Assembly: GCA_006503475.1 (NCBI GenBank)
Contig: RSEH01000033.1
Span: 146,096 to 210,095 of the forward strand
Direction: 5' to 3'
DNA from: Stentor roeselii
Taxonomy: Eukaryota > Ciliophora > Heterotrichea > Heterotrichida > Stentoridae
Length of the DNA stretch: 64,000 nucleotides
The translations under genes and the position numbers were made by a program. How positions within the stretch are numbered: position 1 is the stretch's first letter; every line of letters begins with the position of its first letter. Below are positions 1 through 64,000 of this stretch, in pieces. The notes under the pieces were generated by a model. That model saw only the letters and a program-made list of their open reading frames with translations. It searched no databases and had not been told where the DNA came from.

Positions 1-3000
1 AATGCGTTGTCTAAAGGCTCTAGTTGAAGGTTTCTGGCTTCTTTTCCGTATTGCTCGAGAAGTTTTCGTGATTGGATTAGGCTTTCTTCGGCGTTGCTTG
101 CACCTCTTTTGATGTCGTCTAGGGATGTTTCGCTGTTTTTTATTTTTCCGAGAAGTTCGGCTTCTTTCATTTTTTTCTCTTCTATGCTTACTTGGATTTC
201 TTTGCAGTCCATCTCGAATTCAAGTTGTTCCTTGGGGATCTCACCAGTGATCAACGCTTGTCGCGACTTGCGTTTTTTATTAGTAGTTTTCCAATTCTCA
301 TATATTTCAATTCTCTTTTTTAAATCGTTTTCTCTATCACTTCGTGCCTTCTGAGCCCTTTCATAAAGCGCTCTTTCCGCATAAATTCCAAAAGGCAAAA
401 CCGTAGAAGCAAAGTAATTCGCAGTTGCCTGATTCATACGGAAGCACAAATATTGAAGGTACTCCCATTTCTCTGCAACAAGAAGACATTGGATAGAAAA
501 CCCGATGATATTCGCTAATAAATTGATTTTTACGTCGTTTCTTGTTAAAAACCAGGCAACTTCACCTTGTTGGTCTTCTTCTTTTGCTTCGAATGTCACT
601 GATTTTTTAGAGATTTCTTGGTTTCGAGGGTTTTTTAAATACTCTAAAAGGCTTAAACTGTCTTCTGATATACTTACCAGGTACTTCCAGGAGTTGCTGT
701 GAACTAATGATGATGGAGATGGAAGAGAAGAGTTTAGTACGTTCCATACTGTCACGGATATGTTTTCTAGTTGCTTCCAGGATTGGGTTTTTTCTGCACA
801 TTTTGAAGCTCGCATTAGTTCTGCGAAGATTATGTCGAGGTCGTCTGATGATTTTCCTGAATCTTTAATAAGTGACCCGACATCCATAGTTTTAATAAAA
901 ATATTTCCTTTAGTCTCTTCAGTTTTTCTGGGACACTTCTTAATAAAAAGCAAAGATCCCTGCAACAAGAACCACTCCGAAGCCCAAAGTAAAGTTTCTC
1001 TATGATCCTGACTAAATTCAACAAGATTAATACTAGGAGGTTTATCCAAGTCCATAAATCCCATAGTCTGATTGATTTCATCAGCCAAATGAGTCAAAGC
1101 AGGAGGAATGACCTGAACAGTATTCTGAAAAACGACATCAGCACTAACACCCTTATCAATCATCGCCCAAAGACACTTACAAATCAATTCCAAATACCTG
1201 GGATTATCTTTATACCCCGAGTTCAACTTAATAAATCCACAATCCGGAGTATTTTTTATCCCATTCCAAATCTCTAAAAGATCATCCAACATCTTCTTAT
1301 TCGGCACTTTAACATCTTCAGGAGCAGCTAAAGCCACAAGACTTTCCTTCATCTTTTCATTTAAAGCTTTCGAAACATCATTCATTTCAATATGCTGTAA
1401 AGCAAGTTCATAAAAAGCAAGACTTTCAGGTTCTTTTAAAGAAACTGTTCCACTTTCCAAGACCCACTTGAATAAAGGTAGCTTTGAATTCATTGAAGCA
1501 GTTAACTTCGCCTGGCCAGAAGATAAGAAATATTTGAAGTAAAGTGAGCCGACCATTGAGGCAACTCGTCGCAATCCTGAGTCCCATAGTTCTGAAGAAA
1601 CTGCCTGCAAAGAAACATACATTCTTGCTAAAAGATGCAAAAAATACCCAGGGTTTGCCTCGATATGAAACTGCTTGTGAATCAAATTGAATAAAGTATG
1701 AATGCAAGACTTGATGCAAATTGAGTTTTGAGTTGATATTGAAAGTTCTAATGCTAAAATCATCAGATTTGCAAGTTTATGCTCACGTTGTTGCTTGTCT
1801 AAAACAAGAAGTGGACGATATGCCGGGTCTCGAAGTAGCTTTAGTTTTAACTTCTGGGTTTCAGAGAGTAACATGCACTCCACGTATATCAGGATGCTTT
1901 TAACTACGTGTCTTAATTCAGATGATGATGCGGAGTACATCTTTTTTAGGTTTAGTCTTGATTGGAGAAGGTGTGATGTAAAGTTCGGTTCCACGTAATG
2001 ACTTAAAACACGTTCTACGGCTTTTACTGCAATCATTGGGTGGTTCAATGAAAATGCGTTTTCGGCGAGGAAGTTCCATATAAGAGGAATATGAAGAGGA
2101 AAAAGAGTCACAACTGTTTCACAAGTTTCTCCAATACCACCGATGCACTCTCCATCTTCAGTGAACCCAGCAGCAGCAAAATGATAAGCTTCAAAAGGAG
2201 TTAAATTATTCAAAGTAACAACAGTATCAAAGTTATGTTTTACCCCAAGTCCCTCAAATTCCAGATTAGTTAAAGAAACATTAGTACCTGATCTAGCTTC
2301 TTTTCCATAAAGTGCAAGTGAAGTGACTGTTTTTATATTAAATTTATCAACGATTTTCGGTTTAAAAAAAGGTAATTTAACTGTAACAGTAGTAGCAGTG
2401 CGATTTACAATAGTTGGCTTCGGTGGACAATTCAATGATTTCACTAAACTTATATCAGCCAAGTGCAAATAAGGATAAACATCAAGATGACTAGTGCCTC
2501 CTCCTAAAAAGCTAAAATGTCTTGAAGCCTGGACTTCAGCACTACTTTTCACTAATTCAACACTCATATTTTTTTCATTTTCCTCAGCCTCTTCAATGAA
2601 CCGGATGCTGTCCTTTAAAAGACTTTTCTGCTCCTGTGGGTTTACCTTGAAAAGTGCCATCTGCATATAAAGTATCGCTTGTTGGTAACAGTTCTTTCCG
2701 TTCTCAGTAATCAGAAGCTTCTCTGTAAAAGTCGCGACTGGCTTCTTTGGTGGAAGTTTTCCTGCCGCTTGTAAAGTTTCTTGTAGTTGTTGTGTGTCTC
2801 TTCTGACCTTTGATGCTGTTTTTCCTGAGCCTAAAGCGAGTTTTGCCGTTATTCCTGCACTGAGACCTTTTGTTAGAGATGGCTTTAAACCTTTGAAGCT
2901 TTTTTTAGTGTCTGTCTGCTGCTCGCCTGAAGATTTGTCTAGTTTTAACTCGCATCGGTAAAGGTTGCAGAGGACTTCCGCGTGCATCGTGTTTAGGATT

Positions 3001-5534
3001 ATCTCGATTTCGGGAATTGGAAGAAGACGGTTTAAGTCTTTTTCTTCTTCTGTTAGACGTTCTTTTTCACGGGTTTTTATTAGGACTTCGGATTCTTCTT
3101 CTTGGGCCTCGTCTGGGTCAAGGATTTTTTTTCTTGATGCGTTTCGAAGAGCTGCGGCGATTGAATGTTCCCACTGAAGACATGAAAGTCTCCAGTCCTG
3201 TCTGAGTCTTCTCAATGTTTCAGGATCAGCAGTGATACTAGCAGGAAGGTCTTTATCATCCTCAGCCCTGACACCTCTTTTAAATATCTTTTCACGTGTT
3301 TCTTGCACAATATTCAATGCAGACCTGAGCGTTTGGACCGCATATCGATACTCTTCAGCCTCTTCCTGCATAACTGCCAAGGTCTGTGCAATATTCAAAA
3401 CCGTTATCGGGTCCTGAGGATCCACCCTCGACCCAAGAACCCGAAAAACGACATCAAGTGCTTCTTGCAGCACTGTTCTTATTTCCGGCCATTTCGAAAT
3501 AACAGGTTCATCAATTTCTCCTTGAAAAAACCTTTCAAAAGCAACTGCCTTACATTTAAAAACAGGCAAAACAAAGAGTTCCCAGATCTTCAAAGAAACA
3601 TCAGTCAAAAAATCAGGACTGGCCTTGCAAAAGTAATTCCCGATAAAACTATGAATAGAAATATTTACCTTCGAGGCTAAATTACTGAGAAGTGCCAAAT
3701 CCCAATTAAGTAAAAATTGTTTATCAACTTTTGGAACTTTTTCAATGTCAGTCGAATCTTTATTCTGCTCGATTTTTCTCAAAGCTGTTAAAATTTGGAA
3801 CTCTCTGATTAAAACTTGTAGAGATTCTTCAGTTTTATAGCATAAAAAGACATAAGTGTTGTTAGGAAGTCTCTCATTTTCTGCAGGGGTGCCTCTTAAA
3901 TCGACATTGATTTTATTATACCCTTCAGGAGGTCTTGCATCAGGATGTCTAGCAAGTATAACCTGAACATCAATGATAATATTTAACCTCCCTTCATCAT
4001 TTTCAGGTGTTTGTCTAGAAAGAACCATATAAGGTACTTTAGAAGTATCTTTATTAAACTGTTCAATTGGAACAGCGACTGCCTTTTGCCCTAAACTAAT
4101 ATTAGGACCTGATTTCGCGTTACCAAGTCGAATTTCCAATGAATTAACAGCACCTTCTTCAATTTCTGACTTTTTCTGCACAATATAAACATAAGAGTGG
4201 TCAACAGTAACAACAGGTAAGTCTATCTGGACATCAGGTTGTTTTGACTGAGGGGCAGCTCCTCCTTTTCCTTTCGCTTTCGGGTCAGGTTGTTTTTTAG
4301 CTTCTTCTTTTTTTTCTTCAGTTTTTTTATCAGGGTCTTTAATGCCGAGTCTTGCCATTTCTGAACGAAGATGAGCATAGTTCAGGTCAATGTCAATCTT
4401 TTCAAAGCCTTTTGGAATCTTTGAGTCTGGCATGCTTGAGTAGATGATGTCCACGTCTGATACGAATGGATGCTCGATTCGACGATTCGCTATTCGGACC
4501 TCTGCCCATTCTGAGAGATTGAAAAATAAGTCCCATAGGCGGCAGTCGTATGTGTGCTTTAGTAATTCTAAGTGAGTTTCGAGAGGCACGTTGGAACTTG
4601 CTTTACGCCAAAGGACTTCTTTTACCATTTGACTGTCTTGCTCACGGTTTTTTATTAACATTGACTCACGCATGTCCGAGGTTTCTGCTTTTAGGCTTAG
4701 GTCGAGAAGTTTGTTGTCGCGGATTCTTTTTTCTTTTTGCTCGTTTAGTGCCTTGGCTAGCAGTTGAAGATCAGCATTAACCAATTCAACAGCATAACTA
4801 GTAACAAGTGGTTTCCAAGGAACTTTCGCTCCCTGTTGTGAAGCCTTCCTACACATATCAGGTTTCTGTAAATTAAGACACCTCAAAGCCACAGCCAACT
4901 TAGAAGCCTTAACCGTAAACTCATCAAGTTTCTTTTTCCACTGATCAGGAGGTAAAGTTCCTAAAAGTAGTCCAAATTTCATTTCAAATCCTTTAAGTAC
5001 TTCAGCAGCACTATTAAAAGCCGCTTTAATAACATCAGGAACAGGAGGTTCAGCCTCTTCAATTTCCCTTAAAACCTGCAATTGTTTCTGTGCATGAACA
5101 ATAACTTTACTTGCAGCTTTAAATCCTCCAAGTTGTTCATAAGTTTCACAAAGTTCCGTGTAAAGCGTGATTCTCCATGCCAAGTGCTTTGAAGAGCAAA
5201 GAATCATGTGAGACTCCATTACAAGCATGCACCAGGCAAGGTACTTCGGGGTGTCTTTGGCGAAGTGACTTTTACGTAAAAGTCGGCAGTACTTGTGGAT
5301 CTCTGTTGTACCGTTTAATAGTGCCCAGTAACAGGATTCTTTTATTGAGTCAGATGATTGCATCACTTTTTCCATTGAACCTCGCATTTGGTCCATTGCT
5401 TGGACTACGGCTTGGCTCGTGTCCGATCGGTCTATTGTTTTGTCACGTTTTAAAAGGTCTTCGAGCCAGAGGGATATTTCTTTTAGTCTTGAGTCTAAGT
5501 CTTTGGCCGCCGGGTTATAATCTTCTCGCTCCAT
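1..5534 (-). CDS. CFAP54: CFAP54-like central-pair protein, 3' end missing
   Basis: The minus-strand frame is open from an ATG at 5534 to the left edge (over 1840 codons, no stop seen), so the C-terminus lies outside the window. I recognise CFAP54, a protein of the C1d projection of the axonemal central pair needed for ciliary beating. The N-terminal 130 residues have the family pattern LLNGTTEIHKYCR, then YLAW, MES and AWRITLYTELCETY, close to the vertebrate LLYNGT...YLTWRTTLYTA block. Further in are a Lys/Pro/Gln-rich linker (about residues 395-425), an acidic helical region and a fibronectin-III-like stretch (about residues 1010-1130, starting PPKPTIVNRTATTVTVKLP). The rest is alpha-helical and TPR-like; the part nearest the edge is Lys/Glu-rich coiled coil. 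No introns are needed. The start fits because TATAA directly abuts the ATG, as in several other genes here. It is divergent from calcineurin A. Confidence 0.85.
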   Translation of the reverse strand, partial: MEREDYNPAAKDLDSRLKEISLWLEDLLKRDKTIDRSDTSQAVVQAMDQMRGSMEKVMQSSDSIKESCYWALLNGTTEIHKYCRLLRKSHFAKDTPKYLAWCMLVMESHMILCSSKHLAWRITLYTELCETYEQLGGFKAASKVIVHAQKQLQVLREIEEAEPPVPDVIKAAFNSAAEVLKGFEMKFGLLLGTLPPDQWKKKLDEFTVKASKLAVALRCLNLQKPDMCRKASQQGAKVPWKPLVTSYAVELVNADLQLLAKALNEQKEKRIRDNKLLDLSLKAETSDMRESMLIKNREQDSQMVKEVLWRKASSNVPLETHLELLKHTYDCRLWDLFFNLSEWAEVRIANRRIEHPFVSDVDIIYSSMPDSKIPKGFEKIDIDLNYAHLRSEMARLGIKDPDKKTEEKKEEAKKQPDPKAKGKGGAAPQSKQPDVQIDLPVVTVDHSYVYIVQKKSEIEEGAVNSLEIRLGNAKSGPNISLGQKAVAVPIEQFNKDTSKVPYMVLSRQTPENDEGRLNIIIDVQVILARHPDARPPEGYNKINVDLRGTPAENERLPNNTYVFLCYKTEESLQVLIREFQILTALRKIEQNKDSTDIEKVPKVDKQFLLNWDLALLSNLASKVNISIHSFIGNYFCKASPDFLTDVSLKIWELFVLPVFKCKAVAFERFFQGEIDEPVISKWPEIRTVLQEALDVVFRVLGSRVDPQDPITVLNIAQTLAVMQEEAEEYRYAVQTLRSALNIVQETREKIFKRGVRAEDDKDLPASITADPETLRRLRQDWRLSCLQWEHSIAAALRNASRKKILDPDEAQEEESEVLIKTREKERLTEEEKDLNRLLPIPEIEIILNTMHAEVLCNLYRCELKLDKSSGEQQTDTKKSFKGLKPSLTKGLSAGITAKLALGSGKTASKVRRDTQQLQETLQAAGKLPPKKPVATFTEKLLITENGKNCYQQAILYMQMALFKVNPQEQKSLLKDSIRFIEEAEENEKNMSVELVKSSAEVQASRHFSFLGGGTSHLDVYPYLHLADISLVKSLNCPPKPTIVNRTATTVTVKLPFFKPKIVDKFNIKTVTSLALYGKEARSGTNVSLTNLEFEGLGVKHNFDTVVTLNNLTPFEAYHFAAAGFTEDGECIGGIGETCETVVTLFPLHIPLIWNFLAENAFSLNHPMIAVKAVERVLSHYVEPNFTSHLLQSRLNLKKMYSASSSELRHVVKSILIYVECMLLSETQKLKLKLLRDPAYRPLLVLDKQQREHKLANLMILALELSISTQNSICIKSCIHTLFNLIHKQFHIEANPGYFLHLLARMYVSLQAVSSELWDSGLRRVASMVGSLYFKYFLSSGQAKLTASMNSKLPLFKWVLESGTVSLKEPESLAFYELALQHIEMNDVSKALNEKMKESLVALAAPEDVKVPNKKMLDDLLEIWNGIKNTPDCGFIKLNSGYKDNPRYLELICKCLWAMIDKGVSADVVFQNTVQVIPPALTHLADEINQTMGFMDLDKPPSINLVEFSQDHRETLLWASEWFLLQGSLLFIKKCPRKTEETKGNIFIKTMDVGSLIKDSGKSSDDLDIIFAELMRASKCAEKTQSWKQLENISVTVWNVLNSSLPSPSSLVHSNSWKYLVSISEDSLSLLEYLKNPRNQEISKKSVTFEAKEEDQQGEVAWFLTRNDVKINLLANIIGFSIQCLLVAEKWEYLQYLCFRMNQATANYFASTVLPFGIYAERALYERAQKARSDRENDLKKRIEIYENWKTTNKKRKSRQALITGEIPKEQLEFEMDCKEIQVSIEEKKMKEAELLGKIKNSETSLDDIKRGASNAEESLIQSRKLLEQYGKEARNLQLEPLDNA

Positions 5535-5838
5535 TTATAACTTAATAACTGCAAGATTTTCCTAACATGATATTCAGAATTTTGAATTTTAAAGAATATT
5601 CCCTTGATAAACAAAACAAAATCATGAAAATAATATACTCAAAAGATCAAAATAATAAACTTAAAATTTTAAACAATTCAAAAAATTTAATTATCCCAAA
5701 CAATACCCTTATAAAATTAATCCACAATTCACCACCAACTTCCAAAAAACTAAAATCTCAACAATAATCAAACCAAAAATAAATCAATCCCCTGACCATT
5801 CTTCAATCCTCAAAACTATCCTCTTGAGAAAAATCAAA
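5535..5838. promoter_or_regulatory. Shared bidirectional upstream region
   Basis: This 304-bp AT-rich spacer separates the divergent CFAP54 and calcineurin A starts, so it must hold both promoters. An open frame at 5567-5767 is low-complexity Asn/Lys/Ile sequence and I do not regard it as a gene. I see no discrete motif except TATAA touching the CFAP54 start codon. Confidence 0.4.
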
Positions 5839-7230
5839 ATGGAGCCTCTAAAAGACCCTCTTGGAGATAGAGTAGTGAATTCAGTCCCTCGTCCACCTCA
5901 CCATCCTTTATCACTCGACTCACTTCTAAAAACTCCAAAGAAGCTTCCATCCTGGAGCCTCTTACGAGATCATTTCTACCAAGAAGGTCAAGTAACAAAA
6001 CAAGTGGCTCTTCACCTAATCCAAGAAGCCGGAAAGCTCTTAAAAAAAGAGCCAAACATTCTTTACTTATCCGACCCAATAACAATCATAGGCGACATTC
6101 ACGGGCAGTACTTCGATTTCCTGAAAATTCTTGAAATTGGAGGCAATCCTGAAAACACTCGATATCTCTTCCTAGGAGACTACGTCGACCGAGGCATCTT
6201 CTCAATAGAAGTCCTTCTCCTTCTCTATTCAATAAAAATCGTCTTTCCAGATTCAGTCTTTTTCCTTCGAGGAAATCACGAATCTCGTCAAATGACGACT
6301 TTTTTCAATTTCCGTTCTGAAGTTTTAAATAAGTTCGACTTAGAAGTCTACGAGGCGATCATGGACAGTTTCGATAATCTGCCCTTAGCCTGCATAATTA
6401 ACAAGAAATTCATAGCGGTTCATGGAGGACTTTCACCAGACCTGTCATCATTGAGTGACATTGAAAAGATTGACCGATTTGTAGAGCCTCCTCGTTCAGG
6501 TATTTTTTGTGACATGCTTTGGAGTGACCCTGTGGACAGTCCTACTGGGACTTTGATAGAGAAGTTCAAGTATAACAATGCGAGAAGCTGCAGTTTTTAT
6601 TTCGGTCAACAAGCGGCGAATAAGTTTTTAAAGGCGAATGGATTAAGTTCAGTGATTCGTGCACATGAGGCACAGTTAGAAGGATATAAAATGCATCGTT
6701 GGAATGGGCAGAATAAGTTTCCAGTGGTTATTACTTTGTTTTCAGCACCTAACTACTGTGATTGTTATAACAACAAAGGAGCACTGTTGAAGTTAGTCGA
6801 TAACACCCTGAACATTCAGCAGTACAGTGCAAATCCACATCCTTATCATTTGCCTAACTTTTTAAATGTCTTCACCTGGAGCATTCCTTTCGTTATAGAA
6901 AAGACTTTAGAGCTGATGACAAGTATTTTAAAACCAAGTCGACATGAACCTGCAAAAGGAGAACTCGTTGAAAAGATGCAGGAAGAAATGAAAGAAGCAC
7001 GTCGAGAAGCTTTGAAGAATAAAATAAAAACTGTTTCACGGATGATGAAAATGTTTAAAACTTTAAGACAAGAACAAGAAACTATCATCAATATTAAAGG
7101 ACTCAGCTCTGATAATAAAATTCCGAGAGGCTTGCTTATTGAAGGCAAAGAAGCCCTTGTCACTGCCTTGGAGCAGTTCGCCAAGGTTAAGGAAACTGAC
7201 AGTGTCAATGAAGGCATGCCAAGTAATTAA
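5839..7230 (+). CDS. Calcineurin A, catalytic subunit (PP2B phosphatase)
   Basis: This is a Ca2+/calmodulin-dependent serine/threonine phosphatase catalytic subunit. The metal-binding motifs are all present: GDIHG (residues 85-89), GDYVDRG (113-119), RGNHE (144-148) and HGG further on. FVEPPRSGIFCDMLWSDP and the HPYHLPNFLNVFTWS block are diagnostic of calcineurin A rather than PP1 or PP2A. Next come the long calcineurin-B-binding helix and a basic segment (ALKNKIKTVSRMMKMF) at the calmodulin-binding position. A short tail ending VNEGMPSN resembles the autoinhibitory ERMPPR element. The protein is 463 residues, near the usual length but with almost no C-terminal extension. I start at the first ATG (5839), because the frame upstream has only a TTG at 5824. 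The stop is TAA, 8 bp from the convergent TPR gene. No calcineurin B gene is in the window. Confidence 0.93.
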   Translation: MEPLKDPLGDRVVNSVPRPPHHPLSLDSLLKTPKKLPSWSLLRDHFYQEGQVTKQVALHLIQEAGKLLKKEPNILYLSDPITIIGDIHGQYFDFLKILEIGGNPENTRYLFLGDYVDRGIFSIEVLLLLYSIKIVFPDSVFFLRGNHESRQMTTFFNFRSEVLNKFDLEVYEAIMDSFDNLPLACIINKKFIAVHGGLSPDLSSLSDIEKIDRFVEPPRSGIFCDMLWSDPVDSPTGTLIEKFKYNNARSCSFYFGQQAANKFLKANGLSSVIRAHEAQLEGYKMHRWNGQNKFPVVITLFSAPNYCDCYNNKGALLKLVDNTLNIQQYSANPHPYHLPNFLNVFTWSIPFVIEKTLELMTSILKPSRHEPAKGELVEKMQEEMKEARREALKNKIKTVSRMMKMFKTLRQEQETIINIKGLSSDNKIPRGLLIEGKEALVTALEQFAKVKETDSVNEGMPSN

Positions 7231-7238
7231 TTTAGTAG

Positions 7239-8393
7239 TTACAGGTCGAAGTCTACACAAGAGGATTTTCCTCGTCTTGGTTGTCTTATAGAGACTTTTC
7301 GAGAGTTTAGAATGGTTTTTGAATCACCTGGAACGGGAGTCACACATGTTTTACGAACTCGGAGGTTTTTTACTTCTTTTTCTAAACTGGTTTTCATGCA
7401 GTTCTTGAAAAAACCTTCGTTTACGTGGTTTACTATTTTAGATGTTGATGATGTGAAGCAGGTTAGAAGGGAAAGGGACTCTTGGTACTCGATTTCTATT
7501 GAATTTTCAGTCACTTCGATGAATGCGTTGGAAAGTTTTATGTAGTTGGTTTCGGTTGCGATGCAGTAGTGAGCTACTGATAATAGGATTACTTTGTAGA
7601 TTATTGAGTCCAGCGAAAGCTCTTCTGAGAGGCTGAAGTCTTCTTTGAAATGGGATAGGGATGTTAACTGGATTAACATTATGTCTGCGATTGCGATTTG
7701 TTTGGACCAGTCAGGACTTTTTATCTTTTTCTTAATCTGAAGTCTTCCCGTTGAAAGATAATCTTCTAAGATCTTCAATGCAGACTGACTTGATTTAGAT
7801 GAAATTTTTTTAACTTTTACTGGAAATCTTTTCGAGTCTGTTTTGGCCTTCGAATAATAACGTGAATGAGCTTTGATTAAACAATTTAAAGAATTTTCAA
7901 TCATCATTTCAGCAGTTTTCGCGTATTTTAAAGCTTCTTTATGCTGTCCTTTCTGAGAAAACATTGCACAGCACTGTAGATTTATTTTCGCTAAAAGAGC
8001 ATTCATTTTAATATCGTTTTTCAGAGACGGTTTATTCATAAAAAAACGGAAGTTGTAAAGAGCTCCTTCTAGATAAGCAATCGCTTTATCTACTTCTCCA
8101 ATTCGCTGATAACACAAAGCCATGTTGTTTAAAAGGACCAGAACTTCATCAATATCGGTTAATTCACCTTTGGCAGCAACGGATTCTAAAATTTCTTCAC
8201 TATGCATGAGATCAGCAATTGCTTCAATAAACAAACCTTCATTAATTTTTATAATAGCTTCACCTTGCAAAGTTCTAAGAACATCTGAAAAGTTCTCATC
8301 GTTTACATCGAAGTCTCGAGGAGAGTGCCCGTTATTCATCGGTTTCATAAATGAGTACTCCTGCGGTTGTTTGTTTAAACTTAAAATGTCCAT
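7239..8393 (-). CDS. TPR-repeat protein of unknown function
   Basis: A 384-residue protein with a helical N-terminal third that looks like tetratricopeptide repeats. Runs such as LLNNMALCYQRIGEVDKAIAYLEGAL (about residues 87-112) and the segment ending KEALKYAKTAEMMIE (about 140-155) show the alternating small and large residues of TPR helix pairs. The middle has a basic stretch (KRFPVKVKKISSKSSQ) and the C-terminus is basic. I see no catalytic motif and cannot name the family; TPRs usually mediate protein binding. The ATG at 8393 directly follows TATA (CTTATAATGG). The gene lies 15 bp downstream of the PEX7 stop on the same strand and converges on calcineurin A with an 8-bp gap, which is extreme compactness. 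Confidence 0.8.
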   Translation of the reverse strand: MDILSLNKQPQEYSFMKPMNNGHSPRDFDVNDENFSDVLRTLQGEAIIKINEGLFIEAIADLMHSEEILESVAAKGELTDIDEVLVLLNNMALCYQRIGEVDKAIAYLEGALYNFRFFMNKPSLKNDIKMNALLAKINLQCCAMFSQKGQHKEALKYAKTAEMMIENSLNCLIKAHSRYYSKAKTDSKRFPVKVKKISSKSSQSALKILEDYLSTGRLQIKKKIKSPDWSKQIAIADIMLIQLTSLSHFKEDFSLSEELSLDSIIYKVILLSVAHYCIATETNYIKLSNAFIEVTENSIEIEYQESLSLLTCFTSSTSKIVNHVNEGFFKNCMKTSLEKEVKNLRVRKTCVTPVPGDSKTILNSRKVSIRQPRRGKSSCVDFDL

Positions 8394-8408
8394 TATAAGA
8401 AGAATTAC

Positions 8409-9365
8409 CTAAGGGGGAGGCTGACTATAAGGCCACATGCAAACTCTCCCGTCCCACCCGCATGAAGCGATTAAACTATTTGGGTATTACGAAGGGTCGA
8501 ACAAGCTAAAGTCAACTCCAACTGCGAATTCTGTGTGATGAGTGTGGATTATAGGAGATTCTGGACTTGAAAGATTCCAAACTCGCACTGTCATGTCGTA
8601 ACTCGCTGAGGCAAGTACTTCAGATGAAAATGGAGAGTATTTTACTCTTCGGATTGCGAGGTTATGTCCTACTAAGATCTGAAGCGGAGAGTTTAACGAA
8701 CGAACATCCCAGATTCGCAGAGTCTGGTCTACAGAAGCTGTAACGAAACGGTCACTGTACTTGTCCCAGTCGCAACTTAGAACTTCCCCTCCATGAAGGG
8801 TTGCTGCTGATACTGACCTGCCTGTGCGAATATCCCAAATACGTGCAGATCGGTCTCCACTGGCAGACAAAAAATTATTACAGCTGATTATTTTTTACTC
8901 TTTAGGATGCCAGATACCTGCATAGACAATAGCTGTGTGCTCTACCAACTGACTTACCAGTGATCCTTTTGAGAGGTCCCAAAGAGCTAAGGTCTTGTCA
9001 TAACTAGCAGATAAAAGAAGTTGAGTCATTTGGTAGTTACTGTGAACTCCAAAAACCTCACCAGTATGCCCAGATAAGACAAGCAAAGGCTGTGGATGGT
9101 GAATATCAAACAATTTAACAGTCCTATCTCCACTTCCAGCAATAACCTGACTTTCATGTCCTTCATTCCAACAAACATCAAAAACATTATCCTGCGTCAA
9201 AGCCGAGTAGACCTCAACCATCTGAGGTTCTCCAGCTTCCAAAACAGTGACAGCTCCATTTCCAACAATTCCAAAATACTGAGCCGATGCGACAGCGATT
9301 CTCGTTGAAGAATAAGGACTAAAAGCGACTGAATATCCACTAAACTTGCACTTGAACAATCCCAT
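8409..9365 (-). CDS. PEX7: Peroxin 7, PTS2 receptor (WD40), with two 15-nt introns
   Basis: PEX7 is a seven-bladed WD40 protein that binds PTS2 signals and brings those enzymes to peroxisomes. The N-terminal pattern FSGYSVAFSPYSSTRIAVAS and QYFGIVGNGAV is typical of the family, as is HHTEFAVGVDFSLFDPS near the C-terminus. The genomic frame stops twice, but removing 15-nt introns at 8884-8898 and 8476-8490 restores one continuous frame. The first join gives HPKDCNNFLSASGDR, a proper WD blade. The second gives DPSLIASCGWDGRVCMWP, matching the expected last blade, followed by YSQPPP and a TAG at 8409-8411. Without the second splice the last blade would be missing. It sits 20 bp downstream of the UCHL5 stop and 15 bp upstream of the TPR start. 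Confidence 0.92.
8476..8490 (-). other. 15-nt spliceosomal intron 2 of PEX7
   Basis: On the minus strand it reads GTAATACCCAAATAG. Like intron 1 it is exactly 15 nt, begins GTA, ends AG and carries an in-frame TAA right at its start. Removing it converts FDPS-stop into FDPSLIASCGWDG, the expected last WD40 blade of PEX7. Confidence 0.9.
8884..8898 (-). other. 15-nt spliceosomal intron 1 of PEX7
   Basis: On the minus strand the intron reads GTAAAAAATAATCAG: GTA at the start, CAG at the end, and an internal A that could serve as branch point. It contains an in-frame TAA, so retention would stop translation after about 156 residues. Splicing joins AAAGA to CTGTAAT and restores the PEX7 frame. 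Fifteen nucleotides is the characteristic intron length in heterotrich ciliates. Confidence 0.92.
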
Positions 9366-9385
9366 TTTCTTAGTTATATAACCAA

Positions 9386-10411
9386 CTACTTCGCTTTGCT
9401 TTTCGCATCCCTTTCTTTAGCAGCATCAAGTAACGGTATTAATTTCTGCTTTTCCGCGACCTTCTGTAACAAATTGATAATAAAAGGAATATAATCATGT
9501 TTCCTTCTCTGATTTTCTTCCTTCCATTTCGCATATTTAAAGTTTTCCAAGTCCAAGTCCTCCTTCGCATTTTTCATGGTCCTGGTATTGACCTTAAGTT
9601 CCTCAAGTAGTTCATTAACATCATCTGAAAGTAATGCGAAGTATTCTTCATTAAATTCACATTCCATTTCATCACCTTCGACCTCCGCATCAAGACTCAT
9701 CAATTTCGTCTTAATCGCGACGACCTTCATAAGTATGTCCCTATAAGTCTTCTTCAGCAAGTCTCTTTTACTATTCACGATTGCCATTAAGTTAAACCTG
9801 ATTTCACTTCCAGAAAACTCTTCCATTCTTGCTTGAATAATCGGAGTGACTTTCTCAACCCATTCATTTTCACTACATTCTCCATGATTTATCGGACCTT
9901 TTTGAAGACCGTCTAATTCAAAGATTTTTCCTTTAAAATGAATGAAGCTTACGAAATGATAAGCGTCGCCTTTTTTCTCTTTTTTACTTTGAATGAATTC
10001 AAAAGGCTCTTGTTGTGCGAAACTATTGTGAGTCGTTCTGATCAACTCACTGTTGCTTAAGACTAGTCCTCGGTCACTTGGTTGAAGTGACATTGCGAAT
10101 TCTTTGAATTTTGAAAGTTCTTCACCGATTTCGAGTTTTGAATTCAGAATGACTGATAATATTGCTTGAGTCGCGCAGGCGTTTTGAATCACTTGCTGAG
10201 CGAAGAATAAGTCATTGTCGTAGAAGTCTTCACAGGAACGACCTGGCTTCGGCTCCCATTTAAATAAAAAGATCAGACCGTGAACTGGAGAGACTTGTGA
10301 GAGAAGGTCTAAGGAGTAGATCTCTGTTACTTCAGCACCTGTTACTCCGATTTTCCGGATTAACTCGGTGAAAACTCCGGGATCGGACTCGATTGTGCAC
10401 CAGTCACCCAT
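9386..10411 (-). CDS. UCHL5: Ubiquitin C-terminal hydrolase L5 (UCH37)
   Basis: A cysteine protease that removes ubiquitin; in other eukaryotes it works on the 19S proteasome (via ADRM1/RPN13) and in INO80. The UCH domain (about residues 1-215) begins WCTIESDPGVFTELI. The catalytic residues are visible: Gln73, Cys79 (in QNACATQAIL), His152 (AYHFVSFIHF) and Asp167 (FELDGL). A coiled stretch follows, and the C-terminal ULD-type tail has the signature HDYIPFIINLLQKVAE followed by LIPLLDAAKE, which in UCHL5 contacts the proteasome receptor. At 341 residues the length is normal for the family. Start is the first ATG; stop is TAG. It lies 20 bp from the PEX7 start on the same strand. Confidence 0.95.
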   Translation of the reverse strand: MGDWCTIESDPGVFTELIRKIGVTGAEVTEIYSLDLLSQVSPVHGLIFLFKWEPKPGRSCEDFYDNDLFFAQQVIQNACATQAILSVILNSKLEIGEELSKFKEFAMSLQPSDRGLVLSNSELIRTTHNSFAQQEPFEFIQSKKEKKGDAYHFVSFIHFKGKIFELDGLQKGPINHGECSENEWVEKVTPIIQARMEEFSGSEIRFNLMAIVNSKRDLLKKTYRDILMKVVAIKTKLMSLDAEVEGDEMECEFNEEYFALLSDDVNELLEELKVNTRTMKNAKEDLDLENFKYAKWKEENQRRKHDYIPFIINLLQKVAEKQKLIPLLDAAKERDAKSKAK

Positions 10412-10904
10412 ATTTTATGGGTTTGGTTTTGATAGGATTTTTTTTTTTTTTGGGGTGGCTTTTTTGTGGGATAATTTCAGGGGGTTAAGGTTGGAATTTT
10501 TAGGGTTTGGAGAGATTAAGTTTTGAGAGGGTTGTTTTGAATTAGGGTTTTTTTTTGGGTTTTTTGGGTGGACTTTGGGTTTTATGGGATTGGGGTTTGG
10601 ATTATATTATGATTATTGGGTAGAGTGGGTTTAATGAGATGTTTTTTAGTGCAAGGCAGATGGCTGATTTTATGAAGATTTTAATTATGATTATTTTTGA
10701 GAAAATAGCTAAGATTATTTAAAAATCACTACATTAAATAGTTTTTGTGTTTCTTACATTCAAAAATTCTCCTCTTAATACCCAATAAAGAGCATATATT
10801 CAATCAAATATTGGCTATTTCGTATAAAAGAAGTCTTTGTTTGGGATAGAGAAAAAAATAATAAATATCTATAATTCCTTGAGAATGAAGTTAACTACTT
10901 AATG
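10412..10904. other. Spacer with strongly GT-rich plus strand
   Basis: This 493-bp spacer separates the UCHL5 start from the GP63-like stop. From about 10420 to 10640 the plus strand is nearly all G and T, with a run of 14 T, several GGG runs and scattered TTAGGG/TTTAGGG words; the remainder is ordinary AT-rich DNA. Since UCHL5 is transcribed from the minus strand, the GT-rich strand is its template and the promoter is CA-rich on the coding strand. I find no open frame of note. Confidence 0.5.
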
Positions 10905-13900
10905 TTAAATGCATGCTGGAGGTACTTTCGAAGATAAGCAAGTCAAGCAAGTAACAACTGATTCGACTAATTTGCAAGTAGCACAGTATGGCCTTTCACT
11001 AGTCCTACAAGGAAGACACGCACCACCTGATAAATAATATCCTGAAGGACATGCAGTGCAAGTCGTTACACTTCCAGAGCACTGAGAACAAGGACTATTG
11101 CACTTTTGGCAAGAATTACTAGATAATAAGTATCCTGAAATACAAGATATGCAATTTGTGGAACTTCCTGAACATAAATAACAAGGACTAGCGCACCTTT
11201 CGCAAGCATTACTTATAGCATTGTAGAAATACGAGGTAAAGCAAGTATCACATTTGCCATTTGAGCATTTAGCACAGTAGCTTCCGCAATAGTCGCACCT
11301 TCCTGCATTAAGTCCATAATAAGTCTTGCATGTTAAGCAAATAACTGAATTGGATCCAGTGTCCCACTTGCAAGAGGTGCAAGTATTTGGACACAATTGA
11401 ACAGTTCCATCATTCAACAGATAATATCCAGTCTTAGCCCTAGTACAAAAGTTCTGCGTGGAGCAAGAATAACATCCAGTATCACAAGCATCACATTTAA
11501 AAGTCTTCACCTCCGGATCCAAGCTCGAGACAGTTCCATATCCAACTTTACAACTGATACAAAAGAATCCACTTCCTTCCCCAACACAAGTCAAGCAAGT
11601 ATCCTTACAAACAACAGGAACTCTTCGAGAATTTTCATCAATTCCGACATAAAACCCACTTCTTGCCGTAATACATCCTCCAATATCACAAACATTACAA
11701 TTTGAGTCACATGGAATGCAACTTCCTTCATTTAAATAACTTTTTGCAACACATCTTGAGCACTTGTCTGCTGCACTGCAAGCAGTGCAGGTTTCTGGAC
11801 ATTTTGTGCAGATTCCACTGTTGGAGTAATAACCTGCTGTGCATGAAGTGCAACTGGTGGAACTGGTGCAGAGAAGACATTTATCTGCGCACTTTGTAGC
11901 AATTATTTGGTCATTACCTGGCTCTGGACCTGAAACTGTTAGAAGGTAGTAACCGGCTTTTGACTTCAGGCAAGTGTTGTAGTCGCAGCAGTCGGCGCAG
12001 CCTGGAGCACAAGGGGCACATGTACGGTCTTCAAGAATATAGAAACCTAAAAAGCAGATGTTGCAGTGGGTTTCATCTAAACAATTTGCGCAGTTATCTC
12101 CACATTTACTGCATATCCCTAGATTCACAAAGTATCCACTTCTACAAACAAGACAGTCAATAGGAGAATTGCATTTCAAGCAAGGTTCTGGGCACGGTTT
12201 ACAAGAAGGAGGTTCAAGGCATGAACTGCACTTATCAAGCCAAAATCCACAAACACAAGAATAGCATTCAGTAAGACTCCAGCACAAAGCGCACTTATAA
12301 GGGCATGTCTTGCAAACATATTCATCAGGCCACCATCCAGCAGCGCAACATTTGCAGTGATCTGCGCTTGTGCAACTCAAACATCCAGTACTGCACTTAA
12401 GACACTTTTTATTCTCGTCTAAAAAGTAACCTCCTCGACAGCAGGAACATTGTCCGGGTCGATCACAAGAGTAACAAAGAGGGTCACAAGAGAAACAAGA
12501 ATTCTGACCTTCAAGGTAGAAGCCTACTTTACATGCGATGCACTCTACTGGACCTGAGCATTTGGCACAGTTAGGCTCGCAATATCTGCAGAGACAGTTT
12601 GTACTGCTGCATTCGTAAAAGAAATAACCGTAGATGCAAGTGTTGCATATCTGGTCAGTATCACAAGTAGCACAACTTTTATTACACTTATTAACCTTGC
12701 CATTAACCATGACATAATACCCACATTCAGGTACAATACATTCAAAAGCATCATAGCACTGTTTACATCCATAGTCACATCTGATACAATTTTCATTTCC
12801 ATTAAAGTCAAGCCACCACCTCTGATAGCAAGCTCTGCAAGTCTTTGGCCCATCACAAATATAACACCCTGACATGCAATTGATGCAGTCACCATCAGAA
12901 GGGTCGTCTCTTGCCCCGAGGTAATAACCGACAGTGCATTGTTCACAGCTTGTTTTCGTACTGTCAATCGGAGAACATCTAAGACACCCGGCCTCGCAGG
13001 CCTTGCAAAGACTTGAGTCACTATCGAGGAAGAAGCCAGAGTTACACATTTGACAAATGCCTGAACCTGCCACGCAGGTTCTGCAGTTTTGAGGACAGTC
13101 TCGAACACATATGTTGTTTATCATTGAATAACCTGGATTGCATATGTCGCATATTGTTTTTGAACATTCAGGACAGTTATCGTAACAGTTGTCTTGGTCG
13201 CATATAGGACCTTCTGATGTGCAACGAGTTGGGCATTCATCGTGACATGTTTTACAGCCTGTCGGACATTTTATACACTTGTAGTCGTCATCTAAAAGAT
13301 ATCCCGGTTTACAAACAGCACATTCATAAATATTTGCACAAATAAGGCAATTAACAGCACAATCTTTGGTACAAGTTCCAATAGAAGTAAGAAAATACCC
13401 ACTATTACATTCCAAGCACTCACAACATCTATACTTGGGGCACCTCAAGCATCCCTCACAGCACTTCGCAACGATTCCATCTGAGTTAAAGCAATACCCA
13501 ACATCAGGAGTAGTACATCCTCCAACTTCATCACATTCACTACACCCAACTTGACACTTAGGACTGCAAACAACCCCCAAAGAAGTAAAACTCGGAACAT
13601 AATTCGAGAAGCAAGCAGAACACAAGTAATCAGAAGTGCAAGTCTTACACCCAGTCTTACAAGCTTTACAATCACCACCCTGTAAATAAAACCCAGGCTT
13701 ACAAAGAGTGCATTCATTAACAGAACTACAAGTAACACAATTACTTTCACAAGAAATATCACAAAGAATTCCAGAATGGCCATCAAAACACTGACAAAAG
13801 CCATTCACACAACTTCCAAAGCCGCTACACCCACAAGGACAAGGTTTTTCTCCACAAAGTTCTTGAAAACTAGGACATTCTACAGTACCTCCTCCATATT

Positions 13901-15221
13901 GAAGAATATTTAAAAGTCCTCCGGAAGCTGGGCAGTCTAAAGTGATTTTATCGTTGTTTTCATGAAAGCTGAAAGAAGCGTAGTCGGAATAACAAGTGAC
14001 TTCCCAACAAGCAGCTGTTCCTGGAATTGCTGGAATTGAATACTCGAAGCACCTGCTGGTCAATCCGAAGATTTCAGAGAGACCTGGAGAGATAGTCCAG
14101 TCTCTACAGTTTCCATTGGGATCTCTTTGGACGTAGGGACAATAGTCTGAGTAGAAATCGCTTCCACCTTTAGTTAAGTCTGAAAAGTACTGAAAAGCTG
14201 AATTTGCGATGTTGTTTCCACTTTGAATGTTACAAGTTCCTTTGTTAAGGTGTAAGAAGTCACAAGTCTGAGCACCTGGCGAGTCACACCAAAGTTCATT
14301 ATTTTGAACGATTTCATCAACAATGCATTTATTTTCCACAAAAGCCGACCCCGCGCCTCTTCCAAAGAAAGGAGTTTGACCCATTGTGAAGTCGACCTGA
14401 TACCAGCCAGTATCCAGAAGTAACGCTAAAGAAATATCAGAAATAATAGTTTCATCAGCTTTTCTGCTAGTCATCAAATCATTATGCATAACACGAGCTT
14501 CCCAATTAAATCTCAAAGGATTCTCTTCCTCAAGTTCAACACCCAAAAGTCCCGGGTAGTTAAAAGCCGCTCTTGCCTTTTCTCTAACATTAGGACTGAC
14601 AATAATTTTCTTATTAACACCTCTGACGTTCAAATTCTGAACCACGTTGGCGTAATTAAACTTGTTATTTCCATCAAACCAGTAATGAGCAAGAGCGTCT
14701 GAAAATCCAAGAACATGAAAAGTCAAATGAAGCAAAAAGTTCAGCTGGTCACATTTTGACTCGTCTTTGAAAGAGTCGTGGATTTTTATCATCCCCCCGA
14801 TGACTGAGAAAGGAGCCGTGTTTTGAACTTGACAAGCGTAACTCACCCCGGTCGGCCCAGGGCCTGGCAGGTGCTTTACGACGATCCAGACGTCGGAGTA
14901 GGAATAAATCGCGTCAGGGAGAATCTCGCCTCCACAGCTTACTTCGTTTGTTTGCCATTTACCGACCACGCTGTGGACTTTTAAGGTTTTAGAGAAATAA
15001 GCTCGAACTGCCGGAAGATGCTCTTGAATCGCGGATTTCAAGTCGCCTGAAGGCAGGGAACTTACGTCGAAGAATATACGAATCGGCTCTGGAGCACTTG
15101 CGGAACGAGTTACTAGAACTTGGTTAGCGTCTAATACGCTTTGGATCGTTTGGTCACCCCCTGAGACCCAACCTTCGGATAAGGTCGTCAGGAAGATTGT
15201 TAGGATGATTAATGTCCTCAT
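10905..15221 (-). CDS. Leishmanolysin-like (M8) protein with altered active site and Cys-rich repeat tail
   Basis: A 1438-residue secreted or surface protein. Residues 1-17 look like a signal peptide (MRTLIILTIFLTTLSEG). Residues about 45-480 follow the leishmanolysin (GP63, M8) fold, with the zinc-site motif at 165-173 (HLTFHVLGF), a distal His at 246 in WEARVMHNDLM, and the Met-turn area ISLALLLDTGWY. The canonical motif is HExxHxxGF; here Glu is Leu (CAT-TTG-ACT-TTT-CAT), so the catalytic base is missing while the zinc ligands remain. Then comes an EGF-like unit (CGCSGFGSCVNGFCQC) and about 950 residues of furin-like/VSP-like repeats (C-x2-C, with CxxGYYL blocks). I see no C-terminal membrane helix or GPI-type tail. 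The start is preceded by TTATAAAT. Probably a pseudoprotease, perhaps adhesive or structural; active relatives may exist elsewhere. Confidence 0.85.
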   Translation of the reverse strand: MRTLIILTIFLTTLSEGWVSGGDQTIQSVLDANQVLVTRSASAPEPIRIFFDVSSLPSGDLKSAIQEHLPAVRAYFSKTLKVHSVVGKWQTNEVSCGGEILPDAIYSYSDVWIVVKHLPGPGPTGVSYACQVQNTAPFSVIGGMIKIHDSFKDESKCDQLNFLLHLTFHVLGFSDALAHYWFDGNNKFNYANVVQNLNVRGVNKKIIVSPNVREKARAAFNYPGLLGVELEEENPLRFNWEARVMHNDLMTSRKADETIISDISLALLLDTGWYQVDFTMGQTPFFGRGAGSAFVENKCIVDEIVQNNELWCDSPGAQTCDFLHLNKGTCNIQSGNNIANSAFQYFSDLTKGGSDFYSDYCPYVQRDPNGNCRDWTISPGLSEIFGLTSRCFEYSIPAIPGTAACWEVTCYSDYASFSFHENNDKITLDCPASGGLLNILQYGGGTVECPSFQELCGEKPCPCGCSGFGSCVNGFCQCFDGHSGILCDISCESNCVTCSSVNECTLCKPGFYLQGGDCKACKTGCKTCTSDYLCSACFSNYVPSFTSLGVVCSPKCQVGCSECDEVGGCTTPDVGYCFNSDGIVAKCCEGCLRCPKYRCCECLECNSGYFLTSIGTCTKDCAVNCLICANIYECAVCKPGYLLDDDYKCIKCPTGCKTCHDECPTRCTSEGPICDQDNCYDNCPECSKTICDICNPGYSMINNICVRDCPQNCRTCVAGSGICQMCNSGFFLDSDSSLCKACEAGCLRCSPIDSTKTSCEQCTVGYYLGARDDPSDGDCINCMSGCYICDGPKTCRACYQRWWLDFNGNENCIRCDYGCKQCYDAFECIVPECGYYVMVNGKVNKCNKSCATCDTDQICNTCIYGYFFYECSSTNCLCRYCEPNCAKCSGPVECIACKVGFYLEGQNSCFSCDPLCYSCDRPGQCSCCRGGYFLDENKKCLKCSTGCLSCTSADHCKCCAAGWWPDEYVCKTCPYKCALCWSLTECYSCVCGFWLDKCSSCLEPPSCKPCPEPCLKCNSPIDCLVCRSGYFVNLGICSKCGDNCANCLDETHCNICFLGFYILEDRTCAPCAPGCADCCDYNTCLKSKAGYYLLTVSGPEPGNDQIIATKCADKCLLCTSSTSCTSCTAGYYSNSGICTKCPETCTACSAADKCSRCVAKSYLNEGSCIPCDSNCNVCDIGGCITARSGFYVGIDENSRRVPVVCKDTCLTCVGEGSGFFCISCKVGYGTVSSLDPEVKTFKCDACDTGCYSCSTQNFCTRAKTGYYLLNDGTVQLCPNTCTSCKWDTGSNSVICLTCKTYYGLNAGRCDYCGSYCAKCSNGKCDTCFTSYFYNAISNACERCASPCYLCSGSSTNCISCISGYLLSSNSCQKCNSPCSQCSGSVTTCTACPSGYYLSGGACLPCRTSERPYCATCKLVESVVTCLTCLSSKVPPACI

Positions 15222-16546
15222 ATTTATAAGCCTTTATTTGGATTCAGATTAGGTTCAATGGTTTTTGAGGATTTTTTAAGCTTTGGGATGAGAAACTCCT
15301 AAAAAATCCGGATTTTTTGAATTTTAATCAGGACGGTTGGGGAAAAACCAAAAGATTATTGTTGGAAGTTTCATGGTGTTAATGGCTTCAATTCTCTTGC
15401 TAATCACAATTTCAATTCGAGACATCTAAAGATTTCTGAAGTCCTGATGGAATGCTCATCTAACAAGTATCCCAAATAAAAATTACTTAAGATTTTTTAG
15501 ATGTTAAAACATTTTTCACTGAAGAAGAATACAATGTATTTCTAACATTTGTTAACTATTTCTTTATATTATGTAAGGGATTTCTCTAAAAACGACAGAA
15601 ATTTGAATAATGAAGAAATTAGATAAGAATTAGCTTATATTTCATTATAATAAGTTTATTTAAATTATATACTCAAAAGTATAATTATATTAGTTTTGAT
15701 TCAAGGATTAATTTCTTTCAATACTTCTGGATTGACAATTTTATGTTTAAATAATTATTTAGAATAGATCTAAGATTTATAAACATGCTTGACGTCTCAC
15801 AGCAGTGAGAAAGCTTCAAAGCCTTAATAAAATAGAGAAAGGCAAATACTTTAAAAGTTGTATGAAAACATCAAGAAAATTCTTGATTTTGAAGACTTTA
15901 TGAATGATTTTAGTAGAAAGTGTTTGAATATTTGTGATTAAAGTAGAGATTTCAGTGAAATTTTAAATTTGCTTATAGAATTAAATATTTAAGGAAATTA
16001 CTATTCTTGTCTATGATTTATACTCTAAGATGTATAATAAAGTCTTTATCCTTATGGAATTATACTTTTGCATAGCTTCCTTGCATTAGTTTATATAATG
16101 AGTCTCAATCTCGTACTAAAAGAGTTCTATTTGAAAATTTCAATATGGAAAACATCTAATTTTGATATTAGTCTAAATTCAAACAATAATCTAAACCCAA
16201 ATTTGTCAACCTCATTCTCAAGTTCATTTTTCTAAGCAACTCAAAATCTACTATTTTATCTTCTTACAATGAAATTTTATCTTATAAACTGTATATATCT
16301 TTATATAAACACTATGAAGAAAAGTAATCTCTAAACATACTATAAGTAAAAAATGATCTTTTCAGACCTTATATAAAAATGCTTAAACTTTAAAATGATT
16401 TTTACTTCAAGTCCTTTATCTAAGCCCTTAATCTATCTAATACATATTCATGAAAATCAGATAATTAAAGAGCTCATCAAAGCAGTTTAAATAAATCATC
16501 CTTTTGGAATTATTTGAAATGTCTTCTAAAATATAGACACTTATAA
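15222..16546. other. AT-rich intergenic region between divergent genes
   Basis: These 1.3 kb contain no supported gene. They hold the upstream regions of the GP63-like gene and the B-box-like gene. At about 15355-15530 one plus frame reads SRHLKISEVLM and SNKYPK, which faintly resembles the HRDLKPENVLM catalytic loop of a protein kinase and could be a decayed fragment. The rest is AT-rich sequence in which I see nothing. Confidence 0.4.
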
Positions 16547-18604
16547 ATGAATTGTCTTGTTGAACCCAATTGCGATTGTGAACCTAAATTTTACTGTTAC
16601 TGCTCAAACATCTACATTTGCGAAAGCCATCTAGGAAGACACGTCAGCTTTCAAGGGAAACATTACTATTACCCTTTAATCAAGTCTTTAGAACAAGAGG
16701 CTCTCACAATCAAATTAAAAAGTTGGATCAAATCCTTAGATAACTTGAAATTCGAGATATTTAAAGGAACCAAGGAACTTATCAAGATTATTGAAAATAG
16801 TTACACGAAAAGAGTAGCTAAAATCATTGAATTGACGAATAAATGTTTTTCAACTTTATTGCAAATTGAAGAAAATCAAATAAATAGTGAAATTGAAATT
16901 GAACTCCAATCAGAGATCAAAAAAATTGTTGTTGATGTTCAAATATTAGGTGAAAAAATATTGGAATTTGATCGAGGTTTTTTTGAATCGAGATTAAATT
17001 CTAACCAACCTAATCATTTTCCTGAACCTGAGGAAACTCTACCCAAACATCAAATAACTCTAAAAAATGAAGTAAATTTAACTATACTTGAATCTAAAGA
17101 TCATAGTTTACCTGAAATAGTTCATTCAAATAAAAATCATAGTTTACCTGAAATAGTTCATTCAAATGATCTAAGTTTACCTGAAGTAGCTGATTCAAAT
17201 GATCATATTTTACCCGAATTAGCTCATTTCAATGTAAAAAATTGTTCTTACTGTGGAAAAGGTTTTTGCTTAGCCTGTTTCAAAAGTAAATTTCCGAAGA
17301 AAACATGCGAGCATATTATTTGCAATGAATGTAATGACAGTTCAAAAAATACTCAATCACAATGCATAAAATGCTGTGAAGTTTGCAAAGGGTCTAATTG
17401 CAATAAAACAAAATTGAAATGTAATCATTTTAAATGTGAAAATGCGAAACAAAACTCTTCTTGTAATGTTTGTAATCAATATCACATTTGCTATGAGTGC
17501 TTTAAACGTACTTTTAACAAATGCTCGCATGGTCTCTGCGATAAATGCTGTACTAATAGGAAATGTTGTGATAATGGAACATGCGAACATTGCAAATCAA
17601 ATGTAAAAATATCACGTTCAAATGTTTGCCTCCACAAATGCTGCTTCAATTGTAAAACAATAAACAATTGCTCACTAACCTGCCGAAATTGCCAGAAGCA
17701 AGATAAAACAATATGCACCCATGGATATTGCCAATCATGTGAAACATTTTGCTTCGGTTGCTATTGTCAGCAATGCAAAAATAAGAGAAAAAAAGATATA
17801 GCATCTTGCCATCATTTAGTTTGTTTAAAATGCTTTAGAAATGGGTGTCTTTTCTGCAAAGAGAACACTTGCCATCATTTACTTATTTTACCAGATTCTG
17901 AAAATCCTCAAAACTTTCCAGAAGAAATTCAAAATCATCTTGAAATTGATGACTTTGAAGAAAATATCAGTAAAGGAAGGGAAAAATCTTATTCTTTAGT
18001 TCCTCAGAAATTGATGGAAAAAGATCATGACCTTTGTGATTCACCGAAAAGTGATAAAGCTTTGAATTCCTTTGAAGAATTAAAATTTGAGACAAGTTTT
18101 AAGGATTCTTTAGAGAAAGGTTCGGATGATTTGGAAAAATGTGAAATTTTTGTACTTGCTAAGGAAGTTGATCATGAATCAGAGGAGAAAAAGAAAGAAG
18201 ATAATGAGGAGAAAAAGAAGGAAGATAATGAGGAGAAAAAGAAGGAAGTTGATCATAAATCAGAGGAGAAAAAGAAGGAAGATAATGAGGAGAAAAAGAA
18301 GGAAGTTGATCATGAATCAGAGGAGAAAAAGAAGGAAGATAATGAGGAAAAACAGAAGGAAGATAATGAGGAAAAACAGAAGGAAGATAACGAGGAGAAA
18401 AAGAAGGAAGATAATGAGGAGAAAAAGAAGGAAGATAACGAGGAGAAAAAGAAGGAAGATAATGAGGAGAATAAGAAGGAAGATAATGAGGAGAAAAAGA
18501 AGGAAGATAATGAGGAGAAAGTAGATTTGATTGGAAGTAGTCAGAATAGTGAGGATGATGCTGATCCAGATGGAAAAGAGCTGCAAGAAAAAGAGGATTT
18601 ATAG
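16547..18604 (+). CDS. B-box/RING-like cysteine-rich protein with Lys/Glu repeat tail
   Basis: A 685-residue protein of the local cysteine-rich family. Residues 1-45 form a B-box-like zinc finger (CDCEPKFYCYCSN, then CESHLGRH). Residues about 55-155 are predicted coiled coil. A Ser/Pro/Glu repeat (HSLPEIVHSN units, about 185-232) leads into a zinc-finger array (about 232-445) rich in C-x2-C and C-x-H pairs. That array is clearly related to the C-terminal array of the 2474-residue protein at 28786 (shared KFPKKxCxHxICxxCN and TQSQCIxC). Residues about 545-660 are an almost pure EEKKKEDN repeat. The ATG follows TTATAA directly and the stop is TAG. Function unknown; B-box plus coiled coil plus RING-like fingers recalls TRIM-type ubiquitin ligases, but no finger is a textbook RING. 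Confidence 0.82.
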   Translation: MNCLVEPNCDCEPKFYCYCSNIYICESHLGRHVSFQGKHYYYPLIKSLEQEALTIKLKSWIKSLDNLKFEIFKGTKELIKIIENSYTKRVAKIIELTNKCFSTLLQIEENQINSEIEIELQSEIKKIVVDVQILGEKILEFDRGFFESRLNSNQPNHFPEPEETLPKHQITLKNEVNLTILESKDHSLPEIVHSNKNHSLPEIVHSNDLSLPEVADSNDHILPELAHFNVKNCSYCGKGFCLACFKSKFPKKTCEHIICNECNDSSKNTQSQCIKCCEVCKGSNCNKTKLKCNHFKCENAKQNSSCNVCNQYHICYECFKRTFNKCSHGLCDKCCTNRKCCDNGTCEHCKSNVKISRSNVCLHKCCFNCKTINNCSLTCRNCQKQDKTICTHGYCQSCETFCFGCYCQQCKNKRKKDIASCHHLVCLKCFRNGCLFCKENTCHHLLILPDSENPQNFPEEIQNHLEIDDFEENISKGREKSYSLVPQKLMEKDHDLCDSPKSDKALNSFEELKFETSFKDSLEKGSDDLEKCEIFVLAKEVDHESEEKKKEDNEEKKKEDNEEKKKEVDHKSEEKKKEDNEEKKKEVDHESEEKKKEDNEEKQKEDNEEKQKEDNEEKKKEDNEEKKKEDNEEKKKEDNEENKKEDNEEKKKEDNEEKVDLIGSSQNSEDDADPDGKELQEKEDL
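17095..17232 (+). repeat. In-frame Ser/Leu/Pro/Glu tandem repeat
   Basis: About four copies of a unit encoding D/N-H-S-L-P-E-I-V-H-S-N. The first two copies are nearly identical at the DNA level and the later ones have diverged. It forms a flexible linker between the coiled coil and the zinc-finger array of the 16547 gene. Confidence 0.75.
18175..18522 (+). repeat. 24-nt minisatellite encoding EEKKKEDN
   Basis: A purine-only-like tandem repeat with unit GAGGAGAAAAAGAAGGAAGA plus TAAT (24 nt), repeated about a dozen times. Some units are lengthened by a GTTGATCATGAATCA insert, giving a longer higher-order unit near the 5' side. It is in frame and codes for a highly charged tail. Copy number is likely to vary between alleles. 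Confidence 0.9.
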
Positions 18605-19697
18605 GGATTAGATAGGTTAAATCAAATTTTAGTACTGAGATGAAGTTTCATTATATTATGGACAATAATAGGCATGTCAATGGACGTGATGATATTTTTG
18701 TTTGTAAATATTTTTCGAATTCATTGAAATTTATGATGACTTATATGATAGTTAAATATTTAATTTATAAGAAGAATTTGGAGAATTAGAGGATAAATAT
18801 CTGATATTTTGATGCTTTACTTTGATTTAAACAAAAAGTCTATTATACATGAAATTTTAGTTTATTGGCCTGGAGTTAATCAGATTGAAAAGACATCATA
18901 GATTATAAAAAATTGGATTTGATTGAAAAATTTATACTTATCTGCATATATTAAAAAAACCAAATCATGGCTTTGACCCAAAAAAAATCTTTCATAGTTA
19001 AAGGGATTTTCGATTGCCAAGTCAAAGAAAACAACGAGAAGTGATTCGAACAAAGGAAAGTCCATGAGCTAGTTCTTTGTTATCTTTGAGGATTTTTCAA
19101 AGACAACCATACCAAGCACGACGATATTTTATACAAAAGATGAAAAATTGGCTGTTGGCATTTTGCTTTTAATGCCAACTAGTCCTGTAGAGAAGGCCAG
19201 GGAAGTGAATATTGATTTGAAAGCAGGCTAAACACAAATAAATAACTTTCCCTTCCTCAAACAAAAATTTTGCAATTTTAGTCAAAAAAGAATCACTCAT
19301 CACCTTGTCACACATCAAAATATTCACTACGAACACAATATCTTAAAAAAATAACTCGACATCATCGAAATCGCCTAAACCTGCTAATTTCCTTAAATAC
19401 CCCAGGAATACTTGAAAAACTTAAAAAAACTAAAAAATAAACCAGCTATCAAAAGTAAGAAATATCATCACTTATTAAATCTTTGATGATTAAGTTTATT
19501 ATTTAAAATTTTTTTATATTCTTGTAGATGAACTGATGAAAATAAACTAAACTATAGATTTTTTAAATAATTAAAGAAAGCAAAAGCTAATAATACTTCA
19601 AAAAAACCTTAAAAATAATCAAGAACAATTAAAACAACTAAAATTTAAACCTTTCATTAATTAATATCTTCAAAGTGTCTATATTTCCCTAATAAAA
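18605..19697. other. Intergenic region with one decayed coding relic
   Basis: AT-rich spacer of 1.1 kb between two cysteine-rich genes. It contains the relic described at 18962-19231. Outside that segment I see no supported feature. Confidence 0.5.
18962..19231 (+). pseudogene. Decayed C-terminal coding fragment, family unknown
   Basis: One plus frame stays protein-like for 90 codons and ends in TAA at 19229-19231. It is broken by a TGA at 18974, a TAG at 18995 and a TAG at 19070. After the last break 52 codons are uninterrupted, including FFVIFEDFSKTTIPSTTIFY and ILLLMPTSPVEKAREVNIDL. The amino-acid mix (acidic/hydrophobic alternation, Pro-containing turns) is unlike the Asn/Ile/Lys-rich junk of the neighbouring spacers. 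I do not recognise the family. It is most simply a gene remnant; the alternative is chance. Confidence 0.35.
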
Positions 19698-22600
19698 ATG
19701 AAATCCTGTAAAAACATCTGCATGATCCAAGACTGTCCAAACAAGCCCGAGTTCTACACAAACTATTCCCGTTACCACAAGTTCTGTTCCTCCCACCTTG
19801 CAATGATCTCATCATCAGACAAGACCTTATCCTGTTTTAACTGTTCAAACCTAATCCAATGTTTAAAAGACCTTCCATTACGCTTGATCTCCGATTACAA
19901 ATCCTCTCTAAAACTCTCAGACCCATTTGAAAATAAAGAAGGCCTTCCTGCCTCACTTCCATCATATCCTGCATCTTCTCCATCACTTCTCTCATCTCCT
20001 CCCTCATATCCTTCATCTTCTCCATCACTTCTCACATCTCCTCCCTCATATCCTCCATCTTCTCCATCACTTCTCACATCTCCTCCCTCATCTCTTCCCA
20101 TCCAAAAACTAAAATGTTCCTTCCGAGGCTGTACATCGACGAAAGCTAAAAAGAACTGTGACCAGCACAACCTCTGCCAACTTCACCTTCTCTCCAAAGA
20201 AGCAGGAGTCTTCTGCAGTCTCTGCCGATGCAATTTCTGCGGGTCTTTCGGAGTGACAATAAAAAAATGCGGTTCAAAGAGTTGCTCAAAAGACTTATTC
20301 CGTTTAAAGTGCTGTTACATCTGCTGCGCTCCTTCAAGTCACTCATCGCCCTGCGGTCACTTTCTATGTGACTTGGACCGTTCAAAGCTTTGTCCTTGCC
20401 TTCCTTGCGAGATCTGTCAAGTGGCTTCAGTGAAATCGAGACCTTGTGGCCATCGAGTTTGTGAAACTTGCGAAATTCAAGGCTTTTGCACTGTTTGCAT
20501 GATGGGAAATTGTGAGTCTTGTTCAATGTTTAGACCTTTGTATAAGTTTTCTTGTGGATTTCATTCGTTTTGTGAAAATTGCTTTTGGAATAAGAAATTT
20601 TGTGAACTTTGTAGACCGAATTGTTTTAGATGTAGAAATTCTTGGAGTGTTTTTGAAAGTTGTCAGGAACATCCTTTGTGTTTTGGATGTTTTGATTTGT
20701 TTAGTCCTGGATTTTGCCCTTTTTGTTTGAATGTTGAAGATTTTACTTGTGGAGAATGTCGTTTTTGCTTTCAGGAATTTGATCAGTCGCTTAATTGTGA
20801 ACATAGGGTTTGTAGAAATTGTGCTTTTTTGAAATGTGGACATGCTGAATGCCCTGATTGTTTTAGGAAGAGGGAGATTTGTGTCAAGTGCTTGCCGAGG
20901 CATTTTTGTGTGGGTTGTAAAAAAGTTGAGAAGGTGGATGAGTTCAGCTGTTCTCACGGTTTTTGTCAGAGCTGTGGAGAAAAAAATAATGATGAGCATT
21001 TTTCTTGTACCACTTGTGCAAGTCCAGAGTTTTGGGTGAACGGAAAATGTCTTAAGTGTCAAGACTCTTTTTGTAACTTTTGCTTGAAATTCAAAGAAAT
21101 TGACTCTTTTGGCTGCGGACATAAAATATGCCAAGACTGCTTCAAACCTAATGAAAAGTGTCGGATTTGTCAACCTTTTGAAATGTGTTTTTTTTGTGAA
21201 AATGTTAGACAAAGAGAAATTGATTCCTGTGAAAAACATAAAATTTGTAAAACATGTCGAGAACAGCTTGGAAATGGTTGTATTACTTGTCAAGGTATTG
21301 ATGAAGAATTTAGATGCAGTTTTTGCAGGTTTTACTATTCGAAGTGGAATATGAAAGAATTTGATTGTAAACATAAAGCTTGTCCTGGGTGTATGAAAGC
21401 CAATGAAACCAAATGCGAGCTTTGTGATTATTGTGAAGTTTGTCTCAATTATTACAAAAAACAATCTATTTCATGTAAACATGTAGTTTGCGAGAGATGC
21501 TCAGTAGAGCATCACACAGATCAGTGCATTATTTGCAATAAATCAGTTTTATTCTGTGAATCATGTCAGGTCTATCGAAAACCTTTAAAATGTCTGAAAG
21601 GTCATTTGATATGCATGGATTGTAGTCAGGATTTCAAAGAAAAGTTTGGAAATGATTGTTTTTTTTGTGACCCTCTCTGCTATTTTTGCCTAAAGAGCAA
21701 TCCAGTGATTCGTCCAACTTGTAAACATCTGATCTGCCAAGCCTGTTACGCCGAGCTATCCTCTCCAACCTCAAGCTGTCTTCTATGCGACCCTAGCACA
21801 ATCCGATGCGTCACCTGCAAAAAAATCTGTAATCCAAAAGAATTCTCAGAGCCTGTCTGTCCCCATCACAGATGTCTTAGCTGCTCAATGAAAGAACCTT
21901 GTCTGAAATGCGAAGACTTAAAAATAAAACAAATTTCTTTAACATTTGAAAAGAATCTTTCACAAAAAGAAGAATTTTCTGAGAATTTCTTGAAAATTGA
22001 ATGTTTTGGACTGTTCTGTGAAGACCACTTGTTGTCCAGATGCTTGACTTGTGACAAAAAGATTTGTATGCGAAATAATCAAGAAAAAGGAAAAAATCTT
22101 TGTTTTCAATGCAAAAATCAAGATTTTCAACAAGTTAAAGACTTAAACCTGGAAGTTTCTCGAAATTTAAATAGAAAAATCGAGGTTTTAAGAGAAATCC
22201 AGGAAAATTTACAGATAAAAACTCAAGAAATAATAAAAAATATCCAACAAGAATCCCTAAAAATTCATAAAAATCTAGAAAAACTTATTTCAGAAAATTT
22301 TTCTCTATTAAAAAACCTTTCAAGTTTAAAAGATTCTGAATTTCAGCAGATTTTAAGTAAAACTTATGTGAAATGTGAGATGATTCCTCTAAATTTATCA
22401 GAAATCAGCTCTTTCTTCAATCAAAAATGGTTCGAAGAAGCTGAACTCAACTCAGAGTTAGAAAAATCGATGAGACTTGAAAGATTCAAAAAAGCTTTTA
22501 AACCTTTCAACACTTCAGCGCTTTCCGGGAATTCCAAGTACTTCTCCTGTGAGTTGTTTGAAGGAATCATCACAGTCTGGGAACTTCCAAATTTTTCCAG

Positions 22601-24005
22601 TTTTAACTTGTTAGGACATGAGAAAAAAGTAACTTCTTTGAAGTTTTTTCATGAAAATTTGATAAGTTCTTCAGAAGATGGATCGATTTTAATTTGGGAC
22701 CTGAAAAGAAGGAATTTTGAAAAATTGAATTTTTATAGTTTTGGACCTGTTCTTGGTATGGGAGTGTCTGAGAAAAGGAATTCTTTGAGTTTTTTTACTT
22801 TAGATTTGAAGGTAAGGACTTTTAGTTTCGCGTCGAGGGAATTTATCATCAATAAAAGTATTTTTAATATACCTGAAAAGTACCTCTTTACTGATGACTG
22901 TGATTTTTTCATCATTTCTTGTAAAGACTCGATTAAAGTTTTCAAACTTCCTGATCTTCAACTACTTGATGTTCAACCCTTAGAGATATTGACAAGTGTT
23001 ACAAGTTTCTCTTATAACTCTTTGATGAAGAGTCTTTTTGTTATTCTCAGTAATGGAAGTTTGAAGGTTATCGACCTGAAAACCTTAAAAACTGTGAATT
23101 TTCGAAAAATCTTTGAAAATCAAATCGTTTCCACCTTTTTCGAATCAGAAGTTTTCTTGACCTTGACTTGCAATGGTATGATAAAAAAATACAATATTTT
23201 TACCTTAAAAGACTTAGGAAATATTTCTATTGAAATCCCAGAAATTCAATCAGGAGTATTTTTATCATCAACTCAAATATCAACACTAACAAAATCCAAT
23301 GAAATAATCGTGAAAGACCTTCAAAAACTCGAATCTTGTCATAAAAAATCAATAAAGCCAAAATTTTCAATAAGAGAAAATCTCAGATTTTCACTTCTCC
23401 ATATTTCAGAAGATCTCTTTCTTTTCGACCTTTCCTCTGAAAAATTGACTAAAATGGGTAAAATCAAAGGAACCCTGAAAACTTCAGGTTTTTCTTCAGA
23501 TAGTAATTCTTTTTTCGTGTGTTCTGATGAATCTTGCAAGGTCTGGACTGAAAACTTTCCTGAAACCTTTGAAATCAAGCCAAAGACCCGATTTGATTGT
23601 GCCGGGTTGTCTGATGACTCAAGTTTAGTCGCAGTCGCTGAAGGTTCTGATGTTTTTCTTTGGAATGTTTTAAAGATGCAAGAAATTCTTAGGTTTAAAA
23701 CTTTTCTTTTGATGGTCAGTGATCTTCGATTTTCGAGGAATAATGAAGTCTGCATCATTGCTGGAGATCATGGAAAAGTCGTTGTTTGGAATATTGGAAT
23801 TAATCAGATTTGGAAAAGTTTTCAGGGTTCTTTTGGAATGGCGAACATTTTTTATGTTCCTGAAAAACAGGGGATTGTCGCTTTTGGTGATGTTGGATTT
23901 GAAGTGTTTTGGTTGGGAGATGAGCTTGGTTTGGATGAGAGAGAAGAGGTTTTGAAGATTTTTAAAGGGAGGGGTAATGAAGGGATGAATAGTATTAAAT
24001 CTTAG
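19698..24005 (+). CDS. Giant Cys-rich RING-like repeat protein with coiled coil and WD40 domain
   Basis: A 1435-residue protein, first of three tandem paralogues. Residues 1-75 are the shared N-terminal domain (MKSCKNICMIQDC...NYSRYHKFC...CLKDLPLR). Residues about 85-133 are a Pro/Ser linker made of a 14-residue repeat. Residues about 138-790 are a continuous array of RING-like fingers (repeated C-x2-C...C-x-H-x2-C-x2-C). Residues about 805-895 are coiled coil, and about 915-1425 are a WD40-type beta propeller (LLGHEKKVTSLKF, LISSSEDGSILIWDL). The fusion of zinc fingers, coiled coil and WD40 is typical of scaffold or ubiquitin-ligase proteins that bind substrates through the propeller. The two downstream paralogues lack the WD40 part. 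The ATG follows AATAAAA and the stop is TAG. No intron is needed. Function is inference only. Confidence 0.85.
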   Translation: MKSCKNICMIQDCPNKPEFYTNYSRYHKFCSSHLAMISSSDKTLSCFNCSNLIQCLKDLPLRLISDYKSSLKLSDPFENKEGLPASLPSYPASSPSLLSSPPSYPSSSPSLLTSPPSYPPSSPSLLTSPPSSLPIQKLKCSFRGCTSTKAKKNCDQHNLCQLHLLSKEAGVFCSLCRCNFCGSFGVTIKKCGSKSCSKDLFRLKCCYICCAPSSHSSPCGHFLCDLDRSKLCPCLPCEICQVASVKSRPCGHRVCETCEIQGFCTVCMMGNCESCSMFRPLYKFSCGFHSFCENCFWNKKFCELCRPNCFRCRNSWSVFESCQEHPLCFGCFDLFSPGFCPFCLNVEDFTCGECRFCFQEFDQSLNCEHRVCRNCAFLKCGHAECPDCFRKREICVKCLPRHFCVGCKKVEKVDEFSCSHGFCQSCGEKNNDEHFSCTTCASPEFWVNGKCLKCQDSFCNFCLKFKEIDSFGCGHKICQDCFKPNEKCRICQPFEMCFFCENVRQREIDSCEKHKICKTCREQLGNGCITCQGIDEEFRCSFCRFYYSKWNMKEFDCKHKACPGCMKANETKCELCDYCEVCLNYYKKQSISCKHVVCERCSVEHHTDQCIICNKSVLFCESCQVYRKPLKCLKGHLICMDCSQDFKEKFGNDCFFCDPLCYFCLKSNPVIRPTCKHLICQACYAELSSPTSSCLLCDPSTIRCVTCKKICNPKEFSEPVCPHHRCLSCSMKEPCLKCEDLKIKQISLTFEKNLSQKEEFSENFLKIECFGLFCEDHLLSRCLTCDKKICMRNNQEKGKNLCFQCKNQDFQQVKDLNLEVSRNLNRKIEVLREIQENLQIKTQEIIKNIQQESLKIHKNLEKLISENFSLLKNLSSLKDSEFQQILSKTYVKCEMIPLNLSEISSFFNQKWFEEAELNSELEKSMRLERFKKAFKPFNTSALSGNSKYFSCELFEGIITVWELPNFSSFNLLGHEKKVTSLKFFHENLISSSEDGSILIWDLKRRNFEKLNFYSFGPVLGMGVSEKRNSLSFFTLDLKVRTFSFASREFIINKSIFNIPEKYLFTDDCDFFIISCKDSIKVFKLPDLQLLDVQPLEILTSVTSFSYNSLMKSLFVILSNGSLKVIDLKTLKTVNFRKIFENQIVSTFFESEVFLTLTCNGMIKKYNIFTLKDLGNISIEIPEIQSGVFLSSTQISTLTKSNEIIVKDLQKLESCHKKSIKPKFSIRENLRFSLLHISEDLFLFDLSSEKLTKMGKIKGTLKTSGFSSDSNSFFVCSDESCKVWTENFPETFEIKPKTRFDCAGLSDDSSLVAVAEGSDVFLWNVLKMQEILRFKTFLLMVSDLRFSRNNEVCIIAGDHGKVVVWNIGINQIWKSFQGSFGMANIFYVPEKQGIVAFGDVGFEVFWLGDELGLDEREEVLKIFKGRGNEGMNSIKS
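19962..20090 (+). repeat. 42-nt tandem repeat, three copies, Pro/Ser linker
   Basis: The words TCATATCC start at 19962, 20004 and 20046, a period of exactly 42 nt or 14 residues (SYPASSPSLLSSPP type). The coding strand is pyrimidine-rich (C/T) throughout. It encodes a proline-rich flexible hinge between the N-terminal domain and the zinc-finger array; the paralogues have a different short linker here. Confidence 0.9.
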
Positions 24006-24328
24006 AGGTCAAGTTTTAAATGAATGTAATAGAGCTAATAAATATATTTTTTATTATTAGAATTATATATTTTGATACCTTTAACAAAATTTTTAATTCA
24101 TTCTTTGTTTTGCTTGTTTTTAGAGCATGTTCTACCTTAATAAGAATTACTAATCCAAATAATTTATCATTATTCTCACAAGTATTCCTAGAATGAATAA
24201 TAAAAGCTTAAAAGCATTCAGTTCTTTCTAAAAATCAACTCTTAATCAAGAATTCCACTCGAAATTTCCACATCTGCTAAATTTTACTCTTAATTTTCTA
24301 ATGTTCTATATTTTCAAAGTCTATAAAT

Positions 24329-27300
24329 ATGAACAGTTGCAAAAATTTCTGCCTGATATCAAACTGCCAAGAAAAAGTGACTAACTACGTCAACTTTACT
24401 CGATACCATTCAGTTTGTGATTCACATCTTTCATCAATAGAACAACTTGAAACTTCAATTCTCTGCACTAACTGCAACAATGAAATTCAGTGTATAAAAG
24501 ATCTGCCTCTAAGAAACAAGGCAGAATACAAGAAAAGTTTATTAAAATCACTAAAAGTCGATGAAAATAAATCAAAATCCTCAGATTTAACCCAAAGTCC
24601 TTTAACACCAGTGTTAATCACTCATAAACCAACATCAAGTGCATCTTTAGTAGCAACGCAAAGTAAATGCACTTGGTTGAAGTGCAACATTAAAAGAAAT
24701 GTCAGAAAAACTTGTGAAGATCATATGTTATGTGAAAATCACTTCAAAGCAGAAAATTTTTGCACTCAGTGCAAATGTCCGACTTGTAGTAAGTTTGGAG
24801 TTCATTTGAAAAAATGTGGGGCTAAGATGTGTGATAATTGCGCTGTTAAGTTTGAATGCTGCTTTGAATGTTGTGTTAAGACGGTTAAAAACAGTTTATT
24901 AAAGCAGAAGTGCAACCACTTTTTGTGTCTGGCTTGTCAAAGAAAAAGAGGATATTGTCTTTGTAAATCGTGCCAAATTTGTAATAATTTTGAATCGATT
25001 GATAAGAATTGTTCTCATCTTATATGTAAAAACTGTGAGATAAAAGGAAAGTGCCCTATTTGCACAACTGGTACCTGTGAAAGTTGCGGAGATCTAAAAC
25101 CCTTAGATATCTATAAATGCCAGATTCATTCTTTTTGCCTAGATTGCGAAAAAAACCATAAAAAATGCCTATTATGCCCTTCAATCTGCATCCGTTGCAA
25201 TAAAAATGATTCATCTGAAGCCAGTCAATGCAAGTCTCACCCTTTATGTGAAGACTGTTCAAAAGAGTTCCAAAAAGGATTTTGTGTTTATTGTGAAGAC
25301 CTTCAAAGATTTACTTGTGAAGCCTGTAAAAAGACTTTTGATACCTTTTCAGATAATGGCTGTAATCATCAGATCTGCAAGAATTGCTCGGATCTTGAAT
25401 GCGGACATCGAGACTGTCCTACTTGTTTGAAAGAAGTCGGATTTTGTGTTAAGTGTCAGCCTTCTTCGTTTTGTACTTCATGTAAAAAAAGGAGGAAAAA
25501 TGAGAGAATTAGTTGTTTTCATGGACTTTGCCTTGAGTGTGGAATTTTGAATAAGGATGAGCATTATTGTTGTGTTACTTGTGGCAGTCATGAGTATTTT
25601 AAAAATGGGGAATGTTTGAAATGTAATGGATCAATCTGTGGAAATTGTCAGAAGATAGAAGAAATCCCAACTTATGAATGCGGTCATAAAATCTGCAGTG
25701 ACTGTTTTGAAAAACAATCAATTTGTCCTTTATGTCTCTTTGAAGTAGAATGCTCTTATTGTGAGAAAACAAAGATTAGTTTTTATCAGTCCTGTAGAAA
25801 GCATTCATGTTGTCTTGACTGTTCAATCAGTATAAATACAAAAAATTGCTTATTTTGTGAAGGAATCTCTGAAAATTACAGATGCAGTTTTTGTTTATTT
25901 TATTATGAAAAGGTTGAAAAATTAGGATGCTTACACTTGGCATGCAATGGGTGTTTATTCATAAACAAAAATCATTGTGAACTATGTATTGAGTGCTCAA
26001 TTTGTCATAAGCAATCTCCGAAAGCATCTCTAAATTGTGATCATCAAGTTTGTCAAAACTGCCAAAATCAGAGTAATAATCAGGATTGCCTTATTTGTAA
26101 TAAAACTCTAACCTACTGTAATATCTGTGCCTCTTTCATGAAATCAACCACATGTGACAAAAATCATGATTTATGCATCGGATGTTCTAAAAATTTCCAA
26201 AAAAAATATCAAGATGCCTGTTTTAAATGCATGTCATATTGTTTTTACTGCAAAGGTACAAAAGAAATCACAATGCTTGATTGTAGACACACTGTATGCC
26301 ATGATTGTAATGAAATGAACATAAAGAGTAAATGTAATTGTTTACTATGTAAAAACTCTAATACTTGCAATTTTTGCCACAAAGTGTATCTTGATGAAGG
26401 GTTTATTCCTTTAACTTGTGATCATAAGATATGCCTTTCATGTCCTGATAAGGGACCTATAAAAAAATGCAAAAAATGTAAGCCAAGGTACTTTTGTATT
26501 AAGTGTGGGAAATGCGATCTGAAAAGTAGAATTAGTTGTAAACATTATTTGTGTGAAGAATGCGGAATAAAGGCAAAAGATAAACATTACTTCTGCAATA
26601 AATGTGACAACACTGACAATTTTTATAGAGGAAAATGTCAGAATTGTGCAAAAAGGTTTACTGGATATTGCAAAAAATGTCAATATCCTCATAAAGTTGA
26701 ATGTAAGCATTCTTTATGCACAGAATGTATGTATAATTTTGATATATGCAAATATTGCTACCAGGAGCTAAGCTGTTCAATGTGCAATTCTAAAGAAAAT
26801 AGCGATAAAATAATATGTAAAATTCATAAATTCTGCAATACTTGCCAATCCCAAATAAATAGAGAAGACTGCATAATCTGCTTGAATCTTCAAAATGAAT
26901 ACCGATGCATGTTTTGTCCTAAAAAAACAGAAAAATGTAAAATTTTGCCATGCGGTTGTAAAGCTTGCAAGTCATGCATAGCAGCTAACCGGGCCTTGTG
27001 CATAAGAAGCACTCCTTGTGATAAATGTGGAATCGTTTCTCATAGTAAAACATTTCAAAAATGCATACATAAATTTTGTAATTCTTGTAAAGACTCTTTT
27101 GCGAGAGACTCTTGCTTTGTTTGTAATAGCGAAAAATTTGAAAAAAAAATTAAGGAAAATTTGGAAAATTTGCGAAAAGCTCAAAGTTTTATGAAATCGA
27201 TTGAAAGTGATTTTAGAAAAAAAAGAAAAGAGATGGATCGAGAAATATCTGAGTATGAGGAAAAATTAAATGAGAAGTCTCAGTTCGATCATCTAGATCC

Positions 27301-27424
27301 CATGCATCAAAAGATAATTAAGAAAAGGTTAATTTTACCGGATTATCAGAATTTGGAGAAATTTCAGAAAATTGAATCTTTTAAGTATGAAGAAGAGAAA
27401 AATGAAAGTGAATACAGAAATTAA
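24329..27424 (+). CDS. Giant Cys-rich RING-like repeat protein, second paralogue
   Basis: A 1031-residue protein collinear with the flanking genes. Residues 1-75 repeat the shared N-terminal domain (MNSCKNFCLISNC, NFTRYHSVC, CIKDLPLRNKAEYK). A Ser/Thr linker follows (about 83-112). The zinc-finger array runs from about 113 to 940, with blocks such as CSHLICKNCE, CGHKICSDCFE and CGIKAKDKHYFCNKCD that align one for one with the 28786 protein. Residues about 940-1031 form a charged coiled coil ending in EEEKNESEYRN. There is no WD40 domain. It begins at ATG 24329 within GTCTATAAATATG, the same start context as its downstream paralogue, which supports the start choice; the stop is TAA. Function unknown. 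Confidence 0.85.
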   Translation: MNSCKNFCLISNCQEKVTNYVNFTRYHSVCDSHLSSIEQLETSILCTNCNNEIQCIKDLPLRNKAEYKKSLLKSLKVDENKSKSSDLTQSPLTPVLITHKPTSSASLVATQSKCTWLKCNIKRNVRKTCEDHMLCENHFKAENFCTQCKCPTCSKFGVHLKKCGAKMCDNCAVKFECCFECCVKTVKNSLLKQKCNHFLCLACQRKRGYCLCKSCQICNNFESIDKNCSHLICKNCEIKGKCPICTTGTCESCGDLKPLDIYKCQIHSFCLDCEKNHKKCLLCPSICIRCNKNDSSEASQCKSHPLCEDCSKEFQKGFCVYCEDLQRFTCEACKKTFDTFSDNGCNHQICKNCSDLECGHRDCPTCLKEVGFCVKCQPSSFCTSCKKRRKNERISCFHGLCLECGILNKDEHYCCVTCGSHEYFKNGECLKCNGSICGNCQKIEEIPTYECGHKICSDCFEKQSICPLCLFEVECSYCEKTKISFYQSCRKHSCCLDCSISINTKNCLFCEGISENYRCSFCLFYYEKVEKLGCLHLACNGCLFINKNHCELCIECSICHKQSPKASLNCDHQVCQNCQNQSNNQDCLICNKTLTYCNICASFMKSTTCDKNHDLCIGCSKNFQKKYQDACFKCMSYCFYCKGTKEITMLDCRHTVCHDCNEMNIKSKCNCLLCKNSNTCNFCHKVYLDEGFIPLTCDHKICLSCPDKGPIKKCKKCKPRYFCIKCGKCDLKSRISCKHYLCEECGIKAKDKHYFCNKCDNTDNFYRGKCQNCAKRFTGYCKKCQYPHKVECKHSLCTECMYNFDICKYCYQELSCSMCNSKENSDKIICKIHKFCNTCQSQINREDCIICLNLQNEYRCMFCPKKTEKCKILPCGCKACKSCIAANRALCIRSTPCDKCGIVSHSKTFQKCIHKFCNSCKDSFARDSCFVCNSEKFEKKIKENLENLRKAQSFMKSIESDFRKKRKEMDREISEYEEKLNEKSQFDHLDPMHQKIIKKRLILPDYQNLEKFQKIESFKYEEEKNESEYRN

Positions 27425-28785
27425 TTATAGTTATTAGGTTTAAATTATAATTTGAATAAATATGATTGATTATTCATTTCTGGTGAATATCTTTGCCTAA
27501 AGTATTAAAAATTTATATAGAGAATATTTCCTTCAATTCTCATATTTCTTACTAGTATTCATAAGAAGAACAGTACTATTGGCTTTATAATAATCTAATT
27601 TAATCTTTATTTCAGCTTGAACAAATTACTCAAATATCATCATTAAGGAAGTAAAATTTTACTCAAATCAAAGCAAAGATTTCAATCTTTATTCATTACA
27701 GGAAATTGTAGTTTGAATGAAAAAAATATAAATTTAAACCCTATCGAAAAAGTTAGCATTGCTTTTATTACACAAAACCCTGAATAAGATAAACCTTACT
27801 TAAACTTTGATGATTAAATATTATGATAAGTTGCTTACACTAAAAACTCTAACTTCACCCCGATTGAATAATAAATCAAATCTCTGTCGGAAAATCTCTT
27901 CGAAATTCAAGTACCTGGAGGAATCATTATTCTTAATAACATAGATTTAATCATTCTTCATTTTCAATCTTTACCTAAGTTCGGATCATTTTTAAGAGAT
28001 TTTCTAAGACTTGCTTATAAGTCACTTTTCTTTGAAAAGATCTGGGGATATTTCAATGATCCACTGGAGTTTTTATAACTTAGTTTTTAATTTTAGTGCT
28101 TTTAGGGTGAAGATGGTCACATTAGGTATGATCTTGCACATCTCGAGGATTAATAGCACCTAGGATGCATGAAGCCCTTACTGAAAAATCTCCTATTTAG
28201 GAAGCTGGGTATGAAGAATAATAGTTTTTAACTTTCAGGCAGGTAATCATAGGAATATGATTCTTTTACCAGACAATTGAGATTCAAGACTCTAGAAAAA
28301 GTAAATATTCTTTGATTTCATCTAATTTTTAAAAATTTCTAATGCTGCTTATGTGTCTCAATGCACCATATAGGAATCATTTGATATTCTTTGGTTTTTT
28401 GTGAATAAGAATTTCTTGCTTTGAATTGTAAGTTTAGTTTTAAGTATTCGACCAAGAGTCAGTGGATTGAAGATGGAAGGTCAAATGACTGAGATTATTA
28501 AATTTTTCAGGTCTTAAGATCGAATTAAATACTTGATCCTATCACGAAAACTTTGGCTTAATCTTTAGAAGTAAACACGCTAAATTTTAAGTTATTACTT
28601 GCCTAATAACCAATTTTATCCAAATACTCTTTGAAATCCAAACAGACTATAACCTGAAGACACAATCATATCCTTTCCATAAAACCTTTATGAAGCTTCA
28701 CAGTTTATTCTTCCTAAACTTCCTCGAATATGCTTAACTTCGACATAAAATGTCTTAAGTTCTATATTTTTTGATGTCTATAAAT
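27425..28785. other. AT-rich intergenic region with a possible kinase relic
   Basis: A 1.36-kb spacer. Its last 30 bases (TTCTATATTTT...GTCTATAAAT) match the sequence just upstream of the 24329 gene and so were duplicated with the gene. Around 28080-28300 one plus frame reads MHEALTEKSPI, then EAGYEE after a TAG, resembling the MAPEALTEKSP element downstream of a kinase activation loop, with several stops. The remainder shows nothing I can support. Confidence 0.35.
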
Positions 28786-31700
28786 ATGAAAAGCTGTAAA
28801 TCACTTTGCATGAAAGAAGGGTGCCAAGCGAAAGTGACGAACTACGTAAACTTTTCACGTTATCATGGAGTTTGCAATGAGCACATCAGTCTAGTCAACC
28901 AATGTGACACAACAATAACCTGCTTGAACTGTAAAAATGATATTCCCTGCATCAAGGACTTGCCCTTAAGAAACAAGTTGGAATACAAAGATTCTTTAGG
29001 TTTAAGAAAAACTCCATCAAGCACAACCCAAACCATTCAAAAAACGACCTCAGCCCGAACTTTACACACGAGGACCAATTCTGAATCATTTGAATCAATT
29101 GAAGGTAAATGCTCGTTCACCAGATGCAACATGAAAAAAGGACTAAGAAGAGGCTGTGAAGAGCATTTGTTTTGCAAGACTCATTTCAAAAAAGAAAACT
29201 TCTGCAGTATATGCAAATGCGGAGTTTGTTATAAGAATTATGGAGTGAATATTAAACAATGTGGAGGTAAAATCTGTGAAAGTTGCTCAAAGAAATATGA
29301 TTGTTGTGTTGAATGCTGCAAGTTAAATACAACTAATGTTCTTTTACCGAAATGTAGTCATTCTATGTGCCAGGGGTGCTTTTCAAAAAGAAAGTATTGT
29401 TATTGCAAAACTTGTCAGATATGTAAAGTCTCTGAGTCTCTCTCAAGGACCTGTTCTCATGCCATATGCAAAAAATGTGAATTCAACGGAAAGTGCACGT
29501 TTTGCTGTACCGGGACTTGTGAAGGTTGTGGACTTCAAAAACCTCTTGAAAAGTTTAAATGTCAGAAGCATTCCTTTTGCCAGTCCTGCTCGAGTTCTAT
29601 GCAAAAGTGCATCGTATGTCCTTCGGTTTGTCTTCGATGTAAAGAAAAAGAACCAAGTCAAAGTCCTCGATGCTTTTCTCATCCTTTATGTGAGGATTGT
29701 AATCTTTTCTTCACTTTGCCTGGATGTGTTTATTGCTATGGCGTTCAGGGGTTCACATGTGATCTTTGCGAAAATACTTTCGATACCTTTATGAAAACTG
29801 ACTGTCAACATAAAATTTGTGCCAAGTGCAGTTGTTTCAACAATAATCATTACGAATGCAGCATTTGCATAAAAGAACAAAAAATTTGTGTGAAATGCTT
29901 TCCGACTTTTTATTGTAAAAGTTGTAAAAAGATTGAATATCAAAAAGAAATCACCTGCATCCATAGTCTCTGTCCTGAATGTGGAATTAAAGAAAGAGAT
30001 GAACATTTTTTCTGTAAAAACTGTGACACTGAGAAATTTTTCTATCAAGGCGCTTGTTTGAAGTGCAGTGGATCGATATGTGCTGTTTGTGAAAAGGTTG
30101 AAAAGCTGCCAGAGAATCAATGCGGGCATAAGGTCTGCACTGACTGCTTTGAAAAAAATATGATTTGTCCTAAATGCTTGGTTTTGTGTTTTTGCTCTTA
30201 TTGTGAAAAATCCACCTCGGGTTTTCTTCAAAGTTGTAAAAATCATTATTGTTGTTTGGACTGTCGGATATATGTGAACGTTGAGGATTGTATCTTTTGT
30301 AAAGGAGATTCTGAGAAGTACAGGTGTAGTTTCTGTCAGTTTTATTATGGAAGTTTAAAACAATTAGATTGCTTTCATTTATCGTGCACTGGATGTTTGA
30401 CAGTAAATGAGAAAGATTGCGAGTTATGTGTCACTTGCTCCATTTGCAAAAATAAATCCTCAAAAGCATCCTTGAATTGCACTCATCAAATCTGCCAAGC
30501 CTGTCAGTCAATCAGCAAAGATGAAAATTGTATTCTCTGCAATTCCACATTTATTTATTGCAATATATGTCTTGATTATAAAAAATCTAAAACATGTGAA
30601 AAAAATCACATCACATGCAGCAGTTGTTCAGAAATAACATTAAAAAATTACCAGTTTGATTGCTTTGAATGCAAGTCTCTTTGCTTTTACTGTAAAACAA
30701 CCACTAATGTTTTTTTACTGGATTGCCGACACCCTATTTGCTTGAATTGCCATGAAAAGATAGTAAAAAATAAACTCTCTTGTCTTCTTTGTGATACAGA
30801 AGAAAGTCATATTTGTATGGATTGTGAAAGAGTATTTTTAAATGATAGATATCATTCATTTGCTTGTGGGCATAAAATTTGTGAGGCTTGTCCTTATAAA
30901 ATTGTTTGTAAATTGTGTTATCCGAAAAAAGTTTGCATTGGATGCAATTATTACAGTAGGGATAAAGAAATTGCATGTTCTCATTCATTTTGTCGGAAAT
31001 GCGGAATTAATAATAAAGATACTCATTACTTTTGCAATACTTGTGATAGTCAAGAATATTTTATTATTGGAAACTGTGAATTATGCAAAGAAATAGTTTC
31101 TGGATACTGTAAAAAATGTCATTTTGGTGAGAAATGTAAATGTAATCATATTACTTGCCAGTCGTGTACAAGTACTTACAAAATCTGCAGAATTTGTAGA
31201 CCTAAAGTGATGTGCTCTTATTGTGAGCTGATAACAGGTGATTACTCAGATCAATGTGAAGAGCATATCATTTGTATCACTTGCAAAGTTTCAATAAGCC
31301 ATGAGGAATGCATAAAATGTTTAAATATTGATTCAAATTATCGCTGCGAATTTTGTAAAAATTACTCTCAAGGAGTGATTCCAGTCGATTGCGGATGTTT
31401 AAGCTGTGAAAAATGCAAATTTGATGGAAAATCATTATGCCAGATCAGTACTCCTTGTACAATATGCAAAAAATTGTCTCATTCAATAAATAAATTTGAT
31501 TGTCTTCATACCTTTTGCAAGGAATGCTCCGATTTATACAACCAAACCTCTTGTTCTATCTGCTCCGAAATTTTAATAAATTGTAATCGCTGCAATAAAT
31601 ATAAAAACTCAAAACGATGCCATCAAAACCATTTAATATGCAAGACTTGTTCAATTAACTACCAGGAAATATGCGGATTCGAATGCATTGATTGCGAAAA

Positions 31701-34700
31701 TCAATGTCAATTTTGTTTAGAGATAAAAATAGTCTATTTCAAAGATTGTCCTCATCCAATCTGTCAAAGTTGTCATCAAGATTTTCTTCCTCTTGATATA
31801 AAATGTTTAAAATGCGAGAAAAATGAAGATAACACCTGCATGAAATGTAATAAAACATTAAAATCTGAAAAAATAAGAACTTTTAAATGTGAACATCGAC
31901 TTTGCTATGACTGCTGCCCTGATGAAAAATGTAATTCATGTGAATATTTGAACTGCTCTGTATGTGAAACTGAATTTACAAAAGAAAATTGGAGAAAATT
32001 TAAGGAAGAAATGGAAAAACAGGTGGAAGGGGGTCTTTATTCTAGTTGTAGTCATCTGCTATGTTCTAAGTGTTGGAAAACTTCATGTGAAACTTGCGGG
32101 GAAAACATGTGCGAAGCCTGTCTACGTGAAATTTATCCAAATAAAAAATGCTTTCATTCAATTTGTGTCAATTGCAATAAATCAGCTGAAAATTTTGAAA
32201 TTCAGTGTTTGTTATGTTATCCTTGCGCTTTGTGTAATAAATATGATTGCAAAAGATTCGCGATGGGGTGCAGTCATGTCAACTGTTCTAATTTAGAACT
32301 TAAAAATCAATGCTTTATTTGCAGTCCTTTTAACTATTGCAAAAAATGTTTAAAGCAAAATAATGAAATTTGTAGTCATGGACTTTGTCAGACTTGTATT
32401 GAATTAGAGAGTCATCAACAATGTGCTTTTAGAAGTTGCTATTTATGTTCAAAAAAAATTTTAATATTAGTGTCGGAAGTTTCTCAAGATTATTTCTTTA
32501 AAGGTCCTTTATGTTCAGACTGCTTGAAAAATGGTGAGTGTGCTTATTGTCATGAAAATAATGAAATATTTCTTCAGAAATGTCAGAACCACAATTGCTG
32601 TCTTAGGTGTTATTGCCTCATAGAAGTAAATGAATGCATATTTTGTAAAAATGTTGAAGAAAGTTATAGGTGTAGCTACTGTAAACTTTACTATACTAAA
32701 ATAGAAAAACTAGAATGTGTTCATTCGTCATGTTATAAATGTCTAAGCTTTAATCAGGATGGATGCCATCTGTGTGTTAACTGCTCCATTTGCAACAAGA
32801 GATCAGAAAAAGCATTTTTAAATTGCGATCATCAAATCTGTCAAGATTGTCAAGGCTTCAGTAAAGATGAAAAATGTCTTATATGTACCTCTACATTTAT
32901 TAAATGCAATCTTTGCAGAGCATATAAGAAATCTAAAAAATGCGAAAAAAATCATATAATATGCAGTGAATGCTCAGAAATTACTTCAAAAATATACGAT
33001 TTCGAGTGTGTTAAATGTAAATCTTATTGCTTTTACTGTAAGGTCAGTGCAAAGGTTGCATCACTTGAATGTAGACATCCAGTTTGTGAGAATTGTTTTG
33101 AAACTATCAATTTGAATCATTTATCTTGTCTACTTTGCGATACAAAAGAATTTCATAGTTGTATTGATTGTAGCAGGGTGTTATTTGATGATCAACTTAT
33201 AAAACTTAGTTGTGGCCATAAACTTTGCAATTCATGTCCTTTTAAAACTGTTTGCAAAGTTTGTCATCCGAAACAAGTCTGTATCAGTTGCCATGTTTAT
33301 AGTGAAGATCAAGAAATAGCCTGCTCTCACTCATACTGCCAACAATGCGGAGTAAAATCTAAAGATGTTGATTACTTTTGCCAAATGTGTGACAGTGAAA
33401 AATATTTCATCAAAGGAAACTGCGAAATATGTCACAACTTTATTTCTGGATACTGCAAGCGATGCTCTTTTCCAGAAAATCTAAAATGTGAGCATCAAAT
33501 TTGTTATTCCTGCACCATGGAAGCCAAAACCTGCAAAAAATGTTTTCCACCGATGGAATGCTCTTATTGCGAGATTACAACAGAAGATTATTTAAATGAA
33601 TGTAAAGATCACATCATTTGCAAAGCCTGCAAAAATTCAATAAATCAAGAAAAATGCATAAAATGTTTAAAAATTGATCTCAATCATCGCTGCAACTTTT
33701 GTTTAAAATATTTTGAAGTCTTGAATAAATTAAACTGCGGATGTTTAACCTGCAAAGTTTGCAGTGATAACGGAAAAGATTTCTGTAAAATTAGCACCCA
33801 ATGTGAGATTTGCACTAAAATTTCTCATCCAATTAGAAATAATTCTTGTGAACATAATTATTGTGAGACATGCTCTGATTCTTTCAGTTATACTTCTTGT
33901 CCCATTTGTGATAAAATTTTAGTGACTTGTGAACGCTGTAGAAAATATAAAAAATCTAAAACTTGCAAGAATGGCCATTTGATGTGTGAAGAATGTTCAG
34001 AAATAAATAAAATATCATGCGGAATAGACTGCATTTTTTGTGAGAATAAATGTGAATTTTGTCTTAATATCAAAATATTACATTTCAAAAATTGTGATCA
34101 TGCAATTTGTCAGGAGTGTGATGAGGATTTTACTAATCTTCACATTCGATGTTTAAAATGTGAGAGATGTGATGATTTTACTTGTATCAAATGTTCTAGA
34201 ATATTAAAAAATGATAAATTAAGGACTTTTGAATGTGGACATCGACTTTGTCATGAGTGTTGTCCAGATGAAAAATGCAATTTTTGTGAATATTTCAAAT
34301 GCTCTAGCTGTAAGTCTGAATTTAAAGCAGCAGATTGGGTTAAAATTATCAAAGAAAAGGAAAACCATAAAGAAAAGGAAGAAAATAATTTTTCCAAATG
34401 TGGTCATGAGCTCTGCTTGGAGTGCAGTCAAATTTCATGCACAATATGCAAGGATCTAATGTGCCTAACATGTTTATCTGAAAAGTACCCGAACAAGCAA
34501 TGCAAGCATCCGATTTGTGTTCACTGCAATGAATCTGCTCGAAATTTGAACTTACAGTGCTTGCTTTGCTATCCTTGCAAGGTGTGCACACGAAATGATT
34601 GCGAAAGAAGTTTAAGACCAGAATGCAGGCATGTTAATTGCTTTTACTTCGAATCAAGTCTTGATTGTTTTACTTGTAGACCTTTTAAGTTTTGTTGTAA

Positions 34701-36210
34701 ATGTTTTCAACAAAAGAGTGAAATTTGCAGTCATGGAATTTGCCGAAATTGTTTCAAAGATGAAAAATGTGAAGGGTGTTATTTTGGAAGTTGCCAATCA
34801 TGCCAAAAAGAAGAATTTTTATCAAAATCAATAGTTTGTAAACATCAATATTGTGGAATCTGTTTGCAACAGAATAAATGTCTTACCGCATGCAAATATT
34901 GTGGAGATTCTAAATCAATAGGTATTGACTTGTGTCTTCATAACTATTGCAAAAATTGTATCAAAAATTGCAAGACCTGCTACTGTCTTCAGTGTAACTC
35001 AATTAAAATTTTAGAAAATTCATCATGCGGCCATCAAATTTGCAAAGATTGTGAAAAAAATTCATGTGAATTTTGCAAAGGTTACTTTCGAGTTTATGAA
35101 GAACGAAAGATAATTGATTTAAGCTTACAATGTCGAGTATGTATGAATAACTTTGCTGAAAAAAGTAATTTTATTGATGGAAAATGCTCCGCTTGCCATT
35201 TAGTAAATGAGAATGAAATCATATCTCAAAATAATAAAGTTGATGAAAAATGCATGATTTGTAAAGACTCATTTTGTATCATGTGCTGTCAAGAAAAATT
35301 TCCAAAAAAGATATGTAATCATAAGATTTGTGTTAAATGTAATCGTATTGCTTTTGACACCCAATCTCAATGCATTGAGTGTAAAATATGTCAAATTTGT
35401 GGTGAATACAATTGCTATAGAAATATGTGTGATAAATGCAAAAAACCGAAGTGTAGAAAAGCAAAAATTAATGGATGCTATTCTTGCTCAAATAAGCAAA
35501 TATGCCATAAATGCTTTGGTAGTTTTCATTATTTTTGTTGTCATCATTTTTGCAATACTTGTAGTAAAAAAAATGATTGCTGTAAAACGAAAAAGTGTGA
35601 TTATTGTTTATCATTTATGCTTGTAACCAAATCAGAAAATTGTGAACACTTGTATTGTAAGTACTGTTTTATTCAAAAAAAATGCTTAGTACAATGCTCA
35701 AATTGTAAAACACAACATACAAAAAAATATTGTAAACATGGTTTTTGCGGAAAATGTTATCTCTCTTGCCCTGAATGCTTTTGTCAACAATGTAAGAAAA
35801 GTAATAAACCTGAAGACAAATTTTTGTGTGAACATTATATTTGCAACAATTGCTCAAGTTCTGGATGTAATTTTTGCAAATCAGAGATTTGTTCTCATTC
35901 GATAAAAGAAGACTATAAACATTTATATAAACAAAAAGTAGGTGAAAATTATGTGTTATTATCAAAAATTAAAGAAAATACTTTGAATTCTATTGAAAAA
36001 GTTGAATTGATTCTGGAAAAACTGAAGGGTAATTTAAGAATGATTGATGAAGAAATGGAGGTCTATGATTCTATTCATGAAAAAAATTTCGATGATCAAA
36101 ATGAGTTAGATCAAAAGATTTTAAAAAGCAATTTAGTTATTAAAGAAGAAAGTTTTACTATAGAAGAAATCAAGGAACTTTGCAAAATATTCTCTTTTAA
36201 TTATGAATAA
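28786..36210 (+). CDS. 2474-residue Cys-rich RING-like repeat protein with internal duplication
   Basis: The largest gene here. I place the start at ATG 28786 (MKSCKSLCMKEGC), because both paralogues begin at the same residue and GTCTATAAATATG is conserved; an ATG at 28774 would add only four residues. Order: shared N-terminal domain (1-75), linker (78-110), zinc array (110-470), a long unit A (about 470-1250), its tandem copy B (about 1251-2030), and a C-terminal array plus coiled-coil module (about 2080-2474). Units A and B align throughout, from CSYCEKS / CAYCHEN to EICSHGLCQTC / EICSHGICRNC. The fingers follow C-x2-C-x(9-14)-C-x-H-x2-C-x2-C with one to two Cys per eight residues. The last ~180 residues closely match the end of the minus-strand gene at 37080. 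No signal peptide or membrane segment is seen. Function unknown. Confidence 0.85.
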   Translation: MKSCKSLCMKEGCQAKVTNYVNFSRYHGVCNEHISLVNQCDTTITCLNCKNDIPCIKDLPLRNKLEYKDSLGLRKTPSSTTQTIQKTTSARTLHTRTNSESFESIEGKCSFTRCNMKKGLRRGCEEHLFCKTHFKKENFCSICKCGVCYKNYGVNIKQCGGKICESCSKKYDCCVECCKLNTTNVLLPKCSHSMCQGCFSKRKYCYCKTCQICKVSESLSRTCSHAICKKCEFNGKCTFCCTGTCEGCGLQKPLEKFKCQKHSFCQSCSSSMQKCIVCPSVCLRCKEKEPSQSPRCFSHPLCEDCNLFFTLPGCVYCYGVQGFTCDLCENTFDTFMKTDCQHKICAKCSCFNNNHYECSICIKEQKICVKCFPTFYCKSCKKIEYQKEITCIHSLCPECGIKERDEHFFCKNCDTEKFFYQGACLKCSGSICAVCEKVEKLPENQCGHKVCTDCFEKNMICPKCLVLCFCSYCEKSTSGFLQSCKNHYCCLDCRIYVNVEDCIFCKGDSEKYRCSFCQFYYGSLKQLDCFHLSCTGCLTVNEKDCELCVTCSICKNKSSKASLNCTHQICQACQSISKDENCILCNSTFIYCNICLDYKKSKTCEKNHITCSSCSEITLKNYQFDCFECKSLCFYCKTTTNVFLLDCRHPICLNCHEKIVKNKLSCLLCDTEESHICMDCERVFLNDRYHSFACGHKICEACPYKIVCKLCYPKKVCIGCNYYSRDKEIACSHSFCRKCGINNKDTHYFCNTCDSQEYFIIGNCELCKEIVSGYCKKCHFGEKCKCNHITCQSCTSTYKICRICRPKVMCSYCELITGDYSDQCEEHIICITCKVSISHEECIKCLNIDSNYRCEFCKNYSQGVIPVDCGCLSCEKCKFDGKSLCQISTPCTICKKLSHSINKFDCLHTFCKECSDLYNQTSCSICSEILINCNRCNKYKNSKRCHQNHLICKTCSINYQEICGFECIDCENQCQFCLEIKIVYFKDCPHPICQSCHQDFLPLDIKCLKCEKNEDNTCMKCNKTLKSEKIRTFKCEHRLCYDCCPDEKCNSCEYLNCSVCETEFTKENWRKFKEEMEKQVEGGLYSSCSHLLCSKCWKTSCETCGENMCEACLREIYPNKKCFHSICVNCNKSAENFEIQCLLCYPCALCNKYDCKRFAMGCSHVNCSNLELKNQCFICSPFNYCKKCLKQNNEICSHGLCQTCIELESHQQCAFRSCYLCSKKILILVSEVSQDYFFKGPLCSDCLKNGECAYCHENNEIFLQKCQNHNCCLRCYCLIEVNECIFCKNVEESYRCSYCKLYYTKIEKLECVHSSCYKCLSFNQDGCHLCVNCSICNKRSEKAFLNCDHQICQDCQGFSKDEKCLICTSTFIKCNLCRAYKKSKKCEKNHIICSECSEITSKIYDFECVKCKSYCFYCKVSAKVASLECRHPVCENCFETINLNHLSCLLCDTKEFHSCIDCSRVLFDDQLIKLSCGHKLCNSCPFKTVCKVCHPKQVCISCHVYSEDQEIACSHSYCQQCGVKSKDVDYFCQMCDSEKYFIKGNCEICHNFISGYCKRCSFPENLKCEHQICYSCTMEAKTCKKCFPPMECSYCEITTEDYLNECKDHIICKACKNSINQEKCIKCLKIDLNHRCNFCLKYFEVLNKLNCGCLTCKVCSDNGKDFCKISTQCEICTKISHPIRNNSCEHNYCETCSDSFSYTSCPICDKILVTCERCRKYKKSKTCKNGHLMCEECSEINKISCGIDCIFCENKCEFCLNIKILHFKNCDHAICQECDEDFTNLHIRCLKCERCDDFTCIKCSRILKNDKLRTFECGHRLCHECCPDEKCNFCEYFKCSSCKSEFKAADWVKIIKEKENHKEKEENNFSKCGHELCLECSQISCTICKDLMCLTCLSEKYPNKQCKHPICVHCNESARNLNLQCLLCYPCKVCTRNDCERSLRPECRHVNCFYFESSLDCFTCRPFKFCCKCFQQKSEICSHGICRNCFKDEKCEGCYFGSCQSCQKEEFLSKSIVCKHQYCGICLQQNKCLTACKYCGDSKSIGIDLCLHNYCKNCIKNCKTCYCLQCNSIKILENSSCGHQICKDCEKNSCEFCKGYFRVYEERKIIDLSLQCRVCMNNFAEKSNFIDGKCSACHLVNENEIISQNNKVDEKCMICKDSFCIMCCQEKFPKKICNHKICVKCNRIAFDTQSQCIECKICQICGEYNCYRNMCDKCKKPKCRKAKINGCYSCSNKQICHKCFGSFHYFCCHHFCNTCSKKNDCCKTKKCDYCLSFMLVTKSENCEHLYCKYCFIQKKCLVQCSNCKTQHTKKYCKHGFCGKCYLSCPECFCQQCKKSNKPEDKFLCEHYICNNCSSSGCNFCKSEICSHSIKEDYKHLYKQKVGENYVLLSKIKENTLNSIEKVELILEKLKGNLRMIDEEMEVYDSIHEKNFDDQNELDQKILKSNLVIKEESFTIEEIKELCKIFSFNYE
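30195..34880 (+). repeat. Intragenic tandem duplication, two units of about 2.34 kb
   Basis: Unit A (about 30195-32537) and unit B (about 32538-34880) encode collinear polypeptides of about 780 residues. Matching landmarks include ASLNCTHQICQACQ versus AFLNCDHQICQDCQ, KKSKTCEKNHITCSSCSEI versus KKSKKCEKNHIICSECSEI, and FKCEHRLCYDCCPDEKCN versus FECGHRLCHECCPDEKCN. Protein similarity is high while the DNA has clearly diverged, so the duplication is old but constrained. Smaller repeats (CGI...KD.HYFC...CD modules) are nested inside each unit. Confidence 0.85.
35690..36210 (+). repeat. Inverted repeat arm 1: shared C-terminal module
   Basis: The 3' end of the 28786 gene. Its sequence is matched, in opposite orientation, by the 3' end of the gene at 37080-39398. 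Both encode CKHGFC-KCYLSCPECFC, NCSSSGCNFCKSEICSHSIK and a coiled coil ending in a C-K-F/I-FSFxYE motif. Several stretches (for example around 35728-35780) look almost identical at the DNA level. Confidence 0.88.
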
Positions 36211-37079
36211 GAGTTAGATTGATTTAGTATAGATTAAAAGAATAATAATTTATAGCTTTATATAATTTGATTCCGAAATTAACCATCTTGATGCATTTTG
36301 ATTAATAAATTTGATTTATTAGTATAATTGTTTTCTAGATTTATGATCAAATGCTTTTGAATATTATCAAAATATTTGCTGCTTTTAACTATTGATATAT
36401 TCACTTAAGTAAGAAAATTAAATATAACACCAGAAATTTTTATAGAATAAGGAATATTAAAACTATTAAACTATTATATGAATATCTATCTATAAAAAGT
36501 CAAAAATGATTATCTATGCAAATATGCTTTTGTGATTATAGTTTTAATAATTTATACTAAAAAAAAGGAGAATATATGTAAAATATTAAACTAATGTAAA
36601 TAGATTTATTAGTAAGATTTTCGATCAATTTCTGATGAATATTAAAATTAATGAGTTTATAAATGAAATTGTAATTTATTAATAGAGGTTTATGTAGATG
36701 GTCATTCTGATTTTATGATTATTATTATTTTACGTGATACTAATACTTTAACTCAAATATCTAGGTAAATATATTACAAAATAAAAATACGTATTGAAGT
36801 TTTTAAAGAATTGAATAATTTTTATATGTTAAACATTAATAAATAAACCTATTATAGTCTGCAGATCAAAAATTTATACAGGATTATAAAAATGAATCAT
36901 CAACATAAATAAATTGAAATCGTAATTCAGCAGATATAACAAGCTGTACTTAATAATAAATTAATTTTTGTAAAAATCCAAAATCTAAAATAGATAATAA
37001 TTTGTACATATAAAAGTTATAGGAAGGAACAGTTGTGTAAAGGAAAAGTTATTTGAAGGCACTAAAATTATTAATAATC
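36211..37079. other. AT-rich spacer between convergent genes
   Basis: An 869-bp, very AT-rich spacer between two genes whose 3' ends are inverted copies of one another. It must contain both transcription ends. I see no gene or clear repeat in it. Confidence 0.6.
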
Positions 37080-37600
37080 TTATTCATAGCTAAAAGAGAA
37101 CATCTTGCAAAGTTCATTTATTTCTTCTGTCATCAAACTTTCTTCCTTTAAAGCCAAATTACTTCGCACAATCTTTTTATCTAACTCATTTTGATCATCG
37201 AAACTTTTATCATGAATAGTATCGTAAACTACTAATTCTTCCTCAACCTTTCTTAAATTTCCTTTTAGTTTATTGAGAATAAATTCAAATTTTTGAGTAG
37301 AATTCGAAGTATTTAGTTTAATTTTTGATAATGAGAAATAATTTTCACCTACTTTCTGTTTATATAAAGGTGTATAGTCTTCTTTTATGGAATGAGAACA
37401 AATCTCTGATTTGCAAAAATTACATCCAGAACTTGAGCAATTTTTGCATATATTATGTTCACACAAAGTTGACTCTTGATTTATATGGCTACTGTTGCAA
37501 TTTTGGCAAAAGCATTCAGGGCAAGAGAGATAACATTTTTCGCAAAAACCATGTTTACAATATTTTTTTGTATTAGATACTTTACAATATGAGCATTGAA
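37080..37600 (-). repeat. Inverted repeat arm 2: shared C-terminal module
   Basis: Mirror-image counterpart of 35690-36210. It encodes the zinc-finger and coiled-coil C-terminus of the 37080-39398 gene. The arms are separated by about 870 bp, so the pair forms a large imperfect inverted repeat. Confidence 0.88.
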
Positions 37601-39398
37601 CTAATTTCTGAAGTTTTTCAACACTTTGACTACTCAAAGTATTCATAGTATCAAATTCCCTTAGTATTTGAGAATGAACTTGATCATTCTTTATTGCAAT
37701 CTTTGTAATTTTTTCGTATTCGTTTTCTTTTTGAATCAAAGCCTCACTTTTCTCATCAAGTTTCTTCTGAAGACTTATAATTTCATTTTCTTTGAGGATT
37801 AAGATATCATTGTTATCGTTCAATTGTTTTCTAAGACTATCATTATCTGCTTGTTGAAGACATAAGAAGTGACTTTCCTCATCAAGTTTTTTCTGGAGAC
37901 TTATAATTTCATATTCTTTGAGGATTAAGATATCATTGTTATCGTTTAATTGTTTTCTAAGATTATCATCATCTGCTTGTTGAAGACATAAGAAGTGACT
38001 TTTCTCATCAATTTTCTTTTGGAGACTTATAATTTCATCTTCTTTGTTGATTAAGATTTCATTGTTATCGTTTAATTTTTTTCTAAGACTATCATTATCT
38101 GCTTGTTGAAGACATAAGAAGTGACTTTTCTCATCAAGTTTCTTTTGGAGACTTATAATTTCATATTCTTTGAGGATTAAGATATCATTGTTATCGTTTA
38201 ATTGTTTTCTAAGATTATCATTATCTGCTTGTTGAAGACATAAGAAGTGACTTTTCTCATCAATTTCTTTCTTCGCGCTATCAAATTCCTCTTGAAATTG
38301 AATCAAAAGAATACTATTTTCTTCTAGTTGTTTGTGAAGATTATCACAATCTATCTGCTTCAAATTTAAGGATTTATTTGTATTATCAAGTTCTTTTTGT
38401 AAACAATCTAATTCATATTGATTTTGAATCAATAGATTTTTAGTTTCATCTGCTAATTGTAATTGAAGACTGTCACATTCAGCCTGTTTAATATTTAAGG
38501 ATTGACTTAACTCATCAAGTTTTTTCTTACAAATATCCAAATCATATTGCTTTTGATTTAATAAAATACTGTTTTCATCAAGTTTTTTCTTACAAATATC
38601 CAAATCATATTGCTTTTGATTTAATAAAATACTGCTTTCATCAAGCTGCTTTAACAAAGTATCACATTCTGCCTGTTTAAGTTCCAATGAGTGATTTTTC
38701 ATTTCATTTTCGTTCTTTATATTGTCTAATTCAATTTGCTTTTGTATAAGCATATTGTTATTTTCTTCAACTTGCTTGAGAAGAGTGTTTAATTCCTTGT
38801 TTTTGTTGTTTGAAACAATGCTATTTTCAATGTATTTACTTTTAAGATTATCAAGGTCATCTTCGCGCTGAGATAGAACTTGACACTTCTCATCATATTG
38901 TTTTCTAAGTAATTCTATATCATTGTTCTTAATTCTCAATGCTTCTTTATTTTCATCTAGTTCCTTTGCAATCTTTTCACTTTTTTCAGATGAATCTTTA
39001 AAAGTATCAGAGATTTTCATGTCTTGACAAATAATTCCTGCCTCTCTTAAAATATTAGAGATTTTTTCCTTATGGTATGTTTCCGATTTAAATTCAGTGA
39101 TATGCTTCAAATTTTGATTCGCAGATTTAAGGAACTTGATTGATTGATTACTAGCTCTTTTCAGTGCCTTAATGATTTGCTCAGTTTCTCTCGAAATCTT
39201 GGTGATGCAAAATTTGATCTGGGTTTTCAATAACTTTAGGAAGATTAGTCTCAAATCTTCTGGGCTTAAAAACTTTTTCAAATGGCCTGTTTCTTTCTTA
39301 TGGTTAAAAAAATGAAGCCCGCAGAAATATATATCTAATGGGCAGGATTCACAAGAAGAGTCTATTTCTTCTCTGCAGCCTTCGTAGATGCAAGACAT
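37080..39398 (-). CDS. B-box-like, long coiled-coil protein with shared zinc-finger C-terminus
   Basis: A 772-residue protein. Residues 1-45 form a B-box-like finger (CIYEGCREEID, CESCPLDIYFCGLHFFNHKK). Residues about 50-130 are helical, and about 140-590 are a long heptad coiled coil. Within it, residues about 380-551 contain four copies of a 42-residue unit (LDEKSHFLCLQQADNDSLRK...), which is exactly six heptads. The C-terminal ~180 residues are the zinc-finger and coil module shared with the 2474-residue protein. The start ATG follows GGCTATAAA and the stop is TAA. The architecture suggests an elongated, probably dimeric scaffold with zinc-binding ends. It looks like a product of domain shuffling; the biological role is unknown. 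Confidence 0.84.
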   Translation of the reverse strand: MSCIYEGCREEIDSSCESCPLDIYFCGLHFFNHKKETGHLKKFLSPEDLRLIFLKLLKTQIKFCITKISRETEQIIKALKRASNQSIKFLKSANQNLKHITEFKSETYHKEKISNILREAGIICQDMKISDTFKDSSEKSEKIAKELDENKEALRIKNNDIELLRKQYDEKCQVLSQREDDLDNLKSKYIENSIVSNNKNKELNTLLKQVEENNNMLIQKQIELDNIKNENEMKNHSLELKQAECDTLLKQLDESSILLNQKQYDLDICKKKLDENSILLNQKQYDLDICKKKLDELSQSLNIKQAECDSLQLQLADETKNLLIQNQYELDCLQKELDNTNKSLNLKQIDCDNLHKQLEENSILLIQFQEEFDSAKKEIDEKSHFLCLQQADNDNLRKQLNDNNDILILKEYEIISLQKKLDEKSHFLCLQQADNDSLRKKLNDNNEILINKEDEIISLQKKIDEKSHFLCLQQADDDNLRKQLNDNNDILILKEYEIISLQKKLDEESHFLCLQQADNDSLRKQLNDNNDILILKENEIISLQKKLDEKSEALIQKENEYEKITKIAIKNDQVHSQILREFDTMNTLSSQSVEKLQKLVQCSYCKVSNTKKYCKHGFCEKCYLSCPECFCQNCNSSHINQESTLCEHNICKNCSSSGCNFCKSEICSHSIKEDYTPLYKQKVGENYFSLSKIKLNTSNSTQKFEFILNKLKGNLRKVEEELVVYDTIHDKSFDDQNELDKKIVRSNLALKEESLMTEEINELCKMFSFSYE
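37740..38270 (-). repeat. 126-nt tandem repeat in coiled coil, four copies
   Basis: The word GAAGACATAAG recurs at 37856, 37982, 38108 and 38234, an exact 126-nt period (42 codons, six heptads). The copies are highly similar, so expansion is recent or kept uniform by conversion. The period keeps the coiled-coil register, so copy-number changes alter the rod length in fixed steps. Confidence 0.92.
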
Positions 39399-40917
39399 TT
39401 TATAGCCATGATAAATTTAAACCTTAAGGTACTCATCTAAAATATATATTGTATTAGATTAAGTTTTATAAAATCATTTGTCTTATTTTATTTGATTATT
39501 GAAAGAAAATCACTTCAACAGATCAAATGCCTGAAACACTTGAATTTAATGCAAGGACTAGCCCTGGCAATATGAGTCTATTGATCTTAAGTCAGTAAAT
39601 ATATATTATCAGCTAATTAGTTATACTTAAATATTATCTAGCAGCAGAATTTTTTAAGTTTTCAGTCAGAGAAGACCAGTTGTTTAGATTCCTGAAGAAA
39701 TCAAAATATTTGATAATGAAAAGTGGGTTAAACTATCTTTTGCCAAATTAACTAAGGGAAACAATAAATTGTCCAAGATTATTTTGAGAAATATATTAAA
39801 GTATAAATCTTTCAAAATATCATTCGAAACCTTTGTGTTGCCCTAATTAGAAAATTTATCCATTTAATATTTACAGATAACTTATATATATCCTGGAGAG
39901 AAAGTGATTACCGAAATTTTATTTAAAGAATGTCTAGCCCACAGAATCATTACTAATCCAAGAAAAATATCCTTGCTTACCATATAATAATTTTATTTTA
40001 ATGTCTATATTTCATTTATAGACACAATATTATATATAAAATATAAATAGTAAATGTCTACAAATAAAAATAGAAGTTCATTGATAAAATTTTTTTAAGG
40101 TTTCATCTATTATCAAATTCTAATGTTATTGCGTAGTATCCTTTATTAAACTCATATATAGTACTCAATTCATTTATTTTCAAACTTGGCTCTAATAGTA
40201 TAGTAAAAGATAATCAATTATCTGGTTATTACTTCTAAAACCAGTGCTGATGACAATTGATATTCTCTTAATTGGATTTCTTTAGTTAAAAATTAGATAC
40301 ATCTAAAACTAACTAATTTGCTCAATCTTTTAAAATCTATTTATTGGTAAGACACAAATGAACTTCTATTATTTCGAACTGATGCAGTACAATTAAAGAT
40401 TAATCTTAGTTAAAAGACAAGCCTTAATTACAAAATTCTTTGATTAAAACACTTTTTTGAACACATATTTTGAGTCAAGTTATATAATTATACAATATAT
40501 TCATTAAAGAAAATCATTTGATTCTTCTTGAAATATTAAATATAAATTCTCTCTAAACGATATTTAAGGGTAAACTTTTTAGAACTCGTTCATCAAAGTT
40601 AGAGTAAGTTAAAATCATATAATGATTATTTAATCAATTAAATTCTTTAAGTACTTAGATTTATCTAGTCATTCATGATAATAATACTTAATCCATCAGC
40701 ATCATACTCAAGCTTTCATTTGTTTAATTTATCTTAACAATAAAAAAAATGTTTATAAAACATTTACAATAAAACATTAACTATCCTTAATTCAAACTTA
40801 AAAATTTCAACTTTTATAATTTACTCTAGCTATCATAAAGAAAATAAATCCTTAAGTGAAATTTCTTTCTTTTTAATCATTATACTGTTCAGACCAGCCC
40901 AGAATGCTGAATTTTAA
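39399..40917. other. AT-rich intergenic region
   Basis: These 1.5 kb lie between the start of the minus-strand coiled-coil gene and the start of the ABC transporter gene. The sequence is uniformly AT-rich with stops in all frames. I see no RNA gene, repeat array or coding relic that I can support. Confidence 0.6.
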
Positions 40918-42747
40918 ATGTGGGATTCAGACGAAGAATTGAATTCTCTGCTCGAGGATTCAAAAGACCTGCTGACCTTCGATAAGATCCAACTTGAATG
41001 GAAAAACATAAATCTAATCGCCAACAGCAGTAAAAGATCAATCAAGATTCTTGAAAATCTTTCAGGTTTAGCAAAACCAGGAGAAATTACAGCAATCATG
41101 GGAGAGTCGGGTTCAGGGAAAAGCTCATTACTTTCAATTCTCTCTGCAACAATAGAAGTCCAAACAGACTTCGAAGTCTTCGGTTCAATCAAATTGAACG
41201 GAGAAGACTTGAATATAGTTAAAAGGTCGAAATATATCCGTTTTTTAAACCAAGAATTCATTTTACATGAATCAATGACGCCCTATGAATTTCTTTATTT
41301 TCAGCTAAAATTAAGAAAAAACAACCCCAGCAATATAATAAAAAAAAAAATCAACTTGATCCTTAAAAGATTCGGACTGACTCATGTAGCCTTCTGCCCT
41401 ATCGGCGGAAAATTATTCAGGGGACTTTCAGGTGGAGAAAGAAGAAGAGTCGCTATTGCTGGAGAAATTATCTGCTGTCCTTCCGTGCTGATACTTGATG
41501 AGCCCACCTCGGGTCTTGACAGTTGTTTAGCTAAAGCGATTGTTAGATGTCTCAAAAAAATCTGCAAATCTGGAGTTACAGTCCTTTTAACCATTCATCA
41601 GCCCGGTTTCGAGATCTTTTCGATGATTGACAAACTGATCTTGATTCAAAAAGGAAGTTTTTTATATCAAGGCCCAGCTCTTGAGTCTTTCAATTATTTT
41701 AAAAAGCTCGGCTTTGAGGCGCCTGTTCAAACAAATCCTCCTGATTTTTTCATGCGGGTCATTCATATTCAAGATAAAAAACATTTAACAGAGGAAGAAC
41801 TGGAGAATATGAAGAAGCTGAAAAATGCTTATCAAGTCGAACAAAGCACTTTAAAGAATCACTTGGAGATCTGGTCAGAAACTCTTAATGAAGTTGATGA
41901 AGAACGAACTTCGTTTTTGAGTGTTGTCAAAATTTTGATATGGAGAGAAATCATCAGTTTAAAAAGAAATCCTATTCAGTACAAAATAAGAATAGCTTAA
42001 TTGGTCTTTTATACCTTTGTGAATGCACTTTTGTATCGAGATCTTGGATTGGACAGTGAAGGTGTAGAAAACCGTAGAGGATTTATCGTAAGAGTCATTA
42101 CAACTTGCTTGATGACTTCACTTTATACTTTAGGCTTGACAATAGCTTATGAACGAAGAATAATCATCAAGGAAATAGAAGATGGTCTTTACAGTGTTCA
42201 AAGCTATTTTATATTCAAAATTTTGAGTGAAACTCCAGCTGCAATTATAAGTTGCATTCTTTTATCCATAGCTCCTTATCATTTTGTAAACATGAACCAC
42301 GAGCATGATTATAAAATGTGGGTATTTTTTCTGATTATATTAAATTGTAATTTTCAAGGAATCATTATAGGTTGTGTTGCGGGAGCGATCTCCAAAAATC
42401 CAGTGTTTGTAGTCGCATTATGTCCTGTTCTAGTTAATGTTTCTTTTATGTTCTCAGGAGTTTTTACGAATCCAGAGGCTGGACCAGAGGTTACTGCATG
42501 GCTGAGATTTTTGTCTCCTTTTATGTTTTTAAGAGATGCAGCGATGAAAAATGAGTATCAAGACCTTGATTATGATGACGATGTTTACCCAAGCCCACAA
42601 GAAAAGTTTAACTACAATCGAGAAGTTTCTACAAATCTTTTGATCAGTTTGATTCATTTATTTTGCATTTATTTTTTGGCTTGCACTTTATTGATGGCTA
42701 GTCTCAAGAAATATGCTGGTTTGAAGAGAGTCTTAGATAAAAATTAG
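40918..42747 (+). CDS. ABCG-type half-transporter interrupted by one in-frame TAA
   Basis: An ATP-binding half-transporter of the White/ABCG family, which exports lipids, pigments or xenobiotics. The nucleotide-binding domain has Walker A (GESGSGKSS, residues 62-70), the signature LSGGERRR (170-177), Walker B with ILDEPTSGLDS (192-202) and the H-loop in TIHQPG. The membrane domain follows, with about six hydrophobic helices (about residues 355-600). A TAA at 41998-42000 interrupts the frame at RIA-stop-LVFYTFVNALLYRDLG. The frame is identical before and after, and Gln is frequent at this position in ABCG proteins, so CAA to TAA is the simplest explanation. No GT-AG intron of 15-18 nt can remove the TAA in frame. 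The gene may be a recent pseudogene, a readthrough case or carry a sequence error. Confidence 0.8.
41998..42000 (+). other. In-frame ochre codon inside the ABCG gene
   Basis: A single TAA separates the nucleotide-binding domain from the transmembrane domain. Upstream and downstream frames are the same, with no insertion or deletion. The nearby GTACAAAATAAGAATAG looks intron-like but is 17 nt, ends before the TAA and would shift the frame. Confidence 0.85.
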
Positions 42748-43780
42748 ATTAAATTCACATGAATAAGAAAATTACTTGATTAAAATTTAATGTATATTAG
42801 TTTATACTTCATATGATGTAAATATGATTTGAATAATTTTTCAAAGATTTTTGAATTTTTGTAAATATTGATAAATTAACTTGCAAGAGCCTTGCTCAAA
42901 TGCTATCATTTTCGATGAATATATGAATAGGTGCTGATGATTCACAAATTAACTCACTACTTGATAGTCTATTTTTATATAATTTTAAATAGGAAATCAT
43001 AATAATTAAGCTTTAAATAATTTTTGAGAGTCTATAAAGTCCAAACTCAAGATCAAAGAATTCTTAAAGATTGAAAAAATCCATAAATCCCATAAAAAAT
43101 AGGATTAAAGTAATCCTTCAGGTTGTATTATTGCTTCTTTGGGTAAACTATTTGTATTTTAATACAAGACAATAATATGAATGGATATTCCTAATTAAAA
43201 TCATGGTAATTTGTGATATTATTTGATTTTCCCTGTAAAAAATGATAAGATTTGAGTACTAGTTTAAAATTATTGATCAGTTAAACAAGAAATGCCAAAG
43301 TTTGATATCTAATCATGATTAAAGATTAATATTAATTTTCCAATTTTTCTTGTTGCTTATAATTCACCTGTATATAGAGATGATTTTATTAGTTAATTTA
43401 TTAGCTTCTCCACAGTATTTGATTGATGGTCAGCTTCAATCGAATGATAATCCATTAATTGGGAATCAAGGTAAAAATAAATTTTATCATAAATTTAAAC
43501 TTTTAAATCAAACAAAACTTTTGATAAATTCCAAATTAATTCGGGTAGGTTTTGTTCAGCTAGATATCAATAAATTAGTAGCTTTAAAAGATTAACCTGA
43601 ATGATTACCCCCATAAATACTTTCAAGATTACAATTCATTAATTATCTATATTAAAAGTATTATTTCAATATAGAGAAATACAAAACATAATCTTCAGAT
43701 CATCAATTATTTACTACCCATCCCAAAATTTCTAATTCACTAATTTTCTGATAATCTAACTATTAGCTATAATTTTTTTT
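42748..43780. other. AT-rich spacer between convergent genes
   Basis: About 1 kb between the ABCG stop and the chitin synthase stop. A short frame (43380-43595 from its first ATG) encodes about 70 residues of mixed composition, but nothing supports it as a gene. No other feature is seen. Confidence 0.5.
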
Positions 43781-45853
43781 CTATTCATTCTCTTCTTCCT
43801 GAGGGCTTTCTTGATTTTTTTTGTCTTCCTTCTTTAAATTCCCTTGATGGTCATACTTCTTCACACAGCACCTATAAAAAACTCCTCCTAAAAACCGAAT
43901 GACAAGTACAATAACTCCAAAATATCCAACAAACAAGACATACTTTCCATAATCCGTGCTTCTAGAGTCCAAAGCATCAAGCAAATAAGCCAAGAAGCCA
44001 TTGAAATAAGCCCAGAGCAGGACCCAAGACGTTCTGAACCTTTTATAGTCCTCTAATTTATCCTTTTCTTTAGGCGTGAGTTGATCAGGACGATTCCCCC
44101 AAGAAATATCATGAATGTTGCACATTGCGTAAATATTGAAGACATTCACATAGATCGGAGTTGCGATCAAAAATTGAACGACACTGAGAGCGACCTGGAA
44201 CAGACAATTGTTAATAGCAAGAATTATCGTAAAAGCTGCAGCAGTGCCTATAACAAATGCTTTCAGCATAAAATCGTCGAAGTTTTCAATAACGATGCCG
44301 ATCATCAGAAGGATAAAGAGTCCCATGTAAAAGGTCAAGATAATAGAAATCGAATAAAAGGCCTGCTCGACGTGCTTCGCGACAGTTCCAAGAGAAAGAA
44401 TCACCAACACTATCAGCTGCATCAGGTAAAATAGAATCAGCAGGTTTCCTGAAGTGCTTCGATCATTTTCAACTGTTTGAGATCTTAGCTGTTTCCTGAC
44501 ACAAATGCTGAAAGCCAAGTAAAACGCTCCGACGAGGAAGAACGAGAAAAAAATGTTGAATAAGCTATACATCATTTGAAAGTATAAAATGCATTTTCGA
44601 GGGCAAGAGTGACTTGTTTCACAGATCCTGCTGCACATCCTGATTGAATAAAGAGACGCGAACCAAGAGCCGTTTATCCATCGTCTTCTTTGAGCGAGGA
44701 GATTAGCCATTTTATTTGGCACGTCTGTGAAAGCCTTGGCCGGGGAACAGTATTTCAGGATATTTGATTTGCCTTTACTTGAAATCAGCGCATAACACAA
44801 AATCCTGTCTTCTGCCAGGTAAATGTTTGATTTGAAGCAACTCATGGCTTCAACTTGCATTGAATAAAAGTAATGATTCCAAAGTGGACCTTTTTTATTC
44901 TCGGGCTCAAGACATTGATAGTTGTATCCACTGAAGGCTCCTGGCAGGACTGGGATGAAACCGATTAATGACTCTAAAGCCTTGTCAAGGATATGAGAAA
45001 ATTTGTACTCCACCTTCTGAGCATGAACCAAAACATCTGTGAATGTCGAATCGTGCATCAAAGGAATGATTTCTCCGCAAACCCCTGCGACTATAGGGTT
45101 GCTTCCACTTGGGTTACTTCCATTATTGAGCTCATCGAAGAGATTTTTCAAAGAATACTCTCCGGCTAGTGTCCCGACATCGATCATGAAGCAGTAGTTG
45201 GGGAGTTCGATTCTGCAGAAACCTGAAAAAAACCAGAGGTGGCTGTTCAGTTTTCTCTTGTTTAGATGTTTTACAAGGAATTTTATTTCGATTTCTTTGT
45301 ATTTTGTAGTGAATAGATGACCGTATTCTTTTTTGAGCTCGTAGTCCTTTTTAGTTATACTTCTGTCTTCATTTTTATTTGGGTTTTCTTCATTTTTAAC
45401 AAAACTTTTGTCTATCTCGATGATTTTTTCGTGTAAATCTTTGAAGGAGAATACTTCTCCAAGTCCAAACTTGTTTTTTATTTGATCTGTATCGAACAGT
45501 ATTTTAAAATTTTTTAATATATCTTCGTTTTTTGAAATCTCTTTATGGAATTGCTCGAGCCCATCAACTATTATAATTATTTTCGTTTCAGCGTTTTCGA
45601 TAATACCTAAGTTCTTATAAATCATCTTGTCTAATGTGTCTTTCAACTGATCAAAAGGTTCATTGTACATGGTTACGCATGCAAGAATGATTTTTTTATG
45701 ATTTCGTTCGTTACGTATCAAATCAAATTTTCTGAATTCATTTTCACTTACATAGCATTGAAGCCCTCCATCCTCCTCTAAATATTCGGTTTTTCCTGCA
45801 GCTAATTTGCATTCGAATAGCTTTTCGAGGTAAACAAGCTCGTATTTTACCAT
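43781..45853 (-). CDS. Chitin synthase (GT2 glycosyltransferase)
   Basis: A membrane enzyme that polymerises UDP-GlcNAc into chitin; in ciliates chitin is used in cyst walls and loricas. The N-terminal part carries ACVTMYNEP (a chitin synthase signature) and a VDG segment. The catalytic core shows MIDVGT, LPGAFSGYNY, EDRILCYAL (catalytic ED) and QRRRWINGSW, the product-binding QxxRW motif. About seven transmembrane helices follow in the C-terminal half, then a charged tail ending SPQEEENE. I start at ATG 45853 (MVKYELVY), since the extra five codons upstream begin with TTG. The protein is 690 residues, compact compared with fungal enzymes. The stop is TAG. It converges on the ABCG gene. Confidence 0.92.
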   Translation of the reverse strand: MVKYELVYLEKLFECKLAAGKTEYLEEDGGLQCYVSENEFRKFDLIRNERNHKKIILACVTMYNEPFDQLKDTLDKMIYKNLGIIENAETKIIIIVDGLEQFHKEISKNEDILKNFKILFDTDQIKNKFGLGEVFSFKDLHEKIIEIDKSFVKNEENPNKNEDRSITKKDYELKKEYGHLFTTKYKEIEIKFLVKHLNKRKLNSHLWFFSGFCRIELPNYCFMIDVGTLAGEYSLKNLFDELNNGSNPSGSNPIVAGVCGEIIPLMHDSTFTDVLVHAQKVEYKFSHILDKALESLIGFIPVLPGAFSGYNYQCLEPENKKGPLWNHYFYSMQVEAMSCFKSNIYLAEDRILCYALISSKGKSNILKYCSPAKAFTDVPNKMANLLAQRRRWINGSWFASLYSIRMCSRICETSHSCPRKCILYFQMMYSLFNIFFSFFLVGAFYLAFSICVRKQLRSQTVENDRSTSGNLLILFYLMQLIVLVILSLGTVAKHVEQAFYSISIILTFYMGLFILLMIGIVIENFDDFMLKAFVIGTAAAFTIILAINNCLFQVALSVVQFLIATPIYVNVFNIYAMCNIHDISWGNRPDQLTPKEKDKLEDYKRFRTSWVLLWAYFNGFLAYLLDALDSRSTDYGKYVLFVGYFGVIVLVIRFLGGVFYRCCVKKYDHQGNLKKEDKKNQESPQEEENE

Positions 45854-46844
45854 TTTTATTATATGCAAAATATTAAGTAATATAGAAACAATAGCATTCC
45901 TTATGAGATATGGAAAATATTAATAAAACCCACTGGCCGAATCTTAAGTGTTAAATTTTGTTGGATGAAATTCTTAATTTATTGAGAAGTTTAATTTTTC
46001 TAATCCTAAATAATTCAAATAAAGCATTTTTCATGCCTTACTCTTATCATTCTAAACTTTAAAATAAACATAATCAGACATTATAGTATTTCATTTTCTT
46101 CTTTAAAACTTAAATTAATTTGAAGATATTCCGAAAGTCTATTTACTTAAAAGGTACAAGAGGTAAAATTTATAATTCTTTGAATTTTGGCCTATTAAAT
46201 GAAAGAAAAAAACAGTAATTAAACTTTGGTATTGAATGAATCAAGAAAATATTGATTCCAATACCTGTCTCAGTAATTTCTTCAATTTGATACAGTTCTC
46301 CTATTTCTTTAGAAATTGCAATTATTCTAAAGTGCTTTCATAAAGATATTTCATAAAAATGCAGGGTTTTGATATCTCAGTATAAGAATACTGTTTCGCA
46401 ATAGCTTACCTTAAATGAATTGAAGCGATGTTTAATAATCTAAATGAAGATGATATCTGAATATACACACAATTATCTTCTATGTATAATGAAATTTTAA
46501 TCAACCTAGACTTGGAGATATGATAATTTCTTAAATGATTTATTACTTATATAAGCTGAAGGGATTGGACATCTTTGGTGTAGTTTAGAGATTTAGGGAT
46601 AAATTTTCGAGCTGAGGTAGAAAATATTTAAATAATTTTGGAATCGGACTCTAAAGTTTTCGCTCTGCATTACTCAATCCTAATAACTTTGAATTTTTTC
46701 ATATGAGCATTACTAAGATGCTTTACTATATATATTTAAGTAGTAGTGAGACTTGAATATGTTAGAATTTTAATAAGAGATTAATTTAATTAAGATAAAC
46801 TAAAAAATGTTGATTAAGTGAATTTAGACTAACCTATTGAATCA
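45854..46844. other. AT-rich intergenic region
   Basis: About 1 kb of AT-rich DNA between the chitin synthase start and the LITAF gene stop, both on the minus strand. All frames carry frequent stops and I see no feature. Confidence 0.6.
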
Positions 46845-47480
46845 TTAATAGTTTCCTAAATACTTAGAGCATTCTGGGCAGTAATGATTGATATAGTACC
46901 ACCTCTTTTTGCCACAAAATGGTAAAAAAGACAATATTGGACAGATACAGCAAAGAATAATACAGCATGCGATTGCTGATGCTTTCACCATTTTACTTGT
47001 CTTTGTTTTAATCCTTGAATTGCAAAATTTGCACACAACAGAAGCAGGATTTTTTCCTAGTTTGTAAAATATTTTTTTATTTGAAGCATTTAATTGTTGT
47101 GGCCGACTAGGAGCTTTAGAAATTAAAATATTGGGTGCTGTGTCCTCAACTTTGAATGTTTCAATATAAACTTTTTTTGGAGGATACACTTCTTGATTAT
47201 CTGATTTTTCCTCTTCTGATTCTTGATTATCTGATTTTTCCTCTTCTGATTCTTGATTATCTGATTTTTCCTCTTCTAATTCTGAATTCAATGACTCGGA
47301 AACGTTTTTAGACTCTCCTGATTCTTGATTGATTGATCTTCCCTTTCCCGATTCTGAATCCAATGACTTGGAAATGTTTTTGGATCCTACTGATAAAGAA
47401 GTTTTATCATCTTGAGGTGAGTGATAGTGGTTTGATTCTGCTTTAACTGAGTTGGAGTCTTCCTCATATTTCTCAGACAT
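46845..47480 (-). CDS. LITAF-domain protein with acidic repeat N-terminus
   Basis: A 211-residue protein. The first ~130 residues are disordered, rich in Ser, Glu and Asn, with three tandem copies of EEEKSDNQES. The C-terminal ~75 residues form a LITAF/SIMPLE domain: CKFC, then a hydrophobic Cys-rich membrane-inserted helix (ASAIACCIILCCICPILSFL), PFC, and a second zinc knuckle HYCPECSKYLG. LITAF proteins are monotopic membrane proteins on late endosomes/lysosomes linked to ubiquitin-dependent sorting. The length and order (long N-terminus, C-terminal LITAF) match the family. The start ATG follows ACAATATAAT and the stop is TAA. Confidence 0.88.
   Translation of the reverse strand: MSEKYEEDSNSVKAESNHYHSPQDDKTSLSVGSKNISKSLDSESGKGRSINQESGESKNVSESLNSELEEEKSDNQESEEEKSDNQESEEEKSDNQEVYPPKKVYIETFKVEDTAPNILISKAPSRPQQLNASNKKIFYKLGKNPASVVCKFCNSRIKTKTSKMVKASAIACCIILCCICPILSFLPFCGKKRWYYINHYCPECSKYLGNY
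47188..47280 (-). repeat. 30-nt tandem repeat, three copies
   Basis: Unit ATTCTTGATTATCTGATTTT plus TCCTCTTCTG (30 nt) repeated three times head to tail and nearly identical. It encodes EEEKSDNQES in the LITAF protein's N-terminus, with a more degenerate related copy on the side towards the start codon. Confidence 0.9.
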
Positions 47481-49683
47481 ATTATATTGTAGACTTATAT
47501 TGCATTATTTGAATTTAATGAAATCTACTTAAAATTTGTAGGATAAACTAAATTTTTTTAATCAAGAGTTGATTTTTTGAAACTAAATCAAATGATATTC
47601 ATATTCAATCAAGAATTGGATGAATATGAATTTAGCGATTATGATTTAACAATAATTTTATGAAAGAAAAACCTAATATATCTAATTCTAGTTAATGACT
47701 GCGATAGATTTCTTGGGTAATCAGGACATTAGATCAGATGGTTGATAGAATGATTGATTAGTGAAATAAACAAAAGAAAATTTTTCGTAAGATTATTTTC
47801 TTTCAGATGATAATATATTATCTAATCCTTTTGTGTTTCTAAAAGTTTTTTTTTTTAACTTAAAAAGTTTAAACAGATCTATAGATTCCATATCGCAATA
47901 ATATAAACTTATTTCAATTGATCTACTATTAAAATGCAAACTACCAAACTAATGAATTTTTCATCTAATCTATAATTCACATTTTAATTTAAATAAGTTT
48001 CCCTTATGTATAAATTGTAAATAATGATTTGGACCTGGTTTTCTTGAAAATTTTATATTGGAAATATGAATGTATTTGGAATGTAATTGTTTAGTCGAAC
48101 AATTAAGTCCATCATTTCGAAACTTTAAAAGTGAAATCTCAGAAGTGCTGACTTCAATAAAATGCTCTTCAGAGTCTCAATAACAGCTGCGATCCGGACA
48201 ATTGGTAAGTCGTCTGATCAGTTGACTTTTATAATGCAAGAAACATGAAGGAATCCTTCCAAGCAAGAACCGAAAGATACATCAGTGTAATTAGGAAGTG
48301 ATTCTCTGCCTCATTCAGTCATATCTGCCAGGAGACTGGAATTCATCAAGAACCCATGAAGTAATCGCAAATCCCAGCCTCCAATACACATTGACGAAGA
48401 TTATCTTTGAAAAAGGTTTGCAAAAATGTTCTTAAGCACGAGGTTTCAAAAGCAAGTATCTCAAACAACCCTAAGAAATATCGAGTTAGTTAGAGTCACA
48501 AAGGCTTTGACGAAGCACGAGCCAAGACCATCTGCGGAGCACCTTTCCTCCCCCAGCAAAGGAAATTAGCTAAGTGACCAAAAGTAAAAATCACAGCTGG
48601 CTAGTCGGCTTTAAGGTAATTCCTCCGAACCTCTTCCTACACGAATTCCTTTAACGCATGCGGACGGGCATCTCGCTCAGAGACAACCCATTGAAGGCCG
48701 CGCTGAGGTGGTTCATAAGAACCCGAAGAACTATTCTTATTGCATCGCAAATATCAACAAGTCACTTCAATTTTTAACGAAAATCTCTAGAGTTAGCTTT
48801 AAGTTTTTTTTGAGCTTAGCGAAAATTCATAAAGAGCATATTTATGGACTGTTATCTGATATAAGGCACACTATATGATTGGTATCTGAACTTCTTGGGT
48901 AGAAGCAACTTCGTCTTAAGAAGCTTGAGACATGCAAAAAGTGTGGAAACGGTTTTTCATCCTGTTTCTGTTACTAATTCGATGAAAAATCTATTGTGCA
49001 CTAGGTTAACGCCTTGGAACTTGAACATTTCATTGTTTTTCACTCGGATCCGCGGAGAGATAATATTGTGAATGGGGTTGTTTTGAAAGAAGTGATTGGA
49101 GAGGTTGTACAGCATAAGACCAGGTATTTTATGAAGCCATGACTGAGGTGAAAATTTTTGATAACTTAAATAGTCGTTGAAATTAATCAAAACTTGAATC
49201 AGTCCGAGTGAGAAGTTTACCAGTGGTTCAATGATCTGGATGAAGACGTAGCCTGGGCTGTGCTTTGGGAATTCATTAATAATAATCGGTTTTATACTGA
49301 TTGTCATGATGCTTTTGGAATAAAAAGTTTGGAAGACTCTTCGCTTAGCTAGATTGAGTCTTTACAACTACTACCTTCTAAGGCTACTACTATTTGGAAC
49401 TTGTTCCAATTTTCGAAATCGAGTACTAGTTGGAAAATTTGGATAGTCTTGTACTACCGCAGAAAAGGTTTGAAGTCATTCAAAATCCTCAGACTTGACA
49501 TGCTGCTTTGTCGAATATTAAAAGGGATTCGAATATTTTGAAAAATGAAAAGAGAATAAGTCAGAAATATACTTGAAAGGAAATATATCATTCAAACTTG
49601 ATTGGTAGGAAATTAATGGGATATTAAATATTAAGAATTAATTTATCCTATTTTAGAATTGAAGAACTTTGATAATAATAAAA
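47481..49683. other. Intergenic region containing a large decayed segment
   Basis: 2.2 kb without an intact gene. The first ~600 bp are plain AT-rich spacer. From about 48060 to 49520 the base composition becomes distinctly less AT-rich and coding-like; see the separate relic entry. Confidence 0.5.
48162..49515 (+). pseudogene. Probable decayed gene of unknown family
   Basis: Compared with the flanking spacers this stretch is richer in G and C. One plus frame from ATG 48162 reads protein-like with roughly fifteen scattered stops, for example AEVVHKNPKNYSYCIANINK, CKKCGNGFSSCFCY and VLWEFINNNRFYTDCHDAFG. An alternative minus-strand frame (48957-49307) gives 116 uninterrupted codons ending in TGA, so strand assignment is uncertain. 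I do not recognise the family. Reading stops as Gln or Trp makes any frame look fluent, so fluency is weak evidence; the base composition is the stronger hint. Confidence 0.35.
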
Positions 49684-51802
49684 ATGAAATGTCAAGTCTG
49701 CTCAACTCAAGCTTTCTTCATCTGTTACTGTTCCAATACTTATCTGTGTAAAGCCCACCTTGGTGAACACTTACATGAGGATATTTATTATTTTTCTAAT
49801 TCAATATAGAAAAAAAAACACTTAGCAAAGAAAGCAAAGCATCGGCATGAACCTTTGTTCGAAGAACTTGACTCAATCCAAAATCAATTCTCAATGACAA
49901 ACTTCATTATTGGATAAAATCTCTCAAACGTTTAAAGAAACAAGTTCATCTTCAAACTAAGAATACAATTAAAAATATTAAAGCCTGCAGTAAATCAGTT
50001 ATCAAACAAATTAACACTCTTTCCAACTATTACCTCGACCTTATCACCATTTCAGAATATCAAAATCGCAGATTGAGCAAATCGCATTAATACTTGCCAC
50101 TGATATTGTCGTTAATCAACTTAACTTGAATCATTTAAACCAAACTGCTTTGCAAGAATATTCTCAAAAACTCTATTCTTTCATCGATGATCCTGTAGAG
50201 GTCAAGCGATCCAGATATAATAAATTCCTTCAAACTCACAACGGAGGATTTACGTGTCTTGTGATTTCCAGCGATGGACGGACTCTTGTCACTGGCTAGG
50301 AGGACACTTCGGTGAGGGTCTGGGACATTCAGACGAAAAGTCAAGTAGCTTGCCTTTTCCACCATAAATCGAATATTTCCTGCATAGCAATTAATAAGGA
50401 CGGAGAGATTGCGATTTCTGGATCTTTGGATAAAACTCTTGTTTTATGGGACCTTCAAAAGAAATCCTTTCAAAATTTGTACTGTGGACATTCTGGATCA
50501 GTTAATGCTGTTGTATTAAGTGAAGACAACGGTCTTATTGTATCAGGAAGCATTTCGAATGAAATTATTATCTGGCAAACTGATTCAACTGAATGCTTGA
50601 AAAAAATAAATACAGTAAACATTGTGTGTTGTTTATCAATATCAAAAAACAATATGGTTTATTGTGGTATTGGAAAAAATTTGAGTACTATTGATATAAT
50701 TTCTCATCAAACTCTCTTTTCAATAAATGTCCATGATGATGTTGTTAGATCAATAGCACTCACCAAAAATGAAAAATTTATAATAACCTGCTCAAACGAT
50801 AAATCAGTTAAAATATGGGAAGCAAACTCTAAGTCTCATTACGCAACTCTTTCAGGACATACTCATGCAGTCTCTTCTGTTTCAATAACAGAAGATGACA
50901 AGTTTATAATATCCGGATCTTTCGATAAAACAATAATCTTATGGAGAATTGAGTCAATGACTAAAATTCATAAATTCGGTTTTCACAAACACCAAATATA
51001 TGGAGTCACAACTGTTAATGATTTTATTTTTTCAGCTTCTCGTGACTCAAAAATCGCAATCGCAAGAATATCTTCAAAACAATTCGACTCCTTTTTAAGT
51101 TTGAACCCATTCTTTGTAGGATCTGAAATGATGAAAGAAGACTTAATTGGATTCGGAAGTGAAAACGATGTATCCATCTTCAATGTTAACAGAGCCCACG
51201 AAAAATATTGCCTCATGGGCCACAGTGGACTTGTTTTAGCAGTTTGCATTTCTTCGGAAATGAAAAAGGTTGTTAGTGGATCGAGAGGCTCCAAAAAAAA
51301 CTTGATTTTGTGGGATCTTCAAAATTTTTCAATGGTCTGTGTGCTAGTTGGGCATGAAAGTTCAGTGCTTTGCGTTGATATTTCGAATGATGAGGAAAAG
51401 GCTATCTCTGGAGATTGCACAGGAACAGTTCGATTGTGGGACATGGTGAGCCTGGAACAAGAATTTATTTTCAACGGCCATGCTGGTCAAGTTTTTTCTG
51501 TGAAGTTTACAAAAGACCGAAGATTTGCCAGCTCTGGAGGAGAGGATAAAAAAGTGTTTTTATGGGACATTGAAAAGAAGTGTTTACATGCTTGCTTCAC
51601 TGGTCATATGGAATATATCTGGAAAGTGCTTATCACGAGTGATGATAAATATGTTGTTTCTTGCGATTTGTTTAACGGAATTCGTGTTTGGAGTATCACA
51701 GGGAAAAGAGAAGTATTTTCGTTAAGAAATAGAAATGAATCAAAAGAATGGTTAATGAATAACAGAGAATTAGAATTTGATTTGACTAAATACCTAATTT
51801 AG
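49684..51802 (+). pseudogene. Broken B-box/WD40 gene with an intact WD40 half
   Basis: An ATG at 49684 starts a B-box-like finger (CYCSNTYLCKAHLGEHLH) like the N-terminus of the 16547 protein. This frame hits TAG at 49807. A coiled-coil region then needs frame changes near 49895 (into LNDKLHYWIKSLKRL, matching KLKSWIKSLDNLK of 16547) and near 50065 (into QIEQIALILATDIVVNQL). A TAG at 50297 falls inside the first WD blade, VTG-stop-EDTSVRVWD. Downstream, 496 codons are uninterrupted (from GTG 50312), with about eight to ten WD40 blades (GSLDKTLVLWDL, GSFDKTIILWRI and others), ending in TAG. No GT-AG intron explains any of the four breaks. It could be a pseudogene, or the WD40 half may be expressed from an internal start. 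Confidence 0.8.
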
Positions 51803-53151
51803 ATTATTAATTAGAAATGATAGGCTTGAGATAATCTATAATATAAATCAAGCTGAAATGTTTGCAAAATCAACTTGGAATTTCAATGAATTTTCAACTG
51901 GTTTATGTTATTATCTAAGTAACTAATCTTCAATGCATCATCAATAAATTTAACGTAAACTTAAGATGATTAAATAATTTTACGATTTGATCTGATCATA
52001 AGCTATCAAATCGATTTTATCTCTTAATCTTTATTAAAATTAAATTTTATAAGAAAACTTAACGATTTTACCTAATGAACCAAAGTTGTATTAAAATAGA
52101 TTTGTTCTAAGCAAAATTTATTAATTCTAGTAGACTAAAATTTATTTATGAACACATACAAATAATATTTTACTATTTTTTTAGTTTTTATATCACTTCT
52201 TGAATTACCAAATCCTTTTTAGGAGTTTGAATTTTTTGTTGTCAACTTAGATTAATTAAAATTTGTGATTTTTTTTATTTTACTTCAAAGAAAAATCCGC
52301 CAGATTTAATCATTTGAAAATTATGAATTTCTTTTTTTAATTAAATAAGAAATCTTCTAAAACAATTAGAAAATTTTAATACATTATTATGATTAGTTAT
52401 TCCTTCATGTGTTGAATATATTCAGAAATTATCCTAAATTATATGAATATCAGAACACTTTATTTGATCAGCAGAATAAAATAACACACAAAGCACCAAT
52501 ACTTAGTTCAATTTTTAAAGTAAAGAAAAAATACAATTCATTAAATAATCAATTTAGAAATAGTAGAGATGCTGATCTCTAAAGATTTTTTTTTCTTTTG
52601 ATTTACTTTCTACTATTATAAATGCAATTCTAAACATTTGATTAAAGATTCGTTTAAGGATTTAATTGAACTTTTCGTTTAGTGAATAATAAATCAATAA
52701 TTTATTATTAATTAGATATAAGGATCGAACCTTTGAAATGAAATATTTACAAATTGTGCTTAGTCTATCAGTTACATTCAGGTTTGTCGTTGTAGATAGA
52801 AGTCTAATGAAATATCATTATTAAAATAATTATTTTTATATTTATGCATAAGATTTACAGTCATTTTCTTCCTTTCGTTCCTTTCTTTGCTGCAAAACTA
52901 AATCCGAGATTTTCCAAAAAATATTATTTATATTTATTTGATGAAAATCCCTTATTCAAACATACCTCCAGTGATTCTCACTTCAAAGGCTTAGCTGATT
53001 TATGTTCTTCGATGGCGTTAGATTAAACCTGGTTGAATATATCCTTTTTACAATTTAAATGTGAAAATCAACTCAAAAGTTTGTTCTTTTGACATTAAGT
53101 TTAGCTTTATAGATAAAACTTGAACATGTTAAAATCCATCATAAAAATCAA
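51803..53151. other. AT-rich intergenic region
   Basis: 1.35 kb between the two WD40 genes. It includes a small perfect hairpin (AGAGAT-GCTG-ATCTCT, about 52567-52582) followed by a T run, and a 60-codon open frame at 52844-53026 that I do not support as a gene. Nothing else stands out. Confidence 0.5.
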
Positions 53152-55491
53152 ATGTACGATTATCAGTTACCTAGTTCCCTGGCTACCAATGATTCAAGAC
53201 TGAAGATATCAGATACTCAAGTCCTTCAAAATCAGACTCAAAAAAGTTTATACCAAAAAATCAAAAACTCTCATAAAGAGCAGCATGCATCAGACTGGAA
53301 AACAATTATAAAGGCTCCTGTCAATCATATTCTTTTCACGGCTGTATCGCCTTGTGGAATATTCGTCGTATTCGCAGAGAAACAATCTATACAAATCCTA
53401 AATATTCCTAAAAATTTTTTAGACCTATATCTGGAAACATCGAATAATATAAAGTCTCTGCATTTTTCACCAAATGGGTTATATTTTCTATGTGGATATC
53501 AAAAATTTATAGAAATTTTTGACTTTAAACAGAGAACCTTAAACTCAACTATACCGATGTCATCTGGCAAGTCCTTCACAACTATTTTCACTGCAGATGG
53601 AAAATATGTAGCATATGCAGATAAAACATCGATAAATTTCTGGAGTTTTTTTGATAAAAAAGAAGAATTCAGGCTAAATGGACATGAAAGAGCTGTGATG
53701 TCAATTGCATGCTCTGCTAATGGAAAATTTATCATTAGTGGATCATCAGATCTTTCAATTATTTTGTGGAATTATGAAGTAAGAAGACTAGAATTCAAAT
53801 TAATTAGCAAACAAAAGCAAATAGCAAGTGTGAAAATTTCAAATGACGGTAGGTATGCTGCAAGTATTTTTAAATCAACTGTAACAGTTTGGAATCTTGA
53901 TTTAAGAAGCGAAGTGCTTTCTTTGAAATTAGAAGAAAAAATTTATTCTTTTCCATTTTCACCTGATAATAAAACCATTGCGATTTCAAGTGGAGATAAT
54001 ATAAAACTTTTTAGTATCAAGAATAGAGGTATTGAAAGGATATTTCGTGAAAAGAGTTTAGGATCTAAAGTAAATTTCAGTCCTGATGGAAAGCTCTTGA
54101 TTGGAAGTGAAATATGTGTTTGGAAAATCTCGAAGTTACCGAAACAAATCATTTATTTTCATAATTTAGAGGATGAATATATCAAAAATGTTTTCGTTAC
54201 AGACAATGGAAAATATGTAGGGCTGGCCAGTATATCTCAAGGATTGAAAATTTTTAACATGAAAAAAGCAAAAATCGAATTTATATTCAGTGAAAAAAAG
54301 AAAAAAATTTATTCGATGCAGGCTTCTGTTGATGGTAATCATTTGGTTATAGTTGAAGAAGGAAATTTAAGCGTTTTTAACTTGAAGACAGGCGAAGTTG
54401 TTTTTAGTATTACTTGCTTTCATATGCCATCTGATAAATTTTATATTATATCAAAAGATTTCTCTCTTGTTGCTGTTCATATCAAATTTAATTGTTTGGC
54501 TGTCTGGAATATAAAGAAAAATTTAAAAGTTTTTCAAGTTGAAACAGAAAATATCATGAATAATGTTGCTTCATTTTCTAATGATTGTAGGTTTTTTGCC
54601 TTAGGATTTGAAGATGATTATATTGAAATCTGGAATATTGAAAGTAGATGTAAAGAGTATAGTTTGATGAAAGTAATGCGATCGGTTAGAGGCATATATT
54701 TTACGAAGGATGATCTGTCAATAATTATTGTTGTATGTAATGATATTCAACTTATAACCTGCATATGGAGTACTGTTTCTAAAACTCCAGTATTTACTAT
54801 TGATGGTTATAAAAACATATGGATTGATGAGGACTATATTATTACTGAGATGTTTAACAGATTAAATTTTTGGAACATCAAAGGAAAATTTAAAGAATTG
54901 AGCATTTATTGTGAATCTATACCTTATAAAATTTTATATAATGGTAAGCGTTTATCACTATTTTATAGAAACAATTGTGATATCTGGAAGATACAGGATT
55001 ATCTTAAAGTGAAATTCAATTATAATAACAAATTATATGCTCCTATTTGTTTTTCGAAAAATAAGAAATTCGCTGTTACTGGAGATGAAAAGGTTCTTAA
55101 GTTGTGGAATGTTGATCAAGAAAAAGAAATTCTATCTTTCAAGGCGCATAAGAATTGGATACGAACTCTTTGTTTTTCTCATGATAGCCAATTTTTTCTT
55201 AGTGGAGATGATGATGGTTGTGTCAAAATTTGGGATTTGAATGCAAAAGAAATTCAGTGCTTTATAGGACATTCGAGCTGGGTTATCACTGCAGCTTTTT
55301 CTAAAGATGACAGATTTGTTGTGAGTGGGTCAAATGACAGAATTGTTTTGTTGTGGAAAGTAGGAAGAAATCAAGAATTTAAAACTTTTAATGTATTTGA
55401 GAAAGAGATAAAATTATTATCTTTCACAAGAAGTGGAAAGTTTATTGTGGTCCAGCCAGTTGAAGGAGATTTAAGAGTTTTAAAGGTTTAA
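53152..55491 (+). CDS. WD40-repeat protein
   Basis: A 779-residue protein composed almost wholly of WD40-like blades, probably two stacked propellers. The N-terminal 55 residues (MYDYQLPSSLATNDSR...) are unstructured or helical. Recognisable blades include GSSDLSIILWNYE, ISNDGRYAASIF, SGDDDGCVKIWDLNAKE with GHSSWVITAAFSKDDRFV, and GSNDRIVLLWKV near the end; middle blades are degenerate. Unlike the broken neighbour at 49684 it has no B-box or coiled coil. The frame is intact from ATG to TAA. It probably acts as a scaffold; no specific partner can be inferred. It belongs with the 50312 gene and the WD40 half of the 19698 protein as local WD40 expansions. Confidence 0.85.
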   Translation: MYDYQLPSSLATNDSRLKISDTQVLQNQTQKSLYQKIKNSHKEQHASDWKTIIKAPVNHILFTAVSPCGIFVVFAEKQSIQILNIPKNFLDLYLETSNNIKSLHFSPNGLYFLCGYQKFIEIFDFKQRTLNSTIPMSSGKSFTTIFTADGKYVAYADKTSINFWSFFDKKEEFRLNGHERAVMSIACSANGKFIISGSSDLSIILWNYEVRRLEFKLISKQKQIASVKISNDGRYAASIFKSTVTVWNLDLRSEVLSLKLEEKIYSFPFSPDNKTIAISSGDNIKLFSIKNRGIERIFREKSLGSKVNFSPDGKLLIGSEICVWKISKLPKQIIYFHNLEDEYIKNVFVTDNGKYVGLASISQGLKIFNMKKAKIEFIFSEKKKKIYSMQASVDGNHLVIVEEGNLSVFNLKTGEVVFSITCFHMPSDKFYIISKDFSLVAVHIKFNCLAVWNIKKNLKVFQVETENIMNNVASFSNDCRFFALGFEDDYIEIWNIESRCKEYSLMKVMRSVRGIYFTKDDLSIIIVVCNDIQLITCIWSTVSKTPVFTIDGYKNIWIDEDYIITEMFNRLNFWNIKGKFKELSIYCESIPYKILYNGKRLSLFYRNNCDIWKIQDYLKVKFNYNNKLYAPICFSKNKKFAVTGDEKVLKLWNVDQEKEILSFKAHKNWIRTLCFSHDSQFFLSGDDDGCVKIWDLNAKEIQCFIGHSSWVITAAFSKDDRFVVSGSNDRIVLLWKVGRNQEFKTFNVFEKEIKLLSFTRSGKFIVVQPVEGDLRVLKV

Positions 55492-56097
55492 AATAGTTGA
55501 AATTTTATTGCCTTGATAAGATGATTTTTGGAACGGTTAATAACTTTTATAAAAGATGGTTGGATTCTAATAATTAGATTAAGATTATGTAAATCTTATT
55601 TTAATGATATCTTTTTTTGTTGATTTTCATAGGTATGCAGATCTTTAAAATTTTAAGACATTATAAATAAATACACTGATTATTTATTTAAATGTTTCAA
55701 ATATATTAGGTATATTAATTGATTTATAGTATTTAAAAGACTGATCGCTACTTGCTTTTAATGTTCAACCAGTGCAGATTATATTAGATATTACACTTAT
55801 AGTTAAAGATAATCCTTGAATTAAAATGAAATTTTGAATTATTTGATAACTATATAAACTTTCACATCTATCTATCTATCTTGAATGTTAAATTTTAGGT
55901 GAGATCTATTTGGCTAATAGATATACTTTTCATTTTAATCATATAAATTACTTAATTTCATTAGAATTCAATTTTTTTTAGAGTAGAGTAAATTAATTGT
56001 ATTAAGATTTTCAAATTACAATACATTTTAATTACGACACGTGTATATTTTATATACATGTGTAAATTTTTATTACGACACGTGTAAAATTTAATAA
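55492..56097. promoter_or_regulatory. Upstream region of the GTPase-VWA gene
   Basis: A 606-bp AT-rich spacer between two plus-strand genes. Its last 70 bp contain a striking pair of 15-bp direct repeats with a palindromic core (see 56031-56086). Otherwise I see nothing. Confidence 0.4.
56031..56086 (+). promoter_or_regulatory. Paired ATTACGACACGTGTA elements before a start codon
   Basis: ATTACGACACGTGTA occurs at 56031-56045 and again, identically, at 56072-56086, with 41-bp spacing (about four helical turns) and 11 bp before the ATG of the next gene. Each copy contains the palindrome ACACGTGT, an E-box/G-box type core. Between them lies a related ATATACATGTGTA. In such AT-rich DNA two identical CG-containing 15-mers are unlikely by chance. 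Confidence 0.6.
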
Positions 56098-59000
56098 ATG
56101 GAATTAAGACTAAAGGAAAATCCTCAGAGTGAAGAAAATCCTAATGATTCCGTTGCAGAAAGCAAACAAAACTTAAAAATTTCACAAGATTCTAATGAAG
56201 GAGATGAATCTTTGAATCTTCATAATGAGAGTTTATCTTATATTGAAAGAAGTGAACAACTTGTAATCAAAAGCATAAATATTAATAAAGAAAAACAATT
56301 TAGCGATGATAAAGAAATTATTGATTTAAATTCAAAATCAGAACACATTGATTCTGAGCAAAGGCATATAACTTTGAAAAAAATTGAAGATTCTTCGAAT
56401 CCTAAAGAAGAAGCAAAGGAATCGCTCTTAAAAAATGAAAAAAATTCAATCAATAGCGAAAATTTAGATGAAGAAGAGGCTGAACTGCCTGAAAATACTT
56501 CTAGTATCAGAATCATAGAAATTTTTCACTCAGTATATGATACTTCACAATCTTTTAAGATTCATAAATACCTAGTTCAAGAATCAGGCCTAAGTTCTAT
56601 TAAAGAGTATCTATCTCTTACTGTACAACTAATAGGAGTTTATGGTATATCAGGCGTTATGAAAAAATTTATTAGCATTGCATTAGACGATGAGCTTAAT
56701 TTGTTCCCTAAAAATGAAGGACTTTACTTATTTTACAATAAAAACAAATCACTAGGTGTCTTAGCATTTATCACTCCTTATGAAGATTTATACATTGATA
56801 GTCCAATTAAATCATCTAATAGATTTATTGCAGTCATCAGAATCCTATCAGATTTATGTAAAAAAATTATAGCTTGCATCTCAGAAGATATTATAAAAAA
56901 ATGGTACTACGAGGAGAGTGGTGGTTCTAATCCTTTCAAACCTAAAATTCATCAGAGTTATGGAGCATTATTAAAAGAAGTAACAGTACAAGAATCAAGG
57001 ATAGAAGATATAAAATTGGAATGCTATAGCAGTATTTGGAATAAAAAACTATATATTTTACCAAAAGATAATATTCCTTTATTATTTTATTATGAATTTC
57101 AATCAATTTCACAAATTGAAAGGAAATTGACAAGCGAAGCACTTAGAAAATTTCCAGGTGAACTTTTTAAACTAATTGACATAAGTGCATACAGTATGAA
57201 AATCAATGAATTGTTTAATAAAATGAAAATACAATCACTCGATCACCATTCAATTAAAACTGATTTAAGGAGACATTTTGAAAAAATGTTAAAAGAAAAG
57301 AAAGATGCCTTAGCTGAAGTTATAAGGAAAATTTCGTTAGTGGTTCAGGAAAAGTTTAATTATAAAAATTTAATGAATAATCAAATAAATTATAGAAACA
57401 CTGGCATGAAATCAAGGGATAGTTACATTAACGATATGCTACAGACAAAATATGATAGAGACTATTTAGATAAAACTAATACTATATCAGAAAAGCAAAC
57501 TGAAACATCTGAACCTCATGGGGATCATTTTTATGATAGTGGCTATAGTTCAAGTAGTTATTCAAGCAGTAGAAATGTAAATTTTTGGGGAAATAGCAAC
57601 TTTGGGCTAAGAAATCTCAACAGAGAAAGTAGTTTAATCCATAATTCATTGTCTATAGAATATCAAATAGAAAACGCAATAACTAGTTCTCTCAATTTAT
57701 CAATTGAAAATTTAAGTAAAGATATCATTTTAAAAATTGAAAAGGATCTGAAGTATAAAGAAAACTCTTATTTAGGACAAATTATAGAAAAGTATTATAA
57801 TCAGTATTCACAAAATAAAAAAAAATTAGATTATGATGGAATTGTTAATCGTATGAGTGAAGAGATTAATAAATATTTTGAATTCTCTGAATTTAAAACG
57901 AAATTTCTTGTTTTCGGTAAAACTTTTGAAGAATTAAAACAAGATTTAGCAAAATCTTTAAAAAATAATAATCATATGAAGTGTGATGAATTCAAATCGT
58001 GCTGTGAAAAAAAACTAATGTGTTTTATTGATAAACCAGAAAATCAAATCCTTAAAAGATTACTTGTTGAACCACTAAGAGAATATTTAGAGATACTTAA
58101 AATTATAGAAAATACTTTTAAAAAAGATTGTGATTCAACATTAAGCCCACTTGAAGCTAGCTTTTCTGGAAAGCAATTCAGGTTATACAAATCTTATATA
58201 AAAATTGACGATAAAGGCAAAAGGAATACATCCGATTTATTTTGTACGATTGACCATAGTATAAATTTATTTAACGAGTTCATAAAATCAGAAAATACTT
58301 CTGTAAATCAAATAATCGGACTTGATGCTTCAGTGTTTTTCGTCCTGATTTCAAATAATGAGAAGTCAGTGACACATGTACTTAGATTTAATCCAAACTT
58401 GAAGACAAAAGATGATTTAGAAATATGCAAAGATATAGAAGACCCAGATGTTATACTTGCATGGGGATCAACACCAAATAAATACATAATTTTTCATAAT
58501 CGAAGTAAAATTGCATCTCATGGATGTTTGAAATTAAATAAATATATGCAAGAAGGAATTCCACTTGATATTTATTCAAAGATTAATAAAGTAGTCAATG
58601 GCTATTATATGAAAAAATCAAGAAAATTATATATGATTGACGATAATGGCTTATTATATTGTAGGGAATTAGTTAGTGACCAAAGTGAAACCTATATTGT
58701 AAACTCTACTAGTAGAGCTTGTGATTTGGATAAATTTGAACCATTAAAGCCATCTAAAGGAGATAAATTTTTAGAAATTGACATATCTGAAGATGAAAAT
58801 ATTATATTTCTTCAAACAGAAATTGATATTGAATGCTTTGATAAAAATTTCATACAAACACATTCTATTCCACTAAGTGATCAATTTTTATCATATAAAA
58901 ATGTCAGTTTTAGCAACCAATGCTTTTTAGTGATTCAAAACAAAAATTTTACAATGAATTGCATCAAAGTAGTTTCTCCTAAGCAAGAAACCCTTATTGA

Positions 59001-62000
59001 AAACACTCAGAAAATAACAAAAGTAGTAGATGGAAATCCGATATTTGATATTCATCATATGGGAATCATTAAATTCGGGCCGATAGTGGAACAAACGCAG
59101 ATAATAAAAGGAAATAGATCTCTTGGATACTTTAGTTTTAGTAAAAAAAATATAAGAATACTTAATTACCTTAAAGGACTGAAAGAGGTTCAAAATAGTT
59201 TTGAAAATATTGGATTTGTTATTCCAGATGACGTATTTGATGATATTGAGGATATAGAATTTTCTCAGCTTTTGTATGCTATATGCACTCGATTTCCGAT
59301 CCACATTGCTTCAATACAAAATGGAAATCTTATCCCTTTACAAAATGGTGTTAATAATTTTGAAGATTTTACGAGATCGATAGGAAAAGAATCATTTGTA
59401 GATAGCTTAACTGACTATATCAAGTTTGGACATTATGAAGAAATTCTAGAAAATATAAAAAATATGTTGGTAGTATCAATTATAGGAAGGCAATCATCAG
59501 GAAAAAGTTATTTATTAAATAGAATCGCTGGCACTAGGTTTGATGTTGCTGCTGAAAGGTGTACGGAAGGAATATGGATGGGAATCGGGCATATTGATGA
59601 AACACAATTAGTTGTTTTTGACTGTGAAGGTTTGTTTACAGTAGAACGCTCAACTCAAGAGGAAATAAAGCTTTGCTTATTCATTTCAAGTTTATCAGAT
59701 TTAATCATTTTGAATTCTGATCTCTCTTCCGGAAAACATATTAAAGGGCTATTTGATGAATTTTCTTCAGGTGTGGATAGACTGAAAGGAAAACATTTAT
59801 TCAAAGGAACTTTAGATATAACATATAGAGATATCCCTGATAGTCAAGAATCTGGAGCTAAATTAGAATTTAATAAGTTTCTCCTAAGCTTGCTAGAAAC
59901 TGGTAAAAAAGAAACATTAACTAAACTTTTCAATGAAAATATAAAGAACTCACTTTACCATAACTTTGAGATTAATCTTTTTAATGATGAAGTTGAAAAT
60001 AAAAGATATGAATATATTGAAGAAATTCCTAAAAAATGGGCTTCAAATGTTAACTTTGGATTAATGATGAAAATGATTCTAATGCAAATATTTAGTGATG
60101 ATGTTATGAGTGTTGATATCAGACTATTTAGTGCCCAAACTAGAAAATTTAGAACAATTGTAGATAATATTATTTATAGTACTGATCAAGCAAAGAAATA
60201 TCTTAAAGAAGATTTATACTCAGGATCAATCCAAATAGATCCAGAATTTATTTCTTTCACTTGGATAATAAGAGACTTTTATAAAGATAATGAAGATCCT
60301 TTCATTTTCTTTAAGTTTGGATTATTTACTCAAACTTACGAATCATTATTTAGAAAAAGCCATAATATTTTATTCAAACAACTTGATGAGCAGATTAAAT
60401 TATTTTTTGAAAAGAGAAAAATGATAATTGTCAATTTTTTTAAAGACCAACTTCCTAAAGCAGAAGAATATAAAGATCAAATAGTTTATGATATCCTTGG
60501 AATAGAAAACAAACTTGATAAGTTTTCTAATTATTTTAAATATTGTTTAAGGAACTGCGAACAATGTGACTTTTACTGTACCAAAGTATATAATCATATT
60601 GAAAAATGTGATTGTGGAACTGACCACATTTGTAAAGAATTTTGTTCTATTTGTGGAAATAGTTCGATTTGTAGTTTATTAAATGGTCATAGAAACAGTC
60701 ATGTGTGCAGAAAAATAGCTCATAAATGTATTGAGAAGTGTAATTTAAAAAATTGTGAAAAAACCTGCACATTTGATCCAGGCCATGAAGGTGATTGTAG
60801 GTGTTCAAGCTCACATCCTTGTGGACAGCCTTGTGAAATGAACATTAGATGTGGGCAATTGTGCAGATATGATATAACTGAGGAGCATATTCGACATAAT
60901 TGTGAAGAGAAATGCCCATTCAAGTGCATATTCGAAGATGGTAATGGATGTTCAAGTTTGAATCATTTTCATGATTTTGAACTAGAAGAAGAGGATATAG
61001 AAAATGGAGGTAAGATTAAAAGACATATTTGCAGTACTGCACACACTTGCTTGAGTTTATGCATTTCTCCTGGTATTTGTAATGTGAATACAACCCTAGT
61101 AAAAAAGGTATATCGAAATAAATATAATGAATTTATATATCCTTATGTTGATTTGATACCTGAAAGACTTTTATGTAAAGAAGTCGTATTATCTGGAGAA
61201 ATTTCTCATGAAAAATTAACTCATTTGTGCGGGTCAAATAAGCATTTATGTGAAGCAAGATGTCCTGATTGCAATTGCTTTTGTATGAAAAAATTTGGTC
61301 ATGATGGTCTTCATTCTTCTAAAAATCATAGAAACAAGGAATGCTCTGAATATATATCAATTGAAGAAAGCTTTTCAGGAATAATCCAAGATGAAAGTAA
61401 ATTAAAAACAGTTACTTATGTTGCTGGTGAATCTGCGAGTCCAGAAATTTGTGATCAATACTGCATAACTAAGGGTCGCGGACATACTCATCCTATGCCA
61501 TGTAAAGGAGGAGAATTATGCTTGGAAATAACTGACAGGGGTTTCGCGATTCATTCAAATAATATTTATAAATCTGGGGAAAATAATGGAACTCTATATG
61601 ATTTTGTAACTTGTGATACCTATTGGATGAAATGTGGTTGGGTTCCTCCGAACAAAAAAAACAATCCTGAGATGCAAAATCTTTTCAGTAAGTGTAACTT
61701 TGCTTGCGATCATATTTCTCATGAGAATGATACACAAAAGGTTTACTGCGAAGGAAATTTATTTCATTCATTTTCTTTAAATTACACGGACCACGATTTT
61801 AAATGTATTCACCCTGCTTCAAGTTTCTACAATATTGTATTCATTGTGGATTGCACAGGAAGTATGAGTTCATATTTTTCTGGAGTTCAAAATGTTATAA
61901 AAGATTTAGTTGCTAAATGGGGAGGCGATATAAACAGATTTGCGTTTATAGGCTATACTGACCACCCTCCAGATCATGGACTTATGCCTTCTAACAATCC

Positions 62001-62484
62001 AGTTTGCATATTTCCTACATCACTTGACATGAATGATGGTGATGAAACCAGTATTGTTACTTTTATTAAAGGAATATCAGTAAGTGGAGGGGGAGGAAAT
62101 GGTGGAGAAGCTATGATTGATGGATTGGCATCAGCTAATAAACTTCATTATCAAAATAATGCTTCCATAATATATATCGTGATTTCTGATGATTCACCTC
62201 ATGGACGAGAATTTAATTCTAAATCTGAATATCCAAATGGTTGCCCTTGTGGTTACAAATGGAGGGATGTGCTTCAAATTATGAAAGCCAGAAATGCAGA
62301 ATTTATTCTTGTGAAATTAAATGATATACTTAATAAGACTGCTGATTTATTCAAAAATTTTTATGGAGATAAACTAAGTGTCATGCCCTTAAGAAGTGTT
62401 TCAGAGTTTCAAATGAAAGTATTCAATAAAGTGAGTCAAAAAATCGAAACTGATTATGTATTCTCTAAAAAATTAAGAAAGTAG
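56098..62484 (+). CDS. GBP/VLIG-like GTPase fused to Cys-rich zinc region and VWA domain
   Basis: A 2128-residue protein. Residues 1-140 are acidic and disordered; about 140-700 form a helical region with a Ser/Tyr-rich insert near 475-500. A large GTPase of the GB1/VLIG class follows at about 1110-1450: P-loop GRQSSGKS (1130-1137), the T-containing CTEGIWMG, DCEGL (1175-1179) and TYRD at the position of the family's RD motif. Residues about 1480-1830 are rich in Cys and His (CDCGTDHICKEFCSICG, HPCGQPCE). A VWA domain (about 1905-2100) has the metal site DCTGSMS (1918-1924), GYTDHPP and a later acidic site. GB1/VLIG GTPases oligomerise on membranes and act in innate immunity in animals; the fusion with VWA occurs in some protists and fungi as far as I recall. 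The frame is intact, stop TAG. Confidence 0.85.
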   Translation: MELRLKENPQSEENPNDSVAESKQNLKISQDSNEGDESLNLHNESLSYIERSEQLVIKSININKEKQFSDDKEIIDLNSKSEHIDSEQRHITLKKIEDSSNPKEEAKESLLKNEKNSINSENLDEEEAELPENTSSIRIIEIFHSVYDTSQSFKIHKYLVQESGLSSIKEYLSLTVQLIGVYGISGVMKKFISIALDDELNLFPKNEGLYLFYNKNKSLGVLAFITPYEDLYIDSPIKSSNRFIAVIRILSDLCKKIIACISEDIIKKWYYEESGGSNPFKPKIHQSYGALLKEVTVQESRIEDIKLECYSSIWNKKLYILPKDNIPLLFYYEFQSISQIERKLTSEALRKFPGELFKLIDISAYSMKINELFNKMKIQSLDHHSIKTDLRRHFEKMLKEKKDALAEVIRKISLVVQEKFNYKNLMNNQINYRNTGMKSRDSYINDMLQTKYDRDYLDKTNTISEKQTETSEPHGDHFYDSGYSSSSYSSSRNVNFWGNSNFGLRNLNRESSLIHNSLSIEYQIENAITSSLNLSIENLSKDIILKIEKDLKYKENSYLGQIIEKYYNQYSQNKKKLDYDGIVNRMSEEINKYFEFSEFKTKFLVFGKTFEELKQDLAKSLKNNNHMKCDEFKSCCEKKLMCFIDKPENQILKRLLVEPLREYLEILKIIENTFKKDCDSTLSPLEASFSGKQFRLYKSYIKIDDKGKRNTSDLFCTIDHSINLFNEFIKSENTSVNQIIGLDASVFFVLISNNEKSVTHVLRFNPNLKTKDDLEICKDIEDPDVILAWGSTPNKYIIFHNRSKIASHGCLKLNKYMQEGIPLDIYSKINKVVNGYYMKKSRKLYMIDDNGLLYCRELVSDQSETYIVNSTSRACDLDKFEPLKPSKGDKFLEIDISEDENIIFLQTEIDIECFDKNFIQTHSIPLSDQFLSYKNVSFSNQCFLVIQNKNFTMNCIKVVSPKQETLIENTQKITKVVDGNPIFDIHHMGIIKFGPIVEQTQIIKGNRSLGYFSFSKKNIRILNYLKGLKEVQNSFENIGFVIPDDVFDDIEDIEFSQLLYAICTRFPIHIASIQNGNLIPLQNGVNNFEDFTRSIGKESFVDSLTDYIKFGHYEEILENIKNMLVVSIIGRQSSGKSYLLNRIAGTRFDVAAERCTEGIWMGIGHIDETQLVVFDCEGLFTVERSTQEEIKLCLFISSLSDLIILNSDLSSGKHIKGLFDEFSSGVDRLKGKHLFKGTLDITYRDIPDSQESGAKLEFNKFLLSLLETGKKETLTKLFNENIKNSLYHNFEINLFNDEVENKRYEYIEEIPKKWASNVNFGLMMKMILMQIFSDDVMSVDIRLFSAQTRKFRTIVDNIIYSTDQAKKYLKEDLYSGSIQIDPEFISFTWIIRDFYKDNEDPFIFFKFGLFTQTYESLFRKSHNILFKQLDEQIKLFFEKRKMIIVNFFKDQLPKAEEYKDQIVYDILGIENKLDKFSNYFKYCLRNCEQCDFYCTKVYNHIEKCDCGTDHICKEFCSICGNSSICSLLNGHRNSHVCRKIAHKCIEKCNLKNCEKTCTFDPGHEGDCRCSSSHPCGQPCEMNIRCGQLCRYDITEEHIRHNCEEKCPFKCIFEDGNGCSSLNHFHDFELEEEDIENGGKIKRHICSTAHTCLSLCISPGICNVNTTLVKKVYRNKYNEFIYPYVDLIPERLLCKEVVLSGEISHEKLTHLCGSNKHLCEARCPDCNCFCMKKFGHDGLHSSKNHRNKECSEYISIEESFSGIIQDESKLKTVTYVAGESASPEICDQYCITKGRGHTHPMPCKGGELCLEITDRGFAIHSNNIYKSGENNGTLYDFVTCDTYWMKCGWVPPNKKNNPEMQNLFSKCNFACDHISHENDTQKVYCEGNLFHSFSLNYTDHDFKCIHPASSFYNIVFIVDCTGSMSSYFSGVQNVIKDLVAKWGGDINRFAFIGYTDHPPDHGLMPSNNPVCIFPTSLDMNDGDETSIVTFIKGISVSGGGGNGGEAMIDGLASANKLHYQNNASIIYIVISDDSPHGREFNSKSEYPNGCPCGYKWRDVLQIMKARNAEFILVKLNDILNKTADLFKNFYGDKLSVMPLRSVSEFQMKVFNKVSQKIETDYVFSKKLRK

Positions 62485-63281
62485 GATAATTATTAGAATT
62501 AAGGCATTAACATTCTATTTGGGAAAGATATTATATTGAACTAATATTGTATCTTAAACTATAAATTCTGTTAGAGATACATTTATCAAAAATAAAATAA
62601 TCATAAACTGCATGCTATATGAATTTGAAGTTTTATATATAATATATAACTACTAATATTTCTATTTGGTAGAAATCAATGATATTTAGCATTTTGAAAT
62701 TATAAATGATTGATTCTGTTTCCAAATATTTTACTCTTAGAAAAATTTTTTAGATAAAAGTGTTATTTATAAAAAAAATCTGAGTTTATATTATACAATT
62801 TTATAGTTATCATCTACTAATGTATTTTACGGAAATATATTAAACTGAAATAGATCTGCTCTCTTTGATCTACTTTTTATAAATTCATATAAATTTTTTA
62901 AATAAATCATATTCTAGATCTCAAGGGTCACTAGTTAGAGCTTTTATCCGTCAAGATAAATAGCGATTCTTTACGTGAAAGGGTAAGTTCAATGATTAAC
63001 ATCATATCACCCTCATGCTATCTTAATTGAAGAAGTGCTAAACTTTAAATTTTAGAAAGAAATTTTAGCTCTTGGATCAGTGCGGGTCCAATTAAAACTT
63101 GAGTATCAACTACAGAATTAATATTACGGGCCACTAAAGTACTTCAAAAATGTGATTAAAATACAAGCACCCAAATTAAAACCAGAGCCGGTGAGTTCTA
63201 TCGAAAAGACGTGAAAGGCTTGGGAAGGGTTTTTTCAAATTGCTTTAACAAGGCTAGTCCAGAAGTGATTCAAATGAACTT
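62485..63281. other. Subtelomeric spacer
   Basis: About 800 bp. The first 440 bp are AT-rich spacer. From about 62930 the composition becomes coding-like, and a frame reading TRAGEFYRKDVKGLGRVFSN (about 63175-63235) is interrupted upstream by several stops. It appears to be the decayed 5' part of the relic that continues in another frame from 63282. Confidence 0.4.
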
Positions 63282-63902
63282 GAACAGTCTTTTTGTTTAA
63301 TTGATGAGCAGTTCAAGATATTCGTCCACGAAGGACTTTTCAGAGCTGATAAGAAGATGACTGCTTCGAGTGATGTGGATCTCCCAATCAAAGAAATTAA
63401 GAGAGACTTGCAGATTATCTTTAAACCATTCCACCTGAAGTTTATTTGGCGAATCCAGTATATTTCACTAAGAACTCACATCAAATAATATTTTCAATAA
63501 AATCACCGCTCCTTTGGACTTCTGTACGCGAGAAAGAGTCAGGGGAAGACCTGAAGAAGGTCCTGCTTAGCCAGTCACAGTTAAGTCGATTCATTTGACA
63601 AGTATTGCTCAGAGAACCCTGAAGACCCTTATCTTCTGTCAGCTTTGAAAAGAAACCCGATTGTAAACTGCGGGCAATCTTGGAAGCCACTTAGTGGAAA
63701 CAACAAACAAGTGTATTGTGAGTGTTTCATGCATGTCACATGTATTGAGAAAAACTATGACACCAGAATCTTGGATTTTAAGAAAAAGATTTCACAAATT
63801 GTTTGTCAGAACTTCAAAATTCATTCCTTTACTTTTTCAAGGATGCTGGAACTATTTAAAAGAATGAGGAAAAGTAAGGATTTTAGTAAAAAAAATGATT
63901 AA
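63282..63902 (+). pseudogene. Decayed telomere-adjacent gene, family unknown
   Basis: One plus frame runs 63282-63902 and ends in TAA. The first 68 codons are open (DEQFKIFVHEGLFRADKKM, then DLPIKEIKRDLQIIFKPFHL). A broken stretch (about 63486-63575) carries two TAA, a TGA and a TAA. The last part, including an 86-residue open frame from ATG 63645, is open and contains a small Cys cluster (VYCECFMHVTC) and a basic tail. The 5' continuation lies in another frame, so at least one frameshift is also present. I do not recognise the protein. The gene ends about 25 bp from the first telomere repeat. The final 86 residues might still be expressed. Confidence 0.45.
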
Positions 63903-63927
63903 TTTTTTATGAATTTCGAATAGTAAA

Positions 63928-64000
63928 GGTGTTAGGGTGTTAGGGTGTTAGGGTGTTAGGGTGTTAGGGTGTTAGGGTGTTAGGGTGTTAGGGTGTTAGG
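63928..64000 (+). repeat. Telomere: nine GTGTTAGG repeats
   Basis: From 63928/63929 to the window end the sequence is an unbroken 8-nt repeat GTGTTAGG, the G-rich strand running 5' to 3' towards the end, as expected for a right-hand telomere. The unit is a permutation of TGTTAGGG (C-strand CCCTAACA), the telomere type reported for Stentor and Blepharisma. About 72 nt are visible, consistent with the true end of a macronuclear chromosome. Confidence 0.95.

Follow-up and report, generated by a model that had tools for sequence, protein, structure and literature searches.

A tandem family of candidate poly-RING proteins with a shared core and interchangeable ends in Stentor roeselii

The stretch of Stentor roeselii DNA analysed here (the window, 64,000 nucleotides on contig C237) contains a cluster of five genes that the original prediction had singled out as sharing common modules. 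This view is confirmed, and all five open reading frames (ORFs) were found intact at the following positions:

16547..18604, plus strand: P0001, 685 aa, uninterrupted ORF; N-terminal B-box-like ligand pattern and coil-like stretch, then RING array, then acidic KE-repeat tail
about 17267-17857, plus strand: P0001 RING array (residues 241-437)
19698..24005, plus strand: P0002, 1435 aa, uninterrupted ORF; N-domain, RING array (11 strict fingers), coil-like stretch, WD40 propeller
19698..19922, plus strand: P0002 N-domain, 8 Cys/His invariant in 12 aligned members
20406..21911, plus strand: P0002 RING array (residues 237-738)
22560..23873, plus strand: P0002 WD40 propeller (about residues 955-1392), a Pfam match
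24329..27424, plus strand: P0003, 1031 aa, uninterrupted ORF; N-domain, RING array (16 strict fingers), short coil-like end
24860..27124, plus strand: P0003 RING array (residues 178-932), of which residues 431-600 were modelled
28786..36210, plus strand: P0004, about 2474 aa counted from the ATG at 28786, uninterrupted ORF; N-domain, RING array, coil-like tail
29305..35877, plus strand: P0004 RING array (residues 179-2369)
30193..32460, plus strand: P0004 super-block copy 1 (about residues 475-1230)
32539..34800, plus strand: P0004 super-block copy 2 (about residues 1257-2010)
37080..39398, minus strand: P0005, 772 aa, uninterrupted ORF; B-box-like N-terminus and coil, long coil-like stretch, two strict RING fingers, tail in common with P0004
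37083..37604, minus strand: P0005 finger-plus-tail module (residues 599-772), 73% identical to P0004 2306-2479

The ATG at 28786 was chosen as the start of P0004 as it aligns with the start of the paralogues; a TTG at 28771 and an ATG at 28774 lie upstream, also in frame. The number of fingers in this protein lies between 32 (non-overlapping count) and 41 (overlap-tolerant count), because a few adjacent fingers overlap by one Cys or by a CxxC pair.

The three tandem genes P0002, P0003 and P0004 had been described as starting with the same domain of about 75 residues (the N-domain), followed by collinear arrays and by different C-termini, and the alignments bear this out. P0002 1-734 and P0003 1-710 are collinear with 38% identity, as are P0003 1-933 and P0004 6-932 with 47%. 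Beyond the arrays, P0002 ends in a WD40 propeller that exceeds the Pfam cut-off (30.0 vs 27 bits), P0003 in a short stretch that appears coil-like by eye, and P0004 in an array-plus-coil module. The recurrence of this last module also holds: the final 174 residues of P0004 are those found 73% identical in P0005, and part of the module is present in P0001 (residues 233-444 vs P0004 2161-2376, 39% identity). The genes thus belong to one family whose core stays constant while its ends are exchanged, as predicted, and whose membership exceeds the window.

Compact RING-type fingers in fixed register

A parser based on ligand spacing, with loop 1 limited to 5-16 residues and loop 2 to 3-14, identified 105 RING-spaced fingers across nine of the 11 ORFs examined; when each protein was shuffled 200 times with its composition preserved, no shuffle gave more than two. 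The consensus of C3HC4 RINGs is C-x2-C-x(9-39)-C-x(1-3)-H-x(2-3)-C-x2-C-x(4-48)-C-x2-C, and the array fingers follow it, with a loop 1 of most often 10 residues; 12 fingers with a loop 1 under 9 and four with a loop 2 of 3 fall below its minimum. In addition, a profile built from four fingers retrieved solved RINGs. When residues 431-600 of P0003, comprising four fingers, were modelled, the predicted fold of one finger matched RINGs: 49 of the 50 structural matches shown fall on the last of the four, the first is poorly modelled (pLDDT 51-61), and no Foldseek match of the model reached E <= 0.001. The original prediction that these fingers are not a textbook RING is therefore not sustained, and was rejected on the ligand spacing, the profile matches to solved RINGs and the predicted fold of one finger.

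At the level of Pfam, none of the scanned cluster proteins (P0007 and P0010 lay outside the scan) reaches a RING cut-off. Their best scores are 21.0 vs 27 bits for Prok-RING_4 and 16.6 vs 27 for zf-C3HC4_3, and P0006, a relative described below, scores 19.4 vs 21 bits for zf-C3HC4. One finger of a related array gene on contig C196 does pass the RING cut-off (27.2 vs 27), and a finger on contig C313 comes to 26.0. The closest known type is the short-loop C3HC4 finger of PF13920 (zf-C3HC4_3), to which the RINGs of PML and TRIM2/TRIM5 belong; the array fingers resemble it in ligand order and spacing, in the predicted fold of one finger and in profile similarity, but differ in their scores under the Pfam cut-off in the scanned cluster proteins, in the dozens of copies per chain in fixed register and in their depletion of E2-contact and linchpin residues. 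Judged by sequence, each repeat of about 35-55 residues is a compact C3HC4 RING-type finger, present in 2 to about 40 copies per protein in a fixed order and register; the cross-brace fold is predicted for one finger and would extend to the remaining ones.

The register of finger starts is kept between paralogues, with spacings of 35, 37, 43, 52, 55, 38, 44, 37 and 82 residues from the second finger of P0003 and of 35, 37, 45, 50, 55, 38, 43, 39 and 82 from the first finger of P0002. P0004 contains two copies of a super-block of about 782 residues that are 54% identical. The best partner of 22 of its 41 fingers lies exactly 782 residues away, with weaker internal echoes at about 341 residues. 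The arrays have grown through block duplication, as the 782-residue super-block of P0004 shows.

Among the five paralogues, identity at non-ligand residues averages 0.246 over 95 position-matched finger pairs, compared with 0.086 over 2882 unmatched pairs and 0.091 over 1118 pairs within proteins; the matching was made by sequence alignment, and common descent alone raises the first figure. That each place in the array has residues of its own fits better with specific surfaces than with bulk metal binding or homogenisation. The 418 Cys and 88 His of P0004 could suggest a store or buffer for zinc, a giant metallothionein-like protein, but the position-matched fingers have non-ligand residues in common about three times above background, the spacing is that of folded RINGs, and storage has no need of a cap, coil or WD40 ends, all of which make this role very unlikely.

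N-termini, relatives and selection

Two starts recur ahead of the arrays. One is the N-domain, also present on C196 and C313; the other, in P0001, P0005 and on contig C499, joins a coil to a B-box-like module. In the N-domain, C8, C13, C30 and H33 are invariant in all 12 members and form the pattern C-x4-C-x16-C-x2-H of the first zinc site of the SBP domain (plant SQUAMOSA promoter-binding proteins, PF03110); these spacings are exact in nine of the 12 sequences, with the C196 and two C313 sequences deviating in the first gap. As in SBP, an invariant C-x2-C (C46, C49) follows. The second SBP zinc site has the form C-x2-C-x3-H-x11-C, whereas past C46/C49 no His or Cys is invariant in the 12 members, the Pfam score stays at 19.3 against a cut-off of 27 bits, and no SBP structure appears among the fold matches listed for the N-domain. 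The order C-x4-C, H-x2-C-x2-H and C-x2-C also recalls the variant RING of HEI10/CCNB1IP1, but only through weak sequence and Foldseek matches (E 0.33 and 0.54).

The ligand spacing at the N-terminus of P0001 and P0005 looks B-box-like. No Pfam B-box was detected in P0001-P0005 at E <= 10, nor does a B-box family appear in the 25 shown of the 28 families matched at E <= 1 by 12 B-box-like members; of 19 PDB sequences found with the B-box-like profile at E <= 1 (best 0.009), none is named a B-box protein. In TRIM/RBCC proteins the RING comes first, then the B-box and then the coiled coil, unlike P0001 and P0005, where the putative B-box-like pattern precedes the RINGs. At the other end, the order RING, coil, WD40 of the ligases COP1 and TRAF7 is the same in P0002 and probably in P0006, whose WD40 match is under the cut-off (19.0 vs 27 bits), but here 11 (P0002) and 13 (P0006) strict fingers stand ahead of the coil.

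The B-box-like and coil N-terminus of P0005 is one of a large group, with at least 57 places in the genome, P0005 included (57 of 60 matches, from 58 of 159 candidates scored). Twenty of these places begin at most 12 kb from the low end of the contig concerned, a hint of subtelomeric spread. Next to the C196 array gene, an ORF (L080, 3135-5204, minus strand) looks by eye like a B-box-like module, coil and WD40, that is, the same ends without an array; its N-terminus is one of the aligned B-box-like sequences.

When the genome (44.4 Mb, 522 contigs) was searched with P0003, a second tandem cluster of three N-domain genes emerged on contig C24, one of which encodes P0006 with its 13 strict fingers and WD40-like end; N-domain genes also lie on C481 and C287. 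The second array gene of the C24 cluster (L016, 5441-7009) has a frame break near 6960, after which array sequence resumes in another frame; gene decay, misassembly or a frameshift could account for it. The C481 locus (L018, 1888-8068) combines the N-domain with a coil-like stretch, has no strict fingers and adjoins GTPase-like ORFs, one of them with an HSP20 match just below the cut-off (20.4 vs 20.8).

Outside this genome, the single-sequence search with P0003 gave no relatives at E <= 0.001 (1753 candidates), and a five-row profile gave one match at E <= 10 among 5.8 billion proteins (2424 candidates), in a word-based search of limited sensitivity. This match, P0132, is a protein of 1194 aa from a metagenomic contig with an N-domain and 23 strict fingers. 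By eye, its C-terminus has the same finger module, marked by a CC...C..C pattern, as the array sequences L087 and L090, which ties the metagenomic protein to the arrays of this genome. Searching the genome with P0132 produced 17 matches on 13 contigs, ten of which were read (C196, C240, C374, C499, C16, C69, C92, C102, C178 and C228), leaving out C234, C472 and C503 as well as one further match each on C102 and C499. These ten and C313, found through PF13920, carry 2 to 10 strict fingers each, so that arrays were read on 14 contigs in all, with C237, C24 and C287 included. The C313 protein ends by eye in a hydrophobic, membrane-like segment. No viral relatives were confirmed.

The matches to RING profiles and the existence of a metagenomic relative would also be expected if this were an ordinary RING/TRIM-like family, already known from ciliates, that simply lacks annotation in this genome. 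This is hardly probable, given that P0132 was the one protein retrieved even though the database includes Blepharisma and Fabrea proteins, within the sensitivity of that search, and that a wheat survey counts 1272 RING domains over 1255 proteins and a maximum of four in any one of them (PMC8169666). Among the records listed from the open-licence literature, nothing on tandem or multi-RING proteins, on ciliate RING or B-box families or on ubiquitin in Stentor resembled this family, and no ciliate family with this N-domain and these arrays appeared.

The tandem clusters on two contigs, the swapped ends, the further members scattered across many contigs and the member with a frame break are the features that would favour a diversifying recognition family, as originally suggested; in this reading, which would serve defence, self/non-self or mating type, the array would be a variable sensor and the ends effectors. 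Nevertheless, the selection analysis gives this idea no positive support. Of eight dN/dS comparisons, four have a usable dS and lie at about 0.27 to 0.45 (0.45 for the P0004/P0005 tails, 0.27-0.32 for the super-block and for two of its segments), the N-domain comparison is close to saturation at 0.31/2.53, and the other three are saturated; with these limits, no value above 1 was seen. Conservation of the finger register and of position-specific residues likewise speaks against such a family, which is considered improbable, and a role in defence or mating is speculation.

E2-contact residues and proposed function

Ordinary RINGs touch E2~ubiquitin through a hydrophobic residue at C1+2, a Pro at C7+1 and a basic linchpin after C8. 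In TRIM RINGs the linchpin is given as His, Lys or Arg (PMC11992055). As controls, 48 RINGs of the same genome were taken from 141 listed PF13920 matches (29 from the top 30, and 19 from 20 selected lower-ranking plus-strand matches), none of the 141 falling in either tandem cluster; in L031 and L060, which were dropped, the parser found no unit. Having been chosen with a RING model, the set is biased towards canonical RINGs, while three faulty parses (the last pair is wrong in L047 and L057, the first in L075) and the inclusion of L073, part of the C196 array gene, lower its counts. Each residue is depleted in the arrays: the hydrophobic C1+2 is present in 36/48 controls vs 14/105 array fingers, the Pro in 31/48 vs 10/105 and the linchpin in 36/48 vs 18/105. 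All three occur together in 22/48 controls and in 0/105 array fingers (Fisher 1.3e-13, which overstates independence as the sequences are related), a figure that stays at 0/105 with His counted as linchpin. The same absence was observed in 61 fingers of six further array proteins, P0132 among them, and in 17 fingers of six additional array pieces. Statistically, the residues for binding and closing E2~ubiquitin are thus gone from most fingers.

Part of the original prediction, that of a ubiquitin-ligase family, is weakened by this depletion. Active multi-RING E3 ligases, in which several fingers each load an E2 for very processive ubiquitination and the WD40 or coil ends pick substrates with a COP1/TRIM-like logic, would agree with the RING spacing and predicted fold, with the array-coil-WD40 order in P0002 and in P0006 (sub-cut-off in the latter), and with three of the 105 fingers (P0003 215, P0004 437 and P0004 1678) in which the first and second of the three E2 residues are retained. 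Loss of the signature is no proof of inactivity, because some active RINGs have no basic linchpin, as reported for TRIM32 (PMC11992055). However, the lack of the full set in every array finger, set against its frequency in the controls, makes this alternative rather unlikely.

With the E2~ubiquitin-contacting residues gone from most fingers, a scaffold role is the most likely. It is proposed, with belief and doubt about evenly balanced, that the genes encode intracellular poly-RING proteins whose array is a zinc-stapled multi-finger scaffold with most fingers devoid of an E2 interface. Each finger of this repeat rod would offer its own surface, allowing the rod to bind several partners together. 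From the architecture, the N-terminal cap domain or the B-box-like/coil module may serve assembly, and the C-terminal WD40 propeller, coil or membrane segment may determine target choice or location. Ubiquitin transfer, if any, would come from the three less degenerate fingers or from recruited ordinary ligases.

TRIM pseudoligases carry one RING per chain, in the order RING-B-box-coil. In TRIM6, TRIM15, TRIM22 and TRIM51, according to PMC11992055, the RING skeleton is likewise retained while the E2~ubiquitin or dimer interface has diverged. The proteins described here differ in having arrays of RINGs and in that the B-box-like module, where present, comes first; by analogy, poly-RING proteins would be an array version of TRIM pseudoligases. 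In general, known RINGs are nearly all ligase modules that occur singly or in small numbers within a protein. A broader and somewhat more tentative proposal is that the RING has turned here into a true repeat-protein scaffold, comparable to ankyrin or leucine-rich repeats, with lineage-specific, catalytically silent rods bearing position-specific surfaces as modular platforms in this heterotrich ciliate and its relatives. If true, the RING fold can be a building block of long repeat scaffolds (up to about 40 per chain, in register), and RING counts in genomes overestimate the number of ubiquitin ligases.

Neighbouring genes and coding

All 13 ORFs inspected, called with the standard code, stop at TAA or TAG and none at TGA; in Blepharisma stoltei, UGA is read as tryptophan (PMC9942806). 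Among 120 of 4102 matches listed for an adjoining UCHL5 gene, the top named ones are from Blepharisma stoltei (56%) and Fabrea salina (54%), with proteins from metagenomic contigs being closer. Also in the window, a plus-strand gene (56098-62484) encodes a protein of 2128 residues that recalls very large inducible GTPases: its large GTPase domain is GBP/URGCP-like (GBP 34.5 vs a cut-off of 21.1 bits), and it has a VWA match under the cut-off (20.1 vs 23.8). A GTPase neighbour common to both array clusters was considered and rejected: the C24 neighbour (L015, 2094-8504, minus strand) is a 2136-residue protein with Giardia-VSP-like cysteine repeats, unrelated to the GTPase of the window. Giardia-VSP-like cysteine repeats, fused with leishmanolysin, are also found in the neighbour of the window cluster at 10905-15221 on the minus strand, and the presence of VSP-like genes beside both clusters may just reflect that they are common in the genome. 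A chitin synthase-like gene lies at 43781-45853 on the minus strand.
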